DNA of 64,000 nt, from positions 1 through 64,000 of the forward strand of contig NZ_JASNVW010000005.1 of the NCBI RefSeq assembly GCF_030186535.1. The letters are read 5' to 3'. The notes beneath the pieces were generated by a model, which searched no databases, was not told where the DNA came from, and worked only from the letters and a program-made list of their open reading frames with translations. Made by a program: the position numbers and the translations under genes. Source of the stretch: Ignisphaera cupida. GTDB taxonomy: Archaea > Thermoproteota > Thermoprotei_A > Sulfolobales > Ignisphaeraceae. Positions within the stretch are counted from its first letter, which is position 1; each line of letters starts with the position of its first letter. This document shows positions 1 to 64,000 of this stretch, piece by piece.

Positions 1-242
1 GAATCCAAAAAATGGAATTGAAAGTAGAAATGTTTGGATTAGAAGAAAATTCTCGTTTGAGGAAACAGAAGCTGACTATAAAGAATCCAAAAAATGGAAT
101 TGAAAGTTACTTGATTTAGGTGTGGACATTTTTAGCCCCGCTAGAAAAGAATCCAAAAAATGGAATTGAAAGAACATTAATAACTGGAATAGCTATTGGC
201 ACTTGCTCCAATGGTATTGAATCCAAAAAATGGAATTGAAAG
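1..242 (+). CRISPR. CRISPR array, 3' (trailer) end, 4 repeats visible
   Basis: Four identical 24-nt repeats start at 1, 83, 149 and 219. Each begins GAATCC, has an A6 run at positions 7-12 and ends GGAATTGAAAG. The spacers are 58, 42 and 46 nt. The ATTGAAAG end is the usual 8-nt 5' handle of crenarchaeal crRNAs, so transcription is inferred to run left to right, with the leader outside the window. The last repeat is not degenerate. The array stops about 48 bp before the M28 peptidase-like frame. Confidence 0.96.
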
Positions 243-290
243 ATTTTAGCAACAAGTATATAAGGCATCTAAAATAATGTTCTTCAAATG

Positions 291-1429
291 CTAATAAATT
301 GCTAAACTTTTTATAAGTTCCAATAGTATATCCCTAGCTTTAGCCAAGTTTCTAGAGTCTATACCATCTGCTGTGTCGCTATACCAGTGATAGTTTTTGA
401 TCATACCATTAGCAAAGGCCATTAAACTTGTTGCTTTATATCCTGATCTCATTAAAGGTGTTGCATCTGTTGGTAAGAGTTTGTATACCATTGTATTTAT
501 CCCCTTGCTCTTAGCGAATTTGTGTATGAATGTTCTAAACTCTTTATTAGAGCACCATGTCAATACAACGCCTTCGCATTCTGTTAGATATAATTTTCCA
601 AAACCTGGATTATCAACATTGATTATTATTGCATTCGATAGTAAATGTGGATTGTACTTGCGAAAGTAGTATGATCCTAGCATTCCCACTTCCTCAGCTC
701 CAGTAAACACTATATACAAAGAGATCTTGCTACCGAGGCTCTGCTCTTCCCTCTTAAGAGATTCTGCCAATCCTAGAACTACTGCAACTCCCGATGCATT
801 GTCGTTAGCCCCGGGGACATAGTTGTGGAAAAGCTCTCTATGAATTAGTATTGCTACTGTTAGCCATAGAGGTGTTGACAGAATTAAAGCTGTGAAAAGA
901 GCATAGCGAAATAAAAACACACCTACTATGGTCATAACAACAACTAAAATCGATGAAAAGAAGTTAACATAGATAGTGCGTCTAAGCATGTGAACTCTAC
1001 GAGGATTGAAGCTATAAGCAGCTTTAGCACTATCGTAATGTGCCATAACAACTATTCTCTTCTCCCCAGATCCAAAACTAGTCACAACATTTGCTGATCT
1101 CCTTCTCAACAAATGGCCTAGCATCAGCGTTAATATTGGTATGTACAGCTCTTCTTCAAGCGATAGTAATGTTAAACCTGTTAATGAGATTGCTACAGCC
1201 ATTAACTCAGCTTTAGCTAGGGCTAGTAGAGGAGCTAGCGACATAATTAAATATATTATAATATATATGAAAATGTTGGAGGTGTTGGAAAATATTCTAT
1301 TCTGGGATCATAACCTAGACTCCTAAGTACTTCAACTATATACTTCCTCGCCTCTTCTTCCTCTCTAGTACCAGCACCCCTATGACTACTTGTCAACTTA
1401 ACAACATAACTAAATAGCTTATCCTCCAA
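291..1429 (-). pseudogene. M28-family metallopeptidase, frameshifted in an AT-dinucleotide tract
   Basis: Bases 291-1244 encode the main part of an M28 (aminopeptidase-like) zinc peptidase: an AHYDSAK metal-binding segment, two hydrophobic segments, a PGANDNASG segment and a TGAEEVG segment, all hallmarks of the family. The usual N-terminal region lies upstream in another frame, from a TTG at 1429: it reads KLTSSHRGAGT and then a helix ending PTPPTFSYIL before a TAA. The two frames meet in an (AT)4 run at 1261-1268. One extra AT unit would join them and give a continuous hydrophobic stretch before MSLAPLL. I read this as one gene with a 2-nt slippage. The downstream part could still be translated from the ATG at 1244. 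Confidence 0.75.
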
Positions 1430-1728
1430 CTATTAACCCCCAACTCTCTTTTTCTTAATATTACCTCAAACAAATAGTAACAATTATTTTAACCTTTTCC
1501 TGATTTCTCTAATAATTAGAGTTACTGAAATTTTTGACCTAATCCCTTTATCCATGTCTATGCAAATGTTTTAAATAGTGAACTTTTTGATTCTCACAAA
1601 GGCTAAGCTAGTTAATGTGTTTGGTTGTCTTATAGAGGATTAGAAGCAATAATTTTGTAGATGGTTTTATTTTCGTGTGTATTTATATAACTAAGTTTTG
1701 TAGGTGTTGTTGTGAGGTGATGTGCAAA

Positions 1729-2607
1729 ATGTTAAGAATTTTGGCTAAGTTTGTGTTGTTACTTGGAGTGGTGATGGTGCTGTTTACAAGTGTTTATGGT
1801 TTTGCTGGTTTGTTTGGTGAGCAGCTTTATGGTGTTGGCGATTATCTCAAGTATTTTATTGTTGTCTATGACTCTTCATTTAGATGTTCATATGAAATCA
1901 ATGTTGATATAAAGAATGTAGATGTTGGTAGTGGTAATGTCACATTTACTGTGGGTTTATCGCCTGTTGAGTCAAAGGGAAGTTTTTGCGAGTCTCTTAC
2001 ATCTTTGCTTTCACTTGTGTTTGCATTTCCTCGTTCTGTAATTGTTTACAAGTTGAATGCATCATCTGTAGAGGTTTTCATAGATCCTAGATATAGTGGG
2101 AATTTCACTGTTGATACTGATGTTCTTAGGGGGTGGGCTGTTTACCAAAAAGGTGTTTTGGTTGAGGCTTTTGTGGAAACAAAAGTGGCTCTAAGGTATA
2201 AGCAGTACACTGTATTAATCGACACTTCAATACCTTGGCTAAAACAATTCGCAAAACAAGTACTGGTACCAGCAACAACGACAACAACTTTGCAGCAAGC
2301 AACGATAACAATAATCCAAACAGCTACATCGACTTTAGCAACCACATCAACTACAACAGTAGAGAAAACAAAAACAGTTACATACACAACAACAAAAACA
2401 GCAACAGCCACAGTTACAGAAACAGCTACAACAACACAAACACAAACAACAACAGCAACACAAACAATAACAAAAATCGTCACAACAACAGCAACTACTG
2501 AAGTAACAAAAATTGACTGGGCATTCACAACAGGAATAACAATAGGTGTTGGAGTAGTACTTCTAGCACTTGGACTAGCACTAGGCAAACAAACCAAGAA
2601 ATCCTAA
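1729..2607 (+). CDS. Secreted or surface-anchored Thr-rich protein, unknown function
   Basis: No domain is recognised. The protein has about 292 residues from the ATG at 1729, which sits 7 nt after a strong ribosome binding site (GAGGTGAT, 1714-1721); an upstream GTG at 1675 would add 18 Cys-rich residues and is less likely. It has an N-terminal signal or membrane segment (LAKFVLLLGVVMVLF), an outer domain of about 170 residues with a few Cys, a stalk of about 90 residues made almost only of Thr, Ala, Val and Lys, and a C-terminal membrane helix followed by KKS. This layout is typical of archaeal cell-surface proteins with an O-glycosylated stalk. Its function cannot be told from sequence. 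It stands alone between the M28 frame and the ABC importer. Confidence 0.7.
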   Translation: MLRILAKFVLLLGVVMVLFTSVYGFAGLFGEQLYGVGDYLKYFIVVYDSSFRCSYEINVDIKNVDVGSGNVTFTVGLSPVESKGSFCESLTSLLSLVFAFPRSVIVYKLNASSVEVFIDPRYSGNFTVDTDVLRGWAVYQKGVLVEAFVETKVALRYKQYTVLIDTSIPWLKQFAKQVLVPATTTTTLQQATITIIQTATSTLATTSTTTVEKTKTVTYTTTKTATATVTETATTTQTQTTTATQTITKIVTTTATTEVTKIDWAFTTGITIGVGVVLLALGLALGKQTKKS

Positions 2608-2797
2608 AGCAATGGTGCAACAACCATATAACATAGCTTTTCCTAAATTTAATCTATGGGGTTTTTATAACTATTATCTTCCTCTTCCATTACGTACTTA
2701 ATCAAATCTAGAGGTACTTCCAACTTTTATTATCACTAAATATTAATGTATATGAAAATGTTGTTAGCAATAATACTGTAAAGAACTTAAGAATGTT

Positions 2798-2804
2798 AAA
2801 AAAA
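2798..2804 (-). terminator. Poly-T terminator after the ribose-type ABC operon
   Basis: A run of seven T (minus strand) lies about 20 nt after the stop codon of the binding-protein gene, with a further T-rich run beside it. T-runs are the usual archaeal termination signal. Confidence 0.5.
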
Positions 2805-2825
2805 TGTTTTTTATTTTGATTGGTT

Positions 2826-3980
2826 TTAGTATGCTGTGTAAGGCTCAATTGGTATAACTGGTAGTGATATAGGTGTTGAGATGACGTATCCAAACCAGTC
2901 AATGTTTTCCTTCATGACTGGTACTACAGGTGTTTTGATCCAGTCTGTGGGTGGGTTCCAGCCGTAGAGAACATGGTATACTGCTGCTAGTACTCCCCAG
3001 TATCCCTGTAGAAATGCTGCTTGTCCTATTGTTCCACAAAGTGTTCCTTCTTTTGTAGCTTCTACCGCTGCTGAAATTGCGTCAAAACCAAATGTAACTA
3101 CTTGTTCACATGGCTTTAAGCCTGCATCTCGTAATGCCTTAATTGCTCCAAGTATCATTTCATCATTTGCTGCAATTACGCCGTGAATATCACGTGTTCT
3201 AGCTAGAAGTGACTGCATTTTTGAATATGCTGTATCGCTTCTAAAGTCTGCATAATCCTCATAAACTATTTGAACCTCTCCTTTCTGTACTAATGGATCA
3301 AGAACATTGTGAAATCCTTTCTTTCTCTCCTCAGCTGAGGATGCTCCAGGCAATCCATTTAGTATAACTATTTTCCATGGTTTTGAATACCCCCTAGACT
3401 CTAGTGTTTTTAAGAAGTATCGAGCCTCTACCTCAGCTGCAGCCACATTATCTGTACCAACAAATGCTATTCTAAGAGTTTTATCAGCCACATCTCTATC
3501 AAGTGTGAACACAGGTATTTTAGCATCTTTAGCTTTTCTCAATGCGGGTTCTGCAGCCTCATAAGTTATTGGATTAACAAGCAAAACAGTATATCCCTTA
3601 CCAATTGCTGTTTCTATTTGAGAAACTTGTGTTGCAGGATCGTTTTTAGCATCAAACACATCCATAGTAACTGGCAAACCTATTTTCTGGAAATACTCAA
3701 CAGCTCTTTGAGCACCAGCAGCCATACCCTTGAAGTATGGATGGCCAAAATCAACAACAAATAGTGCTAGCTTTATCTCCTTTACAGCTTGAGGCCCAGT
3801 TGTTACCGTAACGGTTGTGCCAATGGTTTGTGTAACTGTTTTCTCCACGGTTCGTATAATTGTTGTTGGAGGAGCTGAGGGAGCCATGCTATAACCAGCG
3901 AAATACCCTATTAACACGCCAATGATAATTCCTACAACGAGAAATACAACCAATCTGCTTATAGCCCTTGGTGCGCTCAT
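2826..3980 (-). CDS. ABC sugar-type solute-binding protein (RbsB-like)
   Basis: This 384-residue protein captures a substrate outside the membrane for the importer encoded upstream. An N-terminal membrane anchor (about residues 10-32) is followed by a short Thr/Val-rich linker and then a type I periplasmic-binding fold of the ribose/galactose family. Family-like segments include FVVDFGHPYFKGMAAGAQRA, VLLVNPITYEAAEPAL, IPVFTLDRDV, VGTDN and GVIAANDEMILGAI. It is the third gene of the operon after the ATPase and the permease. The membrane-anchor-plus-Thr-linker design is common in crenarchaeal binding proteins. The substrate cannot be read from sequence; ribose, another pentose, a polyol or an autoinducer-like sugar are all possible. 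Confidence 0.88.
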   Translation of the reverse strand: MSAPRAISRLVVFLVVGIIIGVLIGYFAGYSMAPSAPPTTIIRTVEKTVTQTIGTTVTVTTGPQAVKEIKLALFVVDFGHPYFKGMAAGAQRAVEYFQKIGLPVTMDVFDAKNDPATQVSQIETAIGKGYTVLLVNPITYEAAEPALRKAKDAKIPVFTLDRDVADKTLRIAFVGTDNVAAAEVEARYFLKTLESRGYSKPWKIVILNGLPGASSAEERKKGFHNVLDPLVQKGEVQIVYEDYADFRSDTAYSKMQSLLARTRDIHGVIAANDEMILGAIKALRDAGLKPCEQVVTFGFDAISAAVEATKEGTLCGTIGQAAFLQGYWGVLAAVYHVLYGWNPPTDWIKTPVVPVMKENIDWFGYVISTPISLPVIPIEPYTAY

Positions 3981-4125
3981 AACTTCACACCAGCTTAGAA
4001 GTAAATACTTTTAGAAAAAATTATAAATTTATATTTTTATGCCTTATACCACCTTACTGTATCGTGTAAAACCTTAGTTGTTTCTAGTAACTTGCTTAAG
4101 TTTAAAAATATGAATTGTTTAAGCT

Positions 4126-5103
4126 TTACTTAACGTATCTCAGACCTCTGGTTAGTATTGCAGCTGCTCCTATCAGTATTATTCCCTTGACAACCCATTG
4201 GAAATATGGGTCTAAACCTATCAAAACAAATATGTTAGTAATCATTGTTAGTACATATGCTCCTAGCACTGGGCCTACAGGATTGCCTACACCACCAGTT
4301 AAGTAATATCCTCCTAGCACACATGAAGCTATAGCATCTAGTTCATAGCCCCATCCAGTCCATGGATAAGCTATTTCAAGTCTAGCATTCATTATTTGTC
4401 CAGAAAGCCCATAGAGAGTACCTGCCAGTGAGAATGCTAGCACCTTGAAGAAGTCTACTCTAACACCAGATACTCTCACAGCTTCCTCGTTTCCCCCAAG
4501 CCCATAAAGCACCAAACCCACAGATGTTCTTCTAACAACAATATATAGCACTATTAGCAACAATATGAATACCCAAACCATTACCGGTAGCCCAAGAATT
4601 GTTACATATGTAAATACTCTAAACTCTACTAAACCAGTTATTGACCTACCCTGAGTAAGTATTAACACAAATCCTCTTCCAATAACTAAAATAGCTAGGC
4701 TAGACACAAAGGAGAATATCTTTGCCTTTGTAACCATTAAACCATTGAGAAAACCTATCAGAGTACCACACAATATTCCAGCAGCAATACCCAAGCCAGG
4801 GTCAAAACCAAGTTGCTTAATTAGTATAGCAGAGATTGTGCCTGTAAGAGCCATTACCGATCCAGGAGATAAGTCTATGCTACCCATCATAATGATTAGA
4901 GATTCTCCAAGAGCCAGTAAAGCTAGTGGTACTGTTTGAAGTATTAGTACATACTGGTTGTATGTGGTTAGAAACTGGGGAGATATTGAAGCGGAGATGA
5001 TGTATAGCATCAGCAGTGACATTGCTGGAGGAAACATTTCATGAGAAGTTATTTTTCTTAGCATATTTAACTTGTTTAGAACATTGGATTTCAACAACAT
5101 CAC
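4126..5103 (-). CDS. ABC sugar-type permease (RbsC-like)
   Basis: This 325-residue integral membrane protein has about eight to ten hydrophobic segments and belongs to the BPD_transp_2 family. The segment GESLIIMMGSIDLSPGSVMAL is the family motif near the second to third helix, and LGGNEEAVRVSGVRV is the cytoplasmic loop that contacts the ATPase. It starts 11 nt after the ATPase stop codon, so the two are co-translated. Its short N-terminal extension may begin at either of two tandem ATG codons. It forms the channel of the importer with the flanking ATPase and binding protein. A close relative of different specificity is encoded near 58-60 kb. Confidence 0.9.
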   Translation of the reverse strand: MMLLKSNVLNKLNMLRKITSHEMFPPAMSLLMLYIISASISPQFLTTYNQYVLILQTVPLALLALGESLIIMMGSIDLSPGSVMALTGTISAILIKQLGFDPGLGIAAGILCGTLIGFLNGLMVTKAKIFSFVSSLAILVIGRGFVLILTQGRSITGLVEFRVFTYVTILGLPVMVWVFILLLIVLYIVVRRTSVGLVLYGLGGNEEAVRVSGVRVDFFKVLAFSLAGTLYGLSGQIMNARLEIAYPWTGWGYELDAIASCVLGGYYLTGGVGNPVGPVLGAYVLTMITNIFVLIGLDPYFQWVVKGIILIGAAAILTRGLRYVK

Positions 5104-5114
5104 CTACAAATCGC

Positions 5115-6644
5115 TTAAACCTTAGCACCCAACAATTTAATAAGTTTATCCCTATCTAGTTCCTCACGTTGATACAAACCTATCTGCACTCCATCCTTTA
5201 GCACCAACACCTTATCTGAAAGCGCCAAAACCTCGTCAATATCTGAAGACAACAATATTATTCCATAACCTCCACTAGCAAGTTCTGCAATAATTCTTCT
5301 TATCTCCATCTTAGCACTAATATCTATTCCAAAAGTGGGTTCATCAAGTATTAGTATTTTGGGGCGAGTTTCAAGAGTTTTTGCTATTACAACCTTCTGC
5401 TTATTACCACCACTCAAATTATCAACTCTAACCTCTGGTGATGGAGCTACTATTCTCAATCTTTTTATATACCAATCCGCAATTCTCTGTTCAAGTTTTA
5501 AATCTCTAAGGAGATGCAACTTGCATATACTTGTAATTGATGGTAACACAATGTTGTCTCTTACCGATAATAGTAAAACCAGTCCTTCTCTATTTCTGTC
5601 CTCAGGTAGGTAAAAAATACCATATTTTCTCGCATCAACAGGATTTCCTATTCTAACTCTTTTACCCTCAATATATATCTCTCCCCTTGTTATTTTCTCC
5701 ATACCTATAAGAGCTTTGCCCAATTCCGTTTTTCCAGCACCCAACAAGCCTGTTACACCAAGAATCTCACCTTTGTAAAGTGTGAATGAGAGACCTTTCA
5801 ATGGAACCTCTATGGGAAGTGATGGTGTTGTATAAAGATTTCTCACTTCTAGAAGAGGTGTTGCTTGGATCTCCACCTTCTTCTTAGCTGCCATACCCAC
5901 CTCATAGAATTCCACTAGAGGCTTACCTATCATTAACTCCACAAGCTTTTCATGAGTTACTTCACTAACATTGAATGTTCCAATTTTTTCTCCATCTCTA
6001 AGCACAGTAACCCTATCCCCTATCTCAAACACCTCATCTATTTTATGCGTTACAAGAATTACAGAAACATCTTTCTTCTTCAGCTCCCTAATAACATTGA
6101 AGAGATGAAGCACTTCTGATTTTGTAAGAGCACTTGTTGGCTCATCCATACATATCACTTTACCACCTTCAGCCAAAGCCCTTGCAACTTGAACAAGCTG
6201 CTTCTCAGCTGCTCTAAGATCCTTGATTTTAGTCATTGGATTTACGCTAAGACCAACAAACTCCAAATACTTTTTGCCCAGCTCAGCTAATTCGCTATTC
6301 CTTAGCAAAGCAAACGATTTTCTCGAAATTTTTGCAGTTAAAAACATGTATTCAGCAATAGTTAAATTAGGAGTTAACGTAGCTTCTTGATGAGTAAGAG
6401 TTATGCCAAGTTTCTTAGCCTTCATAGGACTATCTATAAAAACCTTTGCCCCATTCACATAAATCTCGCCATCATCTGGTGTAAGTATACCATTGATAAT
6501 CTTGAGAAACGTAGATTTTCCAGCACCATTCTGACCAACTAGCACATGAACCTCGCCTACACCCAAATCAAAATCAACACCCTTCAAAGCAATAGTTCCA
6601 GGAAACTTTTTAACAATACCCCTTGTTTGCAATAGTAAAGGCAT
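5115..6644 (-). CDS. ABC sugar-type ATPase with two nucleotide-binding domains (RbsA-like)
   Basis: This 509-residue protein powers the importer. Domain 1 has Walker A GQNGAGKST (about 37), a degenerate signature (LRAAEKQLVQVARAL instead of LSGGQ) and Walker B VICMDEPTSAL. Domain 2 has GLLGAGKTE, a good signature LSGGNKQKVVIAK and Walker B ILILDEPTFGID. This asymmetric pair is typical of RbsA/MglA/XylG proteins. It is the first gene of a three-gene operon (ATPase, permease, binding protein). A TATA box lies at 6694-6703. The start ATG at 6644 opens directly with the N-terminal strand of the first domain. Confidence 0.93.
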   Translation of the reverse strand: MPLLLQTRGIVKKFPGTIALKGVDFDLGVGEVHVLVGQNGAGKSTFLKIINGILTPDDGEIYVNGAKVFIDSPMKAKKLGITLTHQEATLTPNLTIAEYMFLTAKISRKSFALLRNSELAELGKKYLEFVGLSVNPMTKIKDLRAAEKQLVQVARALAEGGKVICMDEPTSALTKSEVLHLFNVIRELKKKDVSVILVTHKIDEVFEIGDRVTVLRDGEKIGTFNVSEVTHEKLVELMIGKPLVEFYEVGMAAKKKVEIQATPLLEVRNLYTTPSLPIEVPLKGLSFTLYKGEILGVTGLLGAGKTELGKALIGMEKITRGEIYIEGKRVRIGNPVDARKYGIFYLPEDRNREGLVLLLSVRDNIVLPSITSICKLHLLRDLKLEQRIADWYIKRLRIVAPSPEVRVDNLSGGNKQKVVIAKTLETRPKILILDEPTFGIDISAKMEIRRIIAELASGGYGIILLSSDIDEVLALSDKVLVLKDGVQIGLYQREELDRDKLIKLLGAKV

Positions 6645-6693
6645 TCAACCTCAGCTCAAAAACATCATTTAATTACATAATTAGCGATAAAAA

Positions 6694-6703
6694 GTATATA
6701 AAT
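6694..6703 (-). promoter_or_regulatory. TATA box of the ribose-type ABC operon
   Basis: The minus strand reads ATTTATATAC about 50 nt before the ATPase start codon, which predicts a short 5' leader of about 25-30 nt. A CRISPR-repeat-like element abuts it on the upstream side. Confidence 0.5.
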
Positions 6704-6707
6704 ATTT

Positions 6708-6731
6708 TCATCAATTCCATTTAATGAATTC
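6708..6731 (-). repeat. Solitary CRISPR-repeat-like element upstream of the ABC operon
   Basis: The minus strand begins GAATTCATTAAATGGAATTG. It matches the CRISPR repeat at 18 of 24 positions and matches the element at 62773-62796 at 19 of its first 20 positions. It sits directly upstream of the TATA box on the coding strand of the operon. It could be a relic repeat or an operator that happens to resemble the repeat. Confidence 0.4.
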
Positions 6732-6923
6732 TAATCCAAGTTTTGCTCATCGAGACTTCCCATTACGAAACCTGCACTACAAACCTTATTGAAAGAAGAA
6801 CAAATCCTGAATTCACTAATACCATGATTATTGCAATATCATTAAACCTTTATCATACAGCAACCCATTGCTGCAACAATGCAATTGTAAAGCAAGACTT
6901 TATTAGTAATGGTTTGTGTAAAA

Positions 6924-6984
6924 ACCTCAGACTTTCGGCCCGGCTTCATCATTTTTCAGCAGAGGCTAGGAGCTCGTCATTGCC
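6924..6984 (-). ncRNA. Probable C/D box guide sRNA
   Basis: In minus-strand order: a C box ATGACGA (6980-6974), a 14-nt segment, a D' box CTGA (6959-6956), a 3-nt spacer, a perfect C' box ATGATGA (6952-6946), a 15-nt segment rich in G+C (6945-6931) and a D box CTGA (6930-6927). The order, spacing and 3-nt D'-C' gap are those of archaeal 2'-O-methylation guide RNAs. The GC-rich guide stands out in an AT-rich intergenic region of about 460 bp. The target was not identified. The rest of 6732-7107 shows no gene; the weak plus-strand frame there has no family features. Confidence 0.55.
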
Positions 6985-7107
6985 ATGTATTAGTTTTTTG
7001 TTTCATGTCTTTTAATTTTTAATGGACGTGTTGAAAGCTTATATTGTTTTTGGTTTTTTAGATGTTGTGTTGAGTAACTTGATTTTGGTTTGTTTGGGTG
7101 TGGTGGT

Positions 7108-8475
7108 GTGGCTGGTTTTAGAATCTACTATGTTTTTATAGCTATTGTTGTTGCTTCTTCGCTTGCTTTCTCCATCTATATTCATTTTCCATATCCTTTG
7201 AATAGGGATGTTTTTGGCAATACTGGTTTTCTCTATAGCGATATTGTCTATGGTGTTTTTGTTCCAAGGTTTCTTGATGTTGTTTCCCCTTTTGGTTCTC
7301 TTGATGACTCTAAGATTTCTGGGTATTGGTATAGCAGAGAGGTTGTTTTAAAACTTGTTAGTGGCAATATAGATGTTTTTTCTTGTCCAGCTCCATACAG
7401 GGACTACAAGTTTGAGTATCCTCCTTTAACAGCTTTGATTTGGTATTTCTCTACATGCACATCGTTTCTATATGTATACAAATTTGTTGGTGTTCCCAAA
7501 AATCCTCTTGACTACAGATCTCTTGTTTCAAACTATGTTATTCCAATTCACTTCGCCATTCAATCAGCTGTTTTAGCTGTTTCAGCAATTCTAATGGCTA
7601 TTTACATGATTAGAATAGCTAAGGCTGTTGGATCTAGTTGGAGCAGGGTTCTAATATTCTTTGTTCTTCCATCGACAGTGATATACATGATATACAACTG
7701 GGATGTTTTAACAGCATCTCTTGTTGTAATAGCTGTTTATGAGCTAATCAATGAAAGGTATGGTGTTGGAGGAGCTCTGCTTGGTTTAGCAACATCAGCT
7801 AAGCTAATACCACTTTTTGCAGTTATTGCTATTGGCTATGACATGCTTCAGAAAAGTCTTCGCAAAGAAATTGGCTATGAGAAGATAACAAGCTTTGCAA
7901 CCGGTTTTACATTATTTGGAGCAGCTCCATACATGGTTGTAGCAGCTTTTTTCAGCAAAGGCTTCTCTGATTTTGTGAATCATCACATGACATGGTATTG
8001 CGAAAACTGTTTGTATCTACCGATAGTTCATGATATATACAATCCAATTCATAGAATATTATTCTACACACTAGCAACAATATTTATGCTACTTGTAATG
8101 ACTGTTGAGATAAGCAATTGGAGAAAACTTGTGGAGGTATCTCTACAGGCAATAGCAACAGGCATAGTATTCAACTACATCTTCTCACCACAAATGATTC
8201 TTCTAATAACACCACTAGCACTGCTAGCAATTCCAAAAACATTGATAGCACCATACATCTTCGCTGATGCTGCAAGTGCATCAATAATCCTAATGTTTTT
8301 CAAAGACCAGGAAATAAGACAGGCAATAGCAAAATATGTTGAAATACCTGTAAAGTTTTCCCCATGGACAATAGACTCTCCAGTTCAGTGGGTAGCAACA
8401 ATAAGAAACGCAATACTGCTTGCAGCATACATTATTCAACTTTATTTGCTTATCAAACAACAGAGTAGTGAATAG
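7108..8475 (+). CDS. Polytopic membrane glycosyltransferase-like protein (GT87/DUF2029 type)
   Basis: The protein has about 455 residues and ten or more hydrophobic segments. An outer loop after the first helix holds conserved-looking acidic and aromatic residues (DYKFEYPPLTALIWY). A later segment, GALLGLATSAKLIPLFAVIA, matches the pattern of the GT-C fold mannosyltransferase family GT87, which uses polyprenyl-phosphate sugars. The catalytic Asp cannot be assigned with confidence. The track start is a TTG at 7090; I prefer the GTG at 7108, which follows a GGTG-rich ribosome binding site. It is a single gene. Protein or lipid glycosylation is an inference. Confidence 0.6.
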   Translation: MAGFRIYYVFIAIVVASSLAFSIYIHFPYPLNRDVFGNTGFLYSDIVYGVFVPRFLDVVSPFGSLDDSKISGYWYSREVVLKLVSGNIDVFSCPAPYRDYKFEYPPLTALIWYFSTCTSFLYVYKFVGVPKNPLDYRSLVSNYVIPIHFAIQSAVLAVSAILMAIYMIRIAKAVGSSWSRVLIFFVLPSTVIYMIYNWDVLTASLVVIAVYELINERYGVGGALLGLATSAKLIPLFAVIAIGYDMLQKSLRKEIGYEKITSFATGFTLFGAAPYMVVAAFFSKGFSDFVNHHMTWYCENCLYLPIVHDIYNPIHRILFYTLATIFMLLVMTVEISNWRKLVEVSLQAIATGIVFNYIFSPQMILLITPLALLAIPKTLIAPYIFADAASASIILMFFKDQEIRQAIAKYVEIPVKFSPWTIDSPVQWVATIRNAILLAAYIIQLYLLIKQQSSE

Positions 8476-8508
8476 ATAACTCAAGATTCTTTTGTAAAAA
8501 CGTTTTCT

Positions 8509-10110
8509 CTATGTCTTAGCAGGTGATGCAGCAAGAATTATTGCGCCAGATGGGCACATAGATATGCATGCTGGTTCCAACCCACCTCTTCTAAGCTGTA
8601 AACAAAGATCGCAATTCACTATATCTCCTCTACTTATTCTAATCGCTCTAATTGGACAAGCATATATGCAGTCCATGCACTTGTTGCATTTCTTCATATC
8701 GATGATTATCTCCCCCATGCCACCTCTGATAATAGCATCTCTTTTGCATGCAGATTGGCATTTAGCATTTGTGCAGTGCAGACATGCTGTGGGGAAGACA
8801 AGTCCATAGTCTGTTTTCCTTATTCTCACATAGGATTTTCCATCGTGAATAAAACTGCATATAGCATTGCATGTTTCGCAGCCCATGCACTTTCCATAGT
8901 CGAATATTTTTAGAAATGGTTTTGCAGATAAGCAAAACTCTGCTTCTACACCACCATGCCTATTTAAAAACTCGCACATGGTTTTCGCCAACCCCTCATC
9001 CCATGTCACAGCTCTTGGCAAAAACCTTTCAACTGGCCTTAGTCTTTTCACCATATCCTCAACACTTATCTTCTCACCAGAAAGCATAGCATCTACAACT
9101 CTAACAGCTTTTAGCGCATGGTCAATGGCAAGACCTATTTTCGATGGGCCTGTAGCAACATCGCCAACAGCAAAAATGTTTGTATTTGGAATTCTATAGT
9201 CGCTTCCAACAACTATTCTCCCAGATGAGTCTATGTATTTCAGTAGTTCTCCAGAGTATATTGGTGGTGTTGGTGTTTCACCAACTGCAGCAACAATGAG
9301 ATCTGCTTCTATGAAAAACTCTGTTCCAGGTACTGGTATGGGTTTTGGTCTACCACTTTCATCTGGTGGACCAAGCTGAACCTTGAGAAACTCAACCCCT
9401 TTGGCATAGCCACTTTCAACAACAATTCTCTTTGGTTGTGCAAGCTCAATCCACTTAACACCTTTGTCAATAAGCTTCTTAATTTTGTATTCACCAGCAG
9501 GAGCTTCTCTAATGGTTCTTCTATACACCATATAAACCTCGCTTATGCCCATAGACAAACACTCTTCAGCAGCATCAACAGCACTTAGACCAGCTCCAAT
9601 AACAATGGCTTTTCTAAAAGAATCAAAACCGTTTTTGGCTAATCCAAGTTCAGAAACCCTTCTTCTATACAAAAAGCTTAGTGCTGTAACAACATTTTTC
9701 GCATTCTCTCCCTCAACACCAAGAAGCCTAGATCTCCACGCACCAGTAGCAATAACTACTGCATCATAGTTTCTAGAGAGTTGAGTTAGATCAACTCTTT
9801 TCTCAACAAACTCATCACCTTCATCAACACCATTACCCAAAGCCACTTTGGTTTTTAGGTAGAATCTAACACCAAAGTTTTGCTCAAGATCCTTCCAACC
9901 CTCGAAAACCTCCTCCAGTGGTATTCTTGAACGTGGTATAGCAAATGTCATCATGCCCCCGGGGTATGGAAGCTTATCATAAACATCAACTTCATAGCCT
10001 CTGCAAACAAGATAACCAGTTGCTGCAAGACCTGCTGGACCTGCTCCAACAACAGCAACTCTTTTTCCAATATCTCCAAAGGGTTCTCTACACAGAAAAG
10101 CAAATTTCAG
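8509..10110 (-). CDS. FAD-dependent NAD(P)H oxidoreductase (GltD-like) fused to a 4Fe-4S ferredoxin domain, aldehyde oxidoreductase partner
   Basis: The N-terminal part carries the FAD motif GAGPAGLAA and a second nucleotide motif, GAGLSAVDAAEECLSMG, as in glutamate synthase small subunit. The C-terminal 150 residues hold four Cys clusters (CMGCETCNAIC, CLHCTNAKCQSAC, CNKCMDCIYAC, CDLC...C...C) like HycB/DmsB electron-transfer subunits. The ATG at 9954 cannot be the true start because the FAD motif lies upstream of it in the same frame. An in-frame TGA at 10117-10119 bounds the frame and no ATG, GTG or TTG lies between. The best start is a CTG at 10110, six nt after a GGTGA ribosome binding site. 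It is divergent from moaD-aor and likely shuttles electrons between ferredoxin, the aldehyde oxidoreductase and NAD(P)H. Confidence 0.8.
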   Translation of the reverse strand: MKFAFLCREPFGDIGKRVAVVGAGPAGLAATGYLVCRGYEVDVYDKLPYPGGMMTFAIPRSRIPLEEVFEGWKDLEQNFGVRFYLKTKVALGNGVDEGDEFVEKRVDLTQLSRNYDAVVIATGAWRSRLLGVEGENAKNVVTALSFLYRRRVSELGLAKNGFDSFRKAIVIGAGLSAVDAAEECLSMGISEVYMVYRRTIREAPAGEYKIKKLIDKGVKWIELAQPKRIVVESGYAKGVEFLKVQLGPPDESGRPKPIPVPGTEFFIEADLIVAAVGETPTPPIYSGELLKYIDSSGRIVVGSDYRIPNTNIFAVGDVATGPSKIGLAIDHALKAVRVVDAMLSGEKISVEDMVKRLRPVERFLPRAVTWDEGLAKTMCEFLNRHGGVEAEFCLSAKPFLKIFDYGKCMGCETCNAICSFIHDGKSYVRIRKTDYGLVFPTACLHCTNAKCQSACKRDAIIRGGMGEIIIDMKKCNKCMDCIYACPIRAIRISRGDIVNCDLCLQLRRGGLEPACISMCPSGAIILAASPAKT

Positions 10111-10193
10111 TTTGGTTCACCAAAAGCCAAGGTTGTTTAACAGTGTAATAGGTTTAAGAGTCTTACAAGCACTGACTTTTTGTGGTGTGGTAA

Positions 10194-10454
10194 TTGAGAA
10201 TAGCTGTACGTGTCTACATGGACTTGACTAAGAAGCTTGGTTGGAGCGAAAAGGTTTTTGTTTTAGATAGGGAGAAGGTAAATTTGAAAGAGCTTTTGTC
10301 TCTTCTTGAAGATCTGAAAAGTGTTGTGCTTAGCAATTTGGATGACTACATGGTTTTGGTAAATGGTGTTAACATAAAGCTTCTTAAAGGCATTGAAACA
10401 GAGATTTGCAGTGATTCAACTATAGATATATTTCCTCCAGCTGCTGGGGGGTAG
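10194..10454 (+). CDS. MoaD/ThiS-family small sulfur carrier
   Basis: This 86-residue beta-grasp protein ends in a clear Gly-Gly tail (PPAAGG), the site that is adenylated and then thiocarboxylated in molybdopterin synthase small subunits. The start is a TTG at 10194 preceded by a GGTG-type ribosome binding site. It lies 82 bp upstream of the aldehyde oxidoreductase gene on the same strand. MoaD-like genes are often paired with tungsten aldehyde oxidoreductases in archaea, where they supply the dithiolene sulfur of the tungstopterin cofactor. It is likely a dedicated pterin-sulfur donor rather than a tRNA thiolation (Urm1/SAMP-like) factor, but SAMP-like roles are not excluded. Confidence 0.85.
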   Translation: MRIAVRVYMDLTKKLGWSEKVFVLDREKVNLKELLSLLEDLKSVVLSNLDDYMVLVNGVNIKLLKGIETEICSDSTIDIFPPAAGG

Positions 10455-10499
10455 TAAAAGCAACAAGTTTTTGCACATGCTACACACTTTAGCATAAGC

Positions 10500-10509
10500 T
10501 TTATATAAG
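10500..10509 (+). promoter_or_regulatory. TATA box of the aldehyde oxidoreductase gene
   Basis: TTTATATAAG lies about 28-37 nt before the TTG start at 10537, which fits a nearly leaderless transcript. It shows that the oxidoreductase can be transcribed independently of the upstream moaD-like gene. Confidence 0.55.
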
Positions 10510-10536
10510 CACTTTGCATGTTTCTGTACTTAGGAG

Positions 10537-12453
10537 TTGCATGATTTGGATGAGACTATGCCTGTTGGTGGATACATGGGCAGAGTTTTGAGAGTTAATC
10601 TGTCTGAGGGCAGGGTAAGGATTGAGGATTTGCCTTCTGAGGATGTTCTCAGAAAGTGGGTTGGTGGCAGGGGGCTTGGAGTATACTACATGCTTAAAGA
10701 GGTTAATCCACGAGTAGATCCTCTAAGCCCAGAGAACAAAGCAATTGTTGCTACAGGTCCTTTAACAGGTGTTACAGGAATACCCTCTTCCGGTAGATGG
10801 TGTTCTGTAACAAAATCTCCATTAACAAACACCATACATGATTCTCACAGTGGTGGAAAGTTTGGTCCTGAGCTAAAGTTTGCTGGATTTGACATGGTTA
10901 TTGTTGAGGGTGCTTCGGAGAAACCTGTTTATCTTTGGATTTATGATGGCAAAGCTGAGCTTAGAGATGCTAAGCATTTGTGGGGTAAGGACACTCATTC
11001 AACAACTGATATGATTAGAGAAGAGCTTGCACCTGTTGTTGGATCTGATGAAGCTAGAGAGATAAAGGTTGCTTGCATAGGACCTGCTGGTGAGAATCTC
11101 GTTAGAATTGCGTGTATTATAAACGATAAGAACAGGGCTGCTGGTAGAGGTGGTCATGGAGCTGTTTGGGGATCTAAAAAGCTTAAAGCTATAGCTGTTA
11201 GAGGTCATATGAAGCCTCGTGTGGCTAATGAGGAGAGGCTTGAGGAGGTTGCTCTCAAGTCTATGGATATTATAAAGAAGTCTCCTGTAACATCACAAAC
11301 TCTTCCAAAGTATGGAACAGCTGCACTAGTTAATGTTATAAATGCTCATGGGATTTTCCCAACAAGAAACTTTAGAACAGGTGTGTTTCCAGAGGCGAGT
11401 ATGATTAGTGGTGAAAGAATTGCTGATGAGATTATGGATTGGAAAATGGCTGAGGAGGAAGTGTGCTGGGGTTGTGAAATAAAGTGTGCAAGATACACAA
11501 GACTTGTTAAACCACCGTTCACAGGTGAGGGTGGGGGACCAGAATACGAAACTGTTTGGGCCTTGGGCGCGGATACAGGTACAAGCGACTTGTATGCTGT
11601 TACAAAAGCTAATTATTTATGCAATGAGCTTGGCCTAGACACAATATCAATGGGAGCAACAATAGCTACTCTAATGGAGCTTGTATCACTTGGGAAAGTG
11701 CCAAAGGAGAAGCTGAGAGGCTTGAAGGTTGAGTGGGGCAATGGAGAAGCACTTGTTGAGCTAACATGGAGAACAGCATACAGATCTGGTATAGGCGATG
11801 ACCTTGCCGAGGGAGCTGCTAGACTAGCTAAAAAGTATGGAGCACCAGAAATTGCCATGGTTGTTAGAAACCAGGAGCTTCCAGCATACGACCCAAGAGG
11901 TGCTCAAGGCCATGGACTAGCATATGCAACTAGCAACAGAGGTGGTTGCCACTTAAGAGCATACATGATAGCTCCCGAGGTTATTGGAATACCACAACTT
12001 CTCAACAGATTTGAGACCAAGGGCAAAGCTGCATGGGTTAAGGAGTTTCAAGATGTTTTCGCAGCTCTAGACAGTTTAGTTGTTTGCAAATTTGTTTCAT
12101 TTGCTTACTGGGCAGATGTATTAGCTGAGCAACTATCAGCTGTAACTGGATGGAATGTAACAGCTGATGAGTTTAGGAAAATAGGTGAGAGGATATACAA
12201 TGCTGAAAGAGTATTCAACATACTTGCCTTTGGAGATGGCGAAGAGTATGATACTTTGCCAAAAAGGTTACTAGAAGAGCCAATGCCAGAAGGGCCGGCT
12301 AAAGGCCATGTTGTAAAGCTAAGTGAGATGCTACCTGAGTATTACAGTGTTAGAGGATGGGTAAGGGGAAGACCAACAAGAGCAAAACTAGAAGAACTAG
12401 ATCTGAAGTGGTTAGCGGATAGATTAGAGAAAGAGGGTTTGCTACCAGCATAA
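10537..12453 (+). CDS. aor: Aldehyde:ferredoxin oxidoreductase, tungstopterin enzyme
   Basis: This 638-residue enzyme oxidises aldehydes to acids with ferredoxin as acceptor and carries a tungsten bis-pterin and one 4Fe-4S cluster. Family signs: VGGRGLGVYYM near the N-terminus, the pterin-binding GGKFGPELKFAGFDMVIVEG segment (about 105-125), AAGRGGHGAVWGSKKLKAI, the cluster motif CWGCEIKC (about 309-316) with a further Cys near 525, and AYDPRGAQGHGLAYATSNRGG. Length fits the family. The TTG start at 10537 or the ATG at 10558 are both possible. The context is MoaD upstream and a divergent FeS-FAD oxidoreductase, an AOR module. The AOR, FOR, GOR or WOR subtype cannot be decided. Confidence 0.93.
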   Translation: MHDLDETMPVGGYMGRVLRVNLSEGRVRIEDLPSEDVLRKWVGGRGLGVYYMLKEVNPRVDPLSPENKAIVATGPLTGVTGIPSSGRWCSVTKSPLTNTIHDSHSGGKFGPELKFAGFDMVIVEGASEKPVYLWIYDGKAELRDAKHLWGKDTHSTTDMIREELAPVVGSDEAREIKVACIGPAGENLVRIACIINDKNRAAGRGGHGAVWGSKKLKAIAVRGHMKPRVANEERLEEVALKSMDIIKKSPVTSQTLPKYGTAALVNVINAHGIFPTRNFRTGVFPEASMISGERIADEIMDWKMAEEEVCWGCEIKCARYTRLVKPPFTGEGGGPEYETVWALGADTGTSDLYAVTKANYLCNELGLDTISMGATIATLMELVSLGKVPKEKLRGLKVEWGNGEALVELTWRTAYRSGIGDDLAEGAARLAKKYGAPEIAMVVRNQELPAYDPRGAQGHGLAYATSNRGGCHLRAYMIAPEVIGIPQLLNRFETKGKAAWVKEFQDVFAALDSLVVCKFVSFAYWADVLAEQLSAVTGWNVTADEFRKIGERIYNAERVFNILAFGDGEEYDTLPKRLLEEPMPEGPAKGHVVKLSEMLPEYYSVRGWVRGRPTRAKLEELDLKWLADRLEKEGLLPA

Positions 12454-12465
12454 CAAAACAAATTA

Positions 12466-12472
12466 TTTTTTT
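12466..12472 (+). terminator. Poly-T terminator after the aldehyde oxidoreductase gene
   Basis: T7 begins 13 nt after the stop codon, in the gap between this gene and the convergent cas6. Confidence 0.5.
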
Positions 12473-12526
12473 CACCACACATTTTCTAATGCATAGCTTC
12501 AGCAACTTTCTCCATAGAGAAAAGGG

Positions 12527-13438
12527 TTATTGTTGAAGCTCGTTAATTGGAATTGCTGATGCTGTTGTTACTCCAAATCCTATTGACCTCGACTTTCCTA
12601 TTCCAAAAATGTTTGCAAGAGCCATTAGCTTATCTATTTTCTCCACAATTTTTCTTTTGCTTATTGTTAGCTTTAGAATTGCATATCCTATGAAACCTCT
12701 TATAGACCTTTTCTCATCGTATTTAACTGTTCTTGGCTTTACATCAAGATCTATTGGTGTTAAAACAACTTCGCATAGCCTTCCAAGAAAGTAGTCTGAC
12801 CACTCATCCGATGGTCCTCCAAACAGTGTTTCTCCTGTTGCTGATCTCCACAACTTTGATAGGTAGTTGCATATGTGGCTTGTTGATGGATATAATATGT
12901 ATAGATTCTCTGCTTTCTCCAACCTCTTTCTAAAGCTTTCTAGTGGCGGAGCCATAAGCTTTGATGATAGGAGAACAGGCGTGTGGAAAACCATTTTAAT
13001 AAGCTGCTTACCAGAATCTGCAAAACCAATGCTCAAGCTTTTCAAAGGTGTGAACTCAAGTGTTTTGAGAGAAACCCTAACCCTCCTACCCCAGATAGAA
13101 ACCAAACACTCACCACCAGAAGCAATAGAGTCAAGCTTCGAAGAATCACTCAAAACAAACGACATGTCGAACCAGGCTCTAGAACCAGAAGAAAGCATTG
13201 CACCACCATCAAGAATATACCTACGCCTAGAACCAGAAACAACATAGAGAGGAGAAACAGAAAAAGGCTTAACAGAAGCTCTAACCTCATAGAAAGACCT
13301 TGCCCACTCAAACTCTCTACAGAGATAAATCAAAGCCTTAACAAATCTACCACTATACAAAGAAACAACAACATCATCAACAGCCTCAACATCAAAAGTA
13401 GCTCTGCAAACAAGCAAAACTCTCACCCTCTCAAACAC
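12527..13438 (-). CDS. cas6: Cas6 CRISPR RNA endoribonuclease
   Basis: About 303 residues. The C-terminal glycine-rich segment GIGKSRSIGFGVTT and the RAMP-like core (GFIGYAILKL) are characteristic of Cas6, which cuts pre-crRNA inside the repeat to leave the 8-nt 5' handle. The catalytic residues cannot be fixed by eye. The frame is open from a TTG at 13450, but a GTG at 13438 with a GGAG site 7 nt upstream is the better start. It is divergent from the 15-repeat array that begins 55 bp away. No other cas gene is visible, so effector and adaptation genes must be elsewhere if they exist. Confidence 0.82.
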   Translation of the reverse strand: MFERVRVLLVCRATFDVEAVDDVVVSLYSGRFVKALIYLCREFEWARSFYEVRASVKPFSVSPLYVVSGSRRRYILDGGAMLSSGSRAWFDMSFVLSDSSKLDSIASGGECLVSIWGRRVRVSLKTLEFTPLKSLSIGFADSGKQLIKMVFHTPVLLSSKLMAPPLESFRKRLEKAENLYILYPSTSHICNYLSKLWRSATGETLFGGPSDEWSDYFLGRLCEVVLTPIDLDVKPRTVKYDEKRSIRGFIGYAILKLTISKRKIVEKIDKLMALANIFGIGKSRSIGFGVTTASAIPINELQQ

Positions 13439-13493
13439 AACAAACTCCAAAAGCTAATAAATCTGAGCAGCACATGGAAAACCAAATAAGCAA

Positions 13494-14462
13494 GAATCCA
13501 AAAAATGGAATTGAAAGTGTAGTTGTTTGAGCCAATAACGCTACTGGAGATGCTAGCAAAGCTGAATCCAAAAAATGGAATTGAAAGCAATTTAGGAAAT
13601 CGCCAAGCTGTTGTTAGAGTGGATGAAGCTGGGAATCCAAAAAATGGAATTGAAAGTGCCCCTGGTTTGGTGTACTGCTCATATTTCAATTGTTATTTAG
13701 GAATCCAAAAAATGGAATTGAAAGTAAAGTTTATGCCCAATCAACAAACACAACATATGTGATTTACTCTGAATCCAAAAAATGGAATTGAAAGAGCCGT
13801 CCATGCATACACAGATAGCTGTGACTCAATTATTTCAGAATCCAAAAAATGGAATTGAAAGAATGCATTTCCTGTACTTGAATGAGCAAAGAAAATATGT
13901 TGCTGAATCCAAAAAATGGAATTGAAAGTTGTTTCTAGTTCCATGGTATTTGCATGACAAGCTTTGTGAAGACCCCGAATCCAAAAAATGGAATTGAAAG
14001 GTGCTATACAAAAGCACAAGAGCTTCTCCAAAGCCAATTCTGAATCCAAAAAATGGAATTGAAAGATATATGCAATGTCATCGCTACAGAGGCTATTCCA
14101 ATCAGGAATCCAAAAAATGGAATTGAAAGTTGAATCGATTTTTCCTTGCTTTGCTAAGGTGTTTGCAACTTCGAATCCAAAAAATGGAATTGAAAGAGCT
14201 TTAAAGCCCGCAAACAGCTCTTTGCATTTCTTTGTATCTGGAATCCAAAAAATGGAATTGAAAGTGATGCAATGTTTATGTCCATGGCTATCACAGTCTA
14301 AATGTTTGAATCCAAAAAATGGAATTGAAAGTAATTATAATACTAGTATTAGTACTGGTGATTAGAAGATGAGTGAATCCAAAAAATGGAATTGAAAGAA
14401 TGAAAATCACAGCTGTGTCAGAACTCAACAAAAGAATTGAATCCAAAAAATGGAATTGAAAG
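13494..14462 (+). CRISPR. CRISPR array, 15 repeats, 14 spacers
   Basis: Fifteen copies of the same 24-nt repeat as at 1-242 start at 13494, 13564, 13633, 13701, 13771, 13838, 13905, 13977, 14042, 14106, 14173, 14241, 14308, 14375 and 14439. Spacers are 40-48 nt and none looks duplicated. All repeats appear identical, including the terminal ones. With the ATTGAAAG handle downstream, the array reads left to right. Only about 55 bp separate it from cas6 and about 57 bp from the PLD-like gene, so there is no room for a long leader. Confidence 0.97.
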
Positions 14463-14519
14463 TAGCATGTTTGTTTGGAGTTTCTAAGGCTTGCTTGGCT
14501 ATGTTGATGGCTTTTTCAT

Positions 14520-15065
14520 TTATTTAAGCCACTCTTCATATTCTGGTATGAATCTTTCTATGATTTCTGATACTAGTGCTTCGCTTACAAATCTTAGCAT
14601 ATAGTCTGCTGGTACGTATCGTACTGTGACTATTTGTAGTGGGTTTATTGAACCTAGATATATTATGCTATCATCTATTATAACAGCTTTGAAGTGGAAT
14701 TTGGGCTTTTTAACAACTTTTACATGGCATTTCTCTAAAATCTCGATGCACATCCCATGTTCCTCAACATCACTAACCTGATCTTTTTCAGGAGGTCTTG
14801 TAATCACTACCACCCTACACCCCCTCTCTAGAGCACGTCTAACCTCCTCAAGGCTGCAGAACTTCTCTACTGCAGCTCTGTTGAGAAAAGGTGATATCAC
14901 TATCGCATGGCTAGCCATGTTCTTTAAATCCTTGCGCAACTCCACGAGAAACTGATCAGGATCTAGGATTTGAGTAGCTGCCTTAAAGAACTCCTCCCTA
15001 AGTCTTTTTAGAATAGGTCCTTTCTCCAAACGCTTTCTAATAACATCACGAAACATTTTAAACAC
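14520..15065 (-). CDS. PLD-superfamily (HKD) protein, single motif
   Basis: The 181-residue protein has one phospholipase D-type motif near residue 140: HFKAVIIDDSIIYLGSINPL, that is HxK followed by D and GS.N. Upstream segments SHAIVISPFLN and CRVVVITRPP match the alternating strand pattern of the fold. Single-HKD proteins usually act as homodimers, for example Nuc-type nucleases, or as DNA-binding effector domains. The first 45 residues are helical and charged. It may start at GTG 15065 or ATG 15056. It sits just after the CRISPR array and before two nuclease-like genes, which suggests a nucleic-acid role; this is inference. Confidence 0.7.
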   Translation of the reverse strand: MFKMFRDVIRKRLEKGPILKRLREEFFKAATQILDPDQFLVELRKDLKNMASHAIVISPFLNRAAVEKFCSLEEVRRALERGCRVVVITRPPEKDQVSDVEEHGMCIEILEKCHVKVVKKPKFHFKAVIIDDSIIYLGSINPLQIVTVRYVPADYMLRFVSEALVSEIIERFIPEYEEWLK

Positions 15066-15406
15066 ACTATAACAAGCTAACTTTCACTACGTTTTCCACC
15101 TTTATAAACATTTGCAAATTTGTAGCATAGAGAAAAAACTGAAAAGGTTCAAGAACAGACCATAAATAAAACCATATGTATATGCCTCCGCTTCGAAGGC
15201 AACTAGATAAAGCCTCACCATAAATGTTCACATTTTAGAAGTTGCCTCTACAGCAAAAACCTTTAGCTTTAGTATTACTTCCACATTACTTCTAATAGGC
15301 AAACTTTAAAGCATTTGAATTCTCAAGAATTAAATCGAAAAGGTGTGATAAAGCATGCATAAAGCTTCTACTTACTAAGTATAGAATATAAATAGTTTGC
15401 AAGCTT
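15066..15406. other. Intergenic stretch with one inverted repeat, no gene seen
   Basis: About 340 bp without a convincing reading frame. It holds an 8-bp inverted repeat, AGGCAACT at 15197-15204 and AGTTGCCT at 15240-15247, with a 35-nt loop, and a TATA-like TATATGCC near 15179. Nothing else is recognisable. Confidence 0.5.
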
Positions 15407-15748
15407 CTACGTTATCTCCTCTATCTCCTTGGCTAGCTGCTTTAGTTTCTCAGCCACATCCCTAAGCTTTTGTGGTGCTATACCTGTGAACAACTTTTTG
15501 AGTTTTCCAGATACAAGCTCGTATATCTCCTTGGCGTTTTCAGCTGAAGTCTTTTCACCAAGCTCTATAACGAAAAAGCCGTCGTCTAGAGCAGCTCTTC
15601 TTGCATCATCTGTAAGCTCTCTAGCAACAAGTATTCTTAGGTGGGGGATTTTCATTAGCTGCAAAACCCTTCCAAATTCCTGATCAACAACACTTCTCCC
15701 AACAACATCTCTCCAGTTCTTACACGAAACATAAACTCTGAACTCCAT
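15407..15748 (-). CDS. C-terminal half of a PD-(D/E)XK nuclease-like protein, separated by an in-frame TAG
   Basis: This 113-residue frame opens with EFRVYVSCKNW, which looks like the last core strands of a restriction-endonuclease fold (the E/Q-x-K part), then RILVARELTDDARRAALDDGFFVIELGEK and a helical tail. It is in the same frame as the gene that ends at 15770, with only TAG plus seven sense codons in between. The upstream frame ends in KGGNIEVDV, which would supply the catalytic Asp strand. Together they form one plausible active site (Asp ... Cys-Lys). I therefore read it as the distal part of one gene, either interrupted or read through. Translation from the ATG at 15748 alone would give an incomplete fold. 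Confidence 0.6.
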   Translation of the reverse strand: MEFRVYVSCKNWRDVVGRSVVDQEFGRVLQLMKIPHLRILVARELTDDARRAALDDGFFVIELGEKTSAENAKEIYELVSGKLKKLFTGIAPQKLRDVAEKLKQLAKEIEEIT

Positions 15749-15769
15749 GCCCTCAACATTTCTAACACC

Positions 15770-17338
15770 CTACACATCAACCTCGATATTACCACCCTTA
15801 GCAGGCAATAAAACATCCACATCAACCTTAAAACCAAAGTCCTCCAAAACTTTGGCAACAATACTCTCCAAAACATCTCTAGAGGGTTTGGAAAGCAGAA
15901 GCCTATTCTCAAAATCCCTTGCCTCAGCCACGGCTCTTGCTACCGGAGCTTCGAAAGCTTTTGCAGTTCGCAACTGTTGAAGAAGTTGAACAGCCTCTTG
16001 AGGAGGCTGCTCAATGAACTTAACCTCATAGTCTTGTGCCAAAATTTTCAGAACCTCTGAGTGAATAGCATGGTTATAGGTGTTAGCAGCTACAAACAGC
16101 TTAGAGTTTTGCAGAAATAGCCATAGAGCATATTTGCTTGAGTCATACTGAGGAAGACTATTTATCCACTCCAAAACAGTTTCTGAGGGGGCACCCTTAG
16201 TAACCAATAGAGCAATGCTTCCCCGAGGAATGTCGTGCAACCAAATAGATGGGGGCTTAGGCCATGGAAGCAATATTGTTACTATAGGCTTTGAACCCTC
16301 TTTTGTAAAGACACATTTATTACCTGTGCAAACACTTTTATAGCCTTGCTTAACAAAAAGCTTTGACACTTCCTGACCGAGGCTCTTAACAGCGTTTTCC
16401 TCCAAGATCTTGAGCTCCTTCACAACATCCTCATATACAAATGGGTTTGGCATGCAATTCCACAGAACGCCCTCTATGCTAGACTCCCTACACAGAATAT
16501 CTCTAGGTAATCCAAAGAACGCTAAAAGATAGTTAATTTTATCATAGCAGTACTCAGAGCCATATCCACATTCTGTTACCAAATTGACCACAGATGTTTT
16601 CACATATTCCTCCTTGTCGTACATCTCCCTAAGAATACTACTCACCTGTAGCCTATTGGGGGTTTTAACATAGTCGCTAGCCTTTGCAGCTAAGGACTCA
16701 ACCTCTTGAATAACATTTGGATAAATACATAAATCATAATAATTGTGTCTTCGAGATGCTGAATTATGTGAATAGCCCAGCAAATACTTAAAGAAGAATC
16801 TTCTAACATCACTTAAATCTTCTTTGAGAGCAGCTGATACAGCCTTTGTGAAATTATCGATATCTGATGACGATACACATTTGCTATTACTATAATCACT
16901 GTAAACACTAACTCCATATCCTATTCTTTTTCCCCTCCACAAAAACATTATAATACTTGAAGCTACAGCAAGAGACCTCATCTCATTGGATGGAGCGCTA
17001 GAAAGTCTCTTTCTAGCCTCCGCCAATATCACAGGAGATATGTATTTGCGATAGGTATAATCCGAAATGAAATTTCCTACCTCAACCTCCTTACCCTCTA
17101 CAACGACTCTAGTATATCTATATATGCCACTAAATCTGCTTCTCACCTCTATTGCATCAGCTCTTGCAATCTCCTCACCAAAACCCTCTTTGAGCGTTAA
17201 AAAAGTGTTGGAGAAAGCCTCATCCTCAAGAGATCTGAAGAACACAAAAACGCCTATTGCATAGGGAAGACCCTTTCTAGCAACCTCATCAACAAGCTTA
17301 ACTATATCATCTATAGACATTGTTGGACTACTACTCAT
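15770..17338 (-). CDS. Large hypothetical protein, N-terminal part of a nuclease-like gene ending at an amber codon
   Basis: About 522 residues from the ATG at 17338, which follows GGTGG; the longer frame to 17434 adds an unlikely leader. The N-terminal region (VRKGLPYAIGVFVFFRSLEDEAFSNTF) is not recognised. The middle has several Cys, including CVSSSD and a CVLTKE-like CTGNKCVF motif. The last 60 residues are a helix rich in Ala, Arg and Glu followed by KVLEDFGFKVDVDVLLPAKGGNIEVDV, the first half of a PD-(D/E)XK core. The stop is TAG and the same frame continues into 15407-15748. No known family can be named. The position beside the CRISPR array suggests an accessory or defence gene. Confidence 0.6.
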   Translation of the reverse strand: MSSSPTMSIDDIVKLVDEVARKGLPYAIGVFVFFRSLEDEAFSNTFLTLKEGFGEEIARADAIEVRSRFSGIYRYTRVVVEGKEVEVGNFISDYTYRKYISPVILAEARKRLSSAPSNEMRSLAVASSIIMFLWRGKRIGYGVSVYSDYSNSKCVSSSDIDNFTKAVSAALKEDLSDVRRFFFKYLLGYSHNSASRRHNYYDLCIYPNVIQEVESLAAKASDYVKTPNRLQVSSILREMYDKEEYVKTSVVNLVTECGYGSEYCYDKINYLLAFFGLPRDILCRESSIEGVLWNCMPNPFVYEDVVKELKILEENAVKSLGQEVSKLFVKQGYKSVCTGNKCVFTKEGSKPIVTILLPWPKPPSIWLHDIPRGSIALLVTKGAPSETVLEWINSLPQYDSSKYALWLFLQNSKLFVAANTYNHAIHSEVLKILAQDYEVKFIEQPPQEAVQLLQQLRTAKAFEAPVARAVAEARDFENRLLLSKPSRDVLESIVAKVLEDFGFKVDVDVLLPAKGGNIEVDV

Positions 17339-17922
17339 GATGCCACCAAAAATCTCCAAAATACTCAAATTTTGTGATGAAGCTAAAAGTTTTTGACATA
17401 ATATAACTATGTTAATTGTTAAAACAAGATGCAAACAGCTTTGTGGTGCTTTGCTGATTTAAGTATCAATAATAGCAATACAATATACCTTTGAGCAACA
17501 TACCTCATATTCAATTCCAATGTGTAACACCTCTAAGAATATTTTGCATTTATCCCCCACCATCCACATGTGTGTCACATTACAACATATTCAGTAATTT
17601 TCATAGATAAACTCATTTGCTATGGGATAGAATTACCTGTGTTAATATCTCCACACTAATTATACTGCATTATATGTGTAGCCTGTTACCTCCTTAGCTA
17701 TTATTCTTCATCTTCACTACTCTTAATATTTATGAATATGGCCTCCTCCAATTTCCCACACTTAAAGACTTTTAAATGTTATGAAGCCTATTGAAGTTTC
17801 TATGAAATTCAAAATCCTTTGGATTTATATCAATGTAAAAGCTTCGATGTAATTGTTGCGACATGTTGATGGTGATAACATATTGCTGCTATTGCTATGT
17901 AACGAAACATCTAACTTTGTCT
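17339..17922. other. AT-rich intergenic stretch, no gene seen
   Basis: About 580 bp with many stop codons in all frames and no RNA-like GC patch. It separates the amber-interrupted gene from the next small frame. A short match to part of the CRISPR repeat (TCAATTCCA near 17511) is no more than expected by chance. Confidence 0.4.
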
Positions 17923-18177
17923 TCATTTATCTAATGCCAGGATCTCTTCTTCAATTTCTTGAAGATGCCAAATCAAAATATCCATAAACTTGTGCCTATC
18001 TAAAATCACTAGATAGGGTTCTTTATCCATAAGCTTACTTGAAATTCTTTTCAGATATAGATCTTCAACCAACGGCTTTAGATCATTCATCTCCAAACCT
18101 AGTAAATCCAAGGTTTTTTCAAATTCAATTCTCAACTTCTCGGGCTTATCTCGATACTTGTTCTGAATCCCTATCAA
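17923..18177 (-). CDS. Small hypothetical protein
   Basis: An 84-residue, highly charged, probably all-helical protein, starting at a TTG. No family is recognised. The frame is open a further ten codons upstream without a standard start (residues VLIALSELIG), so the N-terminus is uncertain. It begins 23 bp after the stop of the nuclease-like gene on the same strand, so the two are probably co-transcribed. It may be a small partner protein of that gene. It could also be a remnant of a longer gene. Confidence 0.45.
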   Translation of the reverse strand: MIGIQNKYRDKPEKLRIEFEKTLDLLGLEMNDLKPLVEDLYLKRISSKLMDKEPYLVILDRHKFMDILIWHLQEIEEEILALDK

Positions 18178-18200
18178 TTCGCTTAACGCAATTAATACAC

Positions 18201-19331
18201 TTAATTTTTAGGAATACCACTCTCCTCAAGCTTTGCAACGCTATCTTTATACAGTGAATTGCATATAAACTTGAGAAGTTCTGTAGACGCATAAATACAG
18301 CTATCTTCACATGCCCTACCCTTAAAGTCGTAAGGTGATATTAGAACCAGTCCTGTTCTCTCCAAATCTTTCAAAGTTTTAACTCCTTCATTGTGAATCT
18401 TTGGAAGATTAAAAGCAGAAATACAGAAGTATATCAATTCGCTTGGATAAGGCAGTTCAGAAACCCTATCAATGTCTCGTATTGCTAATAAGAATCCAAC
18501 ATGGGCTAAAGCATCTACATAATTACGTTTTGGTGGGTATACCAGAGAGGCTCCTCTTAAACAGGCCAACGCTGTTATAAATGAAATTAATGGTTTGCTT
18601 TTTACAACATTCACAATCTCGTATCTATGTTCATTCACAAGATGTTTTTCATATGCTTTTGCAAGTGAAACTCCCTTATCAGTTAATGTAATTCCAAATA
18701 CTTTACCTTCTTGATAATTTCCATGAATGCCATATTCATCATGTGCTAGACCCAATGTTACTAAAAGATTTATAACTCTTGGATCCTCAAGCATCCTTTC
18801 CACTATAGGCTTCTCCAAAGGATATGGCCAGTAAACAAATCTTGTTGGAACTTGACCCCCCATTAAATGGGCTTTGAGAAGCAGCTTTAGAGCAGGTTCC
18901 ACAAATTCTTTAATCCCCAACCCCTCTAAAACATTTTCAAATTCGTCTAATGAAGATAGTGGTGGTAGAGGTGGTAGAGAAGCAAGGGCGGGAGGATAAT
19001 CTAGTGGAACTTTCAAAAGCTTTCTTAACCTTGGTTCAAACCCTTCCAAATCAACTATGTAAATACCGTTGATAGTGGGAATTTCATAGGGTTTCACAAC
19101 AACTATAAACTTTAGGTCTGCATTAAACTTTGAGAGTTTATCAATATCCTTAGCAAGATCCGAAGTTATGCTAACCTCAACAGCAATAGTTAAAGAATCT
19201 TTTTGACCAACTAAATCAATTCTTTCACCAGTTGGCAATCTATATTCTCTTTGAACAGAAAAGCCATAGTGTCTTAGTATTGCTTCAATTATTTCAACAA
19301 CCCTACCATGAAACTCGCTCCGATGAGACAA
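18201..19331 (-). CDS. PD-(D/E)XK nuclease-domain protein with a C-terminal helical region
   Basis: The 376-residue protein begins with a helix and then HYGFSVQREYRLPTGERIDLVGQKDSLTIAVEVSIT: Asp in ERIDLVG and Glu in AVEV form most of a restriction-endonuclease-like active site, although the usual Lys after Glu-x is replaced (EVS). The following DIDKLSKFNADLKFIVVVKP is typical of the same fold. The rest may be winged-helix-like and alpha-helical and is unassigned. The start is TTG at 19331. It leads a two-gene unit with the small frame at 17923. With the CRISPR array, Cas6 and PLD-like protein nearby, a defence role is possible but unproved. Confidence 0.6.
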   Translation of the reverse strand: MSHRSEFHGRVVEIIEAILRHYGFSVQREYRLPTGERIDLVGQKDSLTIAVEVSITSDLAKDIDKLSKFNADLKFIVVVKPYEIPTINGIYIVDLEGFEPRLRKLLKVPLDYPPALASLPPLPPLSSLDEFENVLEGLGIKEFVEPALKLLLKAHLMGGQVPTRFVYWPYPLEKPIVERMLEDPRVINLLVTLGLAHDEYGIHGNYQEGKVFGITLTDKGVSLAKAYEKHLVNEHRYEIVNVVKSKPLISFITALACLRGASLVYPPKRNYVDALAHVGFLLAIRDIDRVSELPYPSELIYFCISAFNLPKIHNEGVKTLKDLERTGLVLISPYDFKGRACEDSCIYASTELLKFICNSLYKDSVAKLEESGIPKN

Positions 19332-19669
19332 TCCTAAATCACTAGACTAAAAACTATTCGAAACAAAAATTTATCTTTTATCTCTTGAACATCAAACTAT
19401 CTTCGAACATATTCTACACGTTCAATACCTTTCAAAATATCTCTCATCTCTCATTATAAAATTTTAACACAAATAGTGTTTAACTATGGACTACGATTAT
19501 GATGCGTGTTACTATCTATGATTTATTTTAAGAAAGTTTTAAAGCATACCATCGTTTTACACTTCTTCACCTCCTCGGGATTTAAACATCTTCTTTGCAG
19601 TCATTAAGATACATAAACATTAATAGATTTCTGTCCAGCAATCTCCTTAATTCTTCACGAAATATGCGG
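19332..19669. other. Intergenic stretch, no gene seen
   Basis: About 340 AT-rich bp between the nuclease-like gene and the relic array. It should hold the minus-strand promoter of the nuclease-like gene. No reading frame or structured RNA is evident. Confidence 0.4.
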
Positions 19670-19872
19670 CTTTCAATTCCATCTTTTGGATTCCTTTAAC
19701 GATGCTGATGGGAAGATGCATATGATTAAGATTTCGCACTTTCAATTCCATTTTTTGGATTCGAAATTGTTCTTGTGTTGATTCAATACTGCATTGAAAA
19801 TTTAAACTTTCAATTCCATTTAATGGATTCCGATCCTGGTTCTCTTGTTTGAGAGTCTCCATTTGTGGATTC
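19670..19872 (-). CRISPR. Relic CRISPR array, three repeats plus a partial one, opposite orientation
   Basis: Minus-strand repeats lie at 19739-19762 (exact), 19670-19693 (one mismatch) and 19807-19830 (two mismatches), with spacers of 45 and 44 nt, the same size as in the intact arrays. A partial repeat (TCCATTTGTGGATTC) at about 19858-19872 is too close for a normal spacer, which suggests a deletion. Mutated repeats and small size mark it as decaying. A minus-strand frame across it is an artefact of the repeats. Confidence 0.8.
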
Positions 19873-20181
19873 GAAACTGTTCACTATAAAATGTGTTGAA
19901 TGGGGTATAAAAGCTTTTAAGCTAATTAAGCCAAGGTGATTGCGATGATCATCAATCATCAATGATCTGATGAAACCATCAGTGCAGTGAAGCTATTGCA
20001 ATGTGGATCATAGAGAGTTTTGTAAAAGAGTTGAGTAAATTGCACACATAGAGAAAATTTTTATGGTTTCATAAAAACTTTTAAAGGGTTTATATATCTT
20101 GGCAATGCCTGCATTGCATGTATGGAATGAGAGTAGAGTTGAATGGCTTAAAAATCTATTGCTTTATGTTTTGTGGATTCA
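19873..20181. other. Possible shared leader between two divergent relic CRISPR repeats
   Basis: This 309-bp AT-rich block lies between the minus-strand relic array and a plus-strand solitary repeat. It contains several TATA-like boxes (near 19911, 20055 and 20091), a short hairpin GCAATGC-GCATTGC near 20104 and a cluster of ATCATCAAT repeats near 19945. TTGTGGATTC occurs at both ends (19863-19872 and 20171-20180). No gene is seen. A leader role is inferred from position only. Confidence 0.35.
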
Positions 20182-20205
20182 GAATTCAAAAAATGGAGTT
20201 GAAAG
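20182..20205 (+). repeat. Solitary CRISPR-like repeat
   Basis: Matches the 24-nt repeat at 22 of 24 positions (C to T at position 5, A to G at 17) and keeps the TTGAAAG end. It lies five bp from the stop codon of the DHPS-like gene, on the opposite strand. Confidence 0.7.
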
Positions 20206-20210
20206 TATAT

Positions 20211-21800
20211 TTATGATTGAGGGTGTTTTGGTGATGTGATTGGTTTTGGTATTTGGAATAGTGGTAGCTCTTGAACATAGTTTTTTCCTAGTTTCAATGC
20301 TTCTTCTGCTTTTGCTAATTCTATTCCTAGGTATATTGCATGTGATAGTGATGATATTAATCCTCTTGACAGTATCTCATTTCTGATTGCCTTTGCTGTC
20401 TTCCCTTTTATCAGTATCTTGCCTTTTCTTCCTATGTACAAAGCTTTTATATAGCCTTCCTCATGGTCAACAGCTATTTTGAATATTCCCATTGGGTCTA
20501 GAGGGTACTGCTTCTCCTCTTCTGATGCAATAACTGTTTCTACTCCTGTTTCCTCAAGCGGTGTTTCAATGCGTTTTTTATCTTTTAGTATTAGAAGTGA
20601 TATTCCAAGGTTTTTCGGGGGTGTGCCAAGGATTTTTGATAGTGTCGCCATTTGAGATGCTATCTTCGCTTCTCTTGTTGACCCCCTTGTCTTTGTGCTT
20701 GCCTCAGTTGTTAAAACAGTGCTAACACCAATTTCCTGGGCTAGTAGAACAAGCAAGGCGTTTGCACCAATGCTATCAGCATCGATAAGCTCAACAACGT
20801 TTCCAATACCCATAAACATTGGTATTTCTGGATGCAGCTCTTTGAATTTGTGGAAGGCTAGCATTGAGTTGAATGTTGAGCTTGGTGGATCTAGAATAGC
20901 ATCTGCTAAAACATTTTCAATTCCTCTGCTTTTCAAATACTCAACTGTTTTTGATAGAAGCTCAACTCTTTCACTAACCTTCTCCGGTATTGAGTTTGTC
21001 GATGGATTTCTGGGTATAGCAACAACAGCTATGTCTTTAACACTTCTCTCAACCTTGTCTATGTTACCTAGATGAATATTTATAACCATGTCGCATTCAG
21101 CTTCAACACCTTTAACAATCTCACTCGGAATCTCAGTATCTATCGCTATAGGCACATCAAATTCTCTCTTCAAAAACCTCACAACTCTATAGACATCATC
21201 TGGTCTTGGATTCAAAGCCTCAAAACCAAGGCTAATACCATCAGCACCACTTTCAACCAGATAGGAAACCCTTTTGTACAAGTCATTGTTTTGAAGCTCG
21301 TGAGCAAATGGAATCTCAGAAAAAACTCTTATTGGCGGTGGGCTTATCGGTATACACAACTTTCCAACGTAAATACATTGCCCAATGCTTTTCTCAAGAT
21401 CATTCAAAAGCTTCGCATTTCTCTCAACAAGCATATTCTGAATAACATCATCTGCAGGAATCTCACTAGACAACATGCTTAAATCATCTAGCTTCAGAAG
21501 CTCAGACAAATCAACAGCGTTTACACATCCCTTAACAGCTTTCACACCAATGGCATTCTCAATAACTTTTGCAGAGCCCTTTGCAAGTCCGGGTATCAAA
21601 ATATAGTCATACATGTCTTTTCCTATGCTTCTAGCCCTAAGCAAATTAGCTATGTACTCAGTTGTCATAAAAGCAGCAACATCTATTGGTGCAACAAAAA
21701 CTTCAACAAAATGCTTTGTTTTACTAGCTTCAACAGCTTTTCTAACAATTGGCTCAGCCAATCTCCCAGTAACAACAAGTATTCTAGCCACGATGCTCAC
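20211..21800 (-). CDS. Dihydropteroate synthase-like protein of H4MPT biosynthesis (MJ0107/DUF6513 type)
   Basis: The 529-residue protein has an N-terminal domain (RILVVTGRLAEPIVRKA, DVAAFMTTEYI) and a TIM-barrel-like domain related to pterin-binding enzymes: VESGADGISLGFEA, VPIAIDTEIP, MVINIHLG, VLADAILDPP, FMGIGNVVELIDADS. It is the archaeal DHPS-related family found in H4MPT/methanofuran-making organisms and in methylotrophic bacteria; its exact step is debated. The start is a GTG at 21800 (or 21791), with a TATA box near 21840. It is next to mptD on the same strand and opens a ten-gene H4MPT region. A CRISPR-like solitary repeat touches its 3' end. Confidence 0.85.
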   Translation of the reverse strand: MSIVARILVVTGRLAEPIVRKAVEASKTKHFVEVFVAPIDVAAFMTTEYIANLLRARSIGKDMYDYILIPGLAKGSAKVIENAIGVKAVKGCVNAVDLSELLKLDDLSMLSSEIPADDVIQNMLVERNAKLLNDLEKSIGQCIYVGKLCIPISPPPIRVFSEIPFAHELQNNDLYKRVSYLVESGADGISLGFEALNPRPDDVYRVVRFLKREFDVPIAIDTEIPSEIVKGVEAECDMVINIHLGNIDKVERSVKDIAVVAIPRNPSTNSIPEKVSERVELLSKTVEYLKSRGIENVLADAILDPPSSTFNSMLAFHKFKELHPEIPMFMGIGNVVELIDADSIGANALLVLLAQEIGVSTVLTTEASTKTRGSTREAKIASQMATLSKILGTPPKNLGISLLILKDKKRIETPLEETGVETVIASEEEKQYPLDPMGIFKIAVDHEEGYIKALYIGRKGKILIKGKTAKAIRNEILSRGLISSLSHAIYLGIELAKAEEALKLGKNYVQELPLFQIPKPITSPKHPQS

Positions 21801-21888
21801 ACAAACTTTTTTCTTCTACAGTTTTTGGGAAAGAGAAACATATATTCTTATTGAATTCAATTCCTTTTGGCAAAGCATCAACATATAG

Positions 21889-22293
21889 CTATTTAGCTTC
21901 CTTCTCATCAACTTCGCCAATATCCTCTATATAGGCTAGGCTATAGTCAAGCTCTGGAACATACCTTAAACGAGCCTTCACATAGGCTTTGCCATATCTA
22001 ACAACAACACTTATGTCCATGTTTCTAGATCTAAGAGTTGAATATTTATAGGGGTTGTAGTCTTTTGGAATATCAATGCTTATTCTAACCCTTGCCTCAC
22101 TTTTAAATGGCTGAGACAAAATAGCATACTCAATAACTTTTTCTAGAAGCCTTGCCTCTTCCTCAAACCTTATTGGAATTCCCGAAAACTGGTGAATAGC
22201 CATGCCAATTGCTATTCCAGCTTCAAAAGCAGCTCTCTCCCTATCGCTAACCCTAGGCGAAAAATACTTTGCAGCAACATCACTTTTCTCCAC
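21889..22293 (-). CDS. mptD: Archaeal 7,8-dihydroneopterin aldolase MptD
   Basis: About 134 residues from a GTG at 22293; the frame is open to a TTG at 22311. The segment ERAAFEAGIAIGMAIHQFSGIPI is the hallmark of the MptD family (PF04038), which is unrelated to bacterial FolB and splits 7,8-dihydroneopterin to 6-hydroxymethyl-dihydropterin and glycolaldehyde. Length fits the family. It is divergent from mptA, with both TATA boxes in the 104-bp gap, and upstream of the DHPS-like gene, so three consecutive steps of pterin synthesis meet here. Confidence 0.85.
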   Translation of the reverse strand: MEKSDVAAKYFSPRVSDRERAAFEAGIAIGMAIHQFSGIPIRFEEEARLLEKVIEYAILSQPFKSEARVRISIDIPKDYNPYKYSTLRSRNMDISVVVRYGKAYVKARLRYVPELDYSLAYIEDIGEVDEKEAK

Positions 22294-22324
22294 GAAAATC
22301 CCCAGCCACAAAATCGCTTTGCCT

Positions 22325-22373
22325 CTATTTAAACCTGCTTATAGCTTTCTTTCATATGCAAATGATTTATAAG
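22325..22373. promoter_or_regulatory. Divergent promoter pair of mptD and mptA
   Basis: The minus-strand box GTTTAAATAG (22334-22325) serves mptD and the plus-strand box TTTATAAG (22366-22373) serves mptA. The plus-strand box lies about 25 nt from the GTG at 22398, predicting a leaderless mptA transcript. Confidence 0.5.
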
Positions 22374-22397
22374 CCGATTTACGCTTTGCATAAAAAG

Positions 22398-23303
22398 GTG
22401 AGGATACTGACTCTTGGTATGCGCCAAATTCCTGATGTTCAGCAAGAGCAGCCGAGAATGCCAATACCAATAGATAGAGTATGTGTGAAGAATCTCTACA
22501 GAAGAATTTGCTTGAAGAGCTCCCAAAGTGGAAGAGTTTGCCTAGACTCAAAAATTACTGCATGCATTGATTTACCAGCTAATCAGCGTGGAATACATGT
22601 TTCAAGATCTGCAGAATCTGTTGTAGAGTCCTTTGCCGATATAGAGTACAGGGATTTTGCAAAGGTTGAAAATGCTTTGGAGAATCTTGTTAATGTTTTG
22701 CTCAATAGACATGGATATGCTCTAAGAGCAATGGCAAAACTGGAAACTGTTTATCTTCTTGATTATCGCGATGAGTATGTTGGGATAGAGGATTTGATAC
22801 CCATAAAAATATTGATAACAGTTAAGAAGAGTAGAGGTGGTGAAGCAGAGTTCAAAATTGGTGTTGGGTTAGAGGGTATGACCGTTTGTCCTTGTGCACA
22901 ACAGGTTTTTTCACACATGGAGAATATTCAAAGTGTTTATGTTCCATCCCATAGCCAAAGAGCAAAAATGCTTATTGTTGTTACATCAAATAGAAACACA
23001 GTTGATATAAGAGACGTTGCAGTTGCTGGATTAAAAGCATTTTCAGCACCACTCTTCACAATTTTGAAGCGTGTTAATGAGTATAGACTTGTTAAAAAAG
23101 CTTTTGAATCACCAAAATTTGTTGAGGATGTTGTTCGCCAAGCCATATACAACATCTACTCTATAATTAAAGACAAAGTCGATGACAATACAAGAATAAC
23201 TGTAAAAGTTGAAAGCTTTGAAAGCATACATCCATATGATCTATGTGCAGAAGCTAGCTACACAGTAAATGAGTTGAAAAAGCTTTTAGAACCAAACTCG
23301 TAG
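22398..23303 (+). CDS. mptA: GTP cyclohydrolase MptA (FolE2-related)
   Basis: About 301 residues. It converts GTP to 7,8-dihydroneopterin 2',3'-cyclic phosphate, the first step of H4MPT synthesis, with Fe(II). The family motif EGMTVCPCAQ (near residue 160) holds the metal-binding Cys, and the N-terminal IPDVQ and RGIHVSR segments fit FolE2/MptA proteins. The frame runs back to 22269, but that part shows no homology-like pattern; GTG 22398 (leaderless) or ATG 22419 (MRQIPDV) are the best starts. It is divergent from mptD. A cyclic phosphodiesterase (MptB) is not seen in the window. Confidence 0.9.
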   Translation: MRILTLGMRQIPDVQQEQPRMPIPIDRVCVKNLYRRICLKSSQSGRVCLDSKITACIDLPANQRGIHVSRSAESVVESFADIEYRDFAKVENALENLVNVLLNRHGYALRAMAKLETVYLLDYRDEYVGIEDLIPIKILITVKKSRGGEAEFKIGVGLEGMTVCPCAQQVFSHMENIQSVYVPSHSQRAKMLIVVTSNRNTVDIRDVAVAGLKAFSAPLFTILKRVNEYRLVKKAFESPKFVEDVVRQAIYNIYSIIKDKVDDNTRITVKVESFESIHPYDLCAEASYTVNELKKLLEPNS

Positions 23304-23410
23304 CAACAACTATATGCAAAATCTTGAGGAAGCTACCAAGCTGTTTCCACATGATCAATACAGTTGCTGATCTGCTTATAAATTTTTAAAAGTGTAAACC
23401 TAGAAACATT

Positions 23411-23476
23411 TTTTGATGTAAATCAAAAGCTGTTGGGTCCTGCCCCCCTCTGACTTGTGATGAAGCCCCTACCCAT
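23411..23476. other. Hairpin plus GC-rich block in an intergenic gap
   Basis: A 7-bp hairpin (TTTTGAT, loop GTAA, ATCAAAA) at 23411-23428 is followed by a block much richer in G+C than its surroundings (23436-23472) containing CTGA and GTGATGA three nt apart. It may be a C/D box sRNA with poor outer boxes or the end of an IS200/IS605-type element; neither can be settled by eye. Confidence 0.3.
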
Positions 23477-23488
23477 GTTCTCAACTTG

Positions 23489-24478
23489 CTACTCGAATAC
23501 TAGCGAAGCTCCTCTGTTTCTAGCTGCAACAACATTATATGTGATTGTGTATCCCCTTGCTGTAGCATCGCTAGCAACTTTGGATGCTATTTCAACAGCT
23601 TTTGAATAATCTTCAACAATGCCATATACTGTTGGTCCCCAGCTGCTTTGCCCCACACCCTTAGCTCCGTATTTGAGCATTGCGTTGACTATGTGCTCTG
23701 ATTCTTCACAGCAGAAAACGCCTCCTTGGTACTTGGAGAAGTACTCGCCAACAACAATCTGTAGCTTTGTTAATGCTTTTCCAAATGTGTTGATATCGTT
23801 GCTCATTATAGAGGGTATTATGTGAAGCAAAACAAGTTTGTATAATTCAAACTGAATATCTTTTGGAAGAGGCTGTGGATAGTCCATAGCTTTTCTCTCG
23901 CTTTTCTCATCAAACCCCCTTCTACCTTTTGGAATAAACACAATTATGCTCCAATTTCTTGGAAAGTCGCATCTGAATATGGGCTTTGGCAAATCTAGTA
24001 CAGAAGCTGGTTTTTCCACAGGTCCTTCCCCAACTCTTCTACCAGAGTCAACAATAAATCCACCCAATTTGAATGTTGCCATACCTATTCCAGAGTCTCT
24101 TCCTCTACCAAGAAGAACAGCTAGCTCCTCAACACCGTAGCCAAATCCAAACAGCTTCGAAACAGCATAGCCAATGCTAAGCATTGTTTGTGTTGTTGAG
24201 CCAAGTCCAACATGTCTAGGTATAGCCTCTAAAATTTCAACAAAAACATTTTTTATACCAAGTCTAGACAGCACATGGCTTATGGCATCAGAAACATCAA
24301 CACTTGTTCTATTCACAACCCTAGGCTCATCAGATTTACACACCCTTGCAACAATTTTTGGTTTTTCAATAGCTAGGCCAAGACCGCCATAGGCTACACC
24401 ATCTGTGAAAAAGTTGTAGAATCCTAGGTGAAGCCTAGCTGAAGACTCAACAAAAACACAGTTGATTTGATTATTCAT
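23489..24478 (-). CDS. Beta-ribofuranosylaminobenzene 5'-phosphate (RFAP) synthase, copy 1
   Basis: The 329-residue GHMP-kinase-fold protein condenses 4-hydroxybenzoate or p-aminobenzoate with phosphoribosyl pyrophosphate, the committed step to the H4MPT side chain. Family signs: SSARLHLGFYNFF near residue 10, YGGLGLAIEKP, the glycine loop PRHVGLGSTTQ (near 92), GRGRDSGIGMATF, GGFIVDSGR and GQSSWGPTVYG near 285. Length matches the family. It lies between mptA and the DmrX-like gene. A second, clearly diverged copy is encoded at 34427-35464. Confidence 0.92.
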   Translation of the reverse strand: MNNQINCVFVESSARLHLGFYNFFTDGVAYGGLGLAIEKPKIVARVCKSDEPRVVNRTSVDVSDAISHVLSRLGIKNVFVEILEAIPRHVGLGSTTQTMLSIGYAVSKLFGFGYGVEELAVLLGRGRDSGIGMATFKLGGFIVDSGRRVGEGPVEKPASVLDLPKPIFRCDFPRNWSIIVFIPKGRRGFDEKSERKAMDYPQPLPKDIQFELYKLVLLHIIPSIMSNDINTFGKALTKLQIVVGEYFSKYQGGVFCCEESEHIVNAMLKYGAKGVGQSSWGPTVYGIVEDYSKAVEIASKVASDATARGYTITYNVVAARNRGASLVFE

Positions 24479-24564
24479 AACTTCTCAAAACAGGTTCTTG
24501 AGATAAAACTTAATATGTTTTATAGTGCTTAGCTGATTTTGCAGAAATTCAAAGGGTTTTTGCC

Positions 24565-25302
24565 TTGGCCGTTGCATGGTGTTTAACTGGTGGTGGAGCC
24601 TATTTGAGGGAGGTTGTTGACTACATGGTTAAAATAAAGAGGGAAACAAATGCCAAGGTAACTGTGTTCTTTACTAAGTGGGGTTATGAGGTTGCTAGAA
24701 TTTTTGGTGTTTTGCAAAAGATTAGACTTGTTGCTGGTGGTGGATACTATGAGGAGATTCTTGTTGGTGATGAGGGCATGTACTACATTGGAAGATTGAA
24801 TAGAAGAAGATATAGTGTTGTTGTTATAGCTCCTGCAACAAGCAACACAATTGCTAAGATTGTTCATGGTATTGCGGATTCTGTTGCTTCTGCAATTTTT
24901 AGTCAAGCAGTTAAGAGTGGAGTGCCTGTTGTGGTTCTTCCCACGGATATGCCAAATGAGAAGGGGGTTGTTGTAACTGAAACACCATGCTACATCGACA
25001 GAAATATTTGTTTGTATACTAAATGTGGTAGGTGTAGTGCTCAGGAGGCTTGCTCTGTAAAAGCTATAAAGATTGTTGATGGCTTACCAAGAATAGATCT
25101 AGGTGTTTGTATTGGCTGTGGGGTTTGTGTTCATAGCTGTATTTATGGAGCTGTTAAGTGTTGGGAGAAGGTGGAGCTGAGACCAAGGGAAACTGATTTG
25201 AGGAATATAGAGCTTTTGAAGAAAATTGAAAAAACATATGTTGTTTCATCACCTGAGCAACTATACAAAACTGTTAAGAGAATTGTTTTTGGTGGTGACT
25301 AG
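24565..25302 (+). CDS. Flavoprotein with two 4Fe-4S clusters, dihydromethanopterin reductase (DmrX/AfpA-like)
   Basis: The 245-residue protein has a flavoprotein (Rossmann-like) domain (VAWCLTGGGAYLREVVDYM, VVVIAPATSNTIAKIVHGI) and then ferredoxin motifs CLYTKCGRCSAQEAC and CIGCGVCVHSC (about 150-195). This combination is the DmrX-type dihydromethanopterin reductase, which makes the active tetrahydro form with reduced ferredoxin; the archaeoflavoprotein family is close. The start is TTG 24565, preceded by a purine-rich site. Its stop overlaps the end of the DUF1464 gene region tail to tail with no gap. The position in the H4MPT cluster supports the role. Confidence 0.82.
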   Translation: MAVAWCLTGGGAYLREVVDYMVKIKRETNAKVTVFFTKWGYEVARIFGVLQKIRLVAGGGYYEEILVGDEGMYYIGRLNRRRYSVVVIAPATSNTIAKIVHGIADSVASAIFSQAVKSGVPVVVLPTDMPNEKGVVVTETPCYIDRNICLYTKCGRCSAQEACSVKAIKIVDGLPRIDLGVCIGCGVCVHSCIYGAVKCWEKVELRPRETDLRNIELLKKIEKTYVVSSPEQLYKTVKRIVFGGD

Positions 25303-26487
25303 CTATTTGCATAGCCTTGGGTTTTTAACAAGCTCCTTATACCTCTTAACCAAATTGTTTTTGAATTCCTCAGCTCTTGGATGAGCAACATAATCTGCAA
25401 CAGTTCCACAAGCCTTGTCTATGCCCATGTGCTTAACAAGTTTTGAGAAATAGCCACCAGCAAGACCTTCACCAATAGCTGCATAGCCTTGCCCAGCCTC
25501 TTTGCTTATAGAAGCTCCTTCTAGCATTCCACAAGGCCTTATCTCCATATCTGGTAGATACTCCCTCAAAAGCTTCACAACCAAAGGCACTTTACTGTGT
25601 CTACCAGTTAAAACAATTGTTTCAACTTTCTTTGGATTCTTGAAAACTGTTTTCACTTTTGCAATGTCTTTGGCAATGCCCTCAACAAATGATGTGAATA
25701 GTGATGCTAAAGGCTCTTCAGAATTCTCATAGGCTTTAACAAAAATGTTTAGGTCATAGGCTTTGGCAAAGTGGAATATACCTCCATAGAACACATCCCA
25801 TCTTTCCCACTTACCAGCATGAGCAACAATCTCGAGATCGAGAGAACCAGCTGTTAGTGTTCCTATAGATGCTGTTGTTCCACCAACAGCATCAACTATT
25901 TCACCATTTTCAACAGCTATAGCAGCGTTGTATCCATAGCCAAGCTCAGCAACAATTATATTCACATCGCTATAGTCAATGCCTTTGTCCTTAGCAAATG
26001 TGTGTATAGCTATGAATGTTGCTGCAAGCTTGTCTGCAGTACCCATATCAATTTTATTCAATTTTCTGTAAAATGGAATTGTTGGTAGCAAAACAATTGA
26101 TGGTATGAAGAAAACTCTTGAACCGTAGCTACCAACAATATGCTTGGCCAGTTTAGCCATAGCAACATATACCTGAGCACCTATCTCGCCAAGCTCAAAA
26201 CCCCTCCTTATATCCTCTTCACTGCTAAGCAAAAGAATTTCTATAGTGAATTTCTCAGCATCGAAAACCTCATCCCCTCTTGTAACAGGTACTCCATAGC
26301 CAGATGGTGCAACAACATAATCTGCACCAACCTCGTTAACAGCATCAATAAGAAGCTCTGGTTTCTTAACAAGCTCCACAGTATCAATACTCTTCTCATA
26401 AACAACCCTCGAACCCTCAACACAAACAACATCAAAGCTCTTGGTGCCAGGATCTATACCAACAACTCTCTTAGCCTCAAACACCAT
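25303..26487 (-). CDS. DUF1464-family ASKHA-type kinase-like protein
   Basis: About 394 residues from the ATG at 26487, which follows GGTG; the frame runs to 26499. VVGIDPGTKSFDVVCVEG is the phosphate-1 motif of the acetate kinase/sugar kinase/Hsp70 fold, and VETIVLTGRHSKVPLV resembles the adenosine motif. The family (PF07318) is archaeal and uncharacterised; it occurs with H4MPT and one-carbon genes. It is followed on the same strand by no partner but preceded by the DUF447-like gene 40 bp upstream, probably one transcript. A kinase role in H4MPT or cofactor metabolism is inference. Confidence 0.72.
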   Translation of the reverse strand: MVFEAKRVVGIDPGTKSFDVVCVEGSRVVYEKSIDTVELVKKPELLIDAVNEVGADYVVAPSGYGVPVTRGDEVFDAEKFTIEILLLSSEEDIRRGFELGEIGAQVYVAMAKLAKHIVGSYGSRVFFIPSIVLLPTIPFYRKLNKIDMGTADKLAATFIAIHTFAKDKGIDYSDVNIIVAELGYGYNAAIAVENGEIVDAVGGTTASIGTLTAGSLDLEIVAHAGKWERWDVFYGGIFHFAKAYDLNIFVKAYENSEEPLASLFTSFVEGIAKDIAKVKTVFKNPKKVETIVLTGRHSKVPLVVKLLREYLPDMEIRPCGMLEGASISKEAGQGYAAIGEGLAGGYFSKLVKHMGIDKACGTVADYVAHPRAEEFKNNLVKRYKELVKNPRLCK

Positions 26488-26528
26488 TCTCAACACCAAT
26501 CACATATCTAAACACAGAAGATAAAAAT

Positions 26529-27158
26529 TTAGCTAACATAGCTTTGAGCATGCACAACAACATCATCTATAATCTCTCTATAGACCTTGTTCAAACTACT
26601 TCTATACACAACATCTCTTAGCATCAGTATCCTATTCAAATACTCTCTTCTCCTACTCTCATCAGCAAAAACCATTTTAGTATACCACACAAGAGCCTCT
26701 ATAATAGCTGCAGAAGCTCTTGTGAAAACCCTTGGAATCCTCCTATAAATACCTATTTTAATAGGCTTTAGAAAAACCTCAACAAATTCATCACTAACAA
26801 TAGAATTAGCGACAACAGTTTCGATGGAGGCGTCGCAAAAGCTTTTAAAACACTCTAAATTCTCGAAGCACTTAAGCACCTCACTTTTATTGAGTACTGC
26901 ATTGTAGAATAGCACAGGGTTTGAGGATATGCAGACAATGCATTGAATATTCTCAGCTTTTTCACTACTCCTCAAAACCTCATACATTTTAGATCCTTTG
27001 AATACTCTGCTATACAAAAAACCGTTTCTAAACCTCAGACCCAGCGCCATGACATGTTTATTACTGTTCCACAGAAAAAGTGCTACAGTCTCAGCATATG
27101 TGTTTTCCGAGAAACCAAGCTCGAGAAGAGCTGAGTTAATGTTGCTTTCCAAAGCCAT
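26529..27158 (-). CDS. DUF447-like protein of the H4MPT cluster
   Basis: A 209-residue protein that starts at an ATG with a GGTG ribosome binding site. The N-terminal YAETVALFLWNSNKHVMALGLRF followed by LYSRVFKGSKMYEVLRSS resembles the split-barrel flavin-binding layout of the DUF447 family (PF04289), members of which are found in H4MPT biosynthesis loci of archaea and methylotrophic bacteria; the second half is helical. The match is by pattern only and is diverged. It is likely co-transcribed with the DUF1464 gene that follows. Its function is not known. Confidence 0.5.
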   Translation of the reverse strand: MALESNINSALLELGFSENTYAETVALFLWNSNKHVMALGLRFRNGFLYSRVFKGSKMYEVLRSSEKAENIQCIVCISSNPVLFYNAVLNKSEVLKCFENLECFKSFCDASIETVVANSIVSDEFVEVFLKPIKIGIYRRIPRVFTRASAAIIEALVWYTKMVFADESRRREYLNRILMLRDVVYRSSLNKVYREIIDDVVVHAQSYVS

Positions 27159-27240
27159 TTTTCAACACCAATCTCATTTAGTTAAGCAAATGAATCTAAA
27201 CTAATAATCTTAGCTACATTATCTAGTTTTTTGAAAGCGT

Positions 27241-28023
27241 ATGGAGGGCTTCATATCTGTTTTTAGAAGCTTTGCTGATTGGTGGAGTGTTTACCTGGAG
27301 ATAGTTGATTTGCTTGGTATAGACCGTGGAGCTGATTCTATGGCTACTCGCATAGCCCATAGCTATGTTTATTCAGCTAAGCCTCCAACCGATTTTCTAA
27401 GGTCTTTGATTATTGGGAAAAGCGTTGTTGTTTTTGGTGCTGGGCCTAGTCTTGAGAGTCACATTGATTTTGTTGAGAAGAGTTTTGAGTGGAGAAACTC
27501 TATATTCATAGCTGCTGATGGTGCTACAAAAGCTCTTGTTGAGGTTGGTCTATATCCACATGTGATAGCAACTGATCTTGATGGTGATTTGAACTACATA
27601 AAACTTGCTGTTGAAAAAGGCTCTTTAGCTATTATTCATGCTCATGGCGATAACATACCTGTTTTCACAGATTTTATTAAGTGGATTTCTAGAAGCGGTA
27701 GAGCTTTCCTGGTTACAACACAGGTTGAGCCAATCTACCCAGTTCTAAATTTTGGTGGGTTCACCGATGGGGATAGGGCACTTGCAATAGCACTTGCATT
27801 CAAACCGCAAAAGGTTTTGTTAGCTGGTATGGACTTTGGAAATGTTGTTGGAAAATATTCAAAGCCTTGGCTAAAAAACCATTTGCAAGCCTCTGAAAGG
27901 AAGAGAGCTAAGCTGGAAATAGCATATAGAATAACATCTATGCTTTCATGCCTAGTCACAACACCAATCTACACACTATCAAGTGTTGTGCCACAGTGTG
28001 CTCTAACTTTCAACACTATTTAG
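27241..28023 (+). CDS. mptE: 6-hydroxymethyl-7,8-dihydropterin pyrophosphokinase MptE
   Basis: The 260-residue protein belongs to the DUF115/MptE family, which transfers pyrophosphate from ATP to 6-hydroxymethyl-dihydropterin, unrelated to bacterial FolK. Motifs seen: VVVFGAGPSLESHI (about 65), FIAADGATKALVEVGLYP, VIATDLDGDLNYI with the acidic metal site, IIHAHGDN, and GGFTDGDRALAIALAF with VLLAGMDFG. Length fits. The start ATG at 27241 is preceded by a TATA-like run, so the transcript may be leaderless. It is the third pterin-branch enzyme here after MptA and MptD. Confidence 0.92.
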   Translation: MEGFISVFRSFADWWSVYLEIVDLLGIDRGADSMATRIAHSYVYSAKPPTDFLRSLIIGKSVVVFGAGPSLESHIDFVEKSFEWRNSIFIAADGATKALVEVGLYPHVIATDLDGDLNYIKLAVEKGSLAIIHAHGDNIPVFTDFIKWISRSGRAFLVTTQVEPIYPVLNFGGFTDGDRALAIALAFKPQKVLLAGMDFGNVVGKYSKPWLKNHLQASERKRAKLEIAYRITSMLSCLVTTPIYTLSSVVPQCALTFNTI

Positions 28024-28036
28024 CATTTGAAATTAT

Positions 28037-28996
28037 TTAGATTCTTGTTATTGAACCTCCTTTGCTTATTGCATAGAGAGCTATTGTCGATGCCACTATA
28101 TCTGCTGTGGAACCTGGGTTTACACCCATTTCACCAAGCTTTTTATCAAATTCAATTAAAATGCTTTCGCATTGCTTCTCATCCTTTTGGCAAGTCTCTA
28201 AAACCTTTGAAGCTGTTTCTGAAACCATTTTAGCTATTTCAAGTCCCTGTTTCCTTATAACGAGAGTGTCTAGCTCGTTTGACAATTGATAGAGGTATGT
28301 TTCAATAACTGCTCTATTCCAGTTTCCATGGAGCTTGATTCTCTCCTTGAGAAACACCATGTTTCTTCTAGATCTTGGATAACCCTCAACAACTTCTCTA
28401 GCCACAACATCTTTTTCAGCACTGTGAACAAGAATTTTCCACAGCGTGTACCCTCCTCTTCTAAGCTTCTTAGAGTATTCAACATCCCAAACATTTGGAA
28501 ACTCATCAGTGTAATCCTCTTTTCTAATGTAGCTTGGAGTAACAAGCCTAATCGCGTTGTAGAAATGTATAGAGTCTTGAACAGTTGAATACTTTTGCAA
28601 AAATGCTTTGGCGTTTAAGCATATAGAATCTATGTTTGTTGAGCTTTCAAAACAAAGCACATAGCCACTTGCAACAGCTATTGGAAGTAACAAAAGTGAT
28701 GAGCCAAGACATGTGTTGCCACCACCAGAAACAATCTTATAGTCTCTCACCATACCCTCTATAAGATCCCCAACAAAAACAGAGACTTTGCTTGGTTTCT
28801 TCAAAGCCATTCTACACCCTCTTCTAACAGCTCTAAAAACATAGTACTCACCAACAACACTTGTTACTAGAAAATCCTCGAATTTTGTATCGCTAAAATC
28901 CCTTAGCCTATGAACATTTCCAGGCTTGGGATAAGCAGCAACCTCAAGTGGAATAGCAGAAGCTATTAGATATGACAATAGTCTGAGTTTCTCCAT
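28037..28996 (-). CDS. CitG/MdcB-like triphosphoribosyl-dephospho-CoA synthase family protein
   Basis: The 319-residue, mostly helical protein has AAYPKPGNVHRLRDF near residue 20 and GGGNTCLGSSLLLLPIAVA near 90, which match the CitG/MdcB family (PF01874). A late segment GVNPGSTADIVASTIALYA is also typical. CitG makes the prosthetic group precursor of citrate lyase, but archaeal members sit in H4MPT loci with no citrate lyase, and homologues also occur in methylotroph H4MPT clusters. A role in attaching a ribose-phosphate-type unit during H4MPT synthesis is a reasonable inference. It ends 13 bp from mptE, tail to tail. Confidence 0.82.
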   Translation of the reverse strand: MEKLRLLSYLIASAIPLEVAAYPKPGNVHRLRDFSDTKFEDFLVTSVVGEYYVFRAVRRGCRMALKKPSKVSVFVGDLIEGMVRDYKIVSGGGNTCLGSSLLLLPIAVASGYVLCFESSTNIDSICLNAKAFLQKYSTVQDSIHFYNAIRLVTPSYIRKEDYTDEFPNVWDVEYSKKLRRGGYTLWKILVHSAEKDVVAREVVEGYPRSRRNMVFLKERIKLHGNWNRAVIETYLYQLSNELDTLVIRKQGLEIAKMVSETASKVLETCQKDEKQCESILIEFDKKLGEMGVNPGSTADIVASTIALYAISKGGSITRI

Positions 28997-29237
28997 ATCC
29001 TTAGCAACACCTCAAAAGCAAATACTTTCAAAAATAGTTTGCTTGTTACACGCAATTTATTTTGCTATGAAAAACCCTATTTCAAGAAACAGGTTTTTGA
29101 TAAATATGTATTTGCTATAAACTCTTAGCCACACCACAATCTTATAGCTTTGTTGAACAATTCTAGTAATTGTGATTTCGATGAATTATCAACAACTCTA
29201 TGTTACAATAGCTTAAATAGCAGGAGATGAGACAATA

Positions 29238-29732
29238 ATGTGTTTTGATATTCATATGAGTAGTGATTTAGCTAAAAAACTTTCGTTTGTGAATTTTGGA
29301 AATATTTGCAAGGATTGTAAAGTGAATTGCTGTAGAAGATTCTATGCAGTGTTGCTGCCAGAGGAAGAAGAGAGTTTCAAGGGTGTTGCATTTGAGGTTA
29401 GTACACCACTTGGCAGTGTAAAAGCTATTGGCTCTAGAAATGGAGCTCCATGTCCATTTCTAGATGAGAAAGGATTTTGCAAAGTCTATAGCCAAAGAGC
29501 ATTTGATTGCAGGTTATGGCCTTTGCTACTCTACTACGATTTCAACACAGGTGAAAAGGTTTTGTATCTCGATTTGGAGTGTCCAGCAGCTGAAAAGGGT
29601 TTGATAAGCAAAGAGTTTATCGATAAGGTTTTGCAGATTTTGAAGAGTAGTAGAATAGATGTGGAGTGGCTTAAAAAATACACCTTGGCTCCATGGCCAA
29701 ACAGGTTAAAGGAGATTGCAAGATTTAAGTAA
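29238..29732 (+). CDS. YkgJ-family cysteine cluster protein
   Basis: The 164-residue protein carries the family motif CKDCKVNCC (near 30) and later CPFLDEKGFC and CRLWPLL, together a likely metal or FeS site of the YkgJ (CxxCxxxCC) family (PF03692). The function of the family is not settled; metal binding and roles beside methyl transfer or flagellar methylation enzymes have been proposed. The ATG follows a GGAGATG site. It comes after the H4MPT genes on the plus strand and overlaps the next, convergent gene by 8 bp. Confidence 0.8.
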   Translation: MCFDIHMSSDLAKKLSFVNFGNICKDCKVNCCRRFYAVLLPEEEESFKGVAFEVSTPLGSVKAIGSRNGAPCPFLDEKGFCKVYSQRAFDCRLWPLLLYYDFNTGEKVLYLDLECPAAEKGLISKEFIDKVLQILKSSRIDVEWLKKYTLAPWPNRLKEIARFK

Positions 29733-30108
29733 TCTGCATGTTTATGCAGTGAACTCTTCCATGCATTGAATAGCTCCTAACAAACTTTTGTATAAAATTA
29801 GTAACAACAGGATCTTTGCATAGAGATGCGATAGTGTATAGATGATAGGCTATATCCTCACAAGATATGTTACTCTTCAAAATCTTTTCAACATTATCAT
29901 ATCTAACAGTAGCCCAGTGCCAAAAGCCATTACTTTGAAACATGTTCAATGGACTTGGAAAACCATCTCCAAAACCATAAATTTCAACAGTATTTGATGA
30001 TAGAAACCTTATTTGCACACCATGACTTCTCTTACTATCGAGAAACTCTACAAAGTTAATAACAAAACCTTTTTCATGTTTCTTAATAGAGATAAGATGT
30101 TGAGGCAT
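29725..30108 (-). CDS. Hypothetical protein
   Basis: A 127-residue protein with no recognised family. It has a likely beta-rich first half (FVINFVEF, VQIRFLSSNTVEIYGF) and a WHWATVRYD segment, then helices. There are no membrane segments or metal motifs. The ATG at 30108 is followed by a soluble N-terminus. Good codon usage and compact packing between YkgJ (8-bp overlap) and the next gene support it as real. Confidence 0.55.
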   Translation of the reverse strand: MPQHLISIKKHEKGFVINFVEFLDSKRSHGVQIRFLSSNTVEIYGFGDGFPSPLNMFQSNGFWHWATVRYDNVEKILKSNISCEDIAYHLYTIASLCKDPVVTNFIQKFVRSYSMHGRVHCINMQIT

Positions 30109-30241
30109 GTCCGGATCAAATAAATATTTGCTTAAAAGGTGTATTACTTTTGCGTATATATAAGAACTTTATAAATTTTATGAAAACAAACTATGTTTTG
30201 TTAAACAAGTTCACAAGTTCTCTAATCACCTTATCAGCAAA

Positions 30242-30757
30242 TCACTTAACTATAAAATCAAAAAGCTTCTTCACCTGTCTCAGCTTGGGATATATAACAC
30301 CAACTCTAATCAGCATTGCCAAGAATCTTAGTTTGTAGGAATACTCAACAAGATCCTTTCTATTGCTCTCATAACCCTCCTTCTCAATTAAATCAGCAAT
30401 TTTCTTCATCTCCTCAACATCTGCCATGGTATAGTCATTCAAGTCTTTATCAAGAAGCTGAACAAGTTTTTCACAAACCTCTTTAGTATAGTACTTTGAG
30501 CTAGTTGAAGGCAGAAAAGCTTTAACAGCATTTCTAATACTGAGAATCTCAGTTGATGTTAAAACATTTTTAGCTTCAAGCAGAGATAGAAGCAGCTCTG
30601 TAAATACTTTAAAGGCGTTCTCCAATCTATTCAATCTATCAATTATTTGCTTAAATCTTGAATCTATCTCTGAAAACTTTTTGCTAAGCCAATAAGCTAA
30701 GGCGGCAACAGATACAAGTATAGATGCTATGATATTAAAACATCTATACTCATCTAA
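30242..30757 (-). CDS. Membrane-anchored coiled-coil hypothetical protein, start codon unclear
   Basis: The frame with an ATG at 30634 gives 130 helical residues, but it continues upstream in the same frame through IIASILVSVAALAYW, a clear membrane helix, and SKKFSEIDSRFKQIIDRLNRLE, a coiled coil that runs straight into the annotated start. The extension ends at a TAG (30764-30766). Between that TAG and the helix no ATG, GTG or TTG is in frame; a TTA at 30757 is where a TTG would fit. The gene is therefore either started at a rare codon, expressed as the short form, or damaged. The family is unknown but the layout is common in archaea. Confidence 0.5.
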   Translation of the reverse strand, partial: LDEYRCFNIIASILVSVAALAYWLSKKFSEIDSRFKQIIDRLNRLENAFKVFTELLLSLLEAKNVLTSTEILSIRNAVKAFLPSTSSKYYTKEVCEKLVQLLDKDLNDYTMADVEEMKKIADLIEKEGYESNRKDLVEYSYKLRFLAMLIRVGVIYPKLRQVKKLFDFIVK

Positions 30758-30858
30758 TAGACCCTACAAATTTTAGAGGCTATTCTCAACAAATTTTTGC
30801 TGTATCTACATTTACAAATGTTGCTAATGTAACTGGTTTATTTGTTAAAGCAATGCTT

Positions 30859-32790
30859 TTAGGATGTGCCAATTCTTCTTACTTTAACTTTTGTAGAGTT
30901 TAGAACTGATCCACCAAAACTATCAACACCATCATCAAGAAGAACATTAACTCTTTTGCCATCAACTGTTTTTGCCTGTCTTGGTGTCCATAAAACACCT
31001 TTGCTTAAGCCATGGTCTATTACAGCTTTTAGCACAGCAGAGTTTTTCTCGTTATATACCTCAACCAAATCACCTGTTTTTATCCCCAGCTTCTCCGCAT
31101 CTTCTAAGCTAATGTGAAGCTCTCCTGGAATTGGGCCATAAACCTCTTCGAATTGGGTATGTGTGTAAAGTATATGTGCTGAGGATATGAGTATGAACTC
31201 TTCATCCTCAGCAAAATCTCCTTTTGGTGGTGTTGGCAAAGGTGGTAAACCCATTTTCTCCGCTGTTGTACTATAAAATTCTATTCTTTTTGTTGGTGTT
31301 TGATACTCATCTCTAGGCTTTGGCTTTAGCTCTACAAAACCATTTTCCATAAGCTTTCTAAGAATCTCCTCACCAAAAGCCATTTCAAATACTTTGTATG
31401 GATCTAGGCAAATCTCTTGGTAGAAGCTTGGAGCTATTCTCTTAGCTATTTCACACATTAGCTGGTATTCCCCTAAAGACTCTCCCAAAGGCTCTATAAC
31501 AGGCTTATTCAAATAGACAATGTTGTGGCTATAGCTGAAGACAACATCTAGTTTTTCAAAAAATGTTGGTGCAGGCAAAACAAGATCCGCAACCTTTGCA
31601 GTATCACTCCAGTGCGTATCGTGAACAACAACAAAAACATCATCTCTCTTAAAACCTTCGACAATCTTGCTTGCATTAGGCAAAGTAGCTGCGGGGTTGT
31701 GGACATTGATGTAAACAAATTTGTAGTTTCCATTGAATATCTCCTTACCTACCCTCTCCATACTCACAACCTTTCTAGGTCTCCACATGCTGCTTCCATC
31801 AACAAGCGACAAGTTTATTGGAAGACCATCGGTGTTGGAATAGTAAAATCCTCTGTGAATTCCTAACAAAGCTGGTATAACTGCTATGGATCTAACTATT
31901 TCACCACCACCATACCTTCTCTGAACACCATAACCAATGAATATGGCAAAAGGCTTGCAACTAACAAGAATTTCTGCAAACCTAGCTATTTCCTCTCTCG
32001 ACACACCAGTAACTTTTTCAATAATATCCATACTGTAGTTCTCTAAATGCTTCACAAATTCTTCAAAGCCATAGACATACCTGTTGATAAAGTCTCTATC
32101 CACGTAATTGTGCTCAACAAGATATTTAGCAACGCCCAAAGCCAAATAGCCATCAGAACCAGGTCTAACCCTAATGAAGTGAGTACTTTGCTTAGCTGTT
32201 TCAGATAATCTAATATCAACTGTTATTATCTTCCCCCCTCTGCTCCTAACATTCAAAATTTTTCTCCACAAATGAATAGCGCTAACAGCTGGGTTAGATC
32301 CCCACACAACAACAGCATTCAAATTATCAATTTCATTGGGAAAGATGCCGTAGGCAGATCCATAGATAAGCTCAAGTGCTTGCTGCCCGCTAGAAGCACA
32401 TATGCTTCTATCTGTTTGGGTAACGCCGAGAAAGTACCAAAGCCTTCTACTAGCATATCTAGATAGCAAACCTCTGTTACCAGCATACTCAAGAAAAATA
32501 GCTTTTTCCACACCATGAGAATCAATAACATCTTTAAGCTTTGAAACAAGAATATCCAAAGCCTCATCCCAGTTAATTCTCTTGAAAAATCCATTCCCTG
32601 TGTTAAGCATTGGATAGAGAACTCTATTAGAAGAATAAACCCTTTTTGCATCACCAGCAGCTCTGGGACATAAAATGCTCTGGGTATAGATATCATCATT
32701 AGGCAAAACCTTTACAATTCTACCACCATCAACATAAACCCTTAGACCACAGGTATCGTAACAGTCCCTGGGACAGCCGATTAGGAACAT
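30859..32790 (-). CDS. Molybdopterin (DMSO reductase family) oxidoreductase, catalytic subunit
   Basis: About 643 residues from the ATG at 32790, which follows GGTG; the longer frame to 32946 overlaps thiI and adds no family sequence. CPRDCYDTCGLRV and LCPRAAGD form the 4Fe-4S motif (Cx3Cx3C...C), and VVVWGSNPAVSAIH, KIITVDIRLSETAKQSTHFIRVRPGSDGYLALGVAKYL and the C-terminal GDLVEVYNEKNS barrel bind the bis-pterin cofactor. RSICASSGQQA offers a possible Cys or Ser metal ligand. No signal peptide is seen, so it is likely cytoplasmic. No partner subunit is adjacent; formate, thiosulfate/polysulfide or hydratase-type activity cannot be distinguished. Confidence 0.85.
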   Translation of the reverse strand: MFLIGCPRDCYDTCGLRVYVDGGRIVKVLPNDDIYTQSILCPRAAGDAKRVYSSNRVLYPMLNTGNGFFKRINWDEALDILVSKLKDVIDSHGVEKAIFLEYAGNRGLLSRYASRRLWYFLGVTQTDRSICASSGQQALELIYGSAYGIFPNEIDNLNAVVVWGSNPAVSAIHLWRKILNVRSRGGKIITVDIRLSETAKQSTHFIRVRPGSDGYLALGVAKYLVEHNYVDRDFINRYVYGFEEFVKHLENYSMDIIEKVTGVSREEIARFAEILVSCKPFAIFIGYGVQRRYGGGEIVRSIAVIPALLGIHRGFYYSNTDGLPINLSLVDGSSMWRPRKVVSMERVGKEIFNGNYKFVYINVHNPAATLPNASKIVEGFKRDDVFVVVHDTHWSDTAKVADLVLPAPTFFEKLDVVFSYSHNIVYLNKPVIEPLGESLGEYQLMCEIAKRIAPSFYQEICLDPYKVFEMAFGEEILRKLMENGFVELKPKPRDEYQTPTKRIEFYSTTAEKMGLPPLPTPPKGDFAEDEEFILISSAHILYTHTQFEEVYGPIPGELHISLEDAEKLGIKTGDLVEVYNEKNSAVLKAVIDHGLSKGVLWTPRQAKTVDGKRVNVLLDDGVDSFGGSVLNSTKVKVRRIGTS

Positions 32791-32964
32791 GGTAAAGCAC
32801 CTAGCAATACATGTAGCTATGCCAAGTTTAACTAGAAAAGCTTTGCTTTTTAACAATTTAGTAGTTGAATCACTACTGTGAAAAACGTTTTTAGTTTTTG
32901 TAAAGTGTTGGAAATTGTGAATAGGTGTTGGGCTGCGATTTGGCATAGCAGCTCTTGTTTTTAT

Positions 32965-34437
32965 GTGGTGAGAAACGCTTTGAGGGAATATCTTGTTACT
33001 GTGTCTGGCGAGGTTGTGTTGAAGTCTAGTAGGACAAGACCAAGATTTTTCAATGCCTTGGCTAGAAGTATTCGCGATGCTGTTTCGAGATCTGGTGGCA
33101 AGGTAGTTGATTTGAGTGTTGTTGAGGCTAAGATTTATCTTGTTACAGATGTTGATGTCTCTAACACCGTTTCAAAGGTTTTTGGTGTTCATAGAGTTGG
33201 CGAGGTTTTGAGCTATACATTCAATGATTTAAGTGATTTGGTTAAGTGGATTGCTGAAAACGCCAAGAGCTTTGTTGTTGGTAAAAGATTTGCTGTTAGA
33301 GTTAAGAGAAGCGGTAGTCACAACTTCACATCACTTGATGTTGCTAGAGAAGCTGGTGCTCTTTTAAAGCCTTTCTCATCTGGTGTTGATCTCAATAATC
33401 CAGAGGTTGTTGTTGAGGTTGAGGTTAGGGGTCAGAAAGCATTTCTATACAAAAACTCTGTTAAGGGTCCTGGAGGGTTTCCAGTTGGTGTTGAGGGAAA
33501 GGCTCTTGTCATGTTCTCAGGTGGTTTTGATTCTCCTATTGCTGCTTGGTATGCTGCTAAAAGAGGTGTTGAAATAGATTTTCTACACTTCATTCTAGGA
33601 CCTCTTCAATCAACTTACTACGCCTTCAACGTTGCTAAAAAGCTTTCATATGATTGGCTCTATGGCTACAGCCCAAAGTTTATAGCAATAGACTTTAGAG
33701 ATGTTGTGAAGGAGATTGTAAAAAATGTTGAGTGGAGCTATAGACAAGTTGCTTTAAGAACGCTTATGTACATAGCAGCTCAGAAAATTGCTAGTGAGCT
33801 TGGCTACAACGCTATTGTTACTGGAGAATCTCTTGGGCAAGCATCAAGCCAAACACTGAAAAACTTAGAGGCTATAGAAAGCTATTTGAAGCCTTCAAAA
33901 CCTATTCTAAGACCATTGATAGGATTTGACAAGGAGGAGATAATAGATTTTTCAAAGAAGCTTGGACTCTACGAGCTTTCAGCAAAAGTTGTTGAGGCAT
34001 GTGCAATAGCCCCAACAAAAGTTGTTACAGCATCAACACTAGAAAACCTTTCCGAGAAGCTGAAAAGTCTTGATCTGTCCATTGTTGACAAAGCTTTGAA
34101 TAGTAGAATAGTTGTTAATGTGCTAAAGGCAAATCCAGAGAGTGTAATACCTGAAACAGATATTGAAATAGATTTCATACCAAGCAACGCTATTGTTATA
34201 GATGCTAGAAGCAGTGAAAAAGTTTTTGAAGAGCCAATAGCAAATGCTATTCCACTTAGCAAAGCAGACTTCTCCAACATGCCTATGGACAAGCCCATAG
34301 TTATTGTATGTGAAACTGGTGCTCTAAGCTATGTTATTGCTAAGGAGCTTAGGGAAAAGGGTTTAAAAGCCTATAGCCTAAGGGGTGGGGCAAAAACATG
34401 CAGAATTTATGCAGAAAAGTCTTCGGCTATGCAATGA
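32965..34437 (+). CDS. thiI: tRNA 4-thiouridine synthase ThiI with rhodanese domain
   Basis: About 490 residues: ferredoxin-like plus THUMP domains (to about 165), a PP-loop ATP site SGGFDSPIAAWYA, TGESLGQASSQTL and RPLIGFDKEEII of the adenylating core, and a C-terminal rhodanese domain with the active-site segment VCETGALSYVIAKELREKG. It makes 4-thiouridine at tRNA position 8, and the rhodanese part may serve in thiazole synthesis. The frame begins at 32878, but the conserved region starts at GTG 32965 or 32968. It is divergent from the molybdopterin oxidoreductase and ends 11 bp into the convergent RFAP synthase gene. Confidence 0.9.
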   Translation: MVRNALREYLVTVSGEVVLKSSRTRPRFFNALARSIRDAVSRSGGKVVDLSVVEAKIYLVTDVDVSNTVSKVFGVHRVGEVLSYTFNDLSDLVKWIAENAKSFVVGKRFAVRVKRSGSHNFTSLDVAREAGALLKPFSSGVDLNNPEVVVEVEVRGQKAFLYKNSVKGPGGFPVGVEGKALVMFSGGFDSPIAAWYAAKRGVEIDFLHFILGPLQSTYYAFNVAKKLSYDWLYGYSPKFIAIDFRDVVKEIVKNVEWSYRQVALRTLMYIAAQKIASELGYNAIVTGESLGQASSQTLKNLEAIESYLKPSKPILRPLIGFDKEEIIDFSKKLGLYELSAKVVEACAIAPTKVVTASTLENLSEKLKSLDLSIVDKALNSRIVVNVLKANPESVIPETDIEIDFIPSNAIVIDARSSEKVFEEPIANAIPLSKADFSNMPMDKPIVIVCETGALSYVIAKELREKGLKAYSLRGGAKTCRIYAEKSSAMQ

Positions 34438-35464
34438 TTTTCCACGTCTTGGTTTTTCTACTTCTAACAACAGTTATCGAAGCACCTGTTATTTTTGGAT
34501 GTGTAACATATTTTTCAATGCTATAACCTCTTTCCTTAAGCTCTTCAGCAACAATATTTGAGATTTTAACACATTTTCTATAGCTGTACTCGTATAATCC
34601 ATATACCATTGGCCCCCAAACACTTTTCCCAACACTCTTCAAACCATATTTACTCAGCAAATTGATTACATGATCTGTTTCCTCACAGTTTATAGAAACA
34701 TCGAAAAACTTTTCAAAAGCATCTACAACAAGCTTTTGAAATTTCTGCAAACCAGCTGCAAAAACATTGAAGTCCTTTTTTGCAATAGCTGGTAGTATGT
34801 AGTGTAAAACTGTTTTGTAAAGCTCAATCTGAACATCTTTTGGTATTTGCCTTGGGTCCTCCAAAACCTTTTCAGAGTACTCCCCCAATCCACAGTTCTT
34901 CGCATTTTTAACTATGAAGATGTTGAATATCCACCCTCTTGGCACTCTCTGTCTGTATATCGCATATGGAATATCGTCAACAGTTGAAGGAGGAGGCACA
35001 AAACCATTTTGGGAAACAACTCTTCCAGAATCGATTATGAATCCTCCAAGCTCGAAAGAAGCTACACCAATTCCTGAGAACCTTCCCCTACCAACTCTAT
35101 AGGCAACCTGTCTAACATCGAGTCCAAGGTCATAGAGAAGAGATATTGCATAGCCAAGTGATAGTGCTAGCTGTGTTGTTAAGCCAAGTCCAACATGTCT
35201 AGTATAGACATCAACAATTTCTATAATAACATCCCTAATCCCAAGACCCTCAACAACCTTATTTACAACATCAGAAACATCAATGTTTGTCTTATTCTCT
35301 ACTTTAAACTCATAAGATTTATAAACTCTAACAATAACTTTTGGATTATCAATAGCTATCCCAGCCCCACCCCATGCAACATTATCAGATAAGAAGTTGT
35401 AAAAGCCAAAGTGAAGCCTAGCTGAAGAAGCCACTGTAACACTTTCAACCTCTCTCTCACTCAT
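34427..35464 (-). CDS. RFAP synthase paralogue, copy 2
   Basis: This 345-residue protein shares the layout and most motifs of the copy at 23489: SSARLHFGFYNFL, WGGAGIAIDNPK, RHVGLGLTTQ, GRGRFSGIGVASFELGGFIIDSGR, CEETDHVINLL and GKSVWGPMVYG. The two are clearly paralogous but diverged along their whole length. The start ATG 35464 follows GGGAGATG. It lies outside the H4MPT cluster, convergent with thiI and divergent from queT. It may use a different aromatic acid, or be a backup; the GHMP fold is retained and no key motif looks lost. Confidence 0.88.
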   Translation of the reverse strand: MSEREVESVTVASSARLHFGFYNFLSDNVAWGGAGIAIDNPKVIVRVYKSYEFKVENKTNIDVSDVVNKVVEGLGIRDVIIEIVDVYTRHVGLGLTTQLALSLGYAISLLYDLGLDVRQVAYRVGRGRFSGIGVASFELGGFIIDSGRVVSQNGFVPPPSTVDDIPYAIYRQRVPRGWIFNIFIVKNAKNCGLGEYSEKVLEDPRQIPKDVQIELYKTVLHYILPAIAKKDFNVFAAGLQKFQKLVVDAFEKFFDVSINCEETDHVINLLSKYGLKSVGKSVWGPMVYGLYEYSYRKCVKISNIVAEELKERGYSIEKYVTHPKITGASITVVRSRKTKTWKIIA

Positions 35465-35555
35465 AGCATCTCCCAATATATAGATACAATATGTAGTGTT
35501 ACTAAAAACTTATAGTTAATATAGATGGTAGAAAAGAAATTCCTGTGATGACGAC

Positions 35556-36083
35556 ATGATGCAGACAACTCATTGGTTAACTAAATCAGTTGAAATATCA
35601 AGAAAAGTGTTATCGGTGCTAGTACTTGCAGCCATATATGCTGCTCTTGTCATAGGTCTTCAACCAATTAGCTTTGGACCAATACAGTTTCGAGTAGCAG
35701 ATATTTTATCGCCTATAACATATGTTACTGGCCTTGAAGGTGTTGCTGGTCTAACACTAGGCACTTTAATAGGAAATATTGTATCGCCTTATGGCGTATT
35801 AGACATGGTTATAGGAACTCTATGCACCTTTACTTATAGTATTGTAAACTGGTTGCTTGGAAAGCTAGTTGGCTATAGAAAAAAGTTATTACCTATAATA
35901 GCGGTTTTAGATGCTACTATTGTTGGATTTGACATAGGATTTATTTTGCTTGGTTTGATATTCCGAGCTGGTAACCCCCTACAGCTGTTTATACTAGTGT
36001 TTACAGGAAATGTTGTAGCTACAATGATAGGTGCTCTTTTGCTTGTTCCAAGGGTTAGAAAGTATTTTTCTCAAAACTTATAA
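35556..36083 (+). CDS. QueT-family ECF transporter substrate-binding (S) subunit
   Basis: A 175-residue membrane protein with about five to six helices. LAPISFG-like LQPISFGPIQFRVADIL followed by LIGNIVSPYGVLDMVIGTLCTF matches the QueT family (PF06177), proposed to bring in queuosine or archaeosine precursors. It starts at an ATG at 35556 or the adjacent one and heads a cassette with an ATPase and an EcfT-like subunit downstream on the same strand. The substrate assignment rests on the family; in archaea a deazapurine base is the likely cargo. Confidence 0.82.
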   Translation: MMQTTHWLTKSVEISRKVLSVLVLAAIYAALVIGLQPISFGPIQFRVADILSPITYVTGLEGVAGLTLGTLIGNIVSPYGVLDMVIGTLCTFTYSIVNWLLGKLVGYRKKLLPIIAVLDATIVGFDIGFILLGLIFRAGNPLQLFILVFTGNVVATMIGALLLVPRVRKYFSQNL

Positions 36084-36157
36084 CAAGGTGTTTAAGTAAA
36101 TTCAAGACACTTTAGTTAAAGATTATCAACTTTTAAGCTAGTGACAGGCAATGGTTT

Positions 36158-36913
36158 TTGCAGTGTGATAAGACATTGATTATTGAAACAAGAAATCTTA
36201 GTGTTTTCTTTGGAAACAAGGTGGTGCTTAGAAACATTACAACAAGTTTCGGTAGTGGTGTTCACATTGTTTTGGGTAGAAATGGTGCTGGAAAAACAAC
36301 TTTTTTGAGGGCGTTGGCAAATCTTGTTAAGTTTGATGGTGATGTTCTTGTTGGTGGGAGGAGTATTAAAAGTTTTAGCAGAAAAGAGATTGCTAAGCTT
36401 ATTGGCTATTGCTGGCAAAACCCATACTACGGCTTTATAGAGGTAACTGTTGAGGATGAGATAAAGGCTATAACGAGGATACTTGGTGTTGATGGTAACT
36501 GGGAAGTTGTTGAGTTGCTTGTTCCAAAAGAGCTTATGGGTAGAGACCCATCAACTTTGAGTGGTGGTGAGGCGAAGAGAGTTTCAATGGCCTCTATTCT
36601 AGTGGCTGACCAGCCGATATGGCTTCTCGACGAGCCATTTACATATCTGGACAGAGATGGTGTTGAGGCAATTATTAAGCTTGTTAACTATGGGAGGAGA
36701 AGAGGAAAAACAATTATTGTAACTCTTCACGAAATCTTCTATGCAAGTCTCCTCAAACCCGATACATACACAATCATAGATGGTGGAATAGTGAAATTCA
36801 GTGGTAAGTGGAATAGTCTAAGCGATGATGAGCTTATTGAATCAGGTCTTGTTCCAAGGGGTGTTATATGTGATAGTGTCTGTGGTTCAAGAGGTTTTGG
36901 AGTACAGGTTTAG
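36158..36913 (+). CDS. ECF transporter ATPase
   Basis: The 251-residue ATPase has Walker A GRNGAGKTT (near 40), the Q-loop CWQNPYYGF, signature LSGGEAKRVSMA, Walker B IWLLDEPFTYLD and a switch His in VTLHE. It follows queT by 74 bp and overlaps the EcfT-like gene, so the three form an ECF importer. Only one ATPase is encoded here, so it would act as a homodimer or borrow a second EcfA from elsewhere. The start is TTG 36158; a TTG six codons later is also possible. Confidence 0.88.
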   Translation: MQCDKTLIIETRNLSVFFGNKVVLRNITTSFGSGVHIVLGRNGAGKTTFLRALANLVKFDGDVLVGGRSIKSFSRKEIAKLIGYCWQNPYYGFIEVTVEDEIKAITRILGVDGNWEVVELLVPKELMGRDPSTLSGGEAKRVSMASILVADQPIWLLDEPFTYLDRDGVEAIIKLVNYGRRRGKTIIVTLHEIFYASLLKPDTYTIIDGGIVKFSGKWNSLSDDELIESGLVPRGVICDSVCGSRGFGVQV

Positions 36914-37442
36914 AGCTTCGAAATATCTGCTTTCAAAACAGTTTCTATTTGCAAAAGCAGCTCTCTTCATAGCTTCAATAGCTATTCCATTGACAACAAA
37001 ATTGATAGTGTCAACAGCTTTCGCAGCTTGTCTTGTAATACTCGTAGCTGTTCTGGGCTTGAGGAAAACAGCTTTGTACATAGCATCATCAGCCATGTTT
37101 CTGTACTTAACAATGGTTGCAATAGCTTTTTTGCTTGGTGGAAGCATAGAGAGTGTTACCAAGGCAACAATACTAGCAGCTTCATCACTATCATCAATAT
37201 TGTTGATCGCTTCTACGACAAACCCCTCGATGCTTAGAAAATGGACATTGCCATACCTGTTTTTAGTAATATTTATGAACACATTGAGAGAAGTCATAGA
37301 TATTTCAACTGCTTACAGAGCTAAGGGAGCTGGAGAGCTGAGATACATTCTTCATGTGGTTATAGCCTCAATGACTTTGGCAATAGCAAAAACAAATGCA
37401 TTGGCCGATTCTCTCAAAGCAAGAGGAATTGAGGTTAAGTAA
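36870..37442 (+). CDS. ECF transporter transmembrane coupling subunit (EcfT-like)
   Basis: About 190 residues with five hydrophobic segments. The C-terminal part carries AYRAKGAGEL and LADSLKARGIE, the two Ala-Arg-Gly-type coupling helices that contact the ATPases in EcfT proteins. The frame is open from 36825, but GTG 36861 or 36870 are better starts; the gene overlaps the ATPase gene by 44 bp or more. It completes the QueT-ATPase-EcfT cassette and has no other strong features. Confidence 0.8.
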   Translation: MIVSVVQEVLEYRFRASKYLLSKQFLFAKAALFIASIAIPLTTKLIVSTAFAACLVILVAVLGLRKTALYIASSAMFLYLTMVAIAFLLGGSIESVTKATILAASSLSSILLIASTTNPSMLRKWTLPYLFLVIFMNTLREVIDISTAYRAKGAGELRYILHVVIASMTLAIAKTNALADSLKARGIEVK

Positions 37443-37476
37443 CACATTGTCAGTTGATTCAAAAGAGATTTGAAAC

Positions 37477-38208
37477 CTAGCTAACATACTCATATACTAG
37501 ATCCACAGTTTCTTGAAATTCCTTCGATCTTCTATCCCTTGGTCTTCTAAGCTTAACCTCAACTATTTTAGATATTCTTGCTGGTCTGGGGGTTAAAATA
37601 ACTATTTTATCAGCCATTAGAACAGCTTCCTCAACGTTGTGAGTAACCATGACAATGCCCCTAACTGTTGTGACTCCAGAAAGCCACAAATCCAATATTT
37701 CTGCTCTCAAAGCCTCAGCTGTTAACGGGTCTAGTTGTGAAAATGGCTCGTCCATTAAAAGAATTGTTGGTTCAACAACAAGAGCTCTAGCAATGTTCAC
37801 TCTTTGTCTCATTCCACCGCTTAGCTCATGTGGATAGAAATCCTCGAATCCATGCAAACCAACTAGGGATAGATACTTCAAAGCCTTTTCCCTAGCAACC
37901 CTCTTATCAACTCCTTTCGCAATTAGTGGCAATGCAACATTGTCTATTACTGTTAGCCATGGTAAAAGCGTTGGGGATTGAAAAACAAATCCATATGTTA
38001 CACTACCATGGTATTTCACCTCACCCTCATCAACTTTCTCAACACCTGCTATAATTCTAAGCAGTGTTGATTTTCCACATCCAGATGGGCCTAGAATAGC
38101 TATGAACTCTTCGCCAATATCAAGAGAAATCCCATCTAACACTCTTAGAACCTTGCCTTTTTCGCCAAAGCTTTTAACAATATTTATAAGACTTACAAGA
38201 GTTGCCAT
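37477..38208 (-). CDS. ABC transporter ATPase, NitT/TauT (SsuB-like) type
   Basis: The 243-residue protein has Walker A GPSGCGKST, signature LSGGMRQRVNIAR, Walker B ILLMDEPFSQLD and H-loop MVTHNVEEAV, as in ATPases for nitrate, sulfonate, taurine or pyrimidine-precursor uptake. It follows the double permease gene by two bp on the same strand. In many archaea this ATPase carries a C-terminal AAA-associated domain; here that domain is absent and a separate gene for it lies divergently at 39783. Confidence 0.9.
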   Translation of the reverse strand: MATLVSLINIVKSFGEKGKVLRVLDGISLDIGEEFIAILGPSGCGKSTLLRIIAGVEKVDEGEVKYHGSVTYGFVFQSPTLLPWLTVIDNVALPLIAKGVDKRVAREKALKYLSLVGLHGFEDFYPHELSGGMRQRVNIARALVVEPTILLMDEPFSQLDPLTAEALRAEILDLWLSGVTTVRGIVMVTHNVEEAVLMADKIVILTPRPARISKIVEVKLRRPRDRRSKEFQETVDLVYEYVS

Positions 38209-38210
38209 GA

Positions 38211-39686
38211 CTACTCAACCAAAAAAGATTTTTCAACTTGTTTAAGTATTCTAGACCATACAACCTTGTTTAAAACAGCTATCGCTAAAGACCATAGCAA
38301 AACAGTGTAGAGAACAAGATCAAATCTTCCCTCATCCGCATATTTGCTTAGCATTGAGCCAACACCACCAAGATCAACAACACCAGTTGCACTAGCAAAG
38401 TACTCTGCAACTATTGTAGCATTCCATGCACCACCCCACGCACTTAAAGCACCTGATGCTATTGAAGGCATTAGAGATGGTATTAATATGTATCTAAAGT
38501 AGTTAAACCCTTTAACACCATATATCTTGGCAAGATCGAGAATTTCGCTACGAATCTTTGGAACACCAAATAGAATTACACTAAAAAATTCATACCATAG
38601 AGACCCCTGAAGAAATACTATGAAAGATACAACCCAGGGCAAAGTGCTTATTAGTGGTGATAGAAGAGGCCACCAAATTATTGCTGGTATAGAAGCCAGA
38701 AACTCACCTGCAATGGCTATTGCTGGTCCCCACCTCCTAACTAGTGCAAGATAGGCAATGCCAATTGTTAAAACAAAGGAAAGCAAAACTATTAGTGAAA
38801 CCCTGGCAAGAGACAATAAAAAGTTGTACACAAAATTGAGTATAGGGAAATAATCTATTTGAATACTTACAAACATGTTCAAGTGCATTAGCATTGCTGT
38901 TAACGTAAATACCAAGACAATTGCAGAATGCACACCAATTTTTCTCGATTCAAGCTTTATTCCAAGCCATGTTAGAAAGCTCCAAATGGATGAAACAAGT
39001 TTGTAGATGTAGTAAAAGGGTTTGCTATATGCTGGCAGTAGATATTGTTGAGAAGCAAAGTTTGTTGCTGGATTGAATATCAAAATATAGGAGATTATTA
39101 TGATTATGAAAAGAGCTGATAGGGTTATGTAAAACTCAACTGTTTTTCCACTGCTGTAGAAATCCATTATCAAAGAACCAATACCAAAAAGCTTGTACTC
39201 CTCGGAACCAGTGGCTATAACCTCTGCAGATGTTAAGAAGAACCATCCACCAGCCCACGAAATAATGCTGTTAGCCGCGATTGCCGCTCTTGCAGCTGGC
39301 ACATAGATGTATGCAAGTCTTGAGAACAAACCCATTTTATACACAGATGCCATTGTGAATAGACTTGGATCCAAAGACTTTATAGCAGTGTAAACACCGA
39401 ATATCATGTTCCATAGAAGACTTGTGACTATGAGAAACACAGCTGCAAGCTCCAACCCAATGCTTCTGGGAAGAACTGTGGCAAACACAACTATTGCTAT
39501 TGGGAAGAAGCCAAGTATTGGAATAGATTGTAAAATATCTAGAACAGGTAGTAGAATAGACTCAACAGCTTTTCTTCTAGCCATTGAAATCCCTATGGAG
39601 ATTGCAACAAAAAGCGAGATTATGTATGCAGAAACCATTCTACCAAAGCTCGCTAAACAAGCCAATAACAAAAGCACTACATCCAA
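38211..39686 (-). CDS. ABC transporter permease with two fused NitT/TauT-type domains
   Basis: The 491-residue membrane protein contains two BPD_transp_1 domains in tandem. The first has the EAA-like loop SLDPSLFTMASVYKMGLFSRLAYIYVPAA and the second LAKIYGVKGFNYFRYILIPSLMPSIASGALSAWGGAWN. A hydrophobic linker joins them. Duplicated permeases of this kind, without a linked binding protein, recur in archaea; no binding protein is encoded in this window near it. The gene starts at 39686, 96 bp from the divergent AAA-associated protein gene. The substrate is unknown; nitrate, sulfonate or metal-type cargoes are all possible. Confidence 0.85.
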   Translation of the reverse strand: MDVVLLLLACLASFGRMVSAYIISLFVAISIGISMARRKAVESILLPVLDILQSIPILGFFPIAIVVFATVLPRSIGLELAAVFLIVTSLLWNMIFGVYTAIKSLDPSLFTMASVYKMGLFSRLAYIYVPAARAAIAANSIISWAGGWFFLTSAEVIATGSEEYKLFGIGSLIMDFYSSGKTVEFYITLSALFIIIIISYILIFNPATNFASQQYLLPAYSKPFYYIYKLVSSIWSFLTWLGIKLESRKIGVHSAIVLVFTLTAMLMHLNMFVSIQIDYFPILNFVYNFLLSLARVSLIVLLSFVLTIGIAYLALVRRWGPAIAIAGEFLASIPAIIWWPLLSPLISTLPWVVSFIVFLQGSLWYEFFSVILFGVPKIRSEILDLAKIYGVKGFNYFRYILIPSLMPSIASGALSAWGGAWNATIVAEYFASATGVVDLGGVGSMLSKYADEGRFDLVLYTVLLWSLAIAVLNKVVWSRILKQVEKSFLVE

Positions 39687-39782
39687 CTTCCCAACCTACC
39701 TAACAGCTTTCTATATTGCTTCTGTGAAACATAGATTTAAAAAGCTCTTTAGATAGTTGCTAATAATAGGTGTTCGTGAGAG

Positions 39783-40280
39783 GTGTCAAAAGAATCAAAT
39801 AGAAACCCTCATCTTATACCACGCGATGTTTTACCAGATCACATTATTGGTCTTGTTGAGTCGTTGTATAGTTTAGGTGGTTTGGCAGATCCAATGTACA
39901 TTGGTGATATAACAAGTGAATCAATAGATGTTTTGCCAAAGGCTATAGATGTTGCAGAAGCTTTGAATCTTATGAAGTATGAAAATGGCTATTTGCAACT
40001 AACAGATTTTGGTAGAAAAGTTGCTGAAGCTGACTCGAAAAAGATTAGAAAGCTGCTTAGAGAAGCTGTTATTGCAAATAAAATTGAGCCTCTACACGAA
40101 ATATACACAGTTTTGAGGAATAGGAAGAAAATATCGAGAGAAGAGTTCATAAGTATTGTGGAGAAGCATTATAAGAGAATAAATGATGAGGTAATTAAGA
40201 ATGTTCTTGTTTGGGGTACGTATCTTCATCTCTTCAAAATGAGTGAAGACGATACAGAAGTTGTTCTCATGAGCAAGTAA
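39783..40280 (+). CDS. AAA-associated C-terminal domain protein (PF09821-like)
   Basis: A 165-residue soluble protein. LPDHIIGLVESLYSLGGLADPMYIGD, then LPKAIDVAEALNLMKYENGYLQLTDFGRKVAEADSKKIRKLL match the domain found at the C-terminus of many archaeal NitT/TauT ATPases (AAA_assoc_C). It looks like a winged helix with a helical tail. It is encoded as a free protein, divergent from the double-permease and ATPase genes, so it probably regulates that transporter or its genes. The start is a GTG just after GAGAGGTG. A regulatory role is inference. Confidence 0.78.
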   Translation: MSKESNRNPHLIPRDVLPDHIIGLVESLYSLGGLADPMYIGDITSESIDVLPKAIDVAEALNLMKYENGYLQLTDFGRKVAEADSKKIRKLLREAVIANKIEPLHEIYTVLRNRKKISREEFISIVEKHYKRINDEVIKNVLVWGTYLHLFKMSEDDTEVVLMSK

Positions 40281-40321
40281 TATGATAAAAACTTGTTATG
40301 TTTTACAGATTTTGTGTGAAG

Positions 40322-41659
40322 TTATATCACATGTTTTGATGTGTTAATGTTTCTTATGAGAACATAGGGTATTTTTGAGGGTGTTGAAACTTCCCACCAC
40401 TGAATGTTGTATAAGCTTTTTTCAATCATTTCAATGTTGTTGAGTATGTTCGTGAATTTATCTGCTATTCTAAGTTTGGAAACTGGTTTTACTATTCTCC
40501 CATTCTCTATGTAGAATATCGCATCTCTGGCAACTGTTGAGAATATTCCTTCAACATAGTTTTGTAGTCTCGTATACCAGTTGTTTGTTATCAGAATTCC
40601 TCTTCTAACCTCAGAAATCATTTCATCTAGTGATGTATTTCCTGGCTTAACAACAATATTCCATGGCTCTGGGCTTATCCAGCCAGCATTTGCTGTTGAA
40701 CTTGCATTCAATGCTTTAGCGGTTTTTGTATTATGTAGAAGAGTTTTCAAAACACCATTTTCTATAATTGGCTTGTTGAATGTTTCCAAAGCCTCGTCAT
40801 CAAAACTTCTAAAGTTTGGCAACTCTCTGTTTCTTGGTTCATCCAAAACAGTTAGATGTTCTGATGCAACTCTATCCCCAGGCTTATTCTTCATAAACAT
40901 TGACCAGCCCATTATAACTGCAAAACCTGTTGCCATAGACACTATGTATTCAAGCAAATTGCCAAAAACCATTGGACTTAAAATAATGTCATATACCCCT
41001 GGCTCGATATCACTTCTATTTCTAGAGTCTACAGCATATCTAGATGCTGTAAAGGCCATTGACTCAAGCCCCTTAACATCTAGAGATGTTGATGTGAAAC
41101 ACCACTGCCCACTGCCATCAGGTTCTGCAAATGCTCTCAAATAGCTTTGGAGAAATGTTTTTCTCTCCTCTAGCAAAGCTCCTTTCGATGTTGCTAAAAC
41201 AGTTTTTGCTTCACCAATTTGAAGCATTCCAGCAACACTATCTATCCTCTCCCTGTGAGCCACCTCTATGACCCTCTCAGCCAATCTGCCTATATCCTCC
41301 ATACCACTAACAATGCTTTTATCATAAACCTCCTCAACATATTTAATCTTGCTTGGCTCTGGCAATGGTGCGTAAATAGGCGATTCCTCAACTGTTCGAG
41401 ACATTGACAAAATTGATTCAACTGGTTTGTAAAGCTCTTCAAAACTCTTTGGCTCAAACCTTAAAACAAATATTCTCCTCTCCTTAGCTAGATACAAATC
41501 CACTGTAACTCTTCTCCAATTCTGAACAACACTAACACTACTGTTAGCAATTTTAGTCATTACAACATTGGATAGAGTTGCCTTTGCAGCAGCTTCCTCG
41601 AAACCCATTTTAATTAGCTCGTTAACAAGCTTTGATATTTGATCTAGCTCCACAGACAC
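40322..41659 (-). CDS. TldE/PmbA-like subunit of the TldD/TldE protease
   Basis: The 445-residue protein fits the PmbA/TldE branch: no HExxxH zinc motif, but the shared family segments PGVYDIILSPMVFGNLLEYI, GWSMFMKNKPGDRV and a late GILITNNWYTRLQNYVEGIFSTVARDAIFYIENG. It acts as the non-catalytic partner of TldD; the complex cleaves unfolded peptides and processes some modified peptides. Its start overlaps the stop of tldD (41659), as expected for a co-translated pair. Both genes are on the minus strand. Confidence 0.9.
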   Translation of the reverse strand: MSVELDQISKLVNELIKMGFEEAAAKATLSNVVMTKIANSSVSVVQNWRRVTVDLYLAKERRIFVLRFEPKSFEELYKPVESILSMSRTVEESPIYAPLPEPSKIKYVEEVYDKSIVSGMEDIGRLAERVIEVAHRERIDSVAGMLQIGEAKTVLATSKGALLEERKTFLQSYLRAFAEPDGSGQWCFTSTSLDVKGLESMAFTASRYAVDSRNRSDIEPGVYDIILSPMVFGNLLEYIVSMATGFAVIMGWSMFMKNKPGDRVASEHLTVLDEPRNRELPNFRSFDDEALETFNKPIIENGVLKTLLHNTKTAKALNASSTANAGWISPEPWNIVVKPGNTSLDEMISEVRRGILITNNWYTRLQNYVEGIFSTVARDAIFYIENGRIVKPVSKLRIADKFTNILNNIEMIEKSLYNIQWWEVSTPSKIPYVLIRNINTSKHVI

Positions 41660-43089
41660 TATGCTATCACCCCAAGTCTAATGCTCTTCAACCTAACATC
41701 CGGGCCTCCAAACCACACGGGAACACCTTGCATGGGCTCTCCCTTTCCACATGTTCCAGCATAGAATCTAAGCTCTTTTCCAACAGCATCTATGTTGCTG
41801 TAGAAAGATTTTGTTGTTAACTCTAAAACAGGGTTTCTAACAGGTTTTGTCAACTCCCCATTCTCTATGAGATACGCCTCTAAACCAACATACCTCTGGC
41901 TCCACCTCTCATCATCTATATTCCACTCCATATAGCTTTTAATGTAAACACCAAGCTTTACATCCTCTAAAAGCTCCTCAAACCTGTGGTCACCAGGCTT
42001 TAGATATGTGTTTGCCATTCTCACTATAGGCTCGCTTGCATAGTCCATTGCTCTCGCAGCTGCGTTGCTCTCAACACCAAAAACCTTTGCAGTTGCTCTG
42101 TTTTGCAGAAACTCGTTTATAACCCCCTCTCTGTACAGGTAGCGCGGTCTTGCAGCAACACCTTCATCATCGTATAGGTAGAACCCGTAGCTTCCAGGAA
42201 TCGTTGGGTCGTCGATTACAGTAGCGTTTTTGTTTCCTATGACATAGCCAATCATATTTGGTTTTATGAAGCTTTTTCCAGCTTGTGCAGCTTCTCTACC
42301 AAGTATTCTATCAGCTTCGCTTGGATGTCCACAACTCTCATGAACTATTAAAGCAACTATTTCACTACCAACAACAACTGGTATGCTCTCCTTCGGAGGC
42401 TCAACAGCTGTTAGAAGCACTTTCTCAAGATTCTTCGCCTCTTCAGCACTGCTTTCAACAATGTTCCACTTGCTTAACCACTCCAAGCCTCCAGATGCTC
42501 CAAAAGATTCAAACCTCTGAATATACCCCTTCTGCGGATGGTGAACAACAATGTTGTAATATATCGAGATTCTTGGAATAAAGCTTTCAACATATGCACC
42601 ATCACTATTAACAACAACTTTATTCTCTATCCACTCACTATATGAAAGTGTTGCAACAGGAACCTTAGCCTCTTGAACAACCTTTGACACAGAGCTCCAG
42701 AACTCCTTGTGTATTCTAAGCTTCTCTCCCAAGTCAACATCAGAAAACTTTTTCAGTGGAGCAACAGAGTATTTCGCTCTCCCAAGTCTAGCATCTGAAA
42801 ACTCTACAGCCTGTTTAGCAATATTTGCATGTGCCTTTGCCCTGGAAACAGCAATTCGAACAGCTTCCACAACACCTTCTCTACTCAAATTATTTGTTGA
42901 TGCAAACCCTAGAACACCATCAACCAAAACCCTAACTGCTATACCCTCAGACAACTCGCTATAGCCAGAAATTATAGAGCCATTTCTAGAGCTAGCACCC
43001 CAAGACTCTATTCTGTGATATCTAGCCTCAGCATACCTTGCCCCCATATCTCCAGCAACTTTCAATGCATGCAAAAGCAAATCCTCCAA
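41659..43089 (-). CDS. tldD: TldD-like zinc metalloprotease
   Basis: The 476-residue protein has the TldD zinc motif HESCGH (HExxxH, about residue 260) within VALIVHESCGHPSEADRILG, and the second metal ligand region YAGTCGKGEP near the C-terminus. It is the catalytic half of the TldD/TldE pair. It is the first gene of the two-gene operon, starting at 43089; the stop overlaps the partner's start. In archaea the pair is widespread and its natural substrate is unknown. Confidence 0.92.
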   Translation of the reverse strand: MEDLLLHALKVAGDMGARYAEARYHRIESWGASSRNGSIISGYSELSEGIAVRVLVDGVLGFASTNNLSREGVVEAVRIAVSRAKAHANIAKQAVEFSDARLGRAKYSVAPLKKFSDVDLGEKLRIHKEFWSSVSKVVQEAKVPVATLSYSEWIENKVVVNSDGAYVESFIPRISIYYNIVVHHPQKGYIQRFESFGASGGLEWLSKWNIVESSAEEAKNLEKVLLTAVEPPKESIPVVVGSEIVALIVHESCGHPSEADRILGREAAQAGKSFIKPNMIGYVIGNKNATVIDDPTIPGSYGFYLYDDEGVAARPRYLYREGVINEFLQNRATAKVFGVESNAAARAMDYASEPIVRMANTYLKPGDHRFEELLEDVKLGVYIKSYMEWNIDDERWSQRYVGLEAYLIENGELTKPVRNPVLELTTKSFYSNIDAVGKELRFYAGTCGKGEPMQGVPVWFGGPDVRLKSIRLGVIA

Positions 43090-43161
43090 CTACTTGCACC
43101 AATTAAGTTTTCAAGGAAAAACAATAAAAATTTATGTGATAAAAAATGATGTGATTTGAAT

Positions 43162-44019
43162 TTACTTTCTTATCTCAGCTAAAACTGATTTAACTAAGTA
43201 GAAAGCTATTGGTATGAGAACTATTCCAAAGGCTATTGCTATTCCTATTGACAGCATCTTCAAAACATCTCCTACATAGCCATACCTACTAAATATTGCT
43301 GCTAAGCCAACTAGTATAAAGGCTAGAACAACAATGAATTGAAGATATGGAGCAACAGCTTTGAAATCTGGATGCTCCTGAATTATCATCTTAGAAACAT
43401 CAATCACTATTATAACGCCCATTGCAATTGCAACAACACCTACAAGAAGAGGATAGATCATTTCTGATGGAAGTCTAAAGAGTGAGAATGCAACTGTAAG
43501 CATTATTGCTACTAAGCCAATTAATATGGTGTTTTCTATTAAGCTAATTAGATATTTGTATGACTCTCCCCAGCTTCTCAAAAGTGTTGAGCCAAGATAC
43601 TTTGAAAGCATTATAGATAGAATAATTCCTAGGGTTATAACAGCCACACCCCCAATCAAATAGGGTATGTAAGCAACAACAGAATATATCAAAGCACCGC
43701 CATCACCACCAAGAGGAATATAGCCAATGGCAACAACAAGTGATAGAGCTATGATGAAAGCCATTGTCAAACCCCCTATCAAATCAGATAGGTCAAGCCC
43801 CAAAGCCAAAACACTTTTACCAATATCCGTTTTAGACAAAGGCTTTTCAACATACTTGTCAATAACCTTATTCACAATTTTCCCAACTATGTAGCCAATC
43901 ACAACACCTATAACAATCCATATTATTGCAGCAACTATGTTAGGCAACAAATCAACAAATGAAGACCATAGCCTAGCAAGAGCCTCGCCTGCACTACTCA
44001 ATATTCCCACCTCATCCAA
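43162..44019 (-). CDS. Small-conductance channel-like membrane protein (TM_helix family)
   Basis: The 285-residue protein has repeated amphipathic membrane segments of the form found in the conserved TM-helix family (PF05552), related to mechanosensitive channels: LLPNIVAAIIWIVIGVVIGYIVGKIVNKVIDKY near the start, then YIPYLIGGVAVITLGIILSIML and later helices with the same Gly spacing. It lacks the C-terminal MscS soluble domain. It probably forms a simple pore or membrane regulator. No linked partner is visible; it ends 73 bp from the tldD start on the same strand. Confidence 0.65.
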   Translation of the reverse strand: MDEVGILSSAGEALARLWSSFVDLLPNIVAAIIWIVIGVVIGYIVGKIVNKVIDKYVEKPLSKTDIGKSVLALGLDLSDLIGGLTMAFIIALSLVVAIGYIPLGGDGGALIYSVVAYIPYLIGGVAVITLGIILSIMLSKYLGSTLLRSWGESYKYLISLIENTILIGLVAIMLTVAFSLFRLPSEMIYPLLVGVVAIAMGVIIVIDVSKMIIQEHPDFKAVAPYLQFIVVLAFILVGLAAIFSRYGYVGDVLKMLSIGIAIAFGIVLIPIAFYLVKSVLAEIRK

Positions 44020-44133
44020 TAGTATTTAGATTCAGCAAAACTAATAAGTTTTGCATAAATCATTTTTCAAGAAGATACAATTTGTCATGTTTTTGCAGAA
44101 AGCTTTAAAGCTTGTGTAAACACAATTAGATTT

Positions 44134-44188
44134 TGTGTGAAGAGTACCCCTGGATCTGAGATGTGATGAAAAGGCATTTAACAGATTA
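44134..44188 (+). ncRNA. Candidate C/D box sRNA upstream of the M50 protease
   Basis: The plus strand reads a C-like box GTGAAGA (44137-44143), a 12-nt segment GTACCCCTGGAT, CTGA (44156-44159), three nt, a perfect C box GTGATGA (44163-44169), a 12-nt segment and a weak D box CAGA (44182-44185). The inner boxes and spacings fit archaeal guide RNAs; the outer boxes are degenerate. The segment is richer in GC than its surroundings. Confidence 0.33.
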
Positions 44189-44206
44189 TTGAAGATGTGA
44201 TTACCT

Positions 44207-44773
44207 ATGAATTTTAGAGAGCTTGTTGATCTATTCATATCCGCTTCTGTAGTTTTTATAGCATTCTCTTTTCAGTACCTAATCTCATTCAACTACAAAA
44301 TGACTACAGCATATCTGCTTGCAACAATAACAGCATTTGTTTTTCATGAGCTTGCCCATAGAAATGTTGCTAGATCAAAGGGTGTTTTTGCTGCTTATAA
44401 AGCGTGGTATTTTGGTCTTTTAATATCTCTTCTACTTTCAATAGCTTCTCGTGGATCAATTGTTTTTGTTGTTCCAGGTGCTGTAGAGATTTACATGCCT
44501 ATTTACATACCATCTATAGAGTCTAGCATTGCTGTTGCAGGTCCCTTGACAAATGCCATTATTTCTCTTATATGCATTCCATTAACAAAAATTCATGGTG
44601 TTTCTGTATATGCATCTGTTGTTGGCTATGTGAACTCGTTTCTAGCATTCTTCAATCTCTTGCCAATACCACCTTTAGATGGGTACAAGGTTATTAGACA
44701 TGATATTACTAAATGGGTTTTCGCAATGGCTTTGTCTATTGCTTCGCTAATATTCTACTGGTTTTTTGAATAG
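44207..44773 (+). CDS. Site-2-type (M50) intramembrane metalloprotease
   Basis: The 188-residue protein has about five or six helices. HELAHRN (HExxH, near 46) supplies two zinc ligands and the catalytic Glu, and LPIPPLDGYKV (near 158) supplies the third ligand Asp, together the S2P active site. AGPLTNAIISL between them is typical. This is the short form without PDZ or CBS domains. The start ATG 44207 is unambiguous. It ends three bp from the convergent amidotransferase gene. It probably cuts membrane-bound regulators, but no target is seen. Confidence 0.87.
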   Translation: MNFRELVDLFISASVVFIAFSFQYLISFNYKMTTAYLLATITAFVFHELAHRNVARSKGVFAAYKAWYFGLLISLLLSIASRGSIVFVVPGAVEIYMPIYIPSIESSIAVAGPLTNAIISLICIPLTKIHGVSVYASVVGYVNSFLAFFNLLPIPPLDGYKVIRHDITKWVFAMALSIASLIFYWFFE

Positions 44774-44775
44774 AA

Positions 44776-45603
44776 CTAGATTTTCTGATTTTCAACAACA
44801 AGTGCATTATCCTTTACTTCCACAACAACAATCTCTCCATTTTCCAGAGGAGTTCCTCTTAACCCAGCTAAGCTGTTCAGATAGTAATCAACTGTTGATG
44901 ATACAACAACAACTGTGTTTCGACTTGGCATCACTTTGTATAACTGATAATAGTTCTTGGTTTTCTCACCCTTTTCCCCAATATAGTTCAGAGAAAACGA
45001 AACTACTTTGCCGCTAGGCTCATCAACTACTATACCAGCGCAATTCAATGCTGTTTCAACAACACCAAGATCAACAAGTTTCTTTAAAGATTTTGTGATA
45101 GATGATGAATCAACACTGTCAATTGTTTTAGCAATCCAGTAAGCAACAAAAAATGAATCAGCATATCTATCCAAGAGATTTTCAAGTCCAAGCTCCTTAG
45201 CAACAACAGCTTTGTTTATAGAGCCGTTGTGAACAAACCAAAGATTAATGTTACCAGGAATGCTAATGTGAAATGGGTGAGAATTAAACACGTTTATAGG
45301 TTCAGAAACAGTTAACCTGCTATGCATTATCATATGAATCCAGTGAAAACCTCTTGGAACACCTCTGACAAACCCCCTAAAATCCTCTTCAAGTAGCGGA
45401 AGAGATGTTTTAAAGTATCCAAAGCCAAGCTCTCTAAACTTCATGTAGACAAATGCAGCTCCCCATCCATGGTTATGCGACCTTCTACCCCTTCTAACCT
45501 CATCAAGAAAAACATCATGCAAAGTAGATAATCTAAAAGCTTTTGCAACAACAAATAAATTATTCAATTCTCCAACAGATACAAAGTGAAGTAGTCTACA
45601 CAT
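44776..45603 (-). CDS. Class II glutamine amidotransferase-like (Ntn hydrolase) protein
   Basis: From ATG 45603 the protein starts MCRLLHF, so Cys2 would be the N-terminal nucleophile after Met removal, as in the GlxB/YafJ class II family (about 275 residues). A GGTG ribosome binding site and loss of homology upstream support this start over 45675. RGRRSHNHGWGAAFVY, HSRLTVSEPINVFNSHPF and LWFVHNGSINK are the expected Gln-site segments. It is encoded alone without a synthase domain. It lies downstream of the aminotransferase on the same strand, 131 bp away. The acceptor is unknown. Confidence 0.82.
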   Translation of the reverse strand: MCRLLHFVSVGELNNLFVVAKAFRLSTLHDVFLDEVRRGRRSHNHGWGAAFVYMKFRELGFGYFKTSLPLLEEDFRGFVRGVPRGFHWIHMIMHSRLTVSEPINVFNSHPFHISIPGNINLWFVHNGSINKAVVAKELGLENLLDRYADSFFVAYWIAKTIDSVDSSSITKSLKKLVDLGVVETALNCAGIVVDEPSGKVVSFSLNYIGEKGEKTKNYYQLYKVMPSRNTVVVVSSTVDYYLNSLAGLRGTPLENGEIVVVEVKDNALVVENQKI

Positions 45604-45733
45604 ATATGTCACACCAATTGAAACCCATTTTGATACATATGCTAAAAAATTTAATGCATCACCAAAGACTATCAATAAACATAATTACTATTTACCAAAG
45701 AGCTTTTACCTATCAGTTGATCAGTGAAAAAGA

Positions 45734-47098
45734 CTAATCTTGTAATCTTGGATTCCAACCCTTCATAAAACTCAGTACATCGTTTGTCACTTTACCATTT
45801 ACAACATCCTTTACAGATTCTTCAATAACTTCTAAAGCTCTTTCCATCAAATCCATTGGAACATTCAATGCAGGAGTTATCCTAATAACGTTACTGTGTT
45901 TGCCAACAGTCATAGCCACAACACCTCTTCTCCAAGCAGCCCAGCATATTTTTAAAGCATTTTTTCTATCAGGTGCTTTACTTGCATCATCCTTAACTAT
46001 CTCCATTCCTATCAAAAGCCCTTTTCCCCTCACATCACCAATAATATTAAATTTTTCACTCAATTTACTTAGTCTTCTAAGTATGTAATCCCCCAAAACC
46101 ATAGCTCTATTCACAAGATTTTCTCTTTCAATAATTTCTATGGTTTTAAGTGCTGAAATACATGATAAGGGATGTCCAGATAGATAAAAACCTAAGGCAG
46201 GTGGTGCCTCAAGAACCTCGCTTTTTCCAATAACAGCTGAAAGAGGCATGCAACCTCCAAGTGCTTTACCAATCACCATTAAATCTGGTTCAACTGAGAA
46301 GTGTTCTACACCCCACCACCTACCTGTTCTACCCATGCCTGTCTGAATTTCATCAGCTATGAAAATACCATTAAACGACTTCACTATTTTATATAACTCT
46401 TTTAGAAAGTCTTTGGGTGGAACAATGATTCCTCCATCACCTTGAATAGGCTCTACAACAACACCAACAAAATCGTTGTTTAAACTCTTCAAAGTTTTTT
46501 CAATCTCTCTTAAAATAGTATTTGTAAGTTCATCTGGTTTCTCATATCCATTGATGTTCCACGGATTTCTATAAGGGTTTGGATAAGGCACAAACACAAT
46601 GTTTTTATATAACAGGTTTTTACTGGTATCGTTTTGAGCCATTATTTCTGATGTCGATAAAGATAGATATGTTGTTCCATGGTAGGAGCCTTGGAAAGAT
46701 AGAATAAACTTTTTCTTTGTGTAGAATATTGAGGATGTTAAAGCCATGTCCACGGCATCTGAACCAGAAAAACCAAAAACAATTTTCTTCTTGTAGCTAC
46801 CAGGTGTAATATTCACTAGTTTTTGAGCAAGTTTTGAAGGTGCTTCGGCGTAGAAATAGCATGTGGGGAAGCTAGTTAGAATCTCTAGCTGCTTCTTCAA
46901 TGCATCCACAACTTCTGGATGGCTATGCCCAATAATATTGGCAAGTGTTGTAGAAAAATCTATGTATTTTCTGCCATAAGCATCCTCAATTATTGATCCA
47001 TAAGCTTTTGAAGCTATCAAGGGTAGTTGTTTCCATGAAAAAGACTTGGGAAAGAAACGCTCATCGCTCTCTATGTAATCTTCCACACTTTTGCTCAT
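45734..47098 (-). CDS. Class III (4-aminobutyrate/acetylornithine type) aminotransferase
   Basis: This 454-residue PLP enzyme has GSDAVDMALTSSIF, FQGSYHGTTYLSLS, VEPIQGDGGIIVPP, the PLP-binding DEIQTGMGRTGRWWGVEH and the lysine segment VIGKALGGCMPLSAVIG (near 275). It resembles omega-amino acid aminotransferases, which use 4-aminobutyrate, beta-alanine, ornithine or lysine derivatives. The gene overlaps the permease upstream by 38 bp, so the two are co-translated in the corrinoid methyltransferase operon. It would act on the demethylated amine; the exact donor is not decided. The ATG has a GGAG ribosome binding site. Confidence 0.9.
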   Translation of the reverse strand: MSKSVEDYIESDERFFPKSFSWKQLPLIASKAYGSIIEDAYGRKYIDFSTTLANIIGHSHPEVVDALKKQLEILTSFPTCYFYAEAPSKLAQKLVNITPGSYKKKIVFGFSGSDAVDMALTSSIFYTKKKFILSFQGSYHGTTYLSLSTSEIMAQNDTSKNLLYKNIVFVPYPNPYRNPWNINGYEKPDELTNTILREIEKTLKSLNNDFVGVVVEPIQGDGGIIVPPKDFLKELYKIVKSFNGIFIADEIQTGMGRTGRWWGVEHFSVEPDLMVIGKALGGCMPLSAVIGKSEVLEAPPALGFYLSGHPLSCISALKTIEIIERENLVNRAMVLGDYILRRLSKLSEKFNIIGDVRGKGLLIGMEIVKDDASKAPDRKNALKICWAAWRRGVVAMTVGKHSNVIRITPALNVPMDLMERALEVIEESVKDVVNGKVTNDVLSFMKGWNPRLQD

Positions 47099-48611
47099 AT
47101 ATCTCCACTTTATTTGTTTTCAAAGCCCAGGTGTATATGGCTATTGAAAACAGCAACACGGCAGCAACGTCTAGAGGCATTCTAAATACATTCAATGGTG
47201 AAATCGGTAAGAAGTTGTTGTATACAAATGTTGAGTCTCCGAGCAGTGATATTACTGGCAATCCAACTAGGTATGTGATGTACCATGTGTTTTTCCTAAG
47301 CTCCGATGCTATAACCTTAATGTTTTTGACAAAGAGTGGATACAGTATGAGACTCGCTATAGCTACTACACTACCTGTTAATGTCCATGGCCAGCAAGCC
47401 CAGTATATGTATAGAGATCCTAGGAAGAATCCTAGAAATCCAAGCAATATTGAAACACCTCCACTATTTTTAACTGAGTATGATAGTGATGAGATTGCAT
47501 ATGGTATGAACTCAGCTATCATTGTTACCAATACTATGTTTGGAAAACTTGGGATTAGAATCATCATAATTGCTGTTAATGCTGATGAGAATATCAATGC
47601 ATTGACTGGTGTTCCAAACTTTGGAGATACACGTGATAGTGGTTTCCAAAGCCTATTCTCACGAGCAAGAGCAAAAGCAACTCGTGCTTGAAGCAAAACC
47701 CAGTCACTGAAACATCCAGCAGTTGAAATAACGGCACCAGCAATAACTATTTCCGGTAGAAAAGCTATTCCCAAAGCTTTTGAAACATCTGCTAATGGTG
47801 ATGAGAGATTTGCTAGCGAACTCCAATCTTTTTCAGCTATGCCGAGAGCACTCCATTTCACAGCTCCAATAAATGAAGACATTACAAGTAGATACACTAT
47901 GGAAACTATAACCACGGTTAGCATAGCAGCTTTCATAATTATTTTCCTAGGCTCCTTAACCTCTTCACCAACAAGAACAAGACCCTCAAATCCTACAAAC
48001 ATCCAAAAGCCAAATGCTATCGCCAATCCAATACTTCCAATACCATATGGGGCTATGGGCTGGAAATTACCTGGACTCAAATTAGCTAAACCCATTGCTA
48101 CAAATATTAGCAAAGGTATTATTTTGCCAACAGTAAGCACAAAGTTTAGACCAGCACCATATCTAACACCTATAATGTTAATCAATGTAACAATTGCTAG
48201 AATTGCTATAGCAAGTGCTATGCCAAGAGATGTTAGTGTTAATCCAATGACCAAGCCAGGTACAAAATATGACAGATATAGAATGAATCCATAGATTATT
48301 GGAGCAGTTCCTATGAAGCTACATGCATAGAAGCTTAGACCTGTTATGAAACCTGCTAAATCCCCTAGAGCCTCTCTAGCGAAGTAGTATATTGCTCCAG
48401 CTCTTGGATAAATCTCTCCCAGCTTCCCTATAACATATAGAAACAGAGCTGTTATGAAACCCATGATAAGAACTGCAAAAATTGCTAGTGGGCCTGAAAC
48501 AGATGCTACAAGACCTGGCATTGTGAATACTCCAGATCCGATAACACCGCCAATACCTATAGCAGTAAGAAGAGCAAGCCCAAGCTCCTTTCTCAACTCG
48601 GAAGAGCCCAT
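47061..48611 (-). CDS. APC-superfamily amino acid or amine permease
   Basis: About 516 residues with 12 to 14 hydrophobic segments. The first helix has the APC substrate-binding glycine run AIGIGGVIGSGVFTMPG, and AGAIYYFAREALGDLAGFITG and FWMFVGFEGLVLVGEEVKEPRK are further family marks. The frame reaches 48644, but ATG 48611 (MGSSELRKELG) follows a GAGGT site and leaves a 4-bp gap after the methyltransferase stop. The operon position suggests that it imports the methylated amino compound demethylated by the enzyme upstream; that is inference. Confidence 0.9.
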   Translation of the reverse strand: MGSSELRKELGLALLTAIGIGGVIGSGVFTMPGLVASVSGPLAIFAVLIMGFITALFLYVIGKLGEIYPRAGAIYYFAREALGDLAGFITGLSFYACSFIGTAPIIYGFILYLSYFVPGLVIGLTLTSLGIALAIAILAIVTLINIIGVRYGAGLNFVLTVGKIIPLLIFVAMGLANLSPGNFQPIAPYGIGSIGLAIAFGFWMFVGFEGLVLVGEEVKEPRKIIMKAAMLTVVIVSIVYLLVMSSFIGAVKWSALGIAEKDWSSLANLSSPLADVSKALGIAFLPEIVIAGAVISTAGCFSDWVLLQARVAFALARENRLWKPLSRVSPKFGTPVNALIFSSALTAIMMILIPSFPNIVLVTMIAEFIPYAISSLSYSVKNSGGVSILLGFLGFFLGSLYIYWACWPWTLTGSVVAIASLILYPLFVKNIKVIASELRKNTWYITYLVGLPVISLLGDSTFVYNNFLPISPLNVFRMPLDVAAVLLFSIAIYTWALKTNKVEIYEQKCGRLHRER

Positions 48612-48615
48612 GGCT

Positions 48616-50070
48616 TCAAACCTCAGGAAGTTTTTCAATTCCATATCTCTTAGCTATTTCAGTTACTGTTTTGCGAAGCTCCTTCTCAACATCTTGCGGC
48701 AAAGGCTCTGGCTGATGCTTCTTCAAAATCTCCTCAACATACTCTTTAGCAACTACCTTAAGACTCTTTCCACCCATCTTTCTCCACATATCAGCAGATC
48801 TCTTATCCAGTAGCCTTGGCATGAAGTGTTCTTTTCTCCACCACACCCTGGTGTGTTTGTGTTTTAGAAATAGGCCCCCCGGCCCCACTTCCTCAAAAAC
48901 TTTCTCAGCCAATGTATCAACATCAACATCTATACCTCTGCCAAACCTCAAAGCCATGCCAGCAACATCATCGTCTACAACAAGCTTAAGCAAGCTTATA
49001 GCATTTTCTTCGTAAAGCATTCCAGAACCTATTGCAATGTCCAGACCAGCTAAAACAGATATTATTGCGCCAATTGCTGATTCTAGAGATGCTTGCTCAT
49101 CAAACACTTTGCTATCACTAACAATTGTGTAGCTAGCACTTGGAAACCCATAGAACTTTGCCATCTGGGAAATAGCTGAGCTAATCAACTGAACCTCTAT
49201 GCTACCCGTGCAAGATGTTGCAAACCTCTGCTCAAATACAGTTGGAGAACCACTGTAGATTATCGGCGCACCTGGGTTAACAAACTGGGCTACCACAAGC
49301 CCTGATAGAAACTCTGCATTCGCTTGAACAACAGAACCAGCTATTGTTGCTGGTGCTGTTCCACCTGTTTGAGGCATTGGTATAATGTGTGCTGGAAGCC
49401 CAAGTTTTGCACAATCAATAAGGTTTTGCATTGTTAAATAACTCCATTTCAGTGGTGGTGAAGGGCATACTGCAAAGAACATGAATGGTCTTTTAGAAAC
49501 ATTCTCCTCGCCAATCACAGAAGCCATGATTTTTGCAGCATCAGGTATTCCCTCAACAGTAAAAGCACCAGTATCTATAGGTTTTGTAGTGTACTTTGCC
49601 ACAACATACATTCTCCACCTATCAGCAATAACATCTGGCACATCAGCAGGAACAAGAGCAGTTGACATAATATGTGTGTTTGAAAGATAATCCGTTACCT
49701 TCGCAACATCAGCTAAGTCTTTTGATAAAGGCCTTCTAACCTCATCTGTTCTCCAATCAATGTAGTAATAAGCTGCTGAACCAACATCAAAATACGTGTT
49801 TCTACCCTCACTCAACTCATAACACAGCTTACCATCTCTACTACAAAGCTTAACAACTTTTGGAGCTTTTGCTATGGCTTCTCTAACAAGGTTTTCTGGT
49901 ATTTTAGCAATTCTCTTGTTGAAATCAACCTCAGCACCAACACTATTTAAAAGCTTAAGAGCATTCTCATGATCAATCCTAACACCTACTCTGCTAAGAA
50001 CATTAAGAGATGCTACATGTATTTTCTCAACTTCTTCTCTACTCAAAACCTCTAGTCTTGGTCTAGCCAT
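48616..50070 (-). CDS. MttB-superfamily corrinoid methyltransferase without pyrrolysine
   Basis: About 484 residues from ATG 50070 (GGTGAG upstream). The protein matches the trimethylamine methyltransferase superfamily (PF06253): SREEVEKIHVASLNVLSRVGVRI, FDVGSAAYYYIDWRTDEVR, CPSPPLKWS, QTGGTAPATIAGSVVQANAEFL and FLKHKHTRVWW. No UAG interrupts the frame, so it is not a pyrrolysine MttB; non-Pyl members demethylate quaternary amines such as glycine betaine, proline betaine, carnitine or butyrobetaine. It moves the methyl group to the corrinoid protein encoded just upstream, which it overlaps by 8 bp. It is rare outside bacteria and methanogens. Confidence 0.9.
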   Translation of the reverse strand: MARPRLEVLSREEVEKIHVASLNVLSRVGVRIDHENALKLLNSVGAEVDFNKRIAKIPENLVREAIAKAPKVVKLCSRDGKLCYELSEGRNTYFDVGSAAYYYIDWRTDEVRRPLSKDLADVAKVTDYLSNTHIMSTALVPADVPDVIADRWRMYVVAKYTTKPIDTGAFTVEGIPDAAKIMASVIGEENVSKRPFMFFAVCPSPPLKWSYLTMQNLIDCAKLGLPAHIIPMPQTGGTAPATIAGSVVQANAEFLSGLVVAQFVNPGAPIIYSGSPTVFEQRFATSCTGSIEVQLISSAISQMAKFYGFPSASYTIVSDSKVFDEQASLESAIGAIISVLAGLDIAIGSGMLYEENAISLLKLVVDDDVAGMALRFGRGIDVDVDTLAEKVFEEVGPGGLFLKHKHTRVWWRKEHFMPRLLDKRSADMWRKMGGKSLKVVAKEYVEEILKKHQPEPLPQDVEKELRKTVTEIAKRYGIEKLPEV

Positions 50071-50749
50071 GTGTCTCACCCACTGCACTCCTCTTTTCTC
50101 TAAGCCACTTCATAACAACATCAATAGATGAAATAGCGTCAGGTGCCCACCCATCAGCTCCTATCTCCCTAGCCCACTCAGCTGATGTTGGAGCTCCACC
50201 AACAATAACCTTGACCTTGCCTCTAAGACCAGCAGCCTTAAGAGCTTCTATAGTTTCTTTTTGCTTCACCATAGTTGTTGTTAGCAAAGCACTCATACCA
50301 ACAATATCCGGGTTGTACTGCTTAACAGCCTCGACAAATTTTTGCGGAGGTACATCAACACCAAGATCAATAACCTCAATACCATTAACCTCCCAAATAG
50401 TTGCAACAATTGTTTTTCCAATGTCGTGAATATCGCCTTCAACAGTACCTATAACAGCTCTACCAACATACTCTAGCTTCCCACCTCTCTTAACAATTTC
50501 ATTCTTGAGAATAGGTATAACAACCTTTGCAGCCTCAGCAGCTGCAACAAGATCAGCTATAAAAGCTTCTCCTCTAATCCACCTATCGCCAAGCTCAAGA
50601 ACGCCAGCAACAACACATTTATTGAGAACCTCGAGAGGATTCATAGAAGCTTTGATACACTCATTTGCATATTTCAACGAGTTCTCAATATCGCCATCGA
50701 TAATGCTTTGTCTCAAGCTAAAACACAAATCTTCTCTGAAACCAGACAC
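50063..50749 (-). CDS. Methyltransferase corrinoid protein (MtbC/MttC family)
   Basis: The 228-residue protein has an N-terminal four-helix cap (to about 85) and a B12-binding Rossmann domain with the histidine motif EGDIHDIGKTI (near 105), SALLTTTM (the S-x-L segment, near 155) and VIVGGAP (the GG motif near 188), all of cobalamin-binding methyltransferase subunits. The His would bind cobalt. It is the first gene of a four-gene operon and carries the methyl group from the MttB-like enzyme to a second acceptor, probably H4MPT. A doubled TATA box lies upstream at 50780-50807. Confidence 0.93.
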   Translation of the reverse strand: MSGFREDLCFSLRQSIIDGDIENSLKYANECIKASMNPLEVLNKCVVAGVLELGDRWIRGEAFIADLVAAAEAAKVVIPILKNEIVKRGGKLEYVGRAVIGTVEGDIHDIGKTIVATIWEVNGIEVIDLGVDVPPQKFVEAVKQYNPDIVGMSALLTTTMVKQKETIEALKAAGLRGKVKVIVGGAPTSAEWAREIGADGWAPDAISSIDVVMKWLREKRSAVGETHG

Positions 50750-50779
50750 CGCTTCACACCAAAAAAACTAAAGTTTGAT

Positions 50780-50807
50780 ATGGTATATAAACCTTAATGG
50801 TATATAA
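50780..50807 (-). promoter_or_regulatory. Tandem TATA-like repeats before the corrinoid operon
   Basis: The 11-mer TTATATACCAT (minus strand) occurs twice, at 50790-50780 and 50807-50797, 17 bp apart and 31 nt or more before the corrinoid-protein ATG. The proximal copy fits a TATA box; the distal copy may be a second start site or a regulator-binding half-site. The rest of the gap to 50979 holds no gene. Confidence 0.45.
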
Positions 50808-50978
50808 GACTTAAAATGAGTATAATATGTAAACTCAGCTTAGCAAATGATTTTTATATTGACAAGATTAAACAATAGAAGTTACATTGATGGTTAATGT
50901 TCATTCGCAAATTTCCATAACATCAAAAACCCAGTTTTGCTTTACATCAACATTTTGATAAGTAAATAAATTGTATTG

Positions 50979-52316
50979 CTAAATGCTTTTAGGTGATGAC
51001 CTAGATAGGAACTCATTTACCAAATCCTCAATTGATGGACCTTCAACAATTTTTAGTTGCCAAAACACTTTCACAACAGGCTTGTTTATCTTTATAACTT
51101 TTTCCAGATCTGTGGGAGTGGCAATGATTACAGCATCAGCATCAATACTATTTATTGTTTGCTCCAAGTCTCTTAGCTGCTGTAGTGAATAGCCCATGCT
51201 TGGTATTACAGGTCCCATGCCTGGGTATTGCTCATATACTTTCCTCAAATATCCAACAGCATATTTTCTTGGATCAACAACTTCAGCACCAAACCTCTTT
51301 GCTGCTACATATCCTGCTCCATATGCTGCTCCACCATGTGTAACTGTTGGAGCATCCTCAACAACAATAACCTTTTTACCTGAAACCATATCTGGTTTAT
51401 CAACATTAACAACAAAATCAGCTTTAACTATGTGAGCATTGCTATTAATCTTTCTAATGTTCTTCACTATTCTATCAATGTTTTCCTTACTTGCCTCACC
51501 AACCTTAGTCAATATAATGGCGTCTGCCAACCTAATGTTTACCTCACCTGGAAACGCCCCAACCTCAATCCCGGGTCTAGTTGCATCTGTTACTGCTACC
51601 CAGTACCATGGTCTGTAGAAAGGCCAGTCATTGTTTCCACCATCCCACAGTATCACATCGCCAAGTTTCTCAGCTTCGACAAGAATTTTCGTATAGTCAA
51701 CACCTAGTAAAACTGGTGCACCAATTTTTAGATGTGGCTCTACCTCCTCTCTTTCCTCAATTGTTAAACTCGAAGCATTTAAATCATTCAAATCCTTAAA
51801 CACTTGAACAAGTGGAGTTGAGTCTCTGTAGATCATTGGGTGTCTAACAACAGAAACCCTCAAACCCCTTTTCCTAAGCTCTTCAACAATAGCTTTTGAA
51901 ACAGTGGATTTACCAGCACCAGTCTTAGTTGCTGTAACTGCTATAACAGGCTTTGTAGAATCTAGCATTGTTTCCTTCAAACCAAGAATTCTAAAGCTAC
52001 AGCCAGTTGAAAGCACATGGGAAATCACATTGCCAAGCTCATCATAGGTTAAATCACTAAAACTAAGAATTGCCTCATCAACACCATAAAACTTAACAAT
52101 GTTTGGCAGCATCTCCAATGGGTATATCGGTATTCCAGCAGGGTATCTATCACCTGCAACCTCTCTTGAAACTCTTCTAATCTCAGCTCCTGGTATTTGC
52201 GTAAATAGAAAAGCAACAACCTCTACACTTGAGTCCTTCCTTAAAACAGTGATAAAGTTGTGAAAATCTCTACCACCAGCCCCAATAACAACAACTTTTC
52301 TAGGCAAATTAATCAC
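50979..52316 (-). CDS. Cyclic 2,3-diphosphoglycerate synthetase-like GTPase-fold protein
   Basis: The 445-residue protein starts with a Rossmann-like domain (VVVIGAGGRDFHNFITVLRKD), then VTATKTGAGKSTVSKAI, a P-loop, and the segments DVILWDGGNNDWPFYRP, VNIRLADAIILTKVGEAS and VVEDAPTVTHGGAAYGAG that mark the archaeal cDPG synthetase (cpgS) family. It would make the thermoprotective solute cyclic 2,3-diphosphoglycerate from 2,3-bisphosphoglycerate with ATP. Related proteins are also annotated simply as GTPases, so the activity is likely but unproved. The start at 52316 is well placed after GGTGATT. Confidence 0.8.
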   Translation of the reverse strand: MINLPRKVVVIGAGGRDFHNFITVLRKDSSVEVVAFLFTQIPGAEIRRVSREVAGDRYPAGIPIYPLEMLPNIVKFYGVDEAILSFSDLTYDELGNVISHVLSTGCSFRILGLKETMLDSTKPVIAVTATKTGAGKSTVSKAIVEELRKRGLRVSVVRHPMIYRDSTPLVQVFKDLNDLNASSLTIEEREEVEPHLKIGAPVLLGVDYTKILVEAEKLGDVILWDGGNNDWPFYRPWYWVAVTDATRPGIEVGAFPGEVNIRLADAIILTKVGEASKENIDRIVKNIRKINSNAHIVKADFVVNVDKPDMVSGKKVIVVEDAPTVTHGGAAYGAGYVAAKRFGAEVVDPRKYAVGYLRKVYEQYPGMGPVIPSMGYSLQQLRDLEQTINSIDADAVIIATPTDLEKVIKINKPVVKVFWQLKIVEGPSIEDLVNEFLSRSSPKSI

Positions 52317-52434
52317 CGTGTTTTCAGTTTAAAGCTGTTTAAAAACCCGGTTCTTTAATAATAAAAGCGTTAAATAATGAAAGAGTATAAAAAGCAGAAA
52401 CATTGTTGCATATTCAGAGACATGGATTTTATGG

Positions 52435-53154
52435 TTATATGCTGTAGCTAACCCAATTCAAATTGTGTTTCACACCCTTCATTCTTTTCACCATTACCCT
52501 CCACACAACATTTGAACTACTGGAAGGTTCTTGCTGAATTCTTTCGGTAAGTATTATGCCATCCACACAGTGTTCTATACTTGATAGAAGCTCTTTTGCC
52601 AAAGCTGTTGATGTATGCAGTGTTGCAATTGTTAAAACATTTCTTGCTTTTGAGAAATTGGCTCTAACATTCTTTATGTACTCAACCAAGCTCTGCATAT
52701 CACCACTGTAATAGGATAGAAACTCGTTTAGAGAATCTATTGCTATAAGCCCTCTATCCTCAATACCCAAATCAGTTACAATAGCTAGAAGAGATTCGAA
52801 AACCTGTTCAATGTTTTGAGGATTCACCTTGCTTATTACAGATACTGATAGCCTTGACTCAGAACCTCTAATTCTAAAGCTGTAGCCATCAACAATAAAG
52901 AAAAGCTTCTGCTTAACATACTCCAGAACATCAACTCCAAGACTCTTGAGCTGCTGCACAACTGTTTTTGGATCATCATCTAGAGCAAGATAGAGCACAG
53001 GCTCTCCCAGCTGAAGAATGCTTTTAGCAAAAACAGATAAAAGTATGCTCTTCCCAGAACCACCCTCACCAGCTACAACAATAAACGAGTTTCTTGGAAT
53101 TCCCTCTGGAAACAATGTTTTAAGAGGTTCTAAATCAAATCTCAGCATAGACAT
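52435..53154 (-). CDS. KaiC-like RecA-superfamily ATPase
   Basis: About 240 residues from ATG 53154 (MSMLRFD); the frame to 53226 adds an unlikely hydrophobic lead. Walker A is GEGGSGKSI and Walker B is GLIAIDSLNEFLS; the LFPEGIPRNSFIVVAGEGG opening is typical of single-domain archaeal KaiC-like proteins. The signalling role is unknown; these ATPases often work with kinases or DNA-related complexes. No partner is obvious: it lies between the cDPG synthetase-like gene and the divergent ABC exporter. Confidence 0.82.
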   Translation of the reverse strand: MSMLRFDLEPLKTLFPEGIPRNSFIVVAGEGGSGKSILLSVFAKSILQLGEPVLYLALDDDPKTVVQQLKSLGVDVLEYVKQKLFFIVDGYSFRIRGSESRLSVSVISKVNPQNIEQVFESLLAIVTDLGIEDRGLIAIDSLNEFLSYYSGDMQSLVEYIKNVRANFSKARNVLTIATLHTSTALAKELLSSIEHCVDGIILTERIQQEPSSSSNVVWRVMVKRMKGVKHNLNWVSYSI

Positions 53155-53284
53155 GATCAAAAACCGCAAAAGTGCTATACACAAAAACCTTGGTTTAGAA
53201 AGCATTATAAAGGTTTGTGTACTCAACTACTAGTCTAGCCACTAAACTTAGCAAAATATTTGATAATGCTAGTGGTTGTTTTGT

Positions 53285-54271
53285 ATGAGTGGAGTTATTG
53301 TGGAGAACATTAGGAAAAGCTATGTTAGTAGAGAGGGTTTTAGAAAGAAGCGTGTTGTTGAGGCTTTGAAGGGTGTTTCCCTAGCTGTTAGAAGAGGTGA
53401 GATTCATGCTCTTCTTGGCCCAAATGGAGCTGGGAAAACAACACTTATAAAGATATTGGCTACGCTTCTTCTACCCGATGATGGAAAAGCCTATGTTAAT
53501 GGTTATGACGTTGTTAAAGAGGCTGAGAAGGTTAGAAGTGTTATTGGTGTTGTTTTGGATGTTTCCAAAGGTTTTTACACATCTCTTAGTGGCTATGAGA
53601 ATCTTGTTTTCTATGCTCTTCTAAAGGGGTATTCATATGGTGAAGCTAGGAAGAGGGTTAGAGAGGTTTTGGAGCTTGTTGGTCTCTACGAAATGAATGC
53701 TCACAACAGACCATATTACACATATAGTCTTGGTATGAGGGCTAGGCTATCAATAGCAAAAGCTCTTTTAACAAACCCACCTGTTTTGCTACTTGATGAA
53801 CCCACACTTGGACTAGATGTTGAAAGCGCAAAGACTGTGAGAAAACTTGTGATGGACTTGGCTAAGGAAGGTAGAACAATTCTTGTAACAGGGCATAACA
53901 TGTATGAAATTGAGCAAATAGCATCCTCCATAACCATAATAAACAAGGGTTTGGTTATAGCATCTGGAGCACCAGCAGATCTCAAAACAAGACTAGGTCT
54001 CATGCTAAGAGTTTCCATGAGAATTGGTGATGTTAATAGCAATGTTGCTGAATATGTGAAGAACTTGATACCTGTTGAGAAAATTTCCATGGAGTTTAAT
54101 GCTGATAGCACAAGAATAGTTTTCTATACTAAAGCCAGTAGGGAAGAGGTTATACAAGGAATTATGCAAATACATAAATCTTTTGATGTTAAAATAATTG
54201 ATCTTGTTATTGAGGAGCCAACACTTGAGGATGCATACATTGCTGTTGTTGGTGGAGAACATGGTTCTTAG
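53285..54271 (+). CDS. ABC-2 type exporter ATPase
   Basis: The 328-residue ATPase has Walker A GPNGAGKTT, signature YSLGMRARLSIAKAL, Walker B VLLLDEPTLGLD and the H-loop GHNMYE, followed by a C-terminal domain of the DrrA/CcmA type (APADLKTRLG, EPTLEDAYIAVVGG). It starts at the ATG at 53285 or three codons earlier. Its end overlaps the first permease by 11 bp, and a second permease follows, giving an ATPase-permease-permease exporter for a drug, lipid or peptide. Confidence 0.92.
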   Translation: MSGVIVENIRKSYVSREGFRKKRVVEALKGVSLAVRRGEIHALLGPNGAGKTTLIKILATLLLPDDGKAYVNGYDVVKEAEKVRSVIGVVLDVSKGFYTSLSGYENLVFYALLKGYSYGEARKRVREVLELVGLYEMNAHNRPYYTYSLGMRARLSIAKALLTNPPVLLLDEPTLGLDVESAKTVRKLVMDLAKEGRTILVTGHNMYEIEQIASSITIINKGLVIASGAPADLKTRLGLMLRVSMRIGDVNSNVAEYVKNLIPVEKISMEFNADSTRIVFYTKASREEVIQGIMQIHKSFDVKIIDLVIEEPTLEDAYIAVVGGEHGS

Positions 54272-55082
54272 AGTTTTGAATGCTTTAACATATAGAGAAG
54301 TTGCATGGTTTAGAAGATTCTTCGCAGATTATGTAATTTCATGGATATTCCCACTAGCTTTGTCAGTTGGAGTAATATTCTTGCCAGCATCAATATCAGG
54401 TGTAAACACTGTTCTTAGTAGAATGAGCAATTTGTTTAACTATCAAATGGATTTGAAAACAGCTTATAGCCTCGCACTTGCGCTAACAGGTATAGTCAAT
54501 GTTGTTGCTATTGTTATTAACGATGTTATTCAAACAATGTTTGCAGAATTCAGATTCATGGAAGTTGGGTGGATGATTCTTGAAACAACTGGGCTAGTCA
54601 AATACACAATTGCAAATGCCATTATTAGACCAGCTATAATGACTCCACTAGCAACATTGTTTCTGGCTCCACTACTTCTCTACCTCAATGGCTTCAGCGG
54701 CTTAGTAACATTTGCATTACTTGAGCTAGTGTTTATAGCAACATCTATTGCACTAGGATTTTACTCAACCATTGTTGCAATTCCCTTAACATTTCACACA
54801 AAAATCTCGAGACCCTGGACCATAGCAAACACCTTGGCACCTGCAATACTTGCTGGAACCGGGGTTTACATCCCAGTAAATCTTGTGCCTGCTATTCTAA
54901 GATTTTTCGCATATTCAACTCCTGTTCCAAGGTCATGTGAAATAGTTTATTTGATATCTTTAAGGGGTTTTCCAAGCGAGATAACACTTTTTCTTGTGTT
55001 CATAACATTTCTAACATCATTGTATCTAGCTGTTTCTGGTATCTTGTCGAAGAATGCTGATGCTAGGGTGAGAAAAGGTTGA
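54261..55082 (+). CDS. ABC-2 type exporter permease, first
   Basis: About 273 residues with six hydrophobic segments. It starts at ATG 54261 inside the end of the ATPase gene, with a GGTGGAG site; the frame to 54198 is shared with the ATPase and is not translated separately. The long outer loop after the first helix and the segment TPVPRSCEIVYLISLRGFP are usual in ABC-2 permeases. It pairs with the second permease, which overlaps it by 4 bp. The substrate is unknown. Confidence 0.85.
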   Translation: MVLRVLNALTYREVAWFRRFFADYVISWIFPLALSVGVIFLPASISGVNTVLSRMSNLFNYQMDLKTAYSLALALTGIVNVVAIVINDVIQTMFAEFRFMEVGWMILETTGLVKYTIANAIIRPAIMTPLATLFLAPLLLYLNGFSGLVTFALLELVFIATSIALGFYSTIVAIPLTFHTKISRPWTIANTLAPAILAGTGVYIPVNLVPAILRFFAYSTPVPRSCEIVYLISLRGFPSEITLFLVFITFLTSLYLAVSGILSKNADARVRKG

Positions 55083-55858
55083 ATCTAAAGAAAACACTGC
55101 ATGTGATATATGTAGGCTTTGTCTTGTCGAAAATGCATATAACAGCATATGTAGCAGCAATCATTAACACGATATTGTGGTTCACAATAATATTTGTTCC
55201 AGCAACTGTTTTTAGCGAGGATCCTAAAATGGCTATGTCCATGTTTCTACCAGGGGTATATGCATTAACAGTTGCAAGCGCAGCTATGTGGACAGCTACA
55301 GAGTTTTTGAGGTGGAATGTTTACCATGGCTTAACAGATTTGTATAGAGAGAATGGGTTGACAGTGTTTCATTATTTGATTAGCTACTCAATTGTTGACT
55401 CAATATTCTTTGGAATTGCAACATACTTTGCATCAACATATATAATCGCGTCTTATACCGGGCTAAGCTTTTTCAATGCTCTTCCAGCAAACCCTCAATA
55501 TTTGCTTCTAGCCATTGTTGTTGCAATACCAATGTATCTTTTGATGGGATCTTTAATAGGTTATTTAATGGCGTCAACCTCTGTGAGTGGGGCATGGATA
55601 AACATAATTCAAATGATAGTTGCATTTGGAACTATTGTACCGCCAAAGACAATTCCAAGTGGTTGGCTAATACTCTTAAACCCATCCACATATGTTGCAG
55701 AGATTCTGAGAATAGGGTACAACACAAACACGGTTTCATCAAATGCGCTAGTTGTTTCAATCCCCATAGCAATAGCTTTGTTTACCCTGCTTGGATACTG
55801 GATTGGTTTTTTATGCGATAAGAGAATTGCTAGATATGGTCTTGAGTACAGGTATTAA
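55079..55858 (+). CDS. ABC-2 type exporter permease, second
   Basis: A 259-residue membrane protein with six helices. The TTG start overlaps the previous stop by 4 bp, so it is translationally coupled. IPSGWLILLNPSTYVAEILRIGYN before the last helices is a common ABC-2 permease feature. It forms a heterodimer with the first permease. Its end is 6 bp from the convergent DNA glycosylase gene. Confidence 0.85.
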   Translation: MNLKKTLHVIYVGFVLSKMHITAYVAAIINTILWFTIIFVPATVFSEDPKMAMSMFLPGVYALTVASAAMWTATEFLRWNVYHGLTDLYRENGLTVFHYLISYSIVDSIFFGIATYFASTYIIASYTGLSFFNALPANPQYLLLAIVVAIPMYLLMGSLIGYLMASTSVSGAWINIIQMIVAFGTIVPPKTIPSGWLILLNPSTYVAEILRIGYNTNTVSSNALVVSIPIAIALFTLLGYWIGFLCDKRIARYGLEYRY

Positions 55859-55863
55859 GGGGT

Positions 55864-56808
55864 TTAATAATACCATGTGTCGTAGTATATAGGCTCTTTG
55901 AAAAACAAGCTATTTTTAAATGATTTGCAAAAATCTTTAAATGGGCATGCAGAGCATTTTGGATTTTCAGCTGTGCAAATACCTCTTCCAAAAACCCACA
56001 TGAAATCATCTAGCAAAAGAACATCAACATTGCTAAGCCTTGACAACTGCTTGTATGCTTCCCTAACGGCTATGCGAATAAGAATATCCTCATCATGCGT
56101 AATAGCAACTTCATCAACAACTTTTCTAAGGAGATTGTTCTCAAGCTCGACAATGCCAAGTCTTAAAGCAATTCTTGTTAAGTGATTATCTACAGCCACA
56201 TGCAAATTCTCTTTATCGATTGGATTAAACAAGCCTCTGTAGACAAGGAACTTAACAAGAAGAAAAGCCTTTTTCTCAACAGGATCCTGATAGGCCTTAA
56301 ACACCTTCACCAAATCCAGAAAACCATAGCCATTAAGTAATCTGAGATAACCATTTGACAGCAAAACAATGTTTCTTGGACTACTGTTGTATAGCGCAAT
56401 AATCTTTTTGCCAAGGTCGTTGAGAAGATGGGTTCTAAGCTTTATGTCAACAGGTTTTGCATTTCCTATAGATAACCACTTCTCAACTTCCTCCTCACTG
56501 ATTCTAGCCATGCGATTAGGTGTAAAGAAATCTGGATTGCTTCTAAACATCTCCATCCCAAGTCTGTAAAGAAGATCAGCACCCCTAACTCTTTCACCAC
56601 CAACAACAGCCTCATATGGCTTCCCAGGTCTGCTAAGCCTATGATCCATAGAGACCATAACCAGAAAATACATCAAAACATTGTCTAAAGGCTCGTTAGA
56701 TTCTGGATAAAGCCTTGAATCAAAAACATTCATTCTATGAGCACTGTTAATCACATTAGGCAAGATATTTGCTATATTTACAATCTTGTCATTAATTATC
56801 ATAGGCAT
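55864..56808 (-). CDS. FeS-cluster HhH-GPD-like DNA glycosylase
   Basis: About 314 residues from ATG 56808, which follows GGTG; earlier starts give a non-conserved hydrophobic lead. Near the C-terminus the cluster loop CTAENPKCSACPFKDFC (Cx6Cx2Cx5C) is that of endonuclease III/MutY glycosylases. The helical body with NLLRKVVDEVAITHDEDILIRIAVREAY before it fits, but the classic HhH-GPD lysine and Gly-Pro-Asp segment is not clear, so it may be an unusual or catalytically diverged member. It probably acts in base-excision repair; the substrate base is unknown. Confidence 0.65.
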   Translation of the reverse strand: MPMIINDKIVNIANILPNVINSAHRMNVFDSRLYPESNEPLDNVLMYFLVMVSMDHRLSRPGKPYEAVVGGERVRGADLLYRLGMEMFRSNPDFFTPNRMARISEEEVEKWLSIGNAKPVDIKLRTHLLNDLGKKIIALYNSSPRNIVLLSNGYLRLLNGYGFLDLVKVFKAYQDPVEKKAFLLVKFLVYRGLFNPIDKENLHVAVDNHLTRIALRLGIVELENNLLRKVVDEVAITHDEDILIRIAVREAYKQLSRLSNVDVLLLDDFMWVFGRGICTAENPKCSACPFKDFCKSFKNSLFFKEPIYYDTWYY

Positions 56809-56898
56809 TTTAAACACCATTAAAATAGAGCTAGATTTGCAACTAACAAAATATTTTAACTTATCAAAGATTTTTTGGAATAGTGGTGAGCAAGCTAT

Positions 56899-57609
56899 AA
56901 GTACTCTTAACAAGAGTTTCTAAAGCTTTTAAAGAAGATGAAGAGTTTCATTATGCTGTAGCATGTTTGCTAGGTCTTGACGAAATTCTTAAGAGACTTG
57001 ATAGAAATGAGCAGGAATTAATCAAGCTTAAAGAAAGATTTTCACATGTTCATGAAGGAGCAAGAGAAGAGATGGGAAGAAAATAATAGACGATGGGAGG
57101 AAAATAATAAGCGCTGGGAGGAGAACAATAGATGATGGGAAGAGGCTTACAAAAGATTTGAAGCTATTGAGAATGAGTTAAAGAGGTTAAGAGAGGATTT
57201 TAATAGATTTGTTGAATTGGAGGAGAAGAGGTGGATGGAGGCAAACAAGAGATTCTCCAGAATTGAACTTGAGCTAGTTGTTTTAACAAAGGCAACACTG
57301 TCTAGATATGTGTTAGAGGATCTTGGAGAGGAGATCAGGTTTAGAGGTGAGGAGATATTGAATAGATACAGAAATCTTGCTATAGATGGTGAAGAAATAG
57401 ATCTTGTTATTGAAACTAATAGGAGTGTATATGTTGCAGAGATAAAGATTAAACCAAGTGTTGAGGATGTTAAAGATTTGATAAACAAGACTGAAATTGT
57501 TGGTAGGAAATTTGGCAAGTCGGTTACATCGATAATGGCTGATGTATACATAGGTGATGAAGTAATAAACTTTGCTAGAAGCAGAAGTGCATTGATTTAC
57601 AGCTACTGA
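56899..57609 (+). pseudogene. Decayed DUF3782-like coiled-coil/PD-(D/E)XK nuclease gene
   Basis: The intact piece (57217-57609, about 130 residues) ends in a PD-(D/E)XK core: IDLVIETNRSVYVAEIKIK. In the same frame upstream is a coiled coil of RWEENN repeats broken by TGA at 57133-57135, where the parallel repeats have CGA, so this is a C-to-T nonsense change. Further upstream the N-terminal helix (VSKAFKEDEEFHYAVACLLGLDEILKRLDRN) is in another frame; one extra A near 57030 explains the shift. No good start codon precedes it. At least two lesions make it a pseudogene of a multi-copy archaeal family. Confidence 0.8.
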
Positions 57610-57738
57610 TGATCTATTGCTACTAAGTTAAATGTTTTCCAAAGGATTTGAAACAAGAAAACAATGCATTGACAAATTTGTTAATATTTTTGTGAAGGTC
57701 TTAACCATAGTTAAGAATTTGAGAATTCAAAACAATGG

Positions 57739-58611
57739 TTATGCCGCTCTTTCCTCTCTAAAGTATATTTCTCCAAGGGCTTTTGGCACAACAAGTTTTT
57801 TGCTTAGTGGTGTTGCATAGACTATGACAACTATTGCTAGTGATGCTATAAACGGTAATGCGCTTATAACATCTGGTGGTACTCCGTAGAGTAGCTGCAA
57901 TGCGTATAGGGATGTGTATAGATATCCAAATACTATGGCAACTGGGTATGCTATTAGTGGATGCCATGAAGATGCCATGGCAAGGGTTATTGCTAGAAAG
58001 CCATAACCCATTCCAGTGTATTGAGACCATCCACTTCTGTAAATAGCTGTATATATGTATGAGCCTATTGAGATTATTGTGTATCCAATTACTGTTCCCA
58101 AGAACCTTGTTCTCCACACTCTAACACCAGCCATTTCAGCTGCTCTTGGGTTAAAGCCGCATGCCCTTAGGGCAATGCCGAATCTTGTTTTGTGTAGAAG
58201 AAGCCATGTTGCAGCAGTTGATGCAACACCTATTAGAATAAGCATTGGCTTTCCTATCATTAGCGGTATTATGGACCTGCTTTTCATGTATCTAAGCCCT
58301 ATTAGTGCTCCAATGCCATAGAAAACTATGTTTAGAGATAGCCCTGTTAGAACATGGGGTGCGTGAAGTATGTTGATAAACACTATGAAGATTATTGATA
58401 GTGCTATTGTTGATAGCAATGATATTACAAAGCCTGGTAAGTAGCCTATGTTCTGTGTAGAGACAAATGCTATTGCTATTGAGCATGTTATTATACCGTC
58501 TATTGCAAGGTTTATAACACCACTTCTCTCAACAACTATGTCTCCCAAAACCCAGAGAAGCAATGCCACTACAAATGAGTTAGAAAGTGCAGATATTATT
58601 TCACTAAGCAT
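57739..58611 (-). CDS. BMP-type nucleoside ABC permease, second
   Basis: About 290 residues and eight or more helices of the BPD_transp_2 family, related to nucleoside permeases (NupQ/RnsD). LLLHKTRFGIALRACGFNPRAAEMAGVRVWRTRF is the coupling-helix segment and is shared almost word for word with the partner permease. ATG 58611 follows GGTGAG and is better than the frame start at 58671. The gene starts 5 bp before the end of the upstream permease. It is the last of four genes: binding protein, ATPase, two permeases. Confidence 0.88.
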   Translation of the reverse strand: MLSEIISALSNSFVVALLLWVLGDIVVERSGVINLAIDGIITCSIAIAFVSTQNIGYLPGFVISLLSTIALSIIFIVFINILHAPHVLTGLSLNIVFYGIGALIGLRYMKSRSIIPLMIGKPMLILIGVASTAATWLLLHKTRFGIALRACGFNPRAAEMAGVRVWRTRFLGTVIGYTIISIGSYIYTAIYRSGWSQYTGMGYGFLAITLAMASSWHPLIAYPVAIVFGYLYTSLYALQLLYGVPPDVISALPFIASLAIVVIVYATPLSKKLVVPKALGEIYFREERAA

Positions 58612-58615
58612 TTTC

Positions 58616-59671
58616 TCACCTAACAACAATCTTATATCTAGACACAAACTCTGCAACCATTGTAGCAGCAAAGAGTGTTCCCACTATAGCTTTTGAAAGA
58701 GCATCTCCAATAGCTGCACTACCAATTTGCAAAGCGAAGCTTAGTCTATAGAGAGCTGCTGTATAGTATGATGCTGCCAAAACACCAAATGGGTTTAAAC
58801 CACCAAGCCAAGCAACCATTATTGATGTAAACCCCATTCCACTTCCAACAATATCTCCCTCAACAAGTTTTCTGTGGTAAACAAGTATTTCAGAACCTCC
58901 AACAAAACCAGCTAAAGCAGCTGAAAATGTAAATGCTGCCAAGGCAAGTTTCTTGCTCGACATTCCAGAAAGCTCAACAGCTGATATGCTTGAGCTTAGA
59001 GCTCTCAAAGCTATGCCAAATCTTGTTTTGTATAAAAGAAGATAGGCTATAGCAACAAATGCAAGTGCTATAATCACTATGTACCATGAGAAGCTGTAGC
59101 CAGGAACAACAGGAATTTTTGATTCATCTGGAATTAGATCTGTTGTTGGATATCCATAAACCCCCCTGCCTCTCCAAGGACCTTTAACAAGATAATTTGT
59201 GAAGTAGTAAGCAACATAGTTCATTAGAAGTGTTACAACAGCTTCATTAACTCCTAGATAAAGCTTCATAAGAGATGGTGGAATAGACCACAGCAAACCG
59301 CAGAGAGATGCGAATAGAAGAGCAGTTACTGGTGCTGCAAAATCTATTTTTCCAATTGGTGTGTAAAGAGCTATGAAAGTTGCTCCAACAGCTCCGATAA
59401 CAAGCTGTCCTTCTGCACCAAGATTCCAAAGCCTAGCGTTAAATGCTATTGAGAGACCAAGTGCAGTTGGGAGAAAAACGGAAATGTATCTTAGAACATT
59501 TAAATCAGCAAAACTTTCAAAAGCTGTTTTCAGTGTTTCTACAAAGCTAAGTCCTGTAACAGATGATGTTATGAGAACAGCTACTAAAAGCCCTGCAAAA
59601 GCTGTTAAAACTCTTACTAAAATGCTTAAATGTGTTGGCAAAACCCTTTTAACAACAACTATTTTAGCCAT
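58616..59671 (-). CDS. BMP-type nucleoside ABC permease, first
   Basis: The 351-residue membrane protein is the partner of the preceding entry, of the same family (NupP/RnsC-like). LSIAFNARLWNLGAEGQLVIGAV (near 75) and LLYKTRFGIALRALSSSISAVELSGMSSKKL are family marks. It starts inside the ATPase gene (8-bp overlap), so the two are translationally coupled. It makes the heterodimeric channel for a nucleoside or purine-like substrate. Confidence 0.9.
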   Translation of the reverse strand: MAKIVVVKRVLPTHLSILVRVLTAFAGLLVAVLITSSVTGLSFVETLKTAFESFADLNVLRYISVFLPTALGLSIAFNARLWNLGAEGQLVIGAVGATFIALYTPIGKIDFAAPVTALLFASLCGLLWSIPPSLMKLYLGVNEAVVTLLMNYVAYYFTNYLVKGPWRGRGVYGYPTTDLIPDESKIPVVPGYSFSWYIVIIALAFVAIAYLLLYKTRFGIALRALSSSISAVELSGMSSKKLALAAFTFSAALAGFVGGSEILVYHRKLVEGDIVGSGMGFTSIMVAWLGGLNPFGVLAASYYTAALYRLSFALQIGSAAIGDALSKAIVGTLFAATMVAEFVSRYKIVVR

Positions 59672-61133
59672 AGACCATGACCTTCTCTATCTCACTTCTA
59701 TAAATCTCCAGATTCTCACCCTCGAAAACCCTAGCTATTCTACCATTAACAATAACAGCTACTCTATTGGAAACTTGAATAGCTTCATCAACATCTTCAG
59801 TAATTAGAAGAACACCTCCACCAGTTTGAGCAAATTTTTGCATAGTGTCCAACACAAGTATTCTAGATTTCTCATCAAGCATTCTAGTTGGGTTATGAGC
59901 AACAACAATTTTTGGCATTGTCAATAGCAATCTGCTTACAGAAACCTTTTGCACATTTCCACCAGAAAGCTTAGCAACTTGGGTAACAGGATTCTCAGGA
60001 ACAATCCCAAGCTTCTTAATAGCATCCAATACAGTATCATGACCTATTCTTTCTCTAGCATACATTCTCATGTTCTCAGCAATTGAAAGTGTTAATGCAA
60101 CACCTTCTCTGAATGGATCCTCAGGTATGTATATAAGCCCCTTTCTAACTCTCTCACTTGGCGAATCCCTTGTAACATCAAATCCATTAATCTTTATAGA
60201 GCCTTTCGAAACCTTTCTAAGACCAGCTATAGCCTCTCCCAACTCCCTCTCACCATTCCCAGCTATTCCAACAATAGACACAATCTCGCCAGAGCCAACA
60301 TCTATTGAAAGACTATTCACAGCTGCTTTGCCATAATCATCAAAAACAGTTACTTTGTCAACAACCAAAACCTTTGAATCTCTCTTCACAATTCTCATAA
60401 GCTGCTTAGGAATAATGCCTAGATACTCTTCAAAACCAAACATTGCTTGGCGAATCTCCGAAGCTTCAACACCTTTGCCAAACACATTCACAACTCTGCC
60501 TTTTCTAAGAACAACAAACCTATCTCCAATCTCTAGCGCTTCTGGAATCTTATGTGTTATATACAAAACAGATTCGTTTCTCAACACAAGATGTTTTATT
60601 ATTTCAAAAAATCTTTGCTTCAAATCATGTGGAAGATAGGTTGCAGCCTCATCTACTATTAAAAGCTTTGGATTTATCATCAAAGCTTTTACCAATTCTA
60701 TGAACTGCTTCTCGGTGTAGCTAATGCTATAAACCTTTCTATTGATATCCATGGAGAATCCAAAGTCTTTTAAAACATTTTCAACTCTTCTTGCAAGAGA
60801 TTTCGATGGTGTTTCATCTAGAAACAAAGCAATGTTTTCTAAAATACTCAAGTCATCTATTAACTGAGGTCTTTGACTTATCATCACAATTCCTTTTCTC
60901 TTCGCATCGTAAGGTGATGAAAACTTTGCCTCCTCTCCATCAACTATTATTTTTCCCTTGTCAGGAACATAAGCACCACACAATATCTTTGCTAATGTTG
61001 ATTTTCCAGAACCATTCTCCCCAAGAACAACAAGAATCTCGCCTCTGAAAACATCTAGAGTAACGCCATCAAGTGCAACAATATCTCCAAATCTTTTTTG
61101 AACATCAACAATTTTTACAATGGCGCTACTCAT
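59664..61133 (-). CDS. BMP-type nucleoside ABC ATPase, two domains
   Basis: The 489-residue ATPase has two nucleotide domains. The first has GENGSGKST and a signature replaced by SYTEKQFIELVKAL; its Walker B is LLIVDEAATYL. The second has a degenerate P-loop GIAGNGERE, a good signature LSGGNVQKVSVSRLL and Walker B IVVAHNPTRMLD. This pattern is typical of NupO/RnsB-like ATPases of nucleoside importers. It follows the binding-protein gene by 66 bp on the same strand and overlaps the next permease gene. Confidence 0.92.
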   Translation of the reverse strand: MSSAIVKIVDVQKRFGDIVALDGVTLDVFRGEILVVLGENGSGKSTLAKILCGAYVPDKGKIIVDGEEAKFSSPYDAKRKGIVMISQRPQLIDDLSILENIALFLDETPSKSLARRVENVLKDFGFSMDINRKVYSISYTEKQFIELVKALMINPKLLIVDEAATYLPHDLKQRFFEIIKHLVLRNESVLYITHKIPEALEIGDRFVVLRKGRVVNVFGKGVEASEIRQAMFGFEEYLGIIPKQLMRIVKRDSKVLVVDKVTVFDDYGKAAVNSLSIDVGSGEIVSIVGIAGNGERELGEAIAGLRKVSKGSIKINGFDVTRDSPSERVRKGLIYIPEDPFREGVALTLSIAENMRMYARERIGHDTVLDAIKKLGIVPENPVTQVAKLSGGNVQKVSVSRLLLTMPKIVVAHNPTRMLDEKSRILVLDTMQKFAQTGGGVLLITEDVDEAIQVSNRVAVIVNGRIARVFEGENLEIYRSEIEKVMVYG

Positions 61134-61199
61134 TTGCTTTTCCTCAAAAAAAGATTTTTGTGAGAAGATTATAAAAAATGCTTTTGCTTTAGACTCATC

Positions 61200-62678
61200 T
61201 CAACCCATCTTGCCCTGGAAAGCAACCCATGAAACAAACCAGTCCATGTTCCACAAATCATCATGTGTTAGTCTCTCACCAGGTTTCACACTAACCTCGC
61301 TTCCAGCAGCTTTTCCACTGCAGAATCTTGAGTATGAAGCTATGCAGTAGCCTTTTAGAGGTCCTGTGAATGGGTCGAAAACAGGTGCTATTGTGGCTGC
61401 TGGTACGTGGCTAGAGCCTGTTGATACACTTGCTAAAGACTCTAGCTCATGTGTCAAGGCAGTTCCTTGTAGAGATTCAAGAATTGGTGCTTCTCTCATC
61501 TCGTTGTATCTCTTCATAACAAGGTCATAGACGCTCATAGCTTCACCTGTTCTAACATCTTTAACCATGATGTTTTTGAGTATTGGAATGAACTTTGGAT
61601 TAATTCTCATAACAGTTCCATTTGGATAAACATGTGCTCCAAGATCAACAGCACCTGTGTTAAGCAAATACCAATAATCAACATTTTCGAGATTACCTGG
61701 TCTATAGATACCTGCTTTCACTTTAGCCAATATGTCTGCATATATAACCTCCCATCTAACAAGCTGTCCACTAACAACAACATCTGGTCCCCATTCATAC
61801 ATTGGGCTGTAGTGGCTAAACACATACACCTCCTTGCCTTGTTTATAGAGACTTTCAGCATATTCAACAATAGCTGTTGAATCCTCTGTAAATGCAAGCA
61901 CATCAACATTGAATTGCTTAACAAGTGTTTCAGCAGCTGCCTTTGCCTTGTCTGGATCATACCAAGCACCAATTTCAATAACGTAAACAGTTATGTTCTT
62001 GCCTAGCTGCTCACCAACCTCCTTAGCACCTATGGCAAAAGCATTTATGTGTCTAACAACCTCTGGAATTGTGTGTGCAGCTACATAGCCTATTTTCCCA
62101 GTTTTTGTTAGTGCACCAGCCATTAGCCCATTCAAATAGTATATTTGATACAAATCAGCAAAGTATGTTCCCATGTTAGGTGCTCTTTTATATCCAGAGC
62201 AGTGAAAGAACATAACATTTGGATATTCCTTAGCCTTCTCAAGTGTTTGATCCATGAAATCAAAACTTGTTGTAAATATCACTGTATAGCCTTTTCTAAC
62301 AAGATCATCTATTACAGCAGGAGATTGAGCTGCCTGAACATTCTCAACATACGTTGTTTCAAGCCAGTCCTTGTAAAGCTCAGCAACAACCCTTCTACCA
62401 ATATCATGCATATAGCTCCAACCATAATCACCAACAGGTCCAACATAAACAAAAGCAGCTTTCACCTTAGCAGGAGGAGTATATGTAGCAACACCAACAG
62501 CAGATGTCACTGTCTGAGTATATGTCATTGTTACTGTTTGATAAGCTCCTGGAGCAGTTACTGTTACAGTTTGTGGAGGAGCAGCTACTTTTGGAGTTGC
62601 ATAATACCCTATAAAATAGCCTGCAACTATTCCAATTACAAGCAACGCAATTGCTATTCCATAAACTGTTTTAGCCAT
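61200..62678 (-). CDS. BMP-family nucleoside-binding protein
   Basis: About 492 residues from ATG 62678, which follows GGTG; the frame start at 62690 is less likely. A membrane anchor (about residues 5-25) and a Thr/Val-rich linker precede the BMP fold: KVKAAFVYVGPVGDYGWSYMHDIGRR, YTVIFTTSFDFMDQTLEKAK, YPNVMFFHCSGY, IGYVAAHTIPEVVRHINAFAIGAK and VDVLAFTEDSTAIVEYAE. The family binds nucleosides such as guanosine or adenosine, or related purines. It is the first gene of the importer operon; a CRISPR-repeat-like element lies upstream of its promoter. Confidence 0.9.
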   Translation of the reverse strand: MAKTVYGIAIALLVIGIVAGYFIGYYATPKVAAPPQTVTVTAPGAYQTVTMTYTQTVTSAVGVATYTPPAKVKAAFVYVGPVGDYGWSYMHDIGRRVVAELYKDWLETTYVENVQAAQSPAVIDDLVRKGYTVIFTTSFDFMDQTLEKAKEYPNVMFFHCSGYKRAPNMGTYFADLYQIYYLNGLMAGALTKTGKIGYVAAHTIPEVVRHINAFAIGAKEVGEQLGKNITVYVIEIGAWYDPDKAKAAAETLVKQFNVDVLAFTEDSTAIVEYAESLYKQGKEVYVFSHYSPMYEWGPDVVVSGQLVRWEVIYADILAKVKAGIYRPGNLENVDYWYLLNTGAVDLGAHVYPNGTVMRINPKFIPILKNIMVKDVRTGEAMSVYDLVMKRYNEMREAPILESLQGTALTHELESLASVSTGSSHVPAATIAPVFDPFTGPLKGYCIASYSRFCSGKAAGSEVSVKPGERLTHDDLWNMDWFVSWVAFQGKMG

Positions 62679-62740
62679 TTCACACACCATGAAACCACAT
62701 TGCGTTAAAGCTTAAAAAACTCTTTCTATAACAACCATGT

Positions 62741-62750
62741 AGTTATATAC
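62741..62750 (-). promoter_or_regulatory. TATA box of the BMP importer operon
   Basis: The minus strand reads GTATATAACT, giving a leader of about 40 nt to the ATG at 62678, which has a GGTG ribosome binding site. Confidence 0.5.
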
Positions 62751-62772
62751 ATAAGTTATGTAAAACAAGAAT

Positions 62773-62796
62773 CTTTCAATTCCATTTGATGAATTC
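62773..62796 (-). repeat. Solitary CRISPR-repeat-like element upstream of the BMP operon
   Basis: The minus strand starts GAATTCATCAAATGGAATTG and ends AAAG, matching the CRISPR repeat at 21 of 24 positions. It lies 23 bp upstream of the TATA box. An 11-bp piece, TTGATGAATTC, recurs at 62843-62853 in the end of the neighbouring gene. Confidence 0.5.
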
Positions 62797-62811
62797 CATG
62801 GAGAGAAGAGA

Positions 62812-64000
62812 TTAAGTGTGGTTTGGAGGTAGTTGGAGTGAGTTGATGAATTCTTGTTTGAATAGTGGGTGTATTGTTAGTTCTATGTACTTTATTTTTT
62901 TGGCTAGCTCCTCGAATTTTTCTCTTACATCACTTGATTTTAGAGCCATTTTTGCTCCACTTATGGCCGTGTTTCCAACGAATATGTATTTTCTTGTATC
63001 TGTTTTTGGTAGTAGTCCTGTTGTTATTGCGTTTTCAATGTTTATGTGTGTTCCGAAGGAGCCTGCTACAAAGATTTTTGAAAGATTTTCAGCTGTTATG
63101 TTAGCATGTTTTAGCAAAACGTTTATGCCTGCAGCTACAGCTGCTTTTGCTAGTAGAAACTCGTTTATGTCTCTACCATCTATTGTTATGTTTTTGTTTA
63201 TTCCTGTTTCGCTTGCCCATGCAATAACAAACTTCTTTCTATTGTTCTCAACAACAATTCTCTTTGAGTTGACATTGTTTTTGAATCTTCCTCTGCTATC
63301 TATCAATCCATTTTTGTAGAGATTGGCAATAGCATCTATTAGTGCTGAACCACATATACCAACTGGTTTTGCGTTTCCAACAACACTGTATCTAACGTTG
63401 TAATCGCCAATTGATTTGTCGAAGTATATGAAGACCTGGTCTATAGCTCCTGCAACAGCCCTCATTCCAAACTCTATAGTTGCACCCTCGAATGCTGGTC
63501 CAGCTGGTGTTGAGCAAGCCAATATCTCTCTACCTGTATTTAGAAGTATTTCGCTATTTGTTCCAATGTCTATTAAGAGACATGGAGCATCACAATTATC
63601 CAAATCAACAGCTATTGCATCTGCCAATGCATCTGATCCAACATAACCAGCTACAACTGGTAATGCATATACAACCCCTCTCTCATTTATGTTAATACCA
63701 ATTTCCTTTGCAAATGCATAAACACCTCTTCTAACTGCTGGAACATATGGTGAAAGACCAAGATACCTGGGGTCTATACCTAGAAACAGGTGGTGCATAG
63801 CTGTATTACCTGCAACAACAACTTCGTATATATTGCTCTTGTCTACTCCTGTTCTAGAAACCATTCTATCTATCAAAATGTTTACTGCTGATATAACAAG
63901 CTTTTGAAGCTTCTCCAAATTACTTCCATCCTTTATGGCATATGATATTCTAGATATTATGTCTGCTCCATAGCTAGCCTGGGGATTTGGCATAGACTCT
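62812..64000 (-). CDS. RACE-type corrinoid-activating protein (ASKHA/DUF4445), C-terminal part
   Basis: About 396 residues are visible and the frame is open to the window edge, so the N-terminus (where RACE proteins carry a 2Fe-2S domain) is missing. The family ASKHA core is clear: VVAGNTAMHHLFLGIDPRYLG, VAGYVGSDALADAIAVDLD, LLIDIGTNSEILLN, CSTPAGPAFEGATIEFGMRAVAGAI, GICGSALIDAIA and KIFVAGSFGTHINIENA. These proteins use ATP to reduce inactive Co(II) corrinoid back to Co(I). It is 12 kb from the corrinoid methyltransferase operon and directly upstream of the BMP operon on the same strand. Confidence 0.9.
   Translation of the reverse strand, partial: ESMPNPQASYGADIISRISYAIKDGSNLEKLQKLVISAVNILIDRMVSRTGVDKSNIYEVVVAGNTAMHHLFLGIDPRYLGLSPYVPAVRRGVYAFAKEIGININERGVVYALPVVAGYVGSDALADAIAVDLDNCDAPCLLIDIGTNSEILLNTGREILACSTPAGPAFEGATIEFGMRAVAGAIDQVFIYFDKSIGDYNVRYSVVGNAKPVGICGSALIDAIANLYKNGLIDSRGRFKNNVNSKRIVVENNRKKFVIAWASETGINKNITIDGRDINEFLLAKAAVAAGINVLLKHANITAENLSKIFVAGSFGTHINIENAITTGLLPKTDTRKYIFVGNTAISGAKMALKSSDVREKFEELAKKIKYIELTIHPLFKQEFINSLQLPPNHT

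Follow-up and report, generated by a model that had tools for sequence, protein, structure and literature searches.

The window analysed here, a stretch of 64,000 nucleotides from Ignisphaera cupida, carries a minus-strand operon of four genes. In order, these code for a corrinoid protein, a methyltransferase of the MttB superfamily, a permease of the APC type and a PLP enzyme of class III. We consider it fairly likely that this cassette harvests methyl groups from an N-methylated amino-acid-like compound and feeds them through an MtrH route into one-carbon metabolism. Genes, linkage, orthology and co-occurrence are observed, and the activities, the substrate and the pairing of the corrinoid protein with MtrH are predicted from them.

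The operon and its distribution in Ignisphaera

The relevant features of the window are as follows.

50063..50749, minus strand: corrinoid protein, MttC/MtgC-like, with DxHxxG cobalt-ligand motif (Pfam B12-binding and B12-binding_2)
48616..50088, likely start ATG 50070, minus strand: MttB-superfamily methyltransferase, non-pyrrolysine (PF06253)
47061..48644, minus strand: APC-superfamily permease, third gene of a conserved trio (PF13520, 128 bits)
45734..47098, minus strand: class-III PLP enzyme with an aminotransferase annotation, apparently from the branch of amino-acid racemases, accessory (PF00202)
44776..45675, minus strand: class-II glutamine-amidotransferase-like protein (PF13230, 24 bits)
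62812..64000, continuing to contig position 64671, minus strand: RACo-type corrinoid reductive activator, RACo1 (PF14574 and PF17651)
20211..28996: H4MPT biosynthesis genes (TIGR00284, flavoprotein and CitG domains; the remainder read from the sequence)

A first-pass annotation had described a corrinoid methyltransferase module with its own permease, encoded in one tight operon. Pfam matches and gene spacing bear this out: the methyltransferase gene, when started at ATG 50070, shares 8 bp with the corrinoid gene, 4 bp separate it from the permease gene (ATG 48611), and the latter overlaps the PLP gene by 38 bp. The operon is thus confirmed on the sequence. The amidotransferase-like gene follows 58 bp past the PLP gene; it has no counterpart in any other cassette compared and probably lies outside the module. 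None of the genes at 52435-62690, between the operon and RACo1, visibly belongs to it.

The trio of corrinoid protein, methyltransferase and permease is found in 5 of 11 Ignisphaera genomes, at differing loci. Named relatives of this MttB, at 68-71% identity, agree with the assignment of the genome to Ignisphaera. The corrinoid gene adjoins the methyltransferase gene in all five cassettes, and permease orthologs (64-67%) are encoded directly behind MttB in G004, G007, G008 and G010. The cassette appears to be a small transferable gene set, with methyl harvest as its predicted function.

The methyltransferase, its corrinoid partner and clues to the substrate

The methyltransferase matches PF06253 over its full length (residues 9-475) with 285 bits against a curated cut-off of 25. 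Its reading frame is open without an in-frame UAG, so that the assignment to the MttB family without UAG stands. The best-scoring solved relative is PDB 7xcl (E 2.7e-70), and a residue comparison places Val323 at the position of Pyl334 and Ile353 at that of Tyr364. As the score against TIGR02369, the model for pyrrolysine trimethylamine methyltransferases, also remains under the cut-off (420 versus 525 bits), a pyrrolysine MttB is ruled out, and trimethylamine use by the pyrrolysine mechanism is unlikely.

In the same comparison, not only pyrrolysine and its partner Tyr364 but all characterised family-specific residues are absent, as would be expected of a non-catalytic or degenerate relative. 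We hold this to be very improbable: the protein is full-length and 68-73% conserved over two phylum-level groups, its corrinoid partner is always present, and the SDxK motif and Met238 are retained throughout the clade.

This clade unites the enzyme with Culexarchaeum MttB at 100/100 support, the Culexarchaeia orthologs having 69-73% identity, and has no characterised enzyme inside it. The tree covers part of the phylogeny proposed in the first-pass annotation, with 2qne, 4yyc and Culexarchaeum among its rows. It separates 2qne and 4yyc from every other row at 100/100, and the Ignisphaera enzyme is thereby set apart from MtgB.

The corrinoid protein matches both Pfam domains (B12-binding, E 2.9e-29; B12-binding_2, E 7.4e-13) and has GDIHDIGK as cobalt-ligand motif. 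Its best NCBIfam model is MtgC, with 190 bits and thus below the cut-off of 310. Glycine betaine, the substrate of MtgB, is known for non-pyrrolysine MttB relatives (PMC6855144, PMC12478193), and MtgB 2qne matches the methyltransferase at E 1.7e-61. We nevertheless regard it as an improbable substrate, given the position of the clade apart from MtgB, the Leu/His of MtgB at the Pyl334/Tyr364 positions where the Ignisphaera enzyme has Val/Ile, the corrinoid score under the MtgC cut-offs, and a cassette transporter that is of APC rather than betaine type.

A class III aminotransferase had been reported as the fourth gene. Fold and linkage hold, but the sequence points to a racemase rather than an aminotransferase. 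The protein scores 304.5 bits against the GABA-transaminase model TIGR00700 (cut-off 506.65), which places it outside that family, and 482 bits (47% identity) against the Pyrococcus broad-specificity amino-acid racemase PDB 9wrf. It is 52% identical to a protein from an operon of G185, and a tree unites all three with 90/97 support, so that it groups with a characterised fold-type I amino-acid racemase (BAR type). The alpha-amino-acid racemases nearest to it have earlier been mis-annotated as GABA transaminases (PMC6047364). The PLP gene is missing from the other four Ignisphaera cassettes. A similar gene recurs beside permease, MtrH, corrinoid protein and MttB only in one order-mate, G185; this set of five speaks against a PLP gene without relation to the module.

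These results bear on the proposal of a methylated omega-amino acid as substrate, such as a 4-aminobutyrate or lysine derivative, to be deaminated by an omega-aminotransferase. A class-III fold within a tight operon is in its favour, and gamma-butyrobetaine is a known substrate of the relative MtyB (PMC8604678). The proposal loses its main support, however, because the PLP enzyme is racemase-like and far under the GABA-transaminase cut-off; as the gene occurs beside the set in only one order-mate and in one of five Ignisphaera cassettes, a methylated omega-amino acid is weakly indicated, and we consider it even less probable than glycine betaine used in the manner of MtgB. An N-methylated alpha-amino acid or a betaine would fit better.

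Activator, methyl acceptors and two possible fates of the methyl group

RACo1 starts 12 kb from the operon and extends from 62812 to 64671; its product of 619 aa has a ferredoxin-like domain at the N-terminus. In a tree it clades with the MttB-adjacent RACos of other genera and lies outside the 100/100 clade of the CODH-linked RACo2, so that it is not the CODH/ACS-linked activator AcsV. The presence of a RACE-type activator of non-CODH type is therefore upheld, but not its description as the module's own: RACo1 shares synteny with a Bmp-type ABC transporter throughout the genus, the MttB-less G009 included. It is probably a shared activator, and its predicted type is that for methyltransferases.

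Genes outside the window were located by family searches and sequence stretches. No second methyltransferase had been seen, which is correct for the window but not for the genome. Family searches turned up a single MtrH (C2:203796-204629, E 6.5e-82, over the NCBIfam cut-off), which is unlinked to MttB and whose family profile matches PDB MtrH 8z9u with 396 bits and MtgA 6sj8 with 276 bits. CODH/ACS, Mch, Ftr, Fwd and Mtd are also encoded, which amounts to nearly the whole H4MPT Wood-Ljungdahl pathway, and an acyl-CoA ligase gene adjoins the CODH/ACS genes. The archaeon is probably not a methanogen. H4MPT itself, the methyl acceptor, would be supplied by the genes at 20211..28996; this set comprises DHPS-like (TIGR00284, 393 bits, above the cut-off), MptD/MptA/MptE-like, RFAP synthase-like, dihydromethanopterin-reductase-like and CitG-like genes. 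For the methylene-H4MPT reductase step there is a tentative candidate without any Pfam, NCBIfam or PDB sequence match. Its AlphaFold model (pLDDT 77) has MTHFR as best hit (TM 0.67); the label is tentative because of the missing family match and because many other TIM barrels are close behind.

We thus propose that an N-methylated compound resembling an amino acid, either a betaine or an N-methyl amino acid, enters through the permease and that MttB transfers one methyl group onto the Co(I) of the corrinoid protein, while RACo1 would re-reduce any corrinoid lost to the Co(II) state. MtrH, encoded elsewhere in the genome, would carry the methyl group to H4MPT. From methyl-H4MPT, either CODH/ACS may lead to acetyl-CoA, with ATP formed by the ADP-forming acyl-CoA ligase, or oxidation to CO2 may proceed via the MTHFR-like protein, MtdB, Mch, Ftr and Fwd. 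Where present, the racemase-like enzyme would act on the amino acid left after demethylation. The candidate route from a methylated compound to acetyl-CoA or CO2 would then be complete, with all steps named except one.

The distribution of genes is consistent with this route. MtrH, Mch, CdhD and two RACos occur in each of the five Ignisphaera with MttB, and the two genomes without Mch and CdhD (G006 and G009) also lack MttB. Among 398 Thermoproteota, 48 of 51 MttB carriers have MtrH or a MetE-like protein, versus 107 of the 347 genomes without MttB; these are raw genome counts which ignore kinship. Against the route, MtrH never adjoins MttB in Ignisphaera and occurs also in MttB-less species, so that it must have other work as well. 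Three more corrinoid proteins, paired with URO-D methyltransferases, could be its chief partners.

The MetE-like protein is an alternative methyl acceptor to the MtrH route. Further afield, MttB cassettes carry this divergent core methionine synthase in place of MtrH: its gene adjoins the corrinoid-MttB pair in G028, G056, G339, G374, G399 and Sulfolobales S1_Bin_78. Family searches found no MtrH, CdhD or Mch in G028 and G056, and neither MtrH nor Mch in G339. The protein scores 34 bits against Pfam Meth_synt_2 (cut-off 21) but only 44 against PRK00957 (cut-off 258), its zinc ligands H209, C211, E234 and C297 are invariant in 11 rows, and it is present in all sampled MttB-carrying Ignisphaera. 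The methyl group might therefore go mainly to homocysteine, the cassette being a biosynthetic methionine supply rather than catabolic or acetogenic. For Ignisphaera we regard this as possible but unlikely. There, the gene is unlinked to the cassette (C10:1983-2993 in I. cupida) and occurs also in the MttB-less G003, G005 and G009, whose corrinoid proteins linked to CODH or MtrH could be its methyl source, and the closely related Culexarchaeia cassette has MtrH instead.

Both fates can be joined in one scheme, to which we give about even chances. The corrinoid protein of Thermoproteota would be an exchangeable hub, charged by MttB from a methylated amine or by MtrH from a methyl-pterin, and discharged by MtrH or by a core methionine synthase of a new and deeply divergent kind; in Ignisphaera, the cassette would be the catabolic version, with the APC permease serving an N-methylated amino acid. 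Under this scheme, a RACo-corrinoid-MttB-MetE cassette would let some Sulfolobales, in which Mch, MtrH and (where tested) CODH are missing, obtain methionine straight from a methylated amine, and in other Sulfolobales a five-gene MTHFR-MtrH-corrinoid-RACo-MetE set would act as methionine synthase. For Thermoprotei, PMC7857596 reports no methionine synthase besides split MetE. That the same MttB-corrinoid pair is accompanied in some cassettes by MtrH and in others by a divergent methionine synthase makes a testable case for an additional role of these cassettes in methionine synthesis.

Comparison with known systems

The system is not unprecedented. An mtrH-mttB-corrinoid-activator methylotrophy module has been published for Culexarchaeia (PMC9723716), and Asgard archaea also have such a system (PMC11291895). 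The core of the module has thus been described before, in a different archaeal class; its permease, racemase and acceptor modularity are unusual. So far, corrinoid-dependent methyl harvest has been predicted in Asgard archaea, Brockarchaeota and Culexarchaeia; it would now reach Ignisphaera and other hyperthermophiles of the order Sulfolobales.

I. cupida shares with the Culexarchaeia module an orthologous MttB with adjacent corrinoid protein (61-62% between the two groups) and a genomic MtrH. Both lack pyrrolysine, their MttBs form one clade, and their hosts have H4MPT Wood-Ljungdahl genes. In Culexarchaeia, RACo lies beside corrinoid-MttB in G113 and the gene order is MtrH-corrinoid-MttB in G176, whereas MtrH of Ignisphaera is encoded away from the cassette and belongs to a different subtype (35% identity to that of Culexarchaeia). 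The Ignisphaera cassette has an additional APC permease and, in I. cupida, the racemase-like PLP gene.

MtgBC-MtgA of Desulfitobacterium (2qne, 6sj8) likewise combines a substrate methyltransferase, a corrinoid protein and an MtrH-family corrinoid:pterin methyltransferase, but the Ignisphaera MttB belongs to a separate clade, scores stay below the NCBIfam cut-offs for MtgC and MtgA, the transporter is different, and H4MPT would replace THF. With the Methanosarcina pyrrolysine MttB-MttC (PDB 7xcl, PMC9842639) the fold and the corrinoid partner are shared, unlike the UAG codon and the Pyl334 and Tyr364 residues.

The PLP enzyme resembles Pyrococcus horikoshii racemase PH0138 (PDB 9wrf; PMC6047364) in sequence and tree position; it differs in operon context, and its racemase role is predicted. 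The MetE-like protein has its counterpart in MesA-MesD (PMC7857596) and marine MtgBCDE (PMC12478193), where a corrinoid-bound methyl group passes to homocysteine and the zinc ligands are also H, C, E and C. The Thermoproteota family is distant from MesA-MesD and differs by its linkage to MttB or MtrH cassettes, and its ligand spacing (2, 23, 63) resembles that of MesA and MetE more than that of MesB or MesC.

The operon and its distribution

The window covers the opening 64 kb of contig C5, which is 95.5 kb long, in the Ignisphaera cupida genome (1.74 Mb, 14 contigs, completeness 99.9%, contamination 0.3%). The tight four-gene operon with a UAG-free MttB proposed in the first-pass annotation is borne out by minus-strand gene calls and start-codon spacing. 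The features, with the operon in reading order, are:

50063-50749, minus strand, corrinoid protein (first gene)
48616-50088, minus strand, MttB-superfamily protein (second gene)
47061-48644, minus strand, APC permease (third gene)
45734-47098, minus strand, class-III PLP enzyme (fourth gene)
44776-45675, glutamine-amidotransferase-like gene, downstream of the operon
62812-64671, RACo1, a corrinoid reductive activator with N-terminal 2Fe-2S domain, starting 12 kb from the operon and running past the end of the window

Judged by likely start codons, the corrinoid and MttB genes overlap by 8 bp, MttB and the permease gene lie 4 bp apart, and the permease and PLP genes overlap by 38 bp. The MttB frame is open without UAG. 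The glutamine-amidotransferase-like gene has no counterpart in the other cassettes compared.

The closest named relatives of MttB are from Ignisphaera MAGs (68-71%), followed by Candidatus Culexarchaeum nevadense (73% in the best segment); in G028 and G056, genomes from another family of the same order, MttB is found at 41-42%. MttB is present in 5 of the 11 Ignisphaera genomes examined. All five have the corrinoid-MttB-permease arrangement with different flanking genes each time, suggesting that the cassette is mobile. The PLP enzyme is an accessory component, absent from the four other Ignisphaera cassettes and present in G185, a genome from the order of I. cupida.

The methyltransferase and its substrate

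A maximum-likelihood tree built from 61 sequences places MttB from Ignisphaera and Culexarchaeia in a single clade (support 100/100), nested in a large, mostly uncharacterised group from archaea and anaerobic bacteria. From the comparison with relatives suggested earlier, MtgB and pyrrolysine MttB were included, and both are placed outside this group. At the Pyl334 position the clade has Val, against Leu in most of the larger group, and at the Tyr364 position Ile, against Ser in most of that group; the SDxK motif after this position is retained in nearly all MttB compared. The window protein scores 420 bits against the Pyl-MttB model (cut-off 525). Given these residues and this score, demethylation of trimethylamine through the pyrrolysine mechanism (PMC9842639) is unlikely. 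MttB relatives without pyrrolysine are known (PMC11291895, PMC9723716) and, by analogy, a quaternary or otherwise activated methyl compound would be a natural guess for the methyl donor.

The nearest characterised relative of the PLP enzyme is the broad-specificity amino-acid racemase of Pyrococcus (482 bits, 47%), itself initially annotated as a GABA transaminase (PMC6047364). Taken together with the permease, a member of the conserved trio, this leads us to favour an amino-acid-like methylated substrate, and disfavours the methylated omega-amino acid proposed initially.

Activator and methyl acceptor

RACo1 clusters with those RACo proteins of other genera that adjoin MttB cassettes; a long, fully supported branch separates it from RACo2, the CODH-linked RACo. 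As it also occupies the same locus, beside a Bmp-type ABC transporter, in MttB-less Ignisphaera, it is best read as a general methyltransferase activator. Thus, the activator predicted 12 kb away is present and of methyltransferase type, but is not exclusive to the module. The proximity of RACo1 to the Bmp/PnrA-type transporter (57739-62690) throughout Ignisphaera, joined in some genomes by a thymidylate-synthase-like gene, suggests some link between them. Three further corrinoid proteins, each with a URO-D-family methyltransferase partner, are likely clients of RACo1. In one URO-D methyltransferase gene adjoining a corrinoid gene (C7:14005-15270; L145:11006-12271, plus strand), codon 94 is an in-frame TAG. 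Pyrrolysine is unlikely, as relatives in four other genomes lack the TAG and the position is unconserved; this is probably a broken or error-bearing copy.

A second methyltransferase had been reported as not visible, which holds within the window but not for the genome: the suggested search for an MtrH-like partner found a single copy on contig C2 (C2:203796-204629, E 6.5e-82; 341 bits, NCBIfam cut-off 287). Its best PDB relatives by family profile are MtrH (8z9u) and the methylcorrinoid:THF methyltransferase MtgA (6sj8). It adjoins MfnB (PF04476, methanofuran synthesis), and MttB is elsewhere in the genome. About 3 kb from this pair are ABC transporter genes of iron/cobamide type (L059:2192-5165; Peripla_BP_2, FecCD-like), possibly for cobamide uptake. 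The gene order is MtrH-corrinoid-MttB in G176, a member of the Culexarchaeia, and in G185 the permease (frame broken), racemase-like PLP gene, MtrH, corrinoid protein and MttB are clustered.

H4MPT synthesis genes are located inside the window, with two RFAP-synthase-like (GHMP-type) genes in or near that region (23489-24478, 34427-35476). Beyond the window, C5 codes for Mch, Fmd subunits, Ftr, a Mtd-like and an H4MPT-linked protein, while C3 carries CODH/ACS subunits and RACo2 adjoining an ADP-forming acyl-CoA ligase. C3 also carries one conserved gene:

C3:6492-7256 (L060:6492-7256), minus strand, MTHFR-like protein, 254 aa

It has no sequence match in Pfam, NCBIfam or PDB; its AlphaFold model resembles methylenetetrahydrofolate reductase (TM 0.67), among other TIM barrels. 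Based on its position beside CODH/ACS, Mtd, MtrH (in G009) or MetE-like clusters, we guess that it is a candidate methylene-H4MPT reductase for the methyl-/methylene-H4MPT step.

Each of the five Ignisphaera with MttB also has MtrH, Mch and CdhD, and neither of the two Ignisphaera that lack Mch and CdhD (G006, G009) has MttB. These two retain MtrH, RACo1 and corrinoid proteins. Among 398 Thermoproteota, MtrH occurs in 30 of 51 genomes with MttB and 98 of 347 without. When MtrH or a MetE-like protein, a divergent relative of core methionine synthase, is counted, this becomes 48 of 51 and 107 of 347 (Fisher p 8.6e-19, ignoring relatedness). A MetE-like gene whose divergent product has all four zinc ligands adjoins the corrinoid-MttB pair in an uncultured Sulfolobales and in G028, G056, G339, G374 and G399; of these, G028, G056 and G339 lack MtrH and Mch, and G028 and G056 also lack CdhD. 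I. cupida encodes such a relative (C10:1983-2993). Some core methionine synthases have been shown or predicted to be corrinoid-fed (MesA-C, PMC7857596), and a corrinoid protein shared by betaine demethylation and methionine synthesis has been proposed for marine bacteria (PMC12478193). Methionine may therefore be an additional, or perhaps the principal, destination of the methyl group.

The C10 gene has CRISPR-array-like repeat stretches on either side, followed by type III (Cmr-like) genes (L061:1-3800). In other Sulfolobales (L226, L227, L228, L230-L233; in parts L229 and L235), a conserved cluster of MetE-like, corrinoid, distant RACo-like and MtrH-like proteins resembles a corrinoid methionine synthase built from several proteins, of which no description was found in the literature searched. 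The MTHFR-like protein is also found there, except in L228.

Proposed pathway and known systems

The proposed mechanism builds on observed genes, linkage, orthology, co-occurrence and loss of pyrrolysine, from which we infer its steps. The methylated substrate would be imported and its methyl group passed to the corrinoid protein, which RACo1 would re-activate. MtrH would then transfer the methyl to H4MPT, and methyl-H4MPT could enter acetyl-CoA or be oxidised.

Methylotrophy by MttB, corrinoid protein and MtrH in non-methanogenic archaea has been described for Culexarchaeia (PMC9723716) and Asgard archaea (PMC11291895), the latter study remarking on Thermoproteota homologs. Our literature search found no publication joining Ignisphaera with corrinoid methyltransferases. 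Compared to the published systems, the window cassette adds a permease and a racemase-like gene, and the MttB cassettes coupled to methionine synthase are the more novel part.
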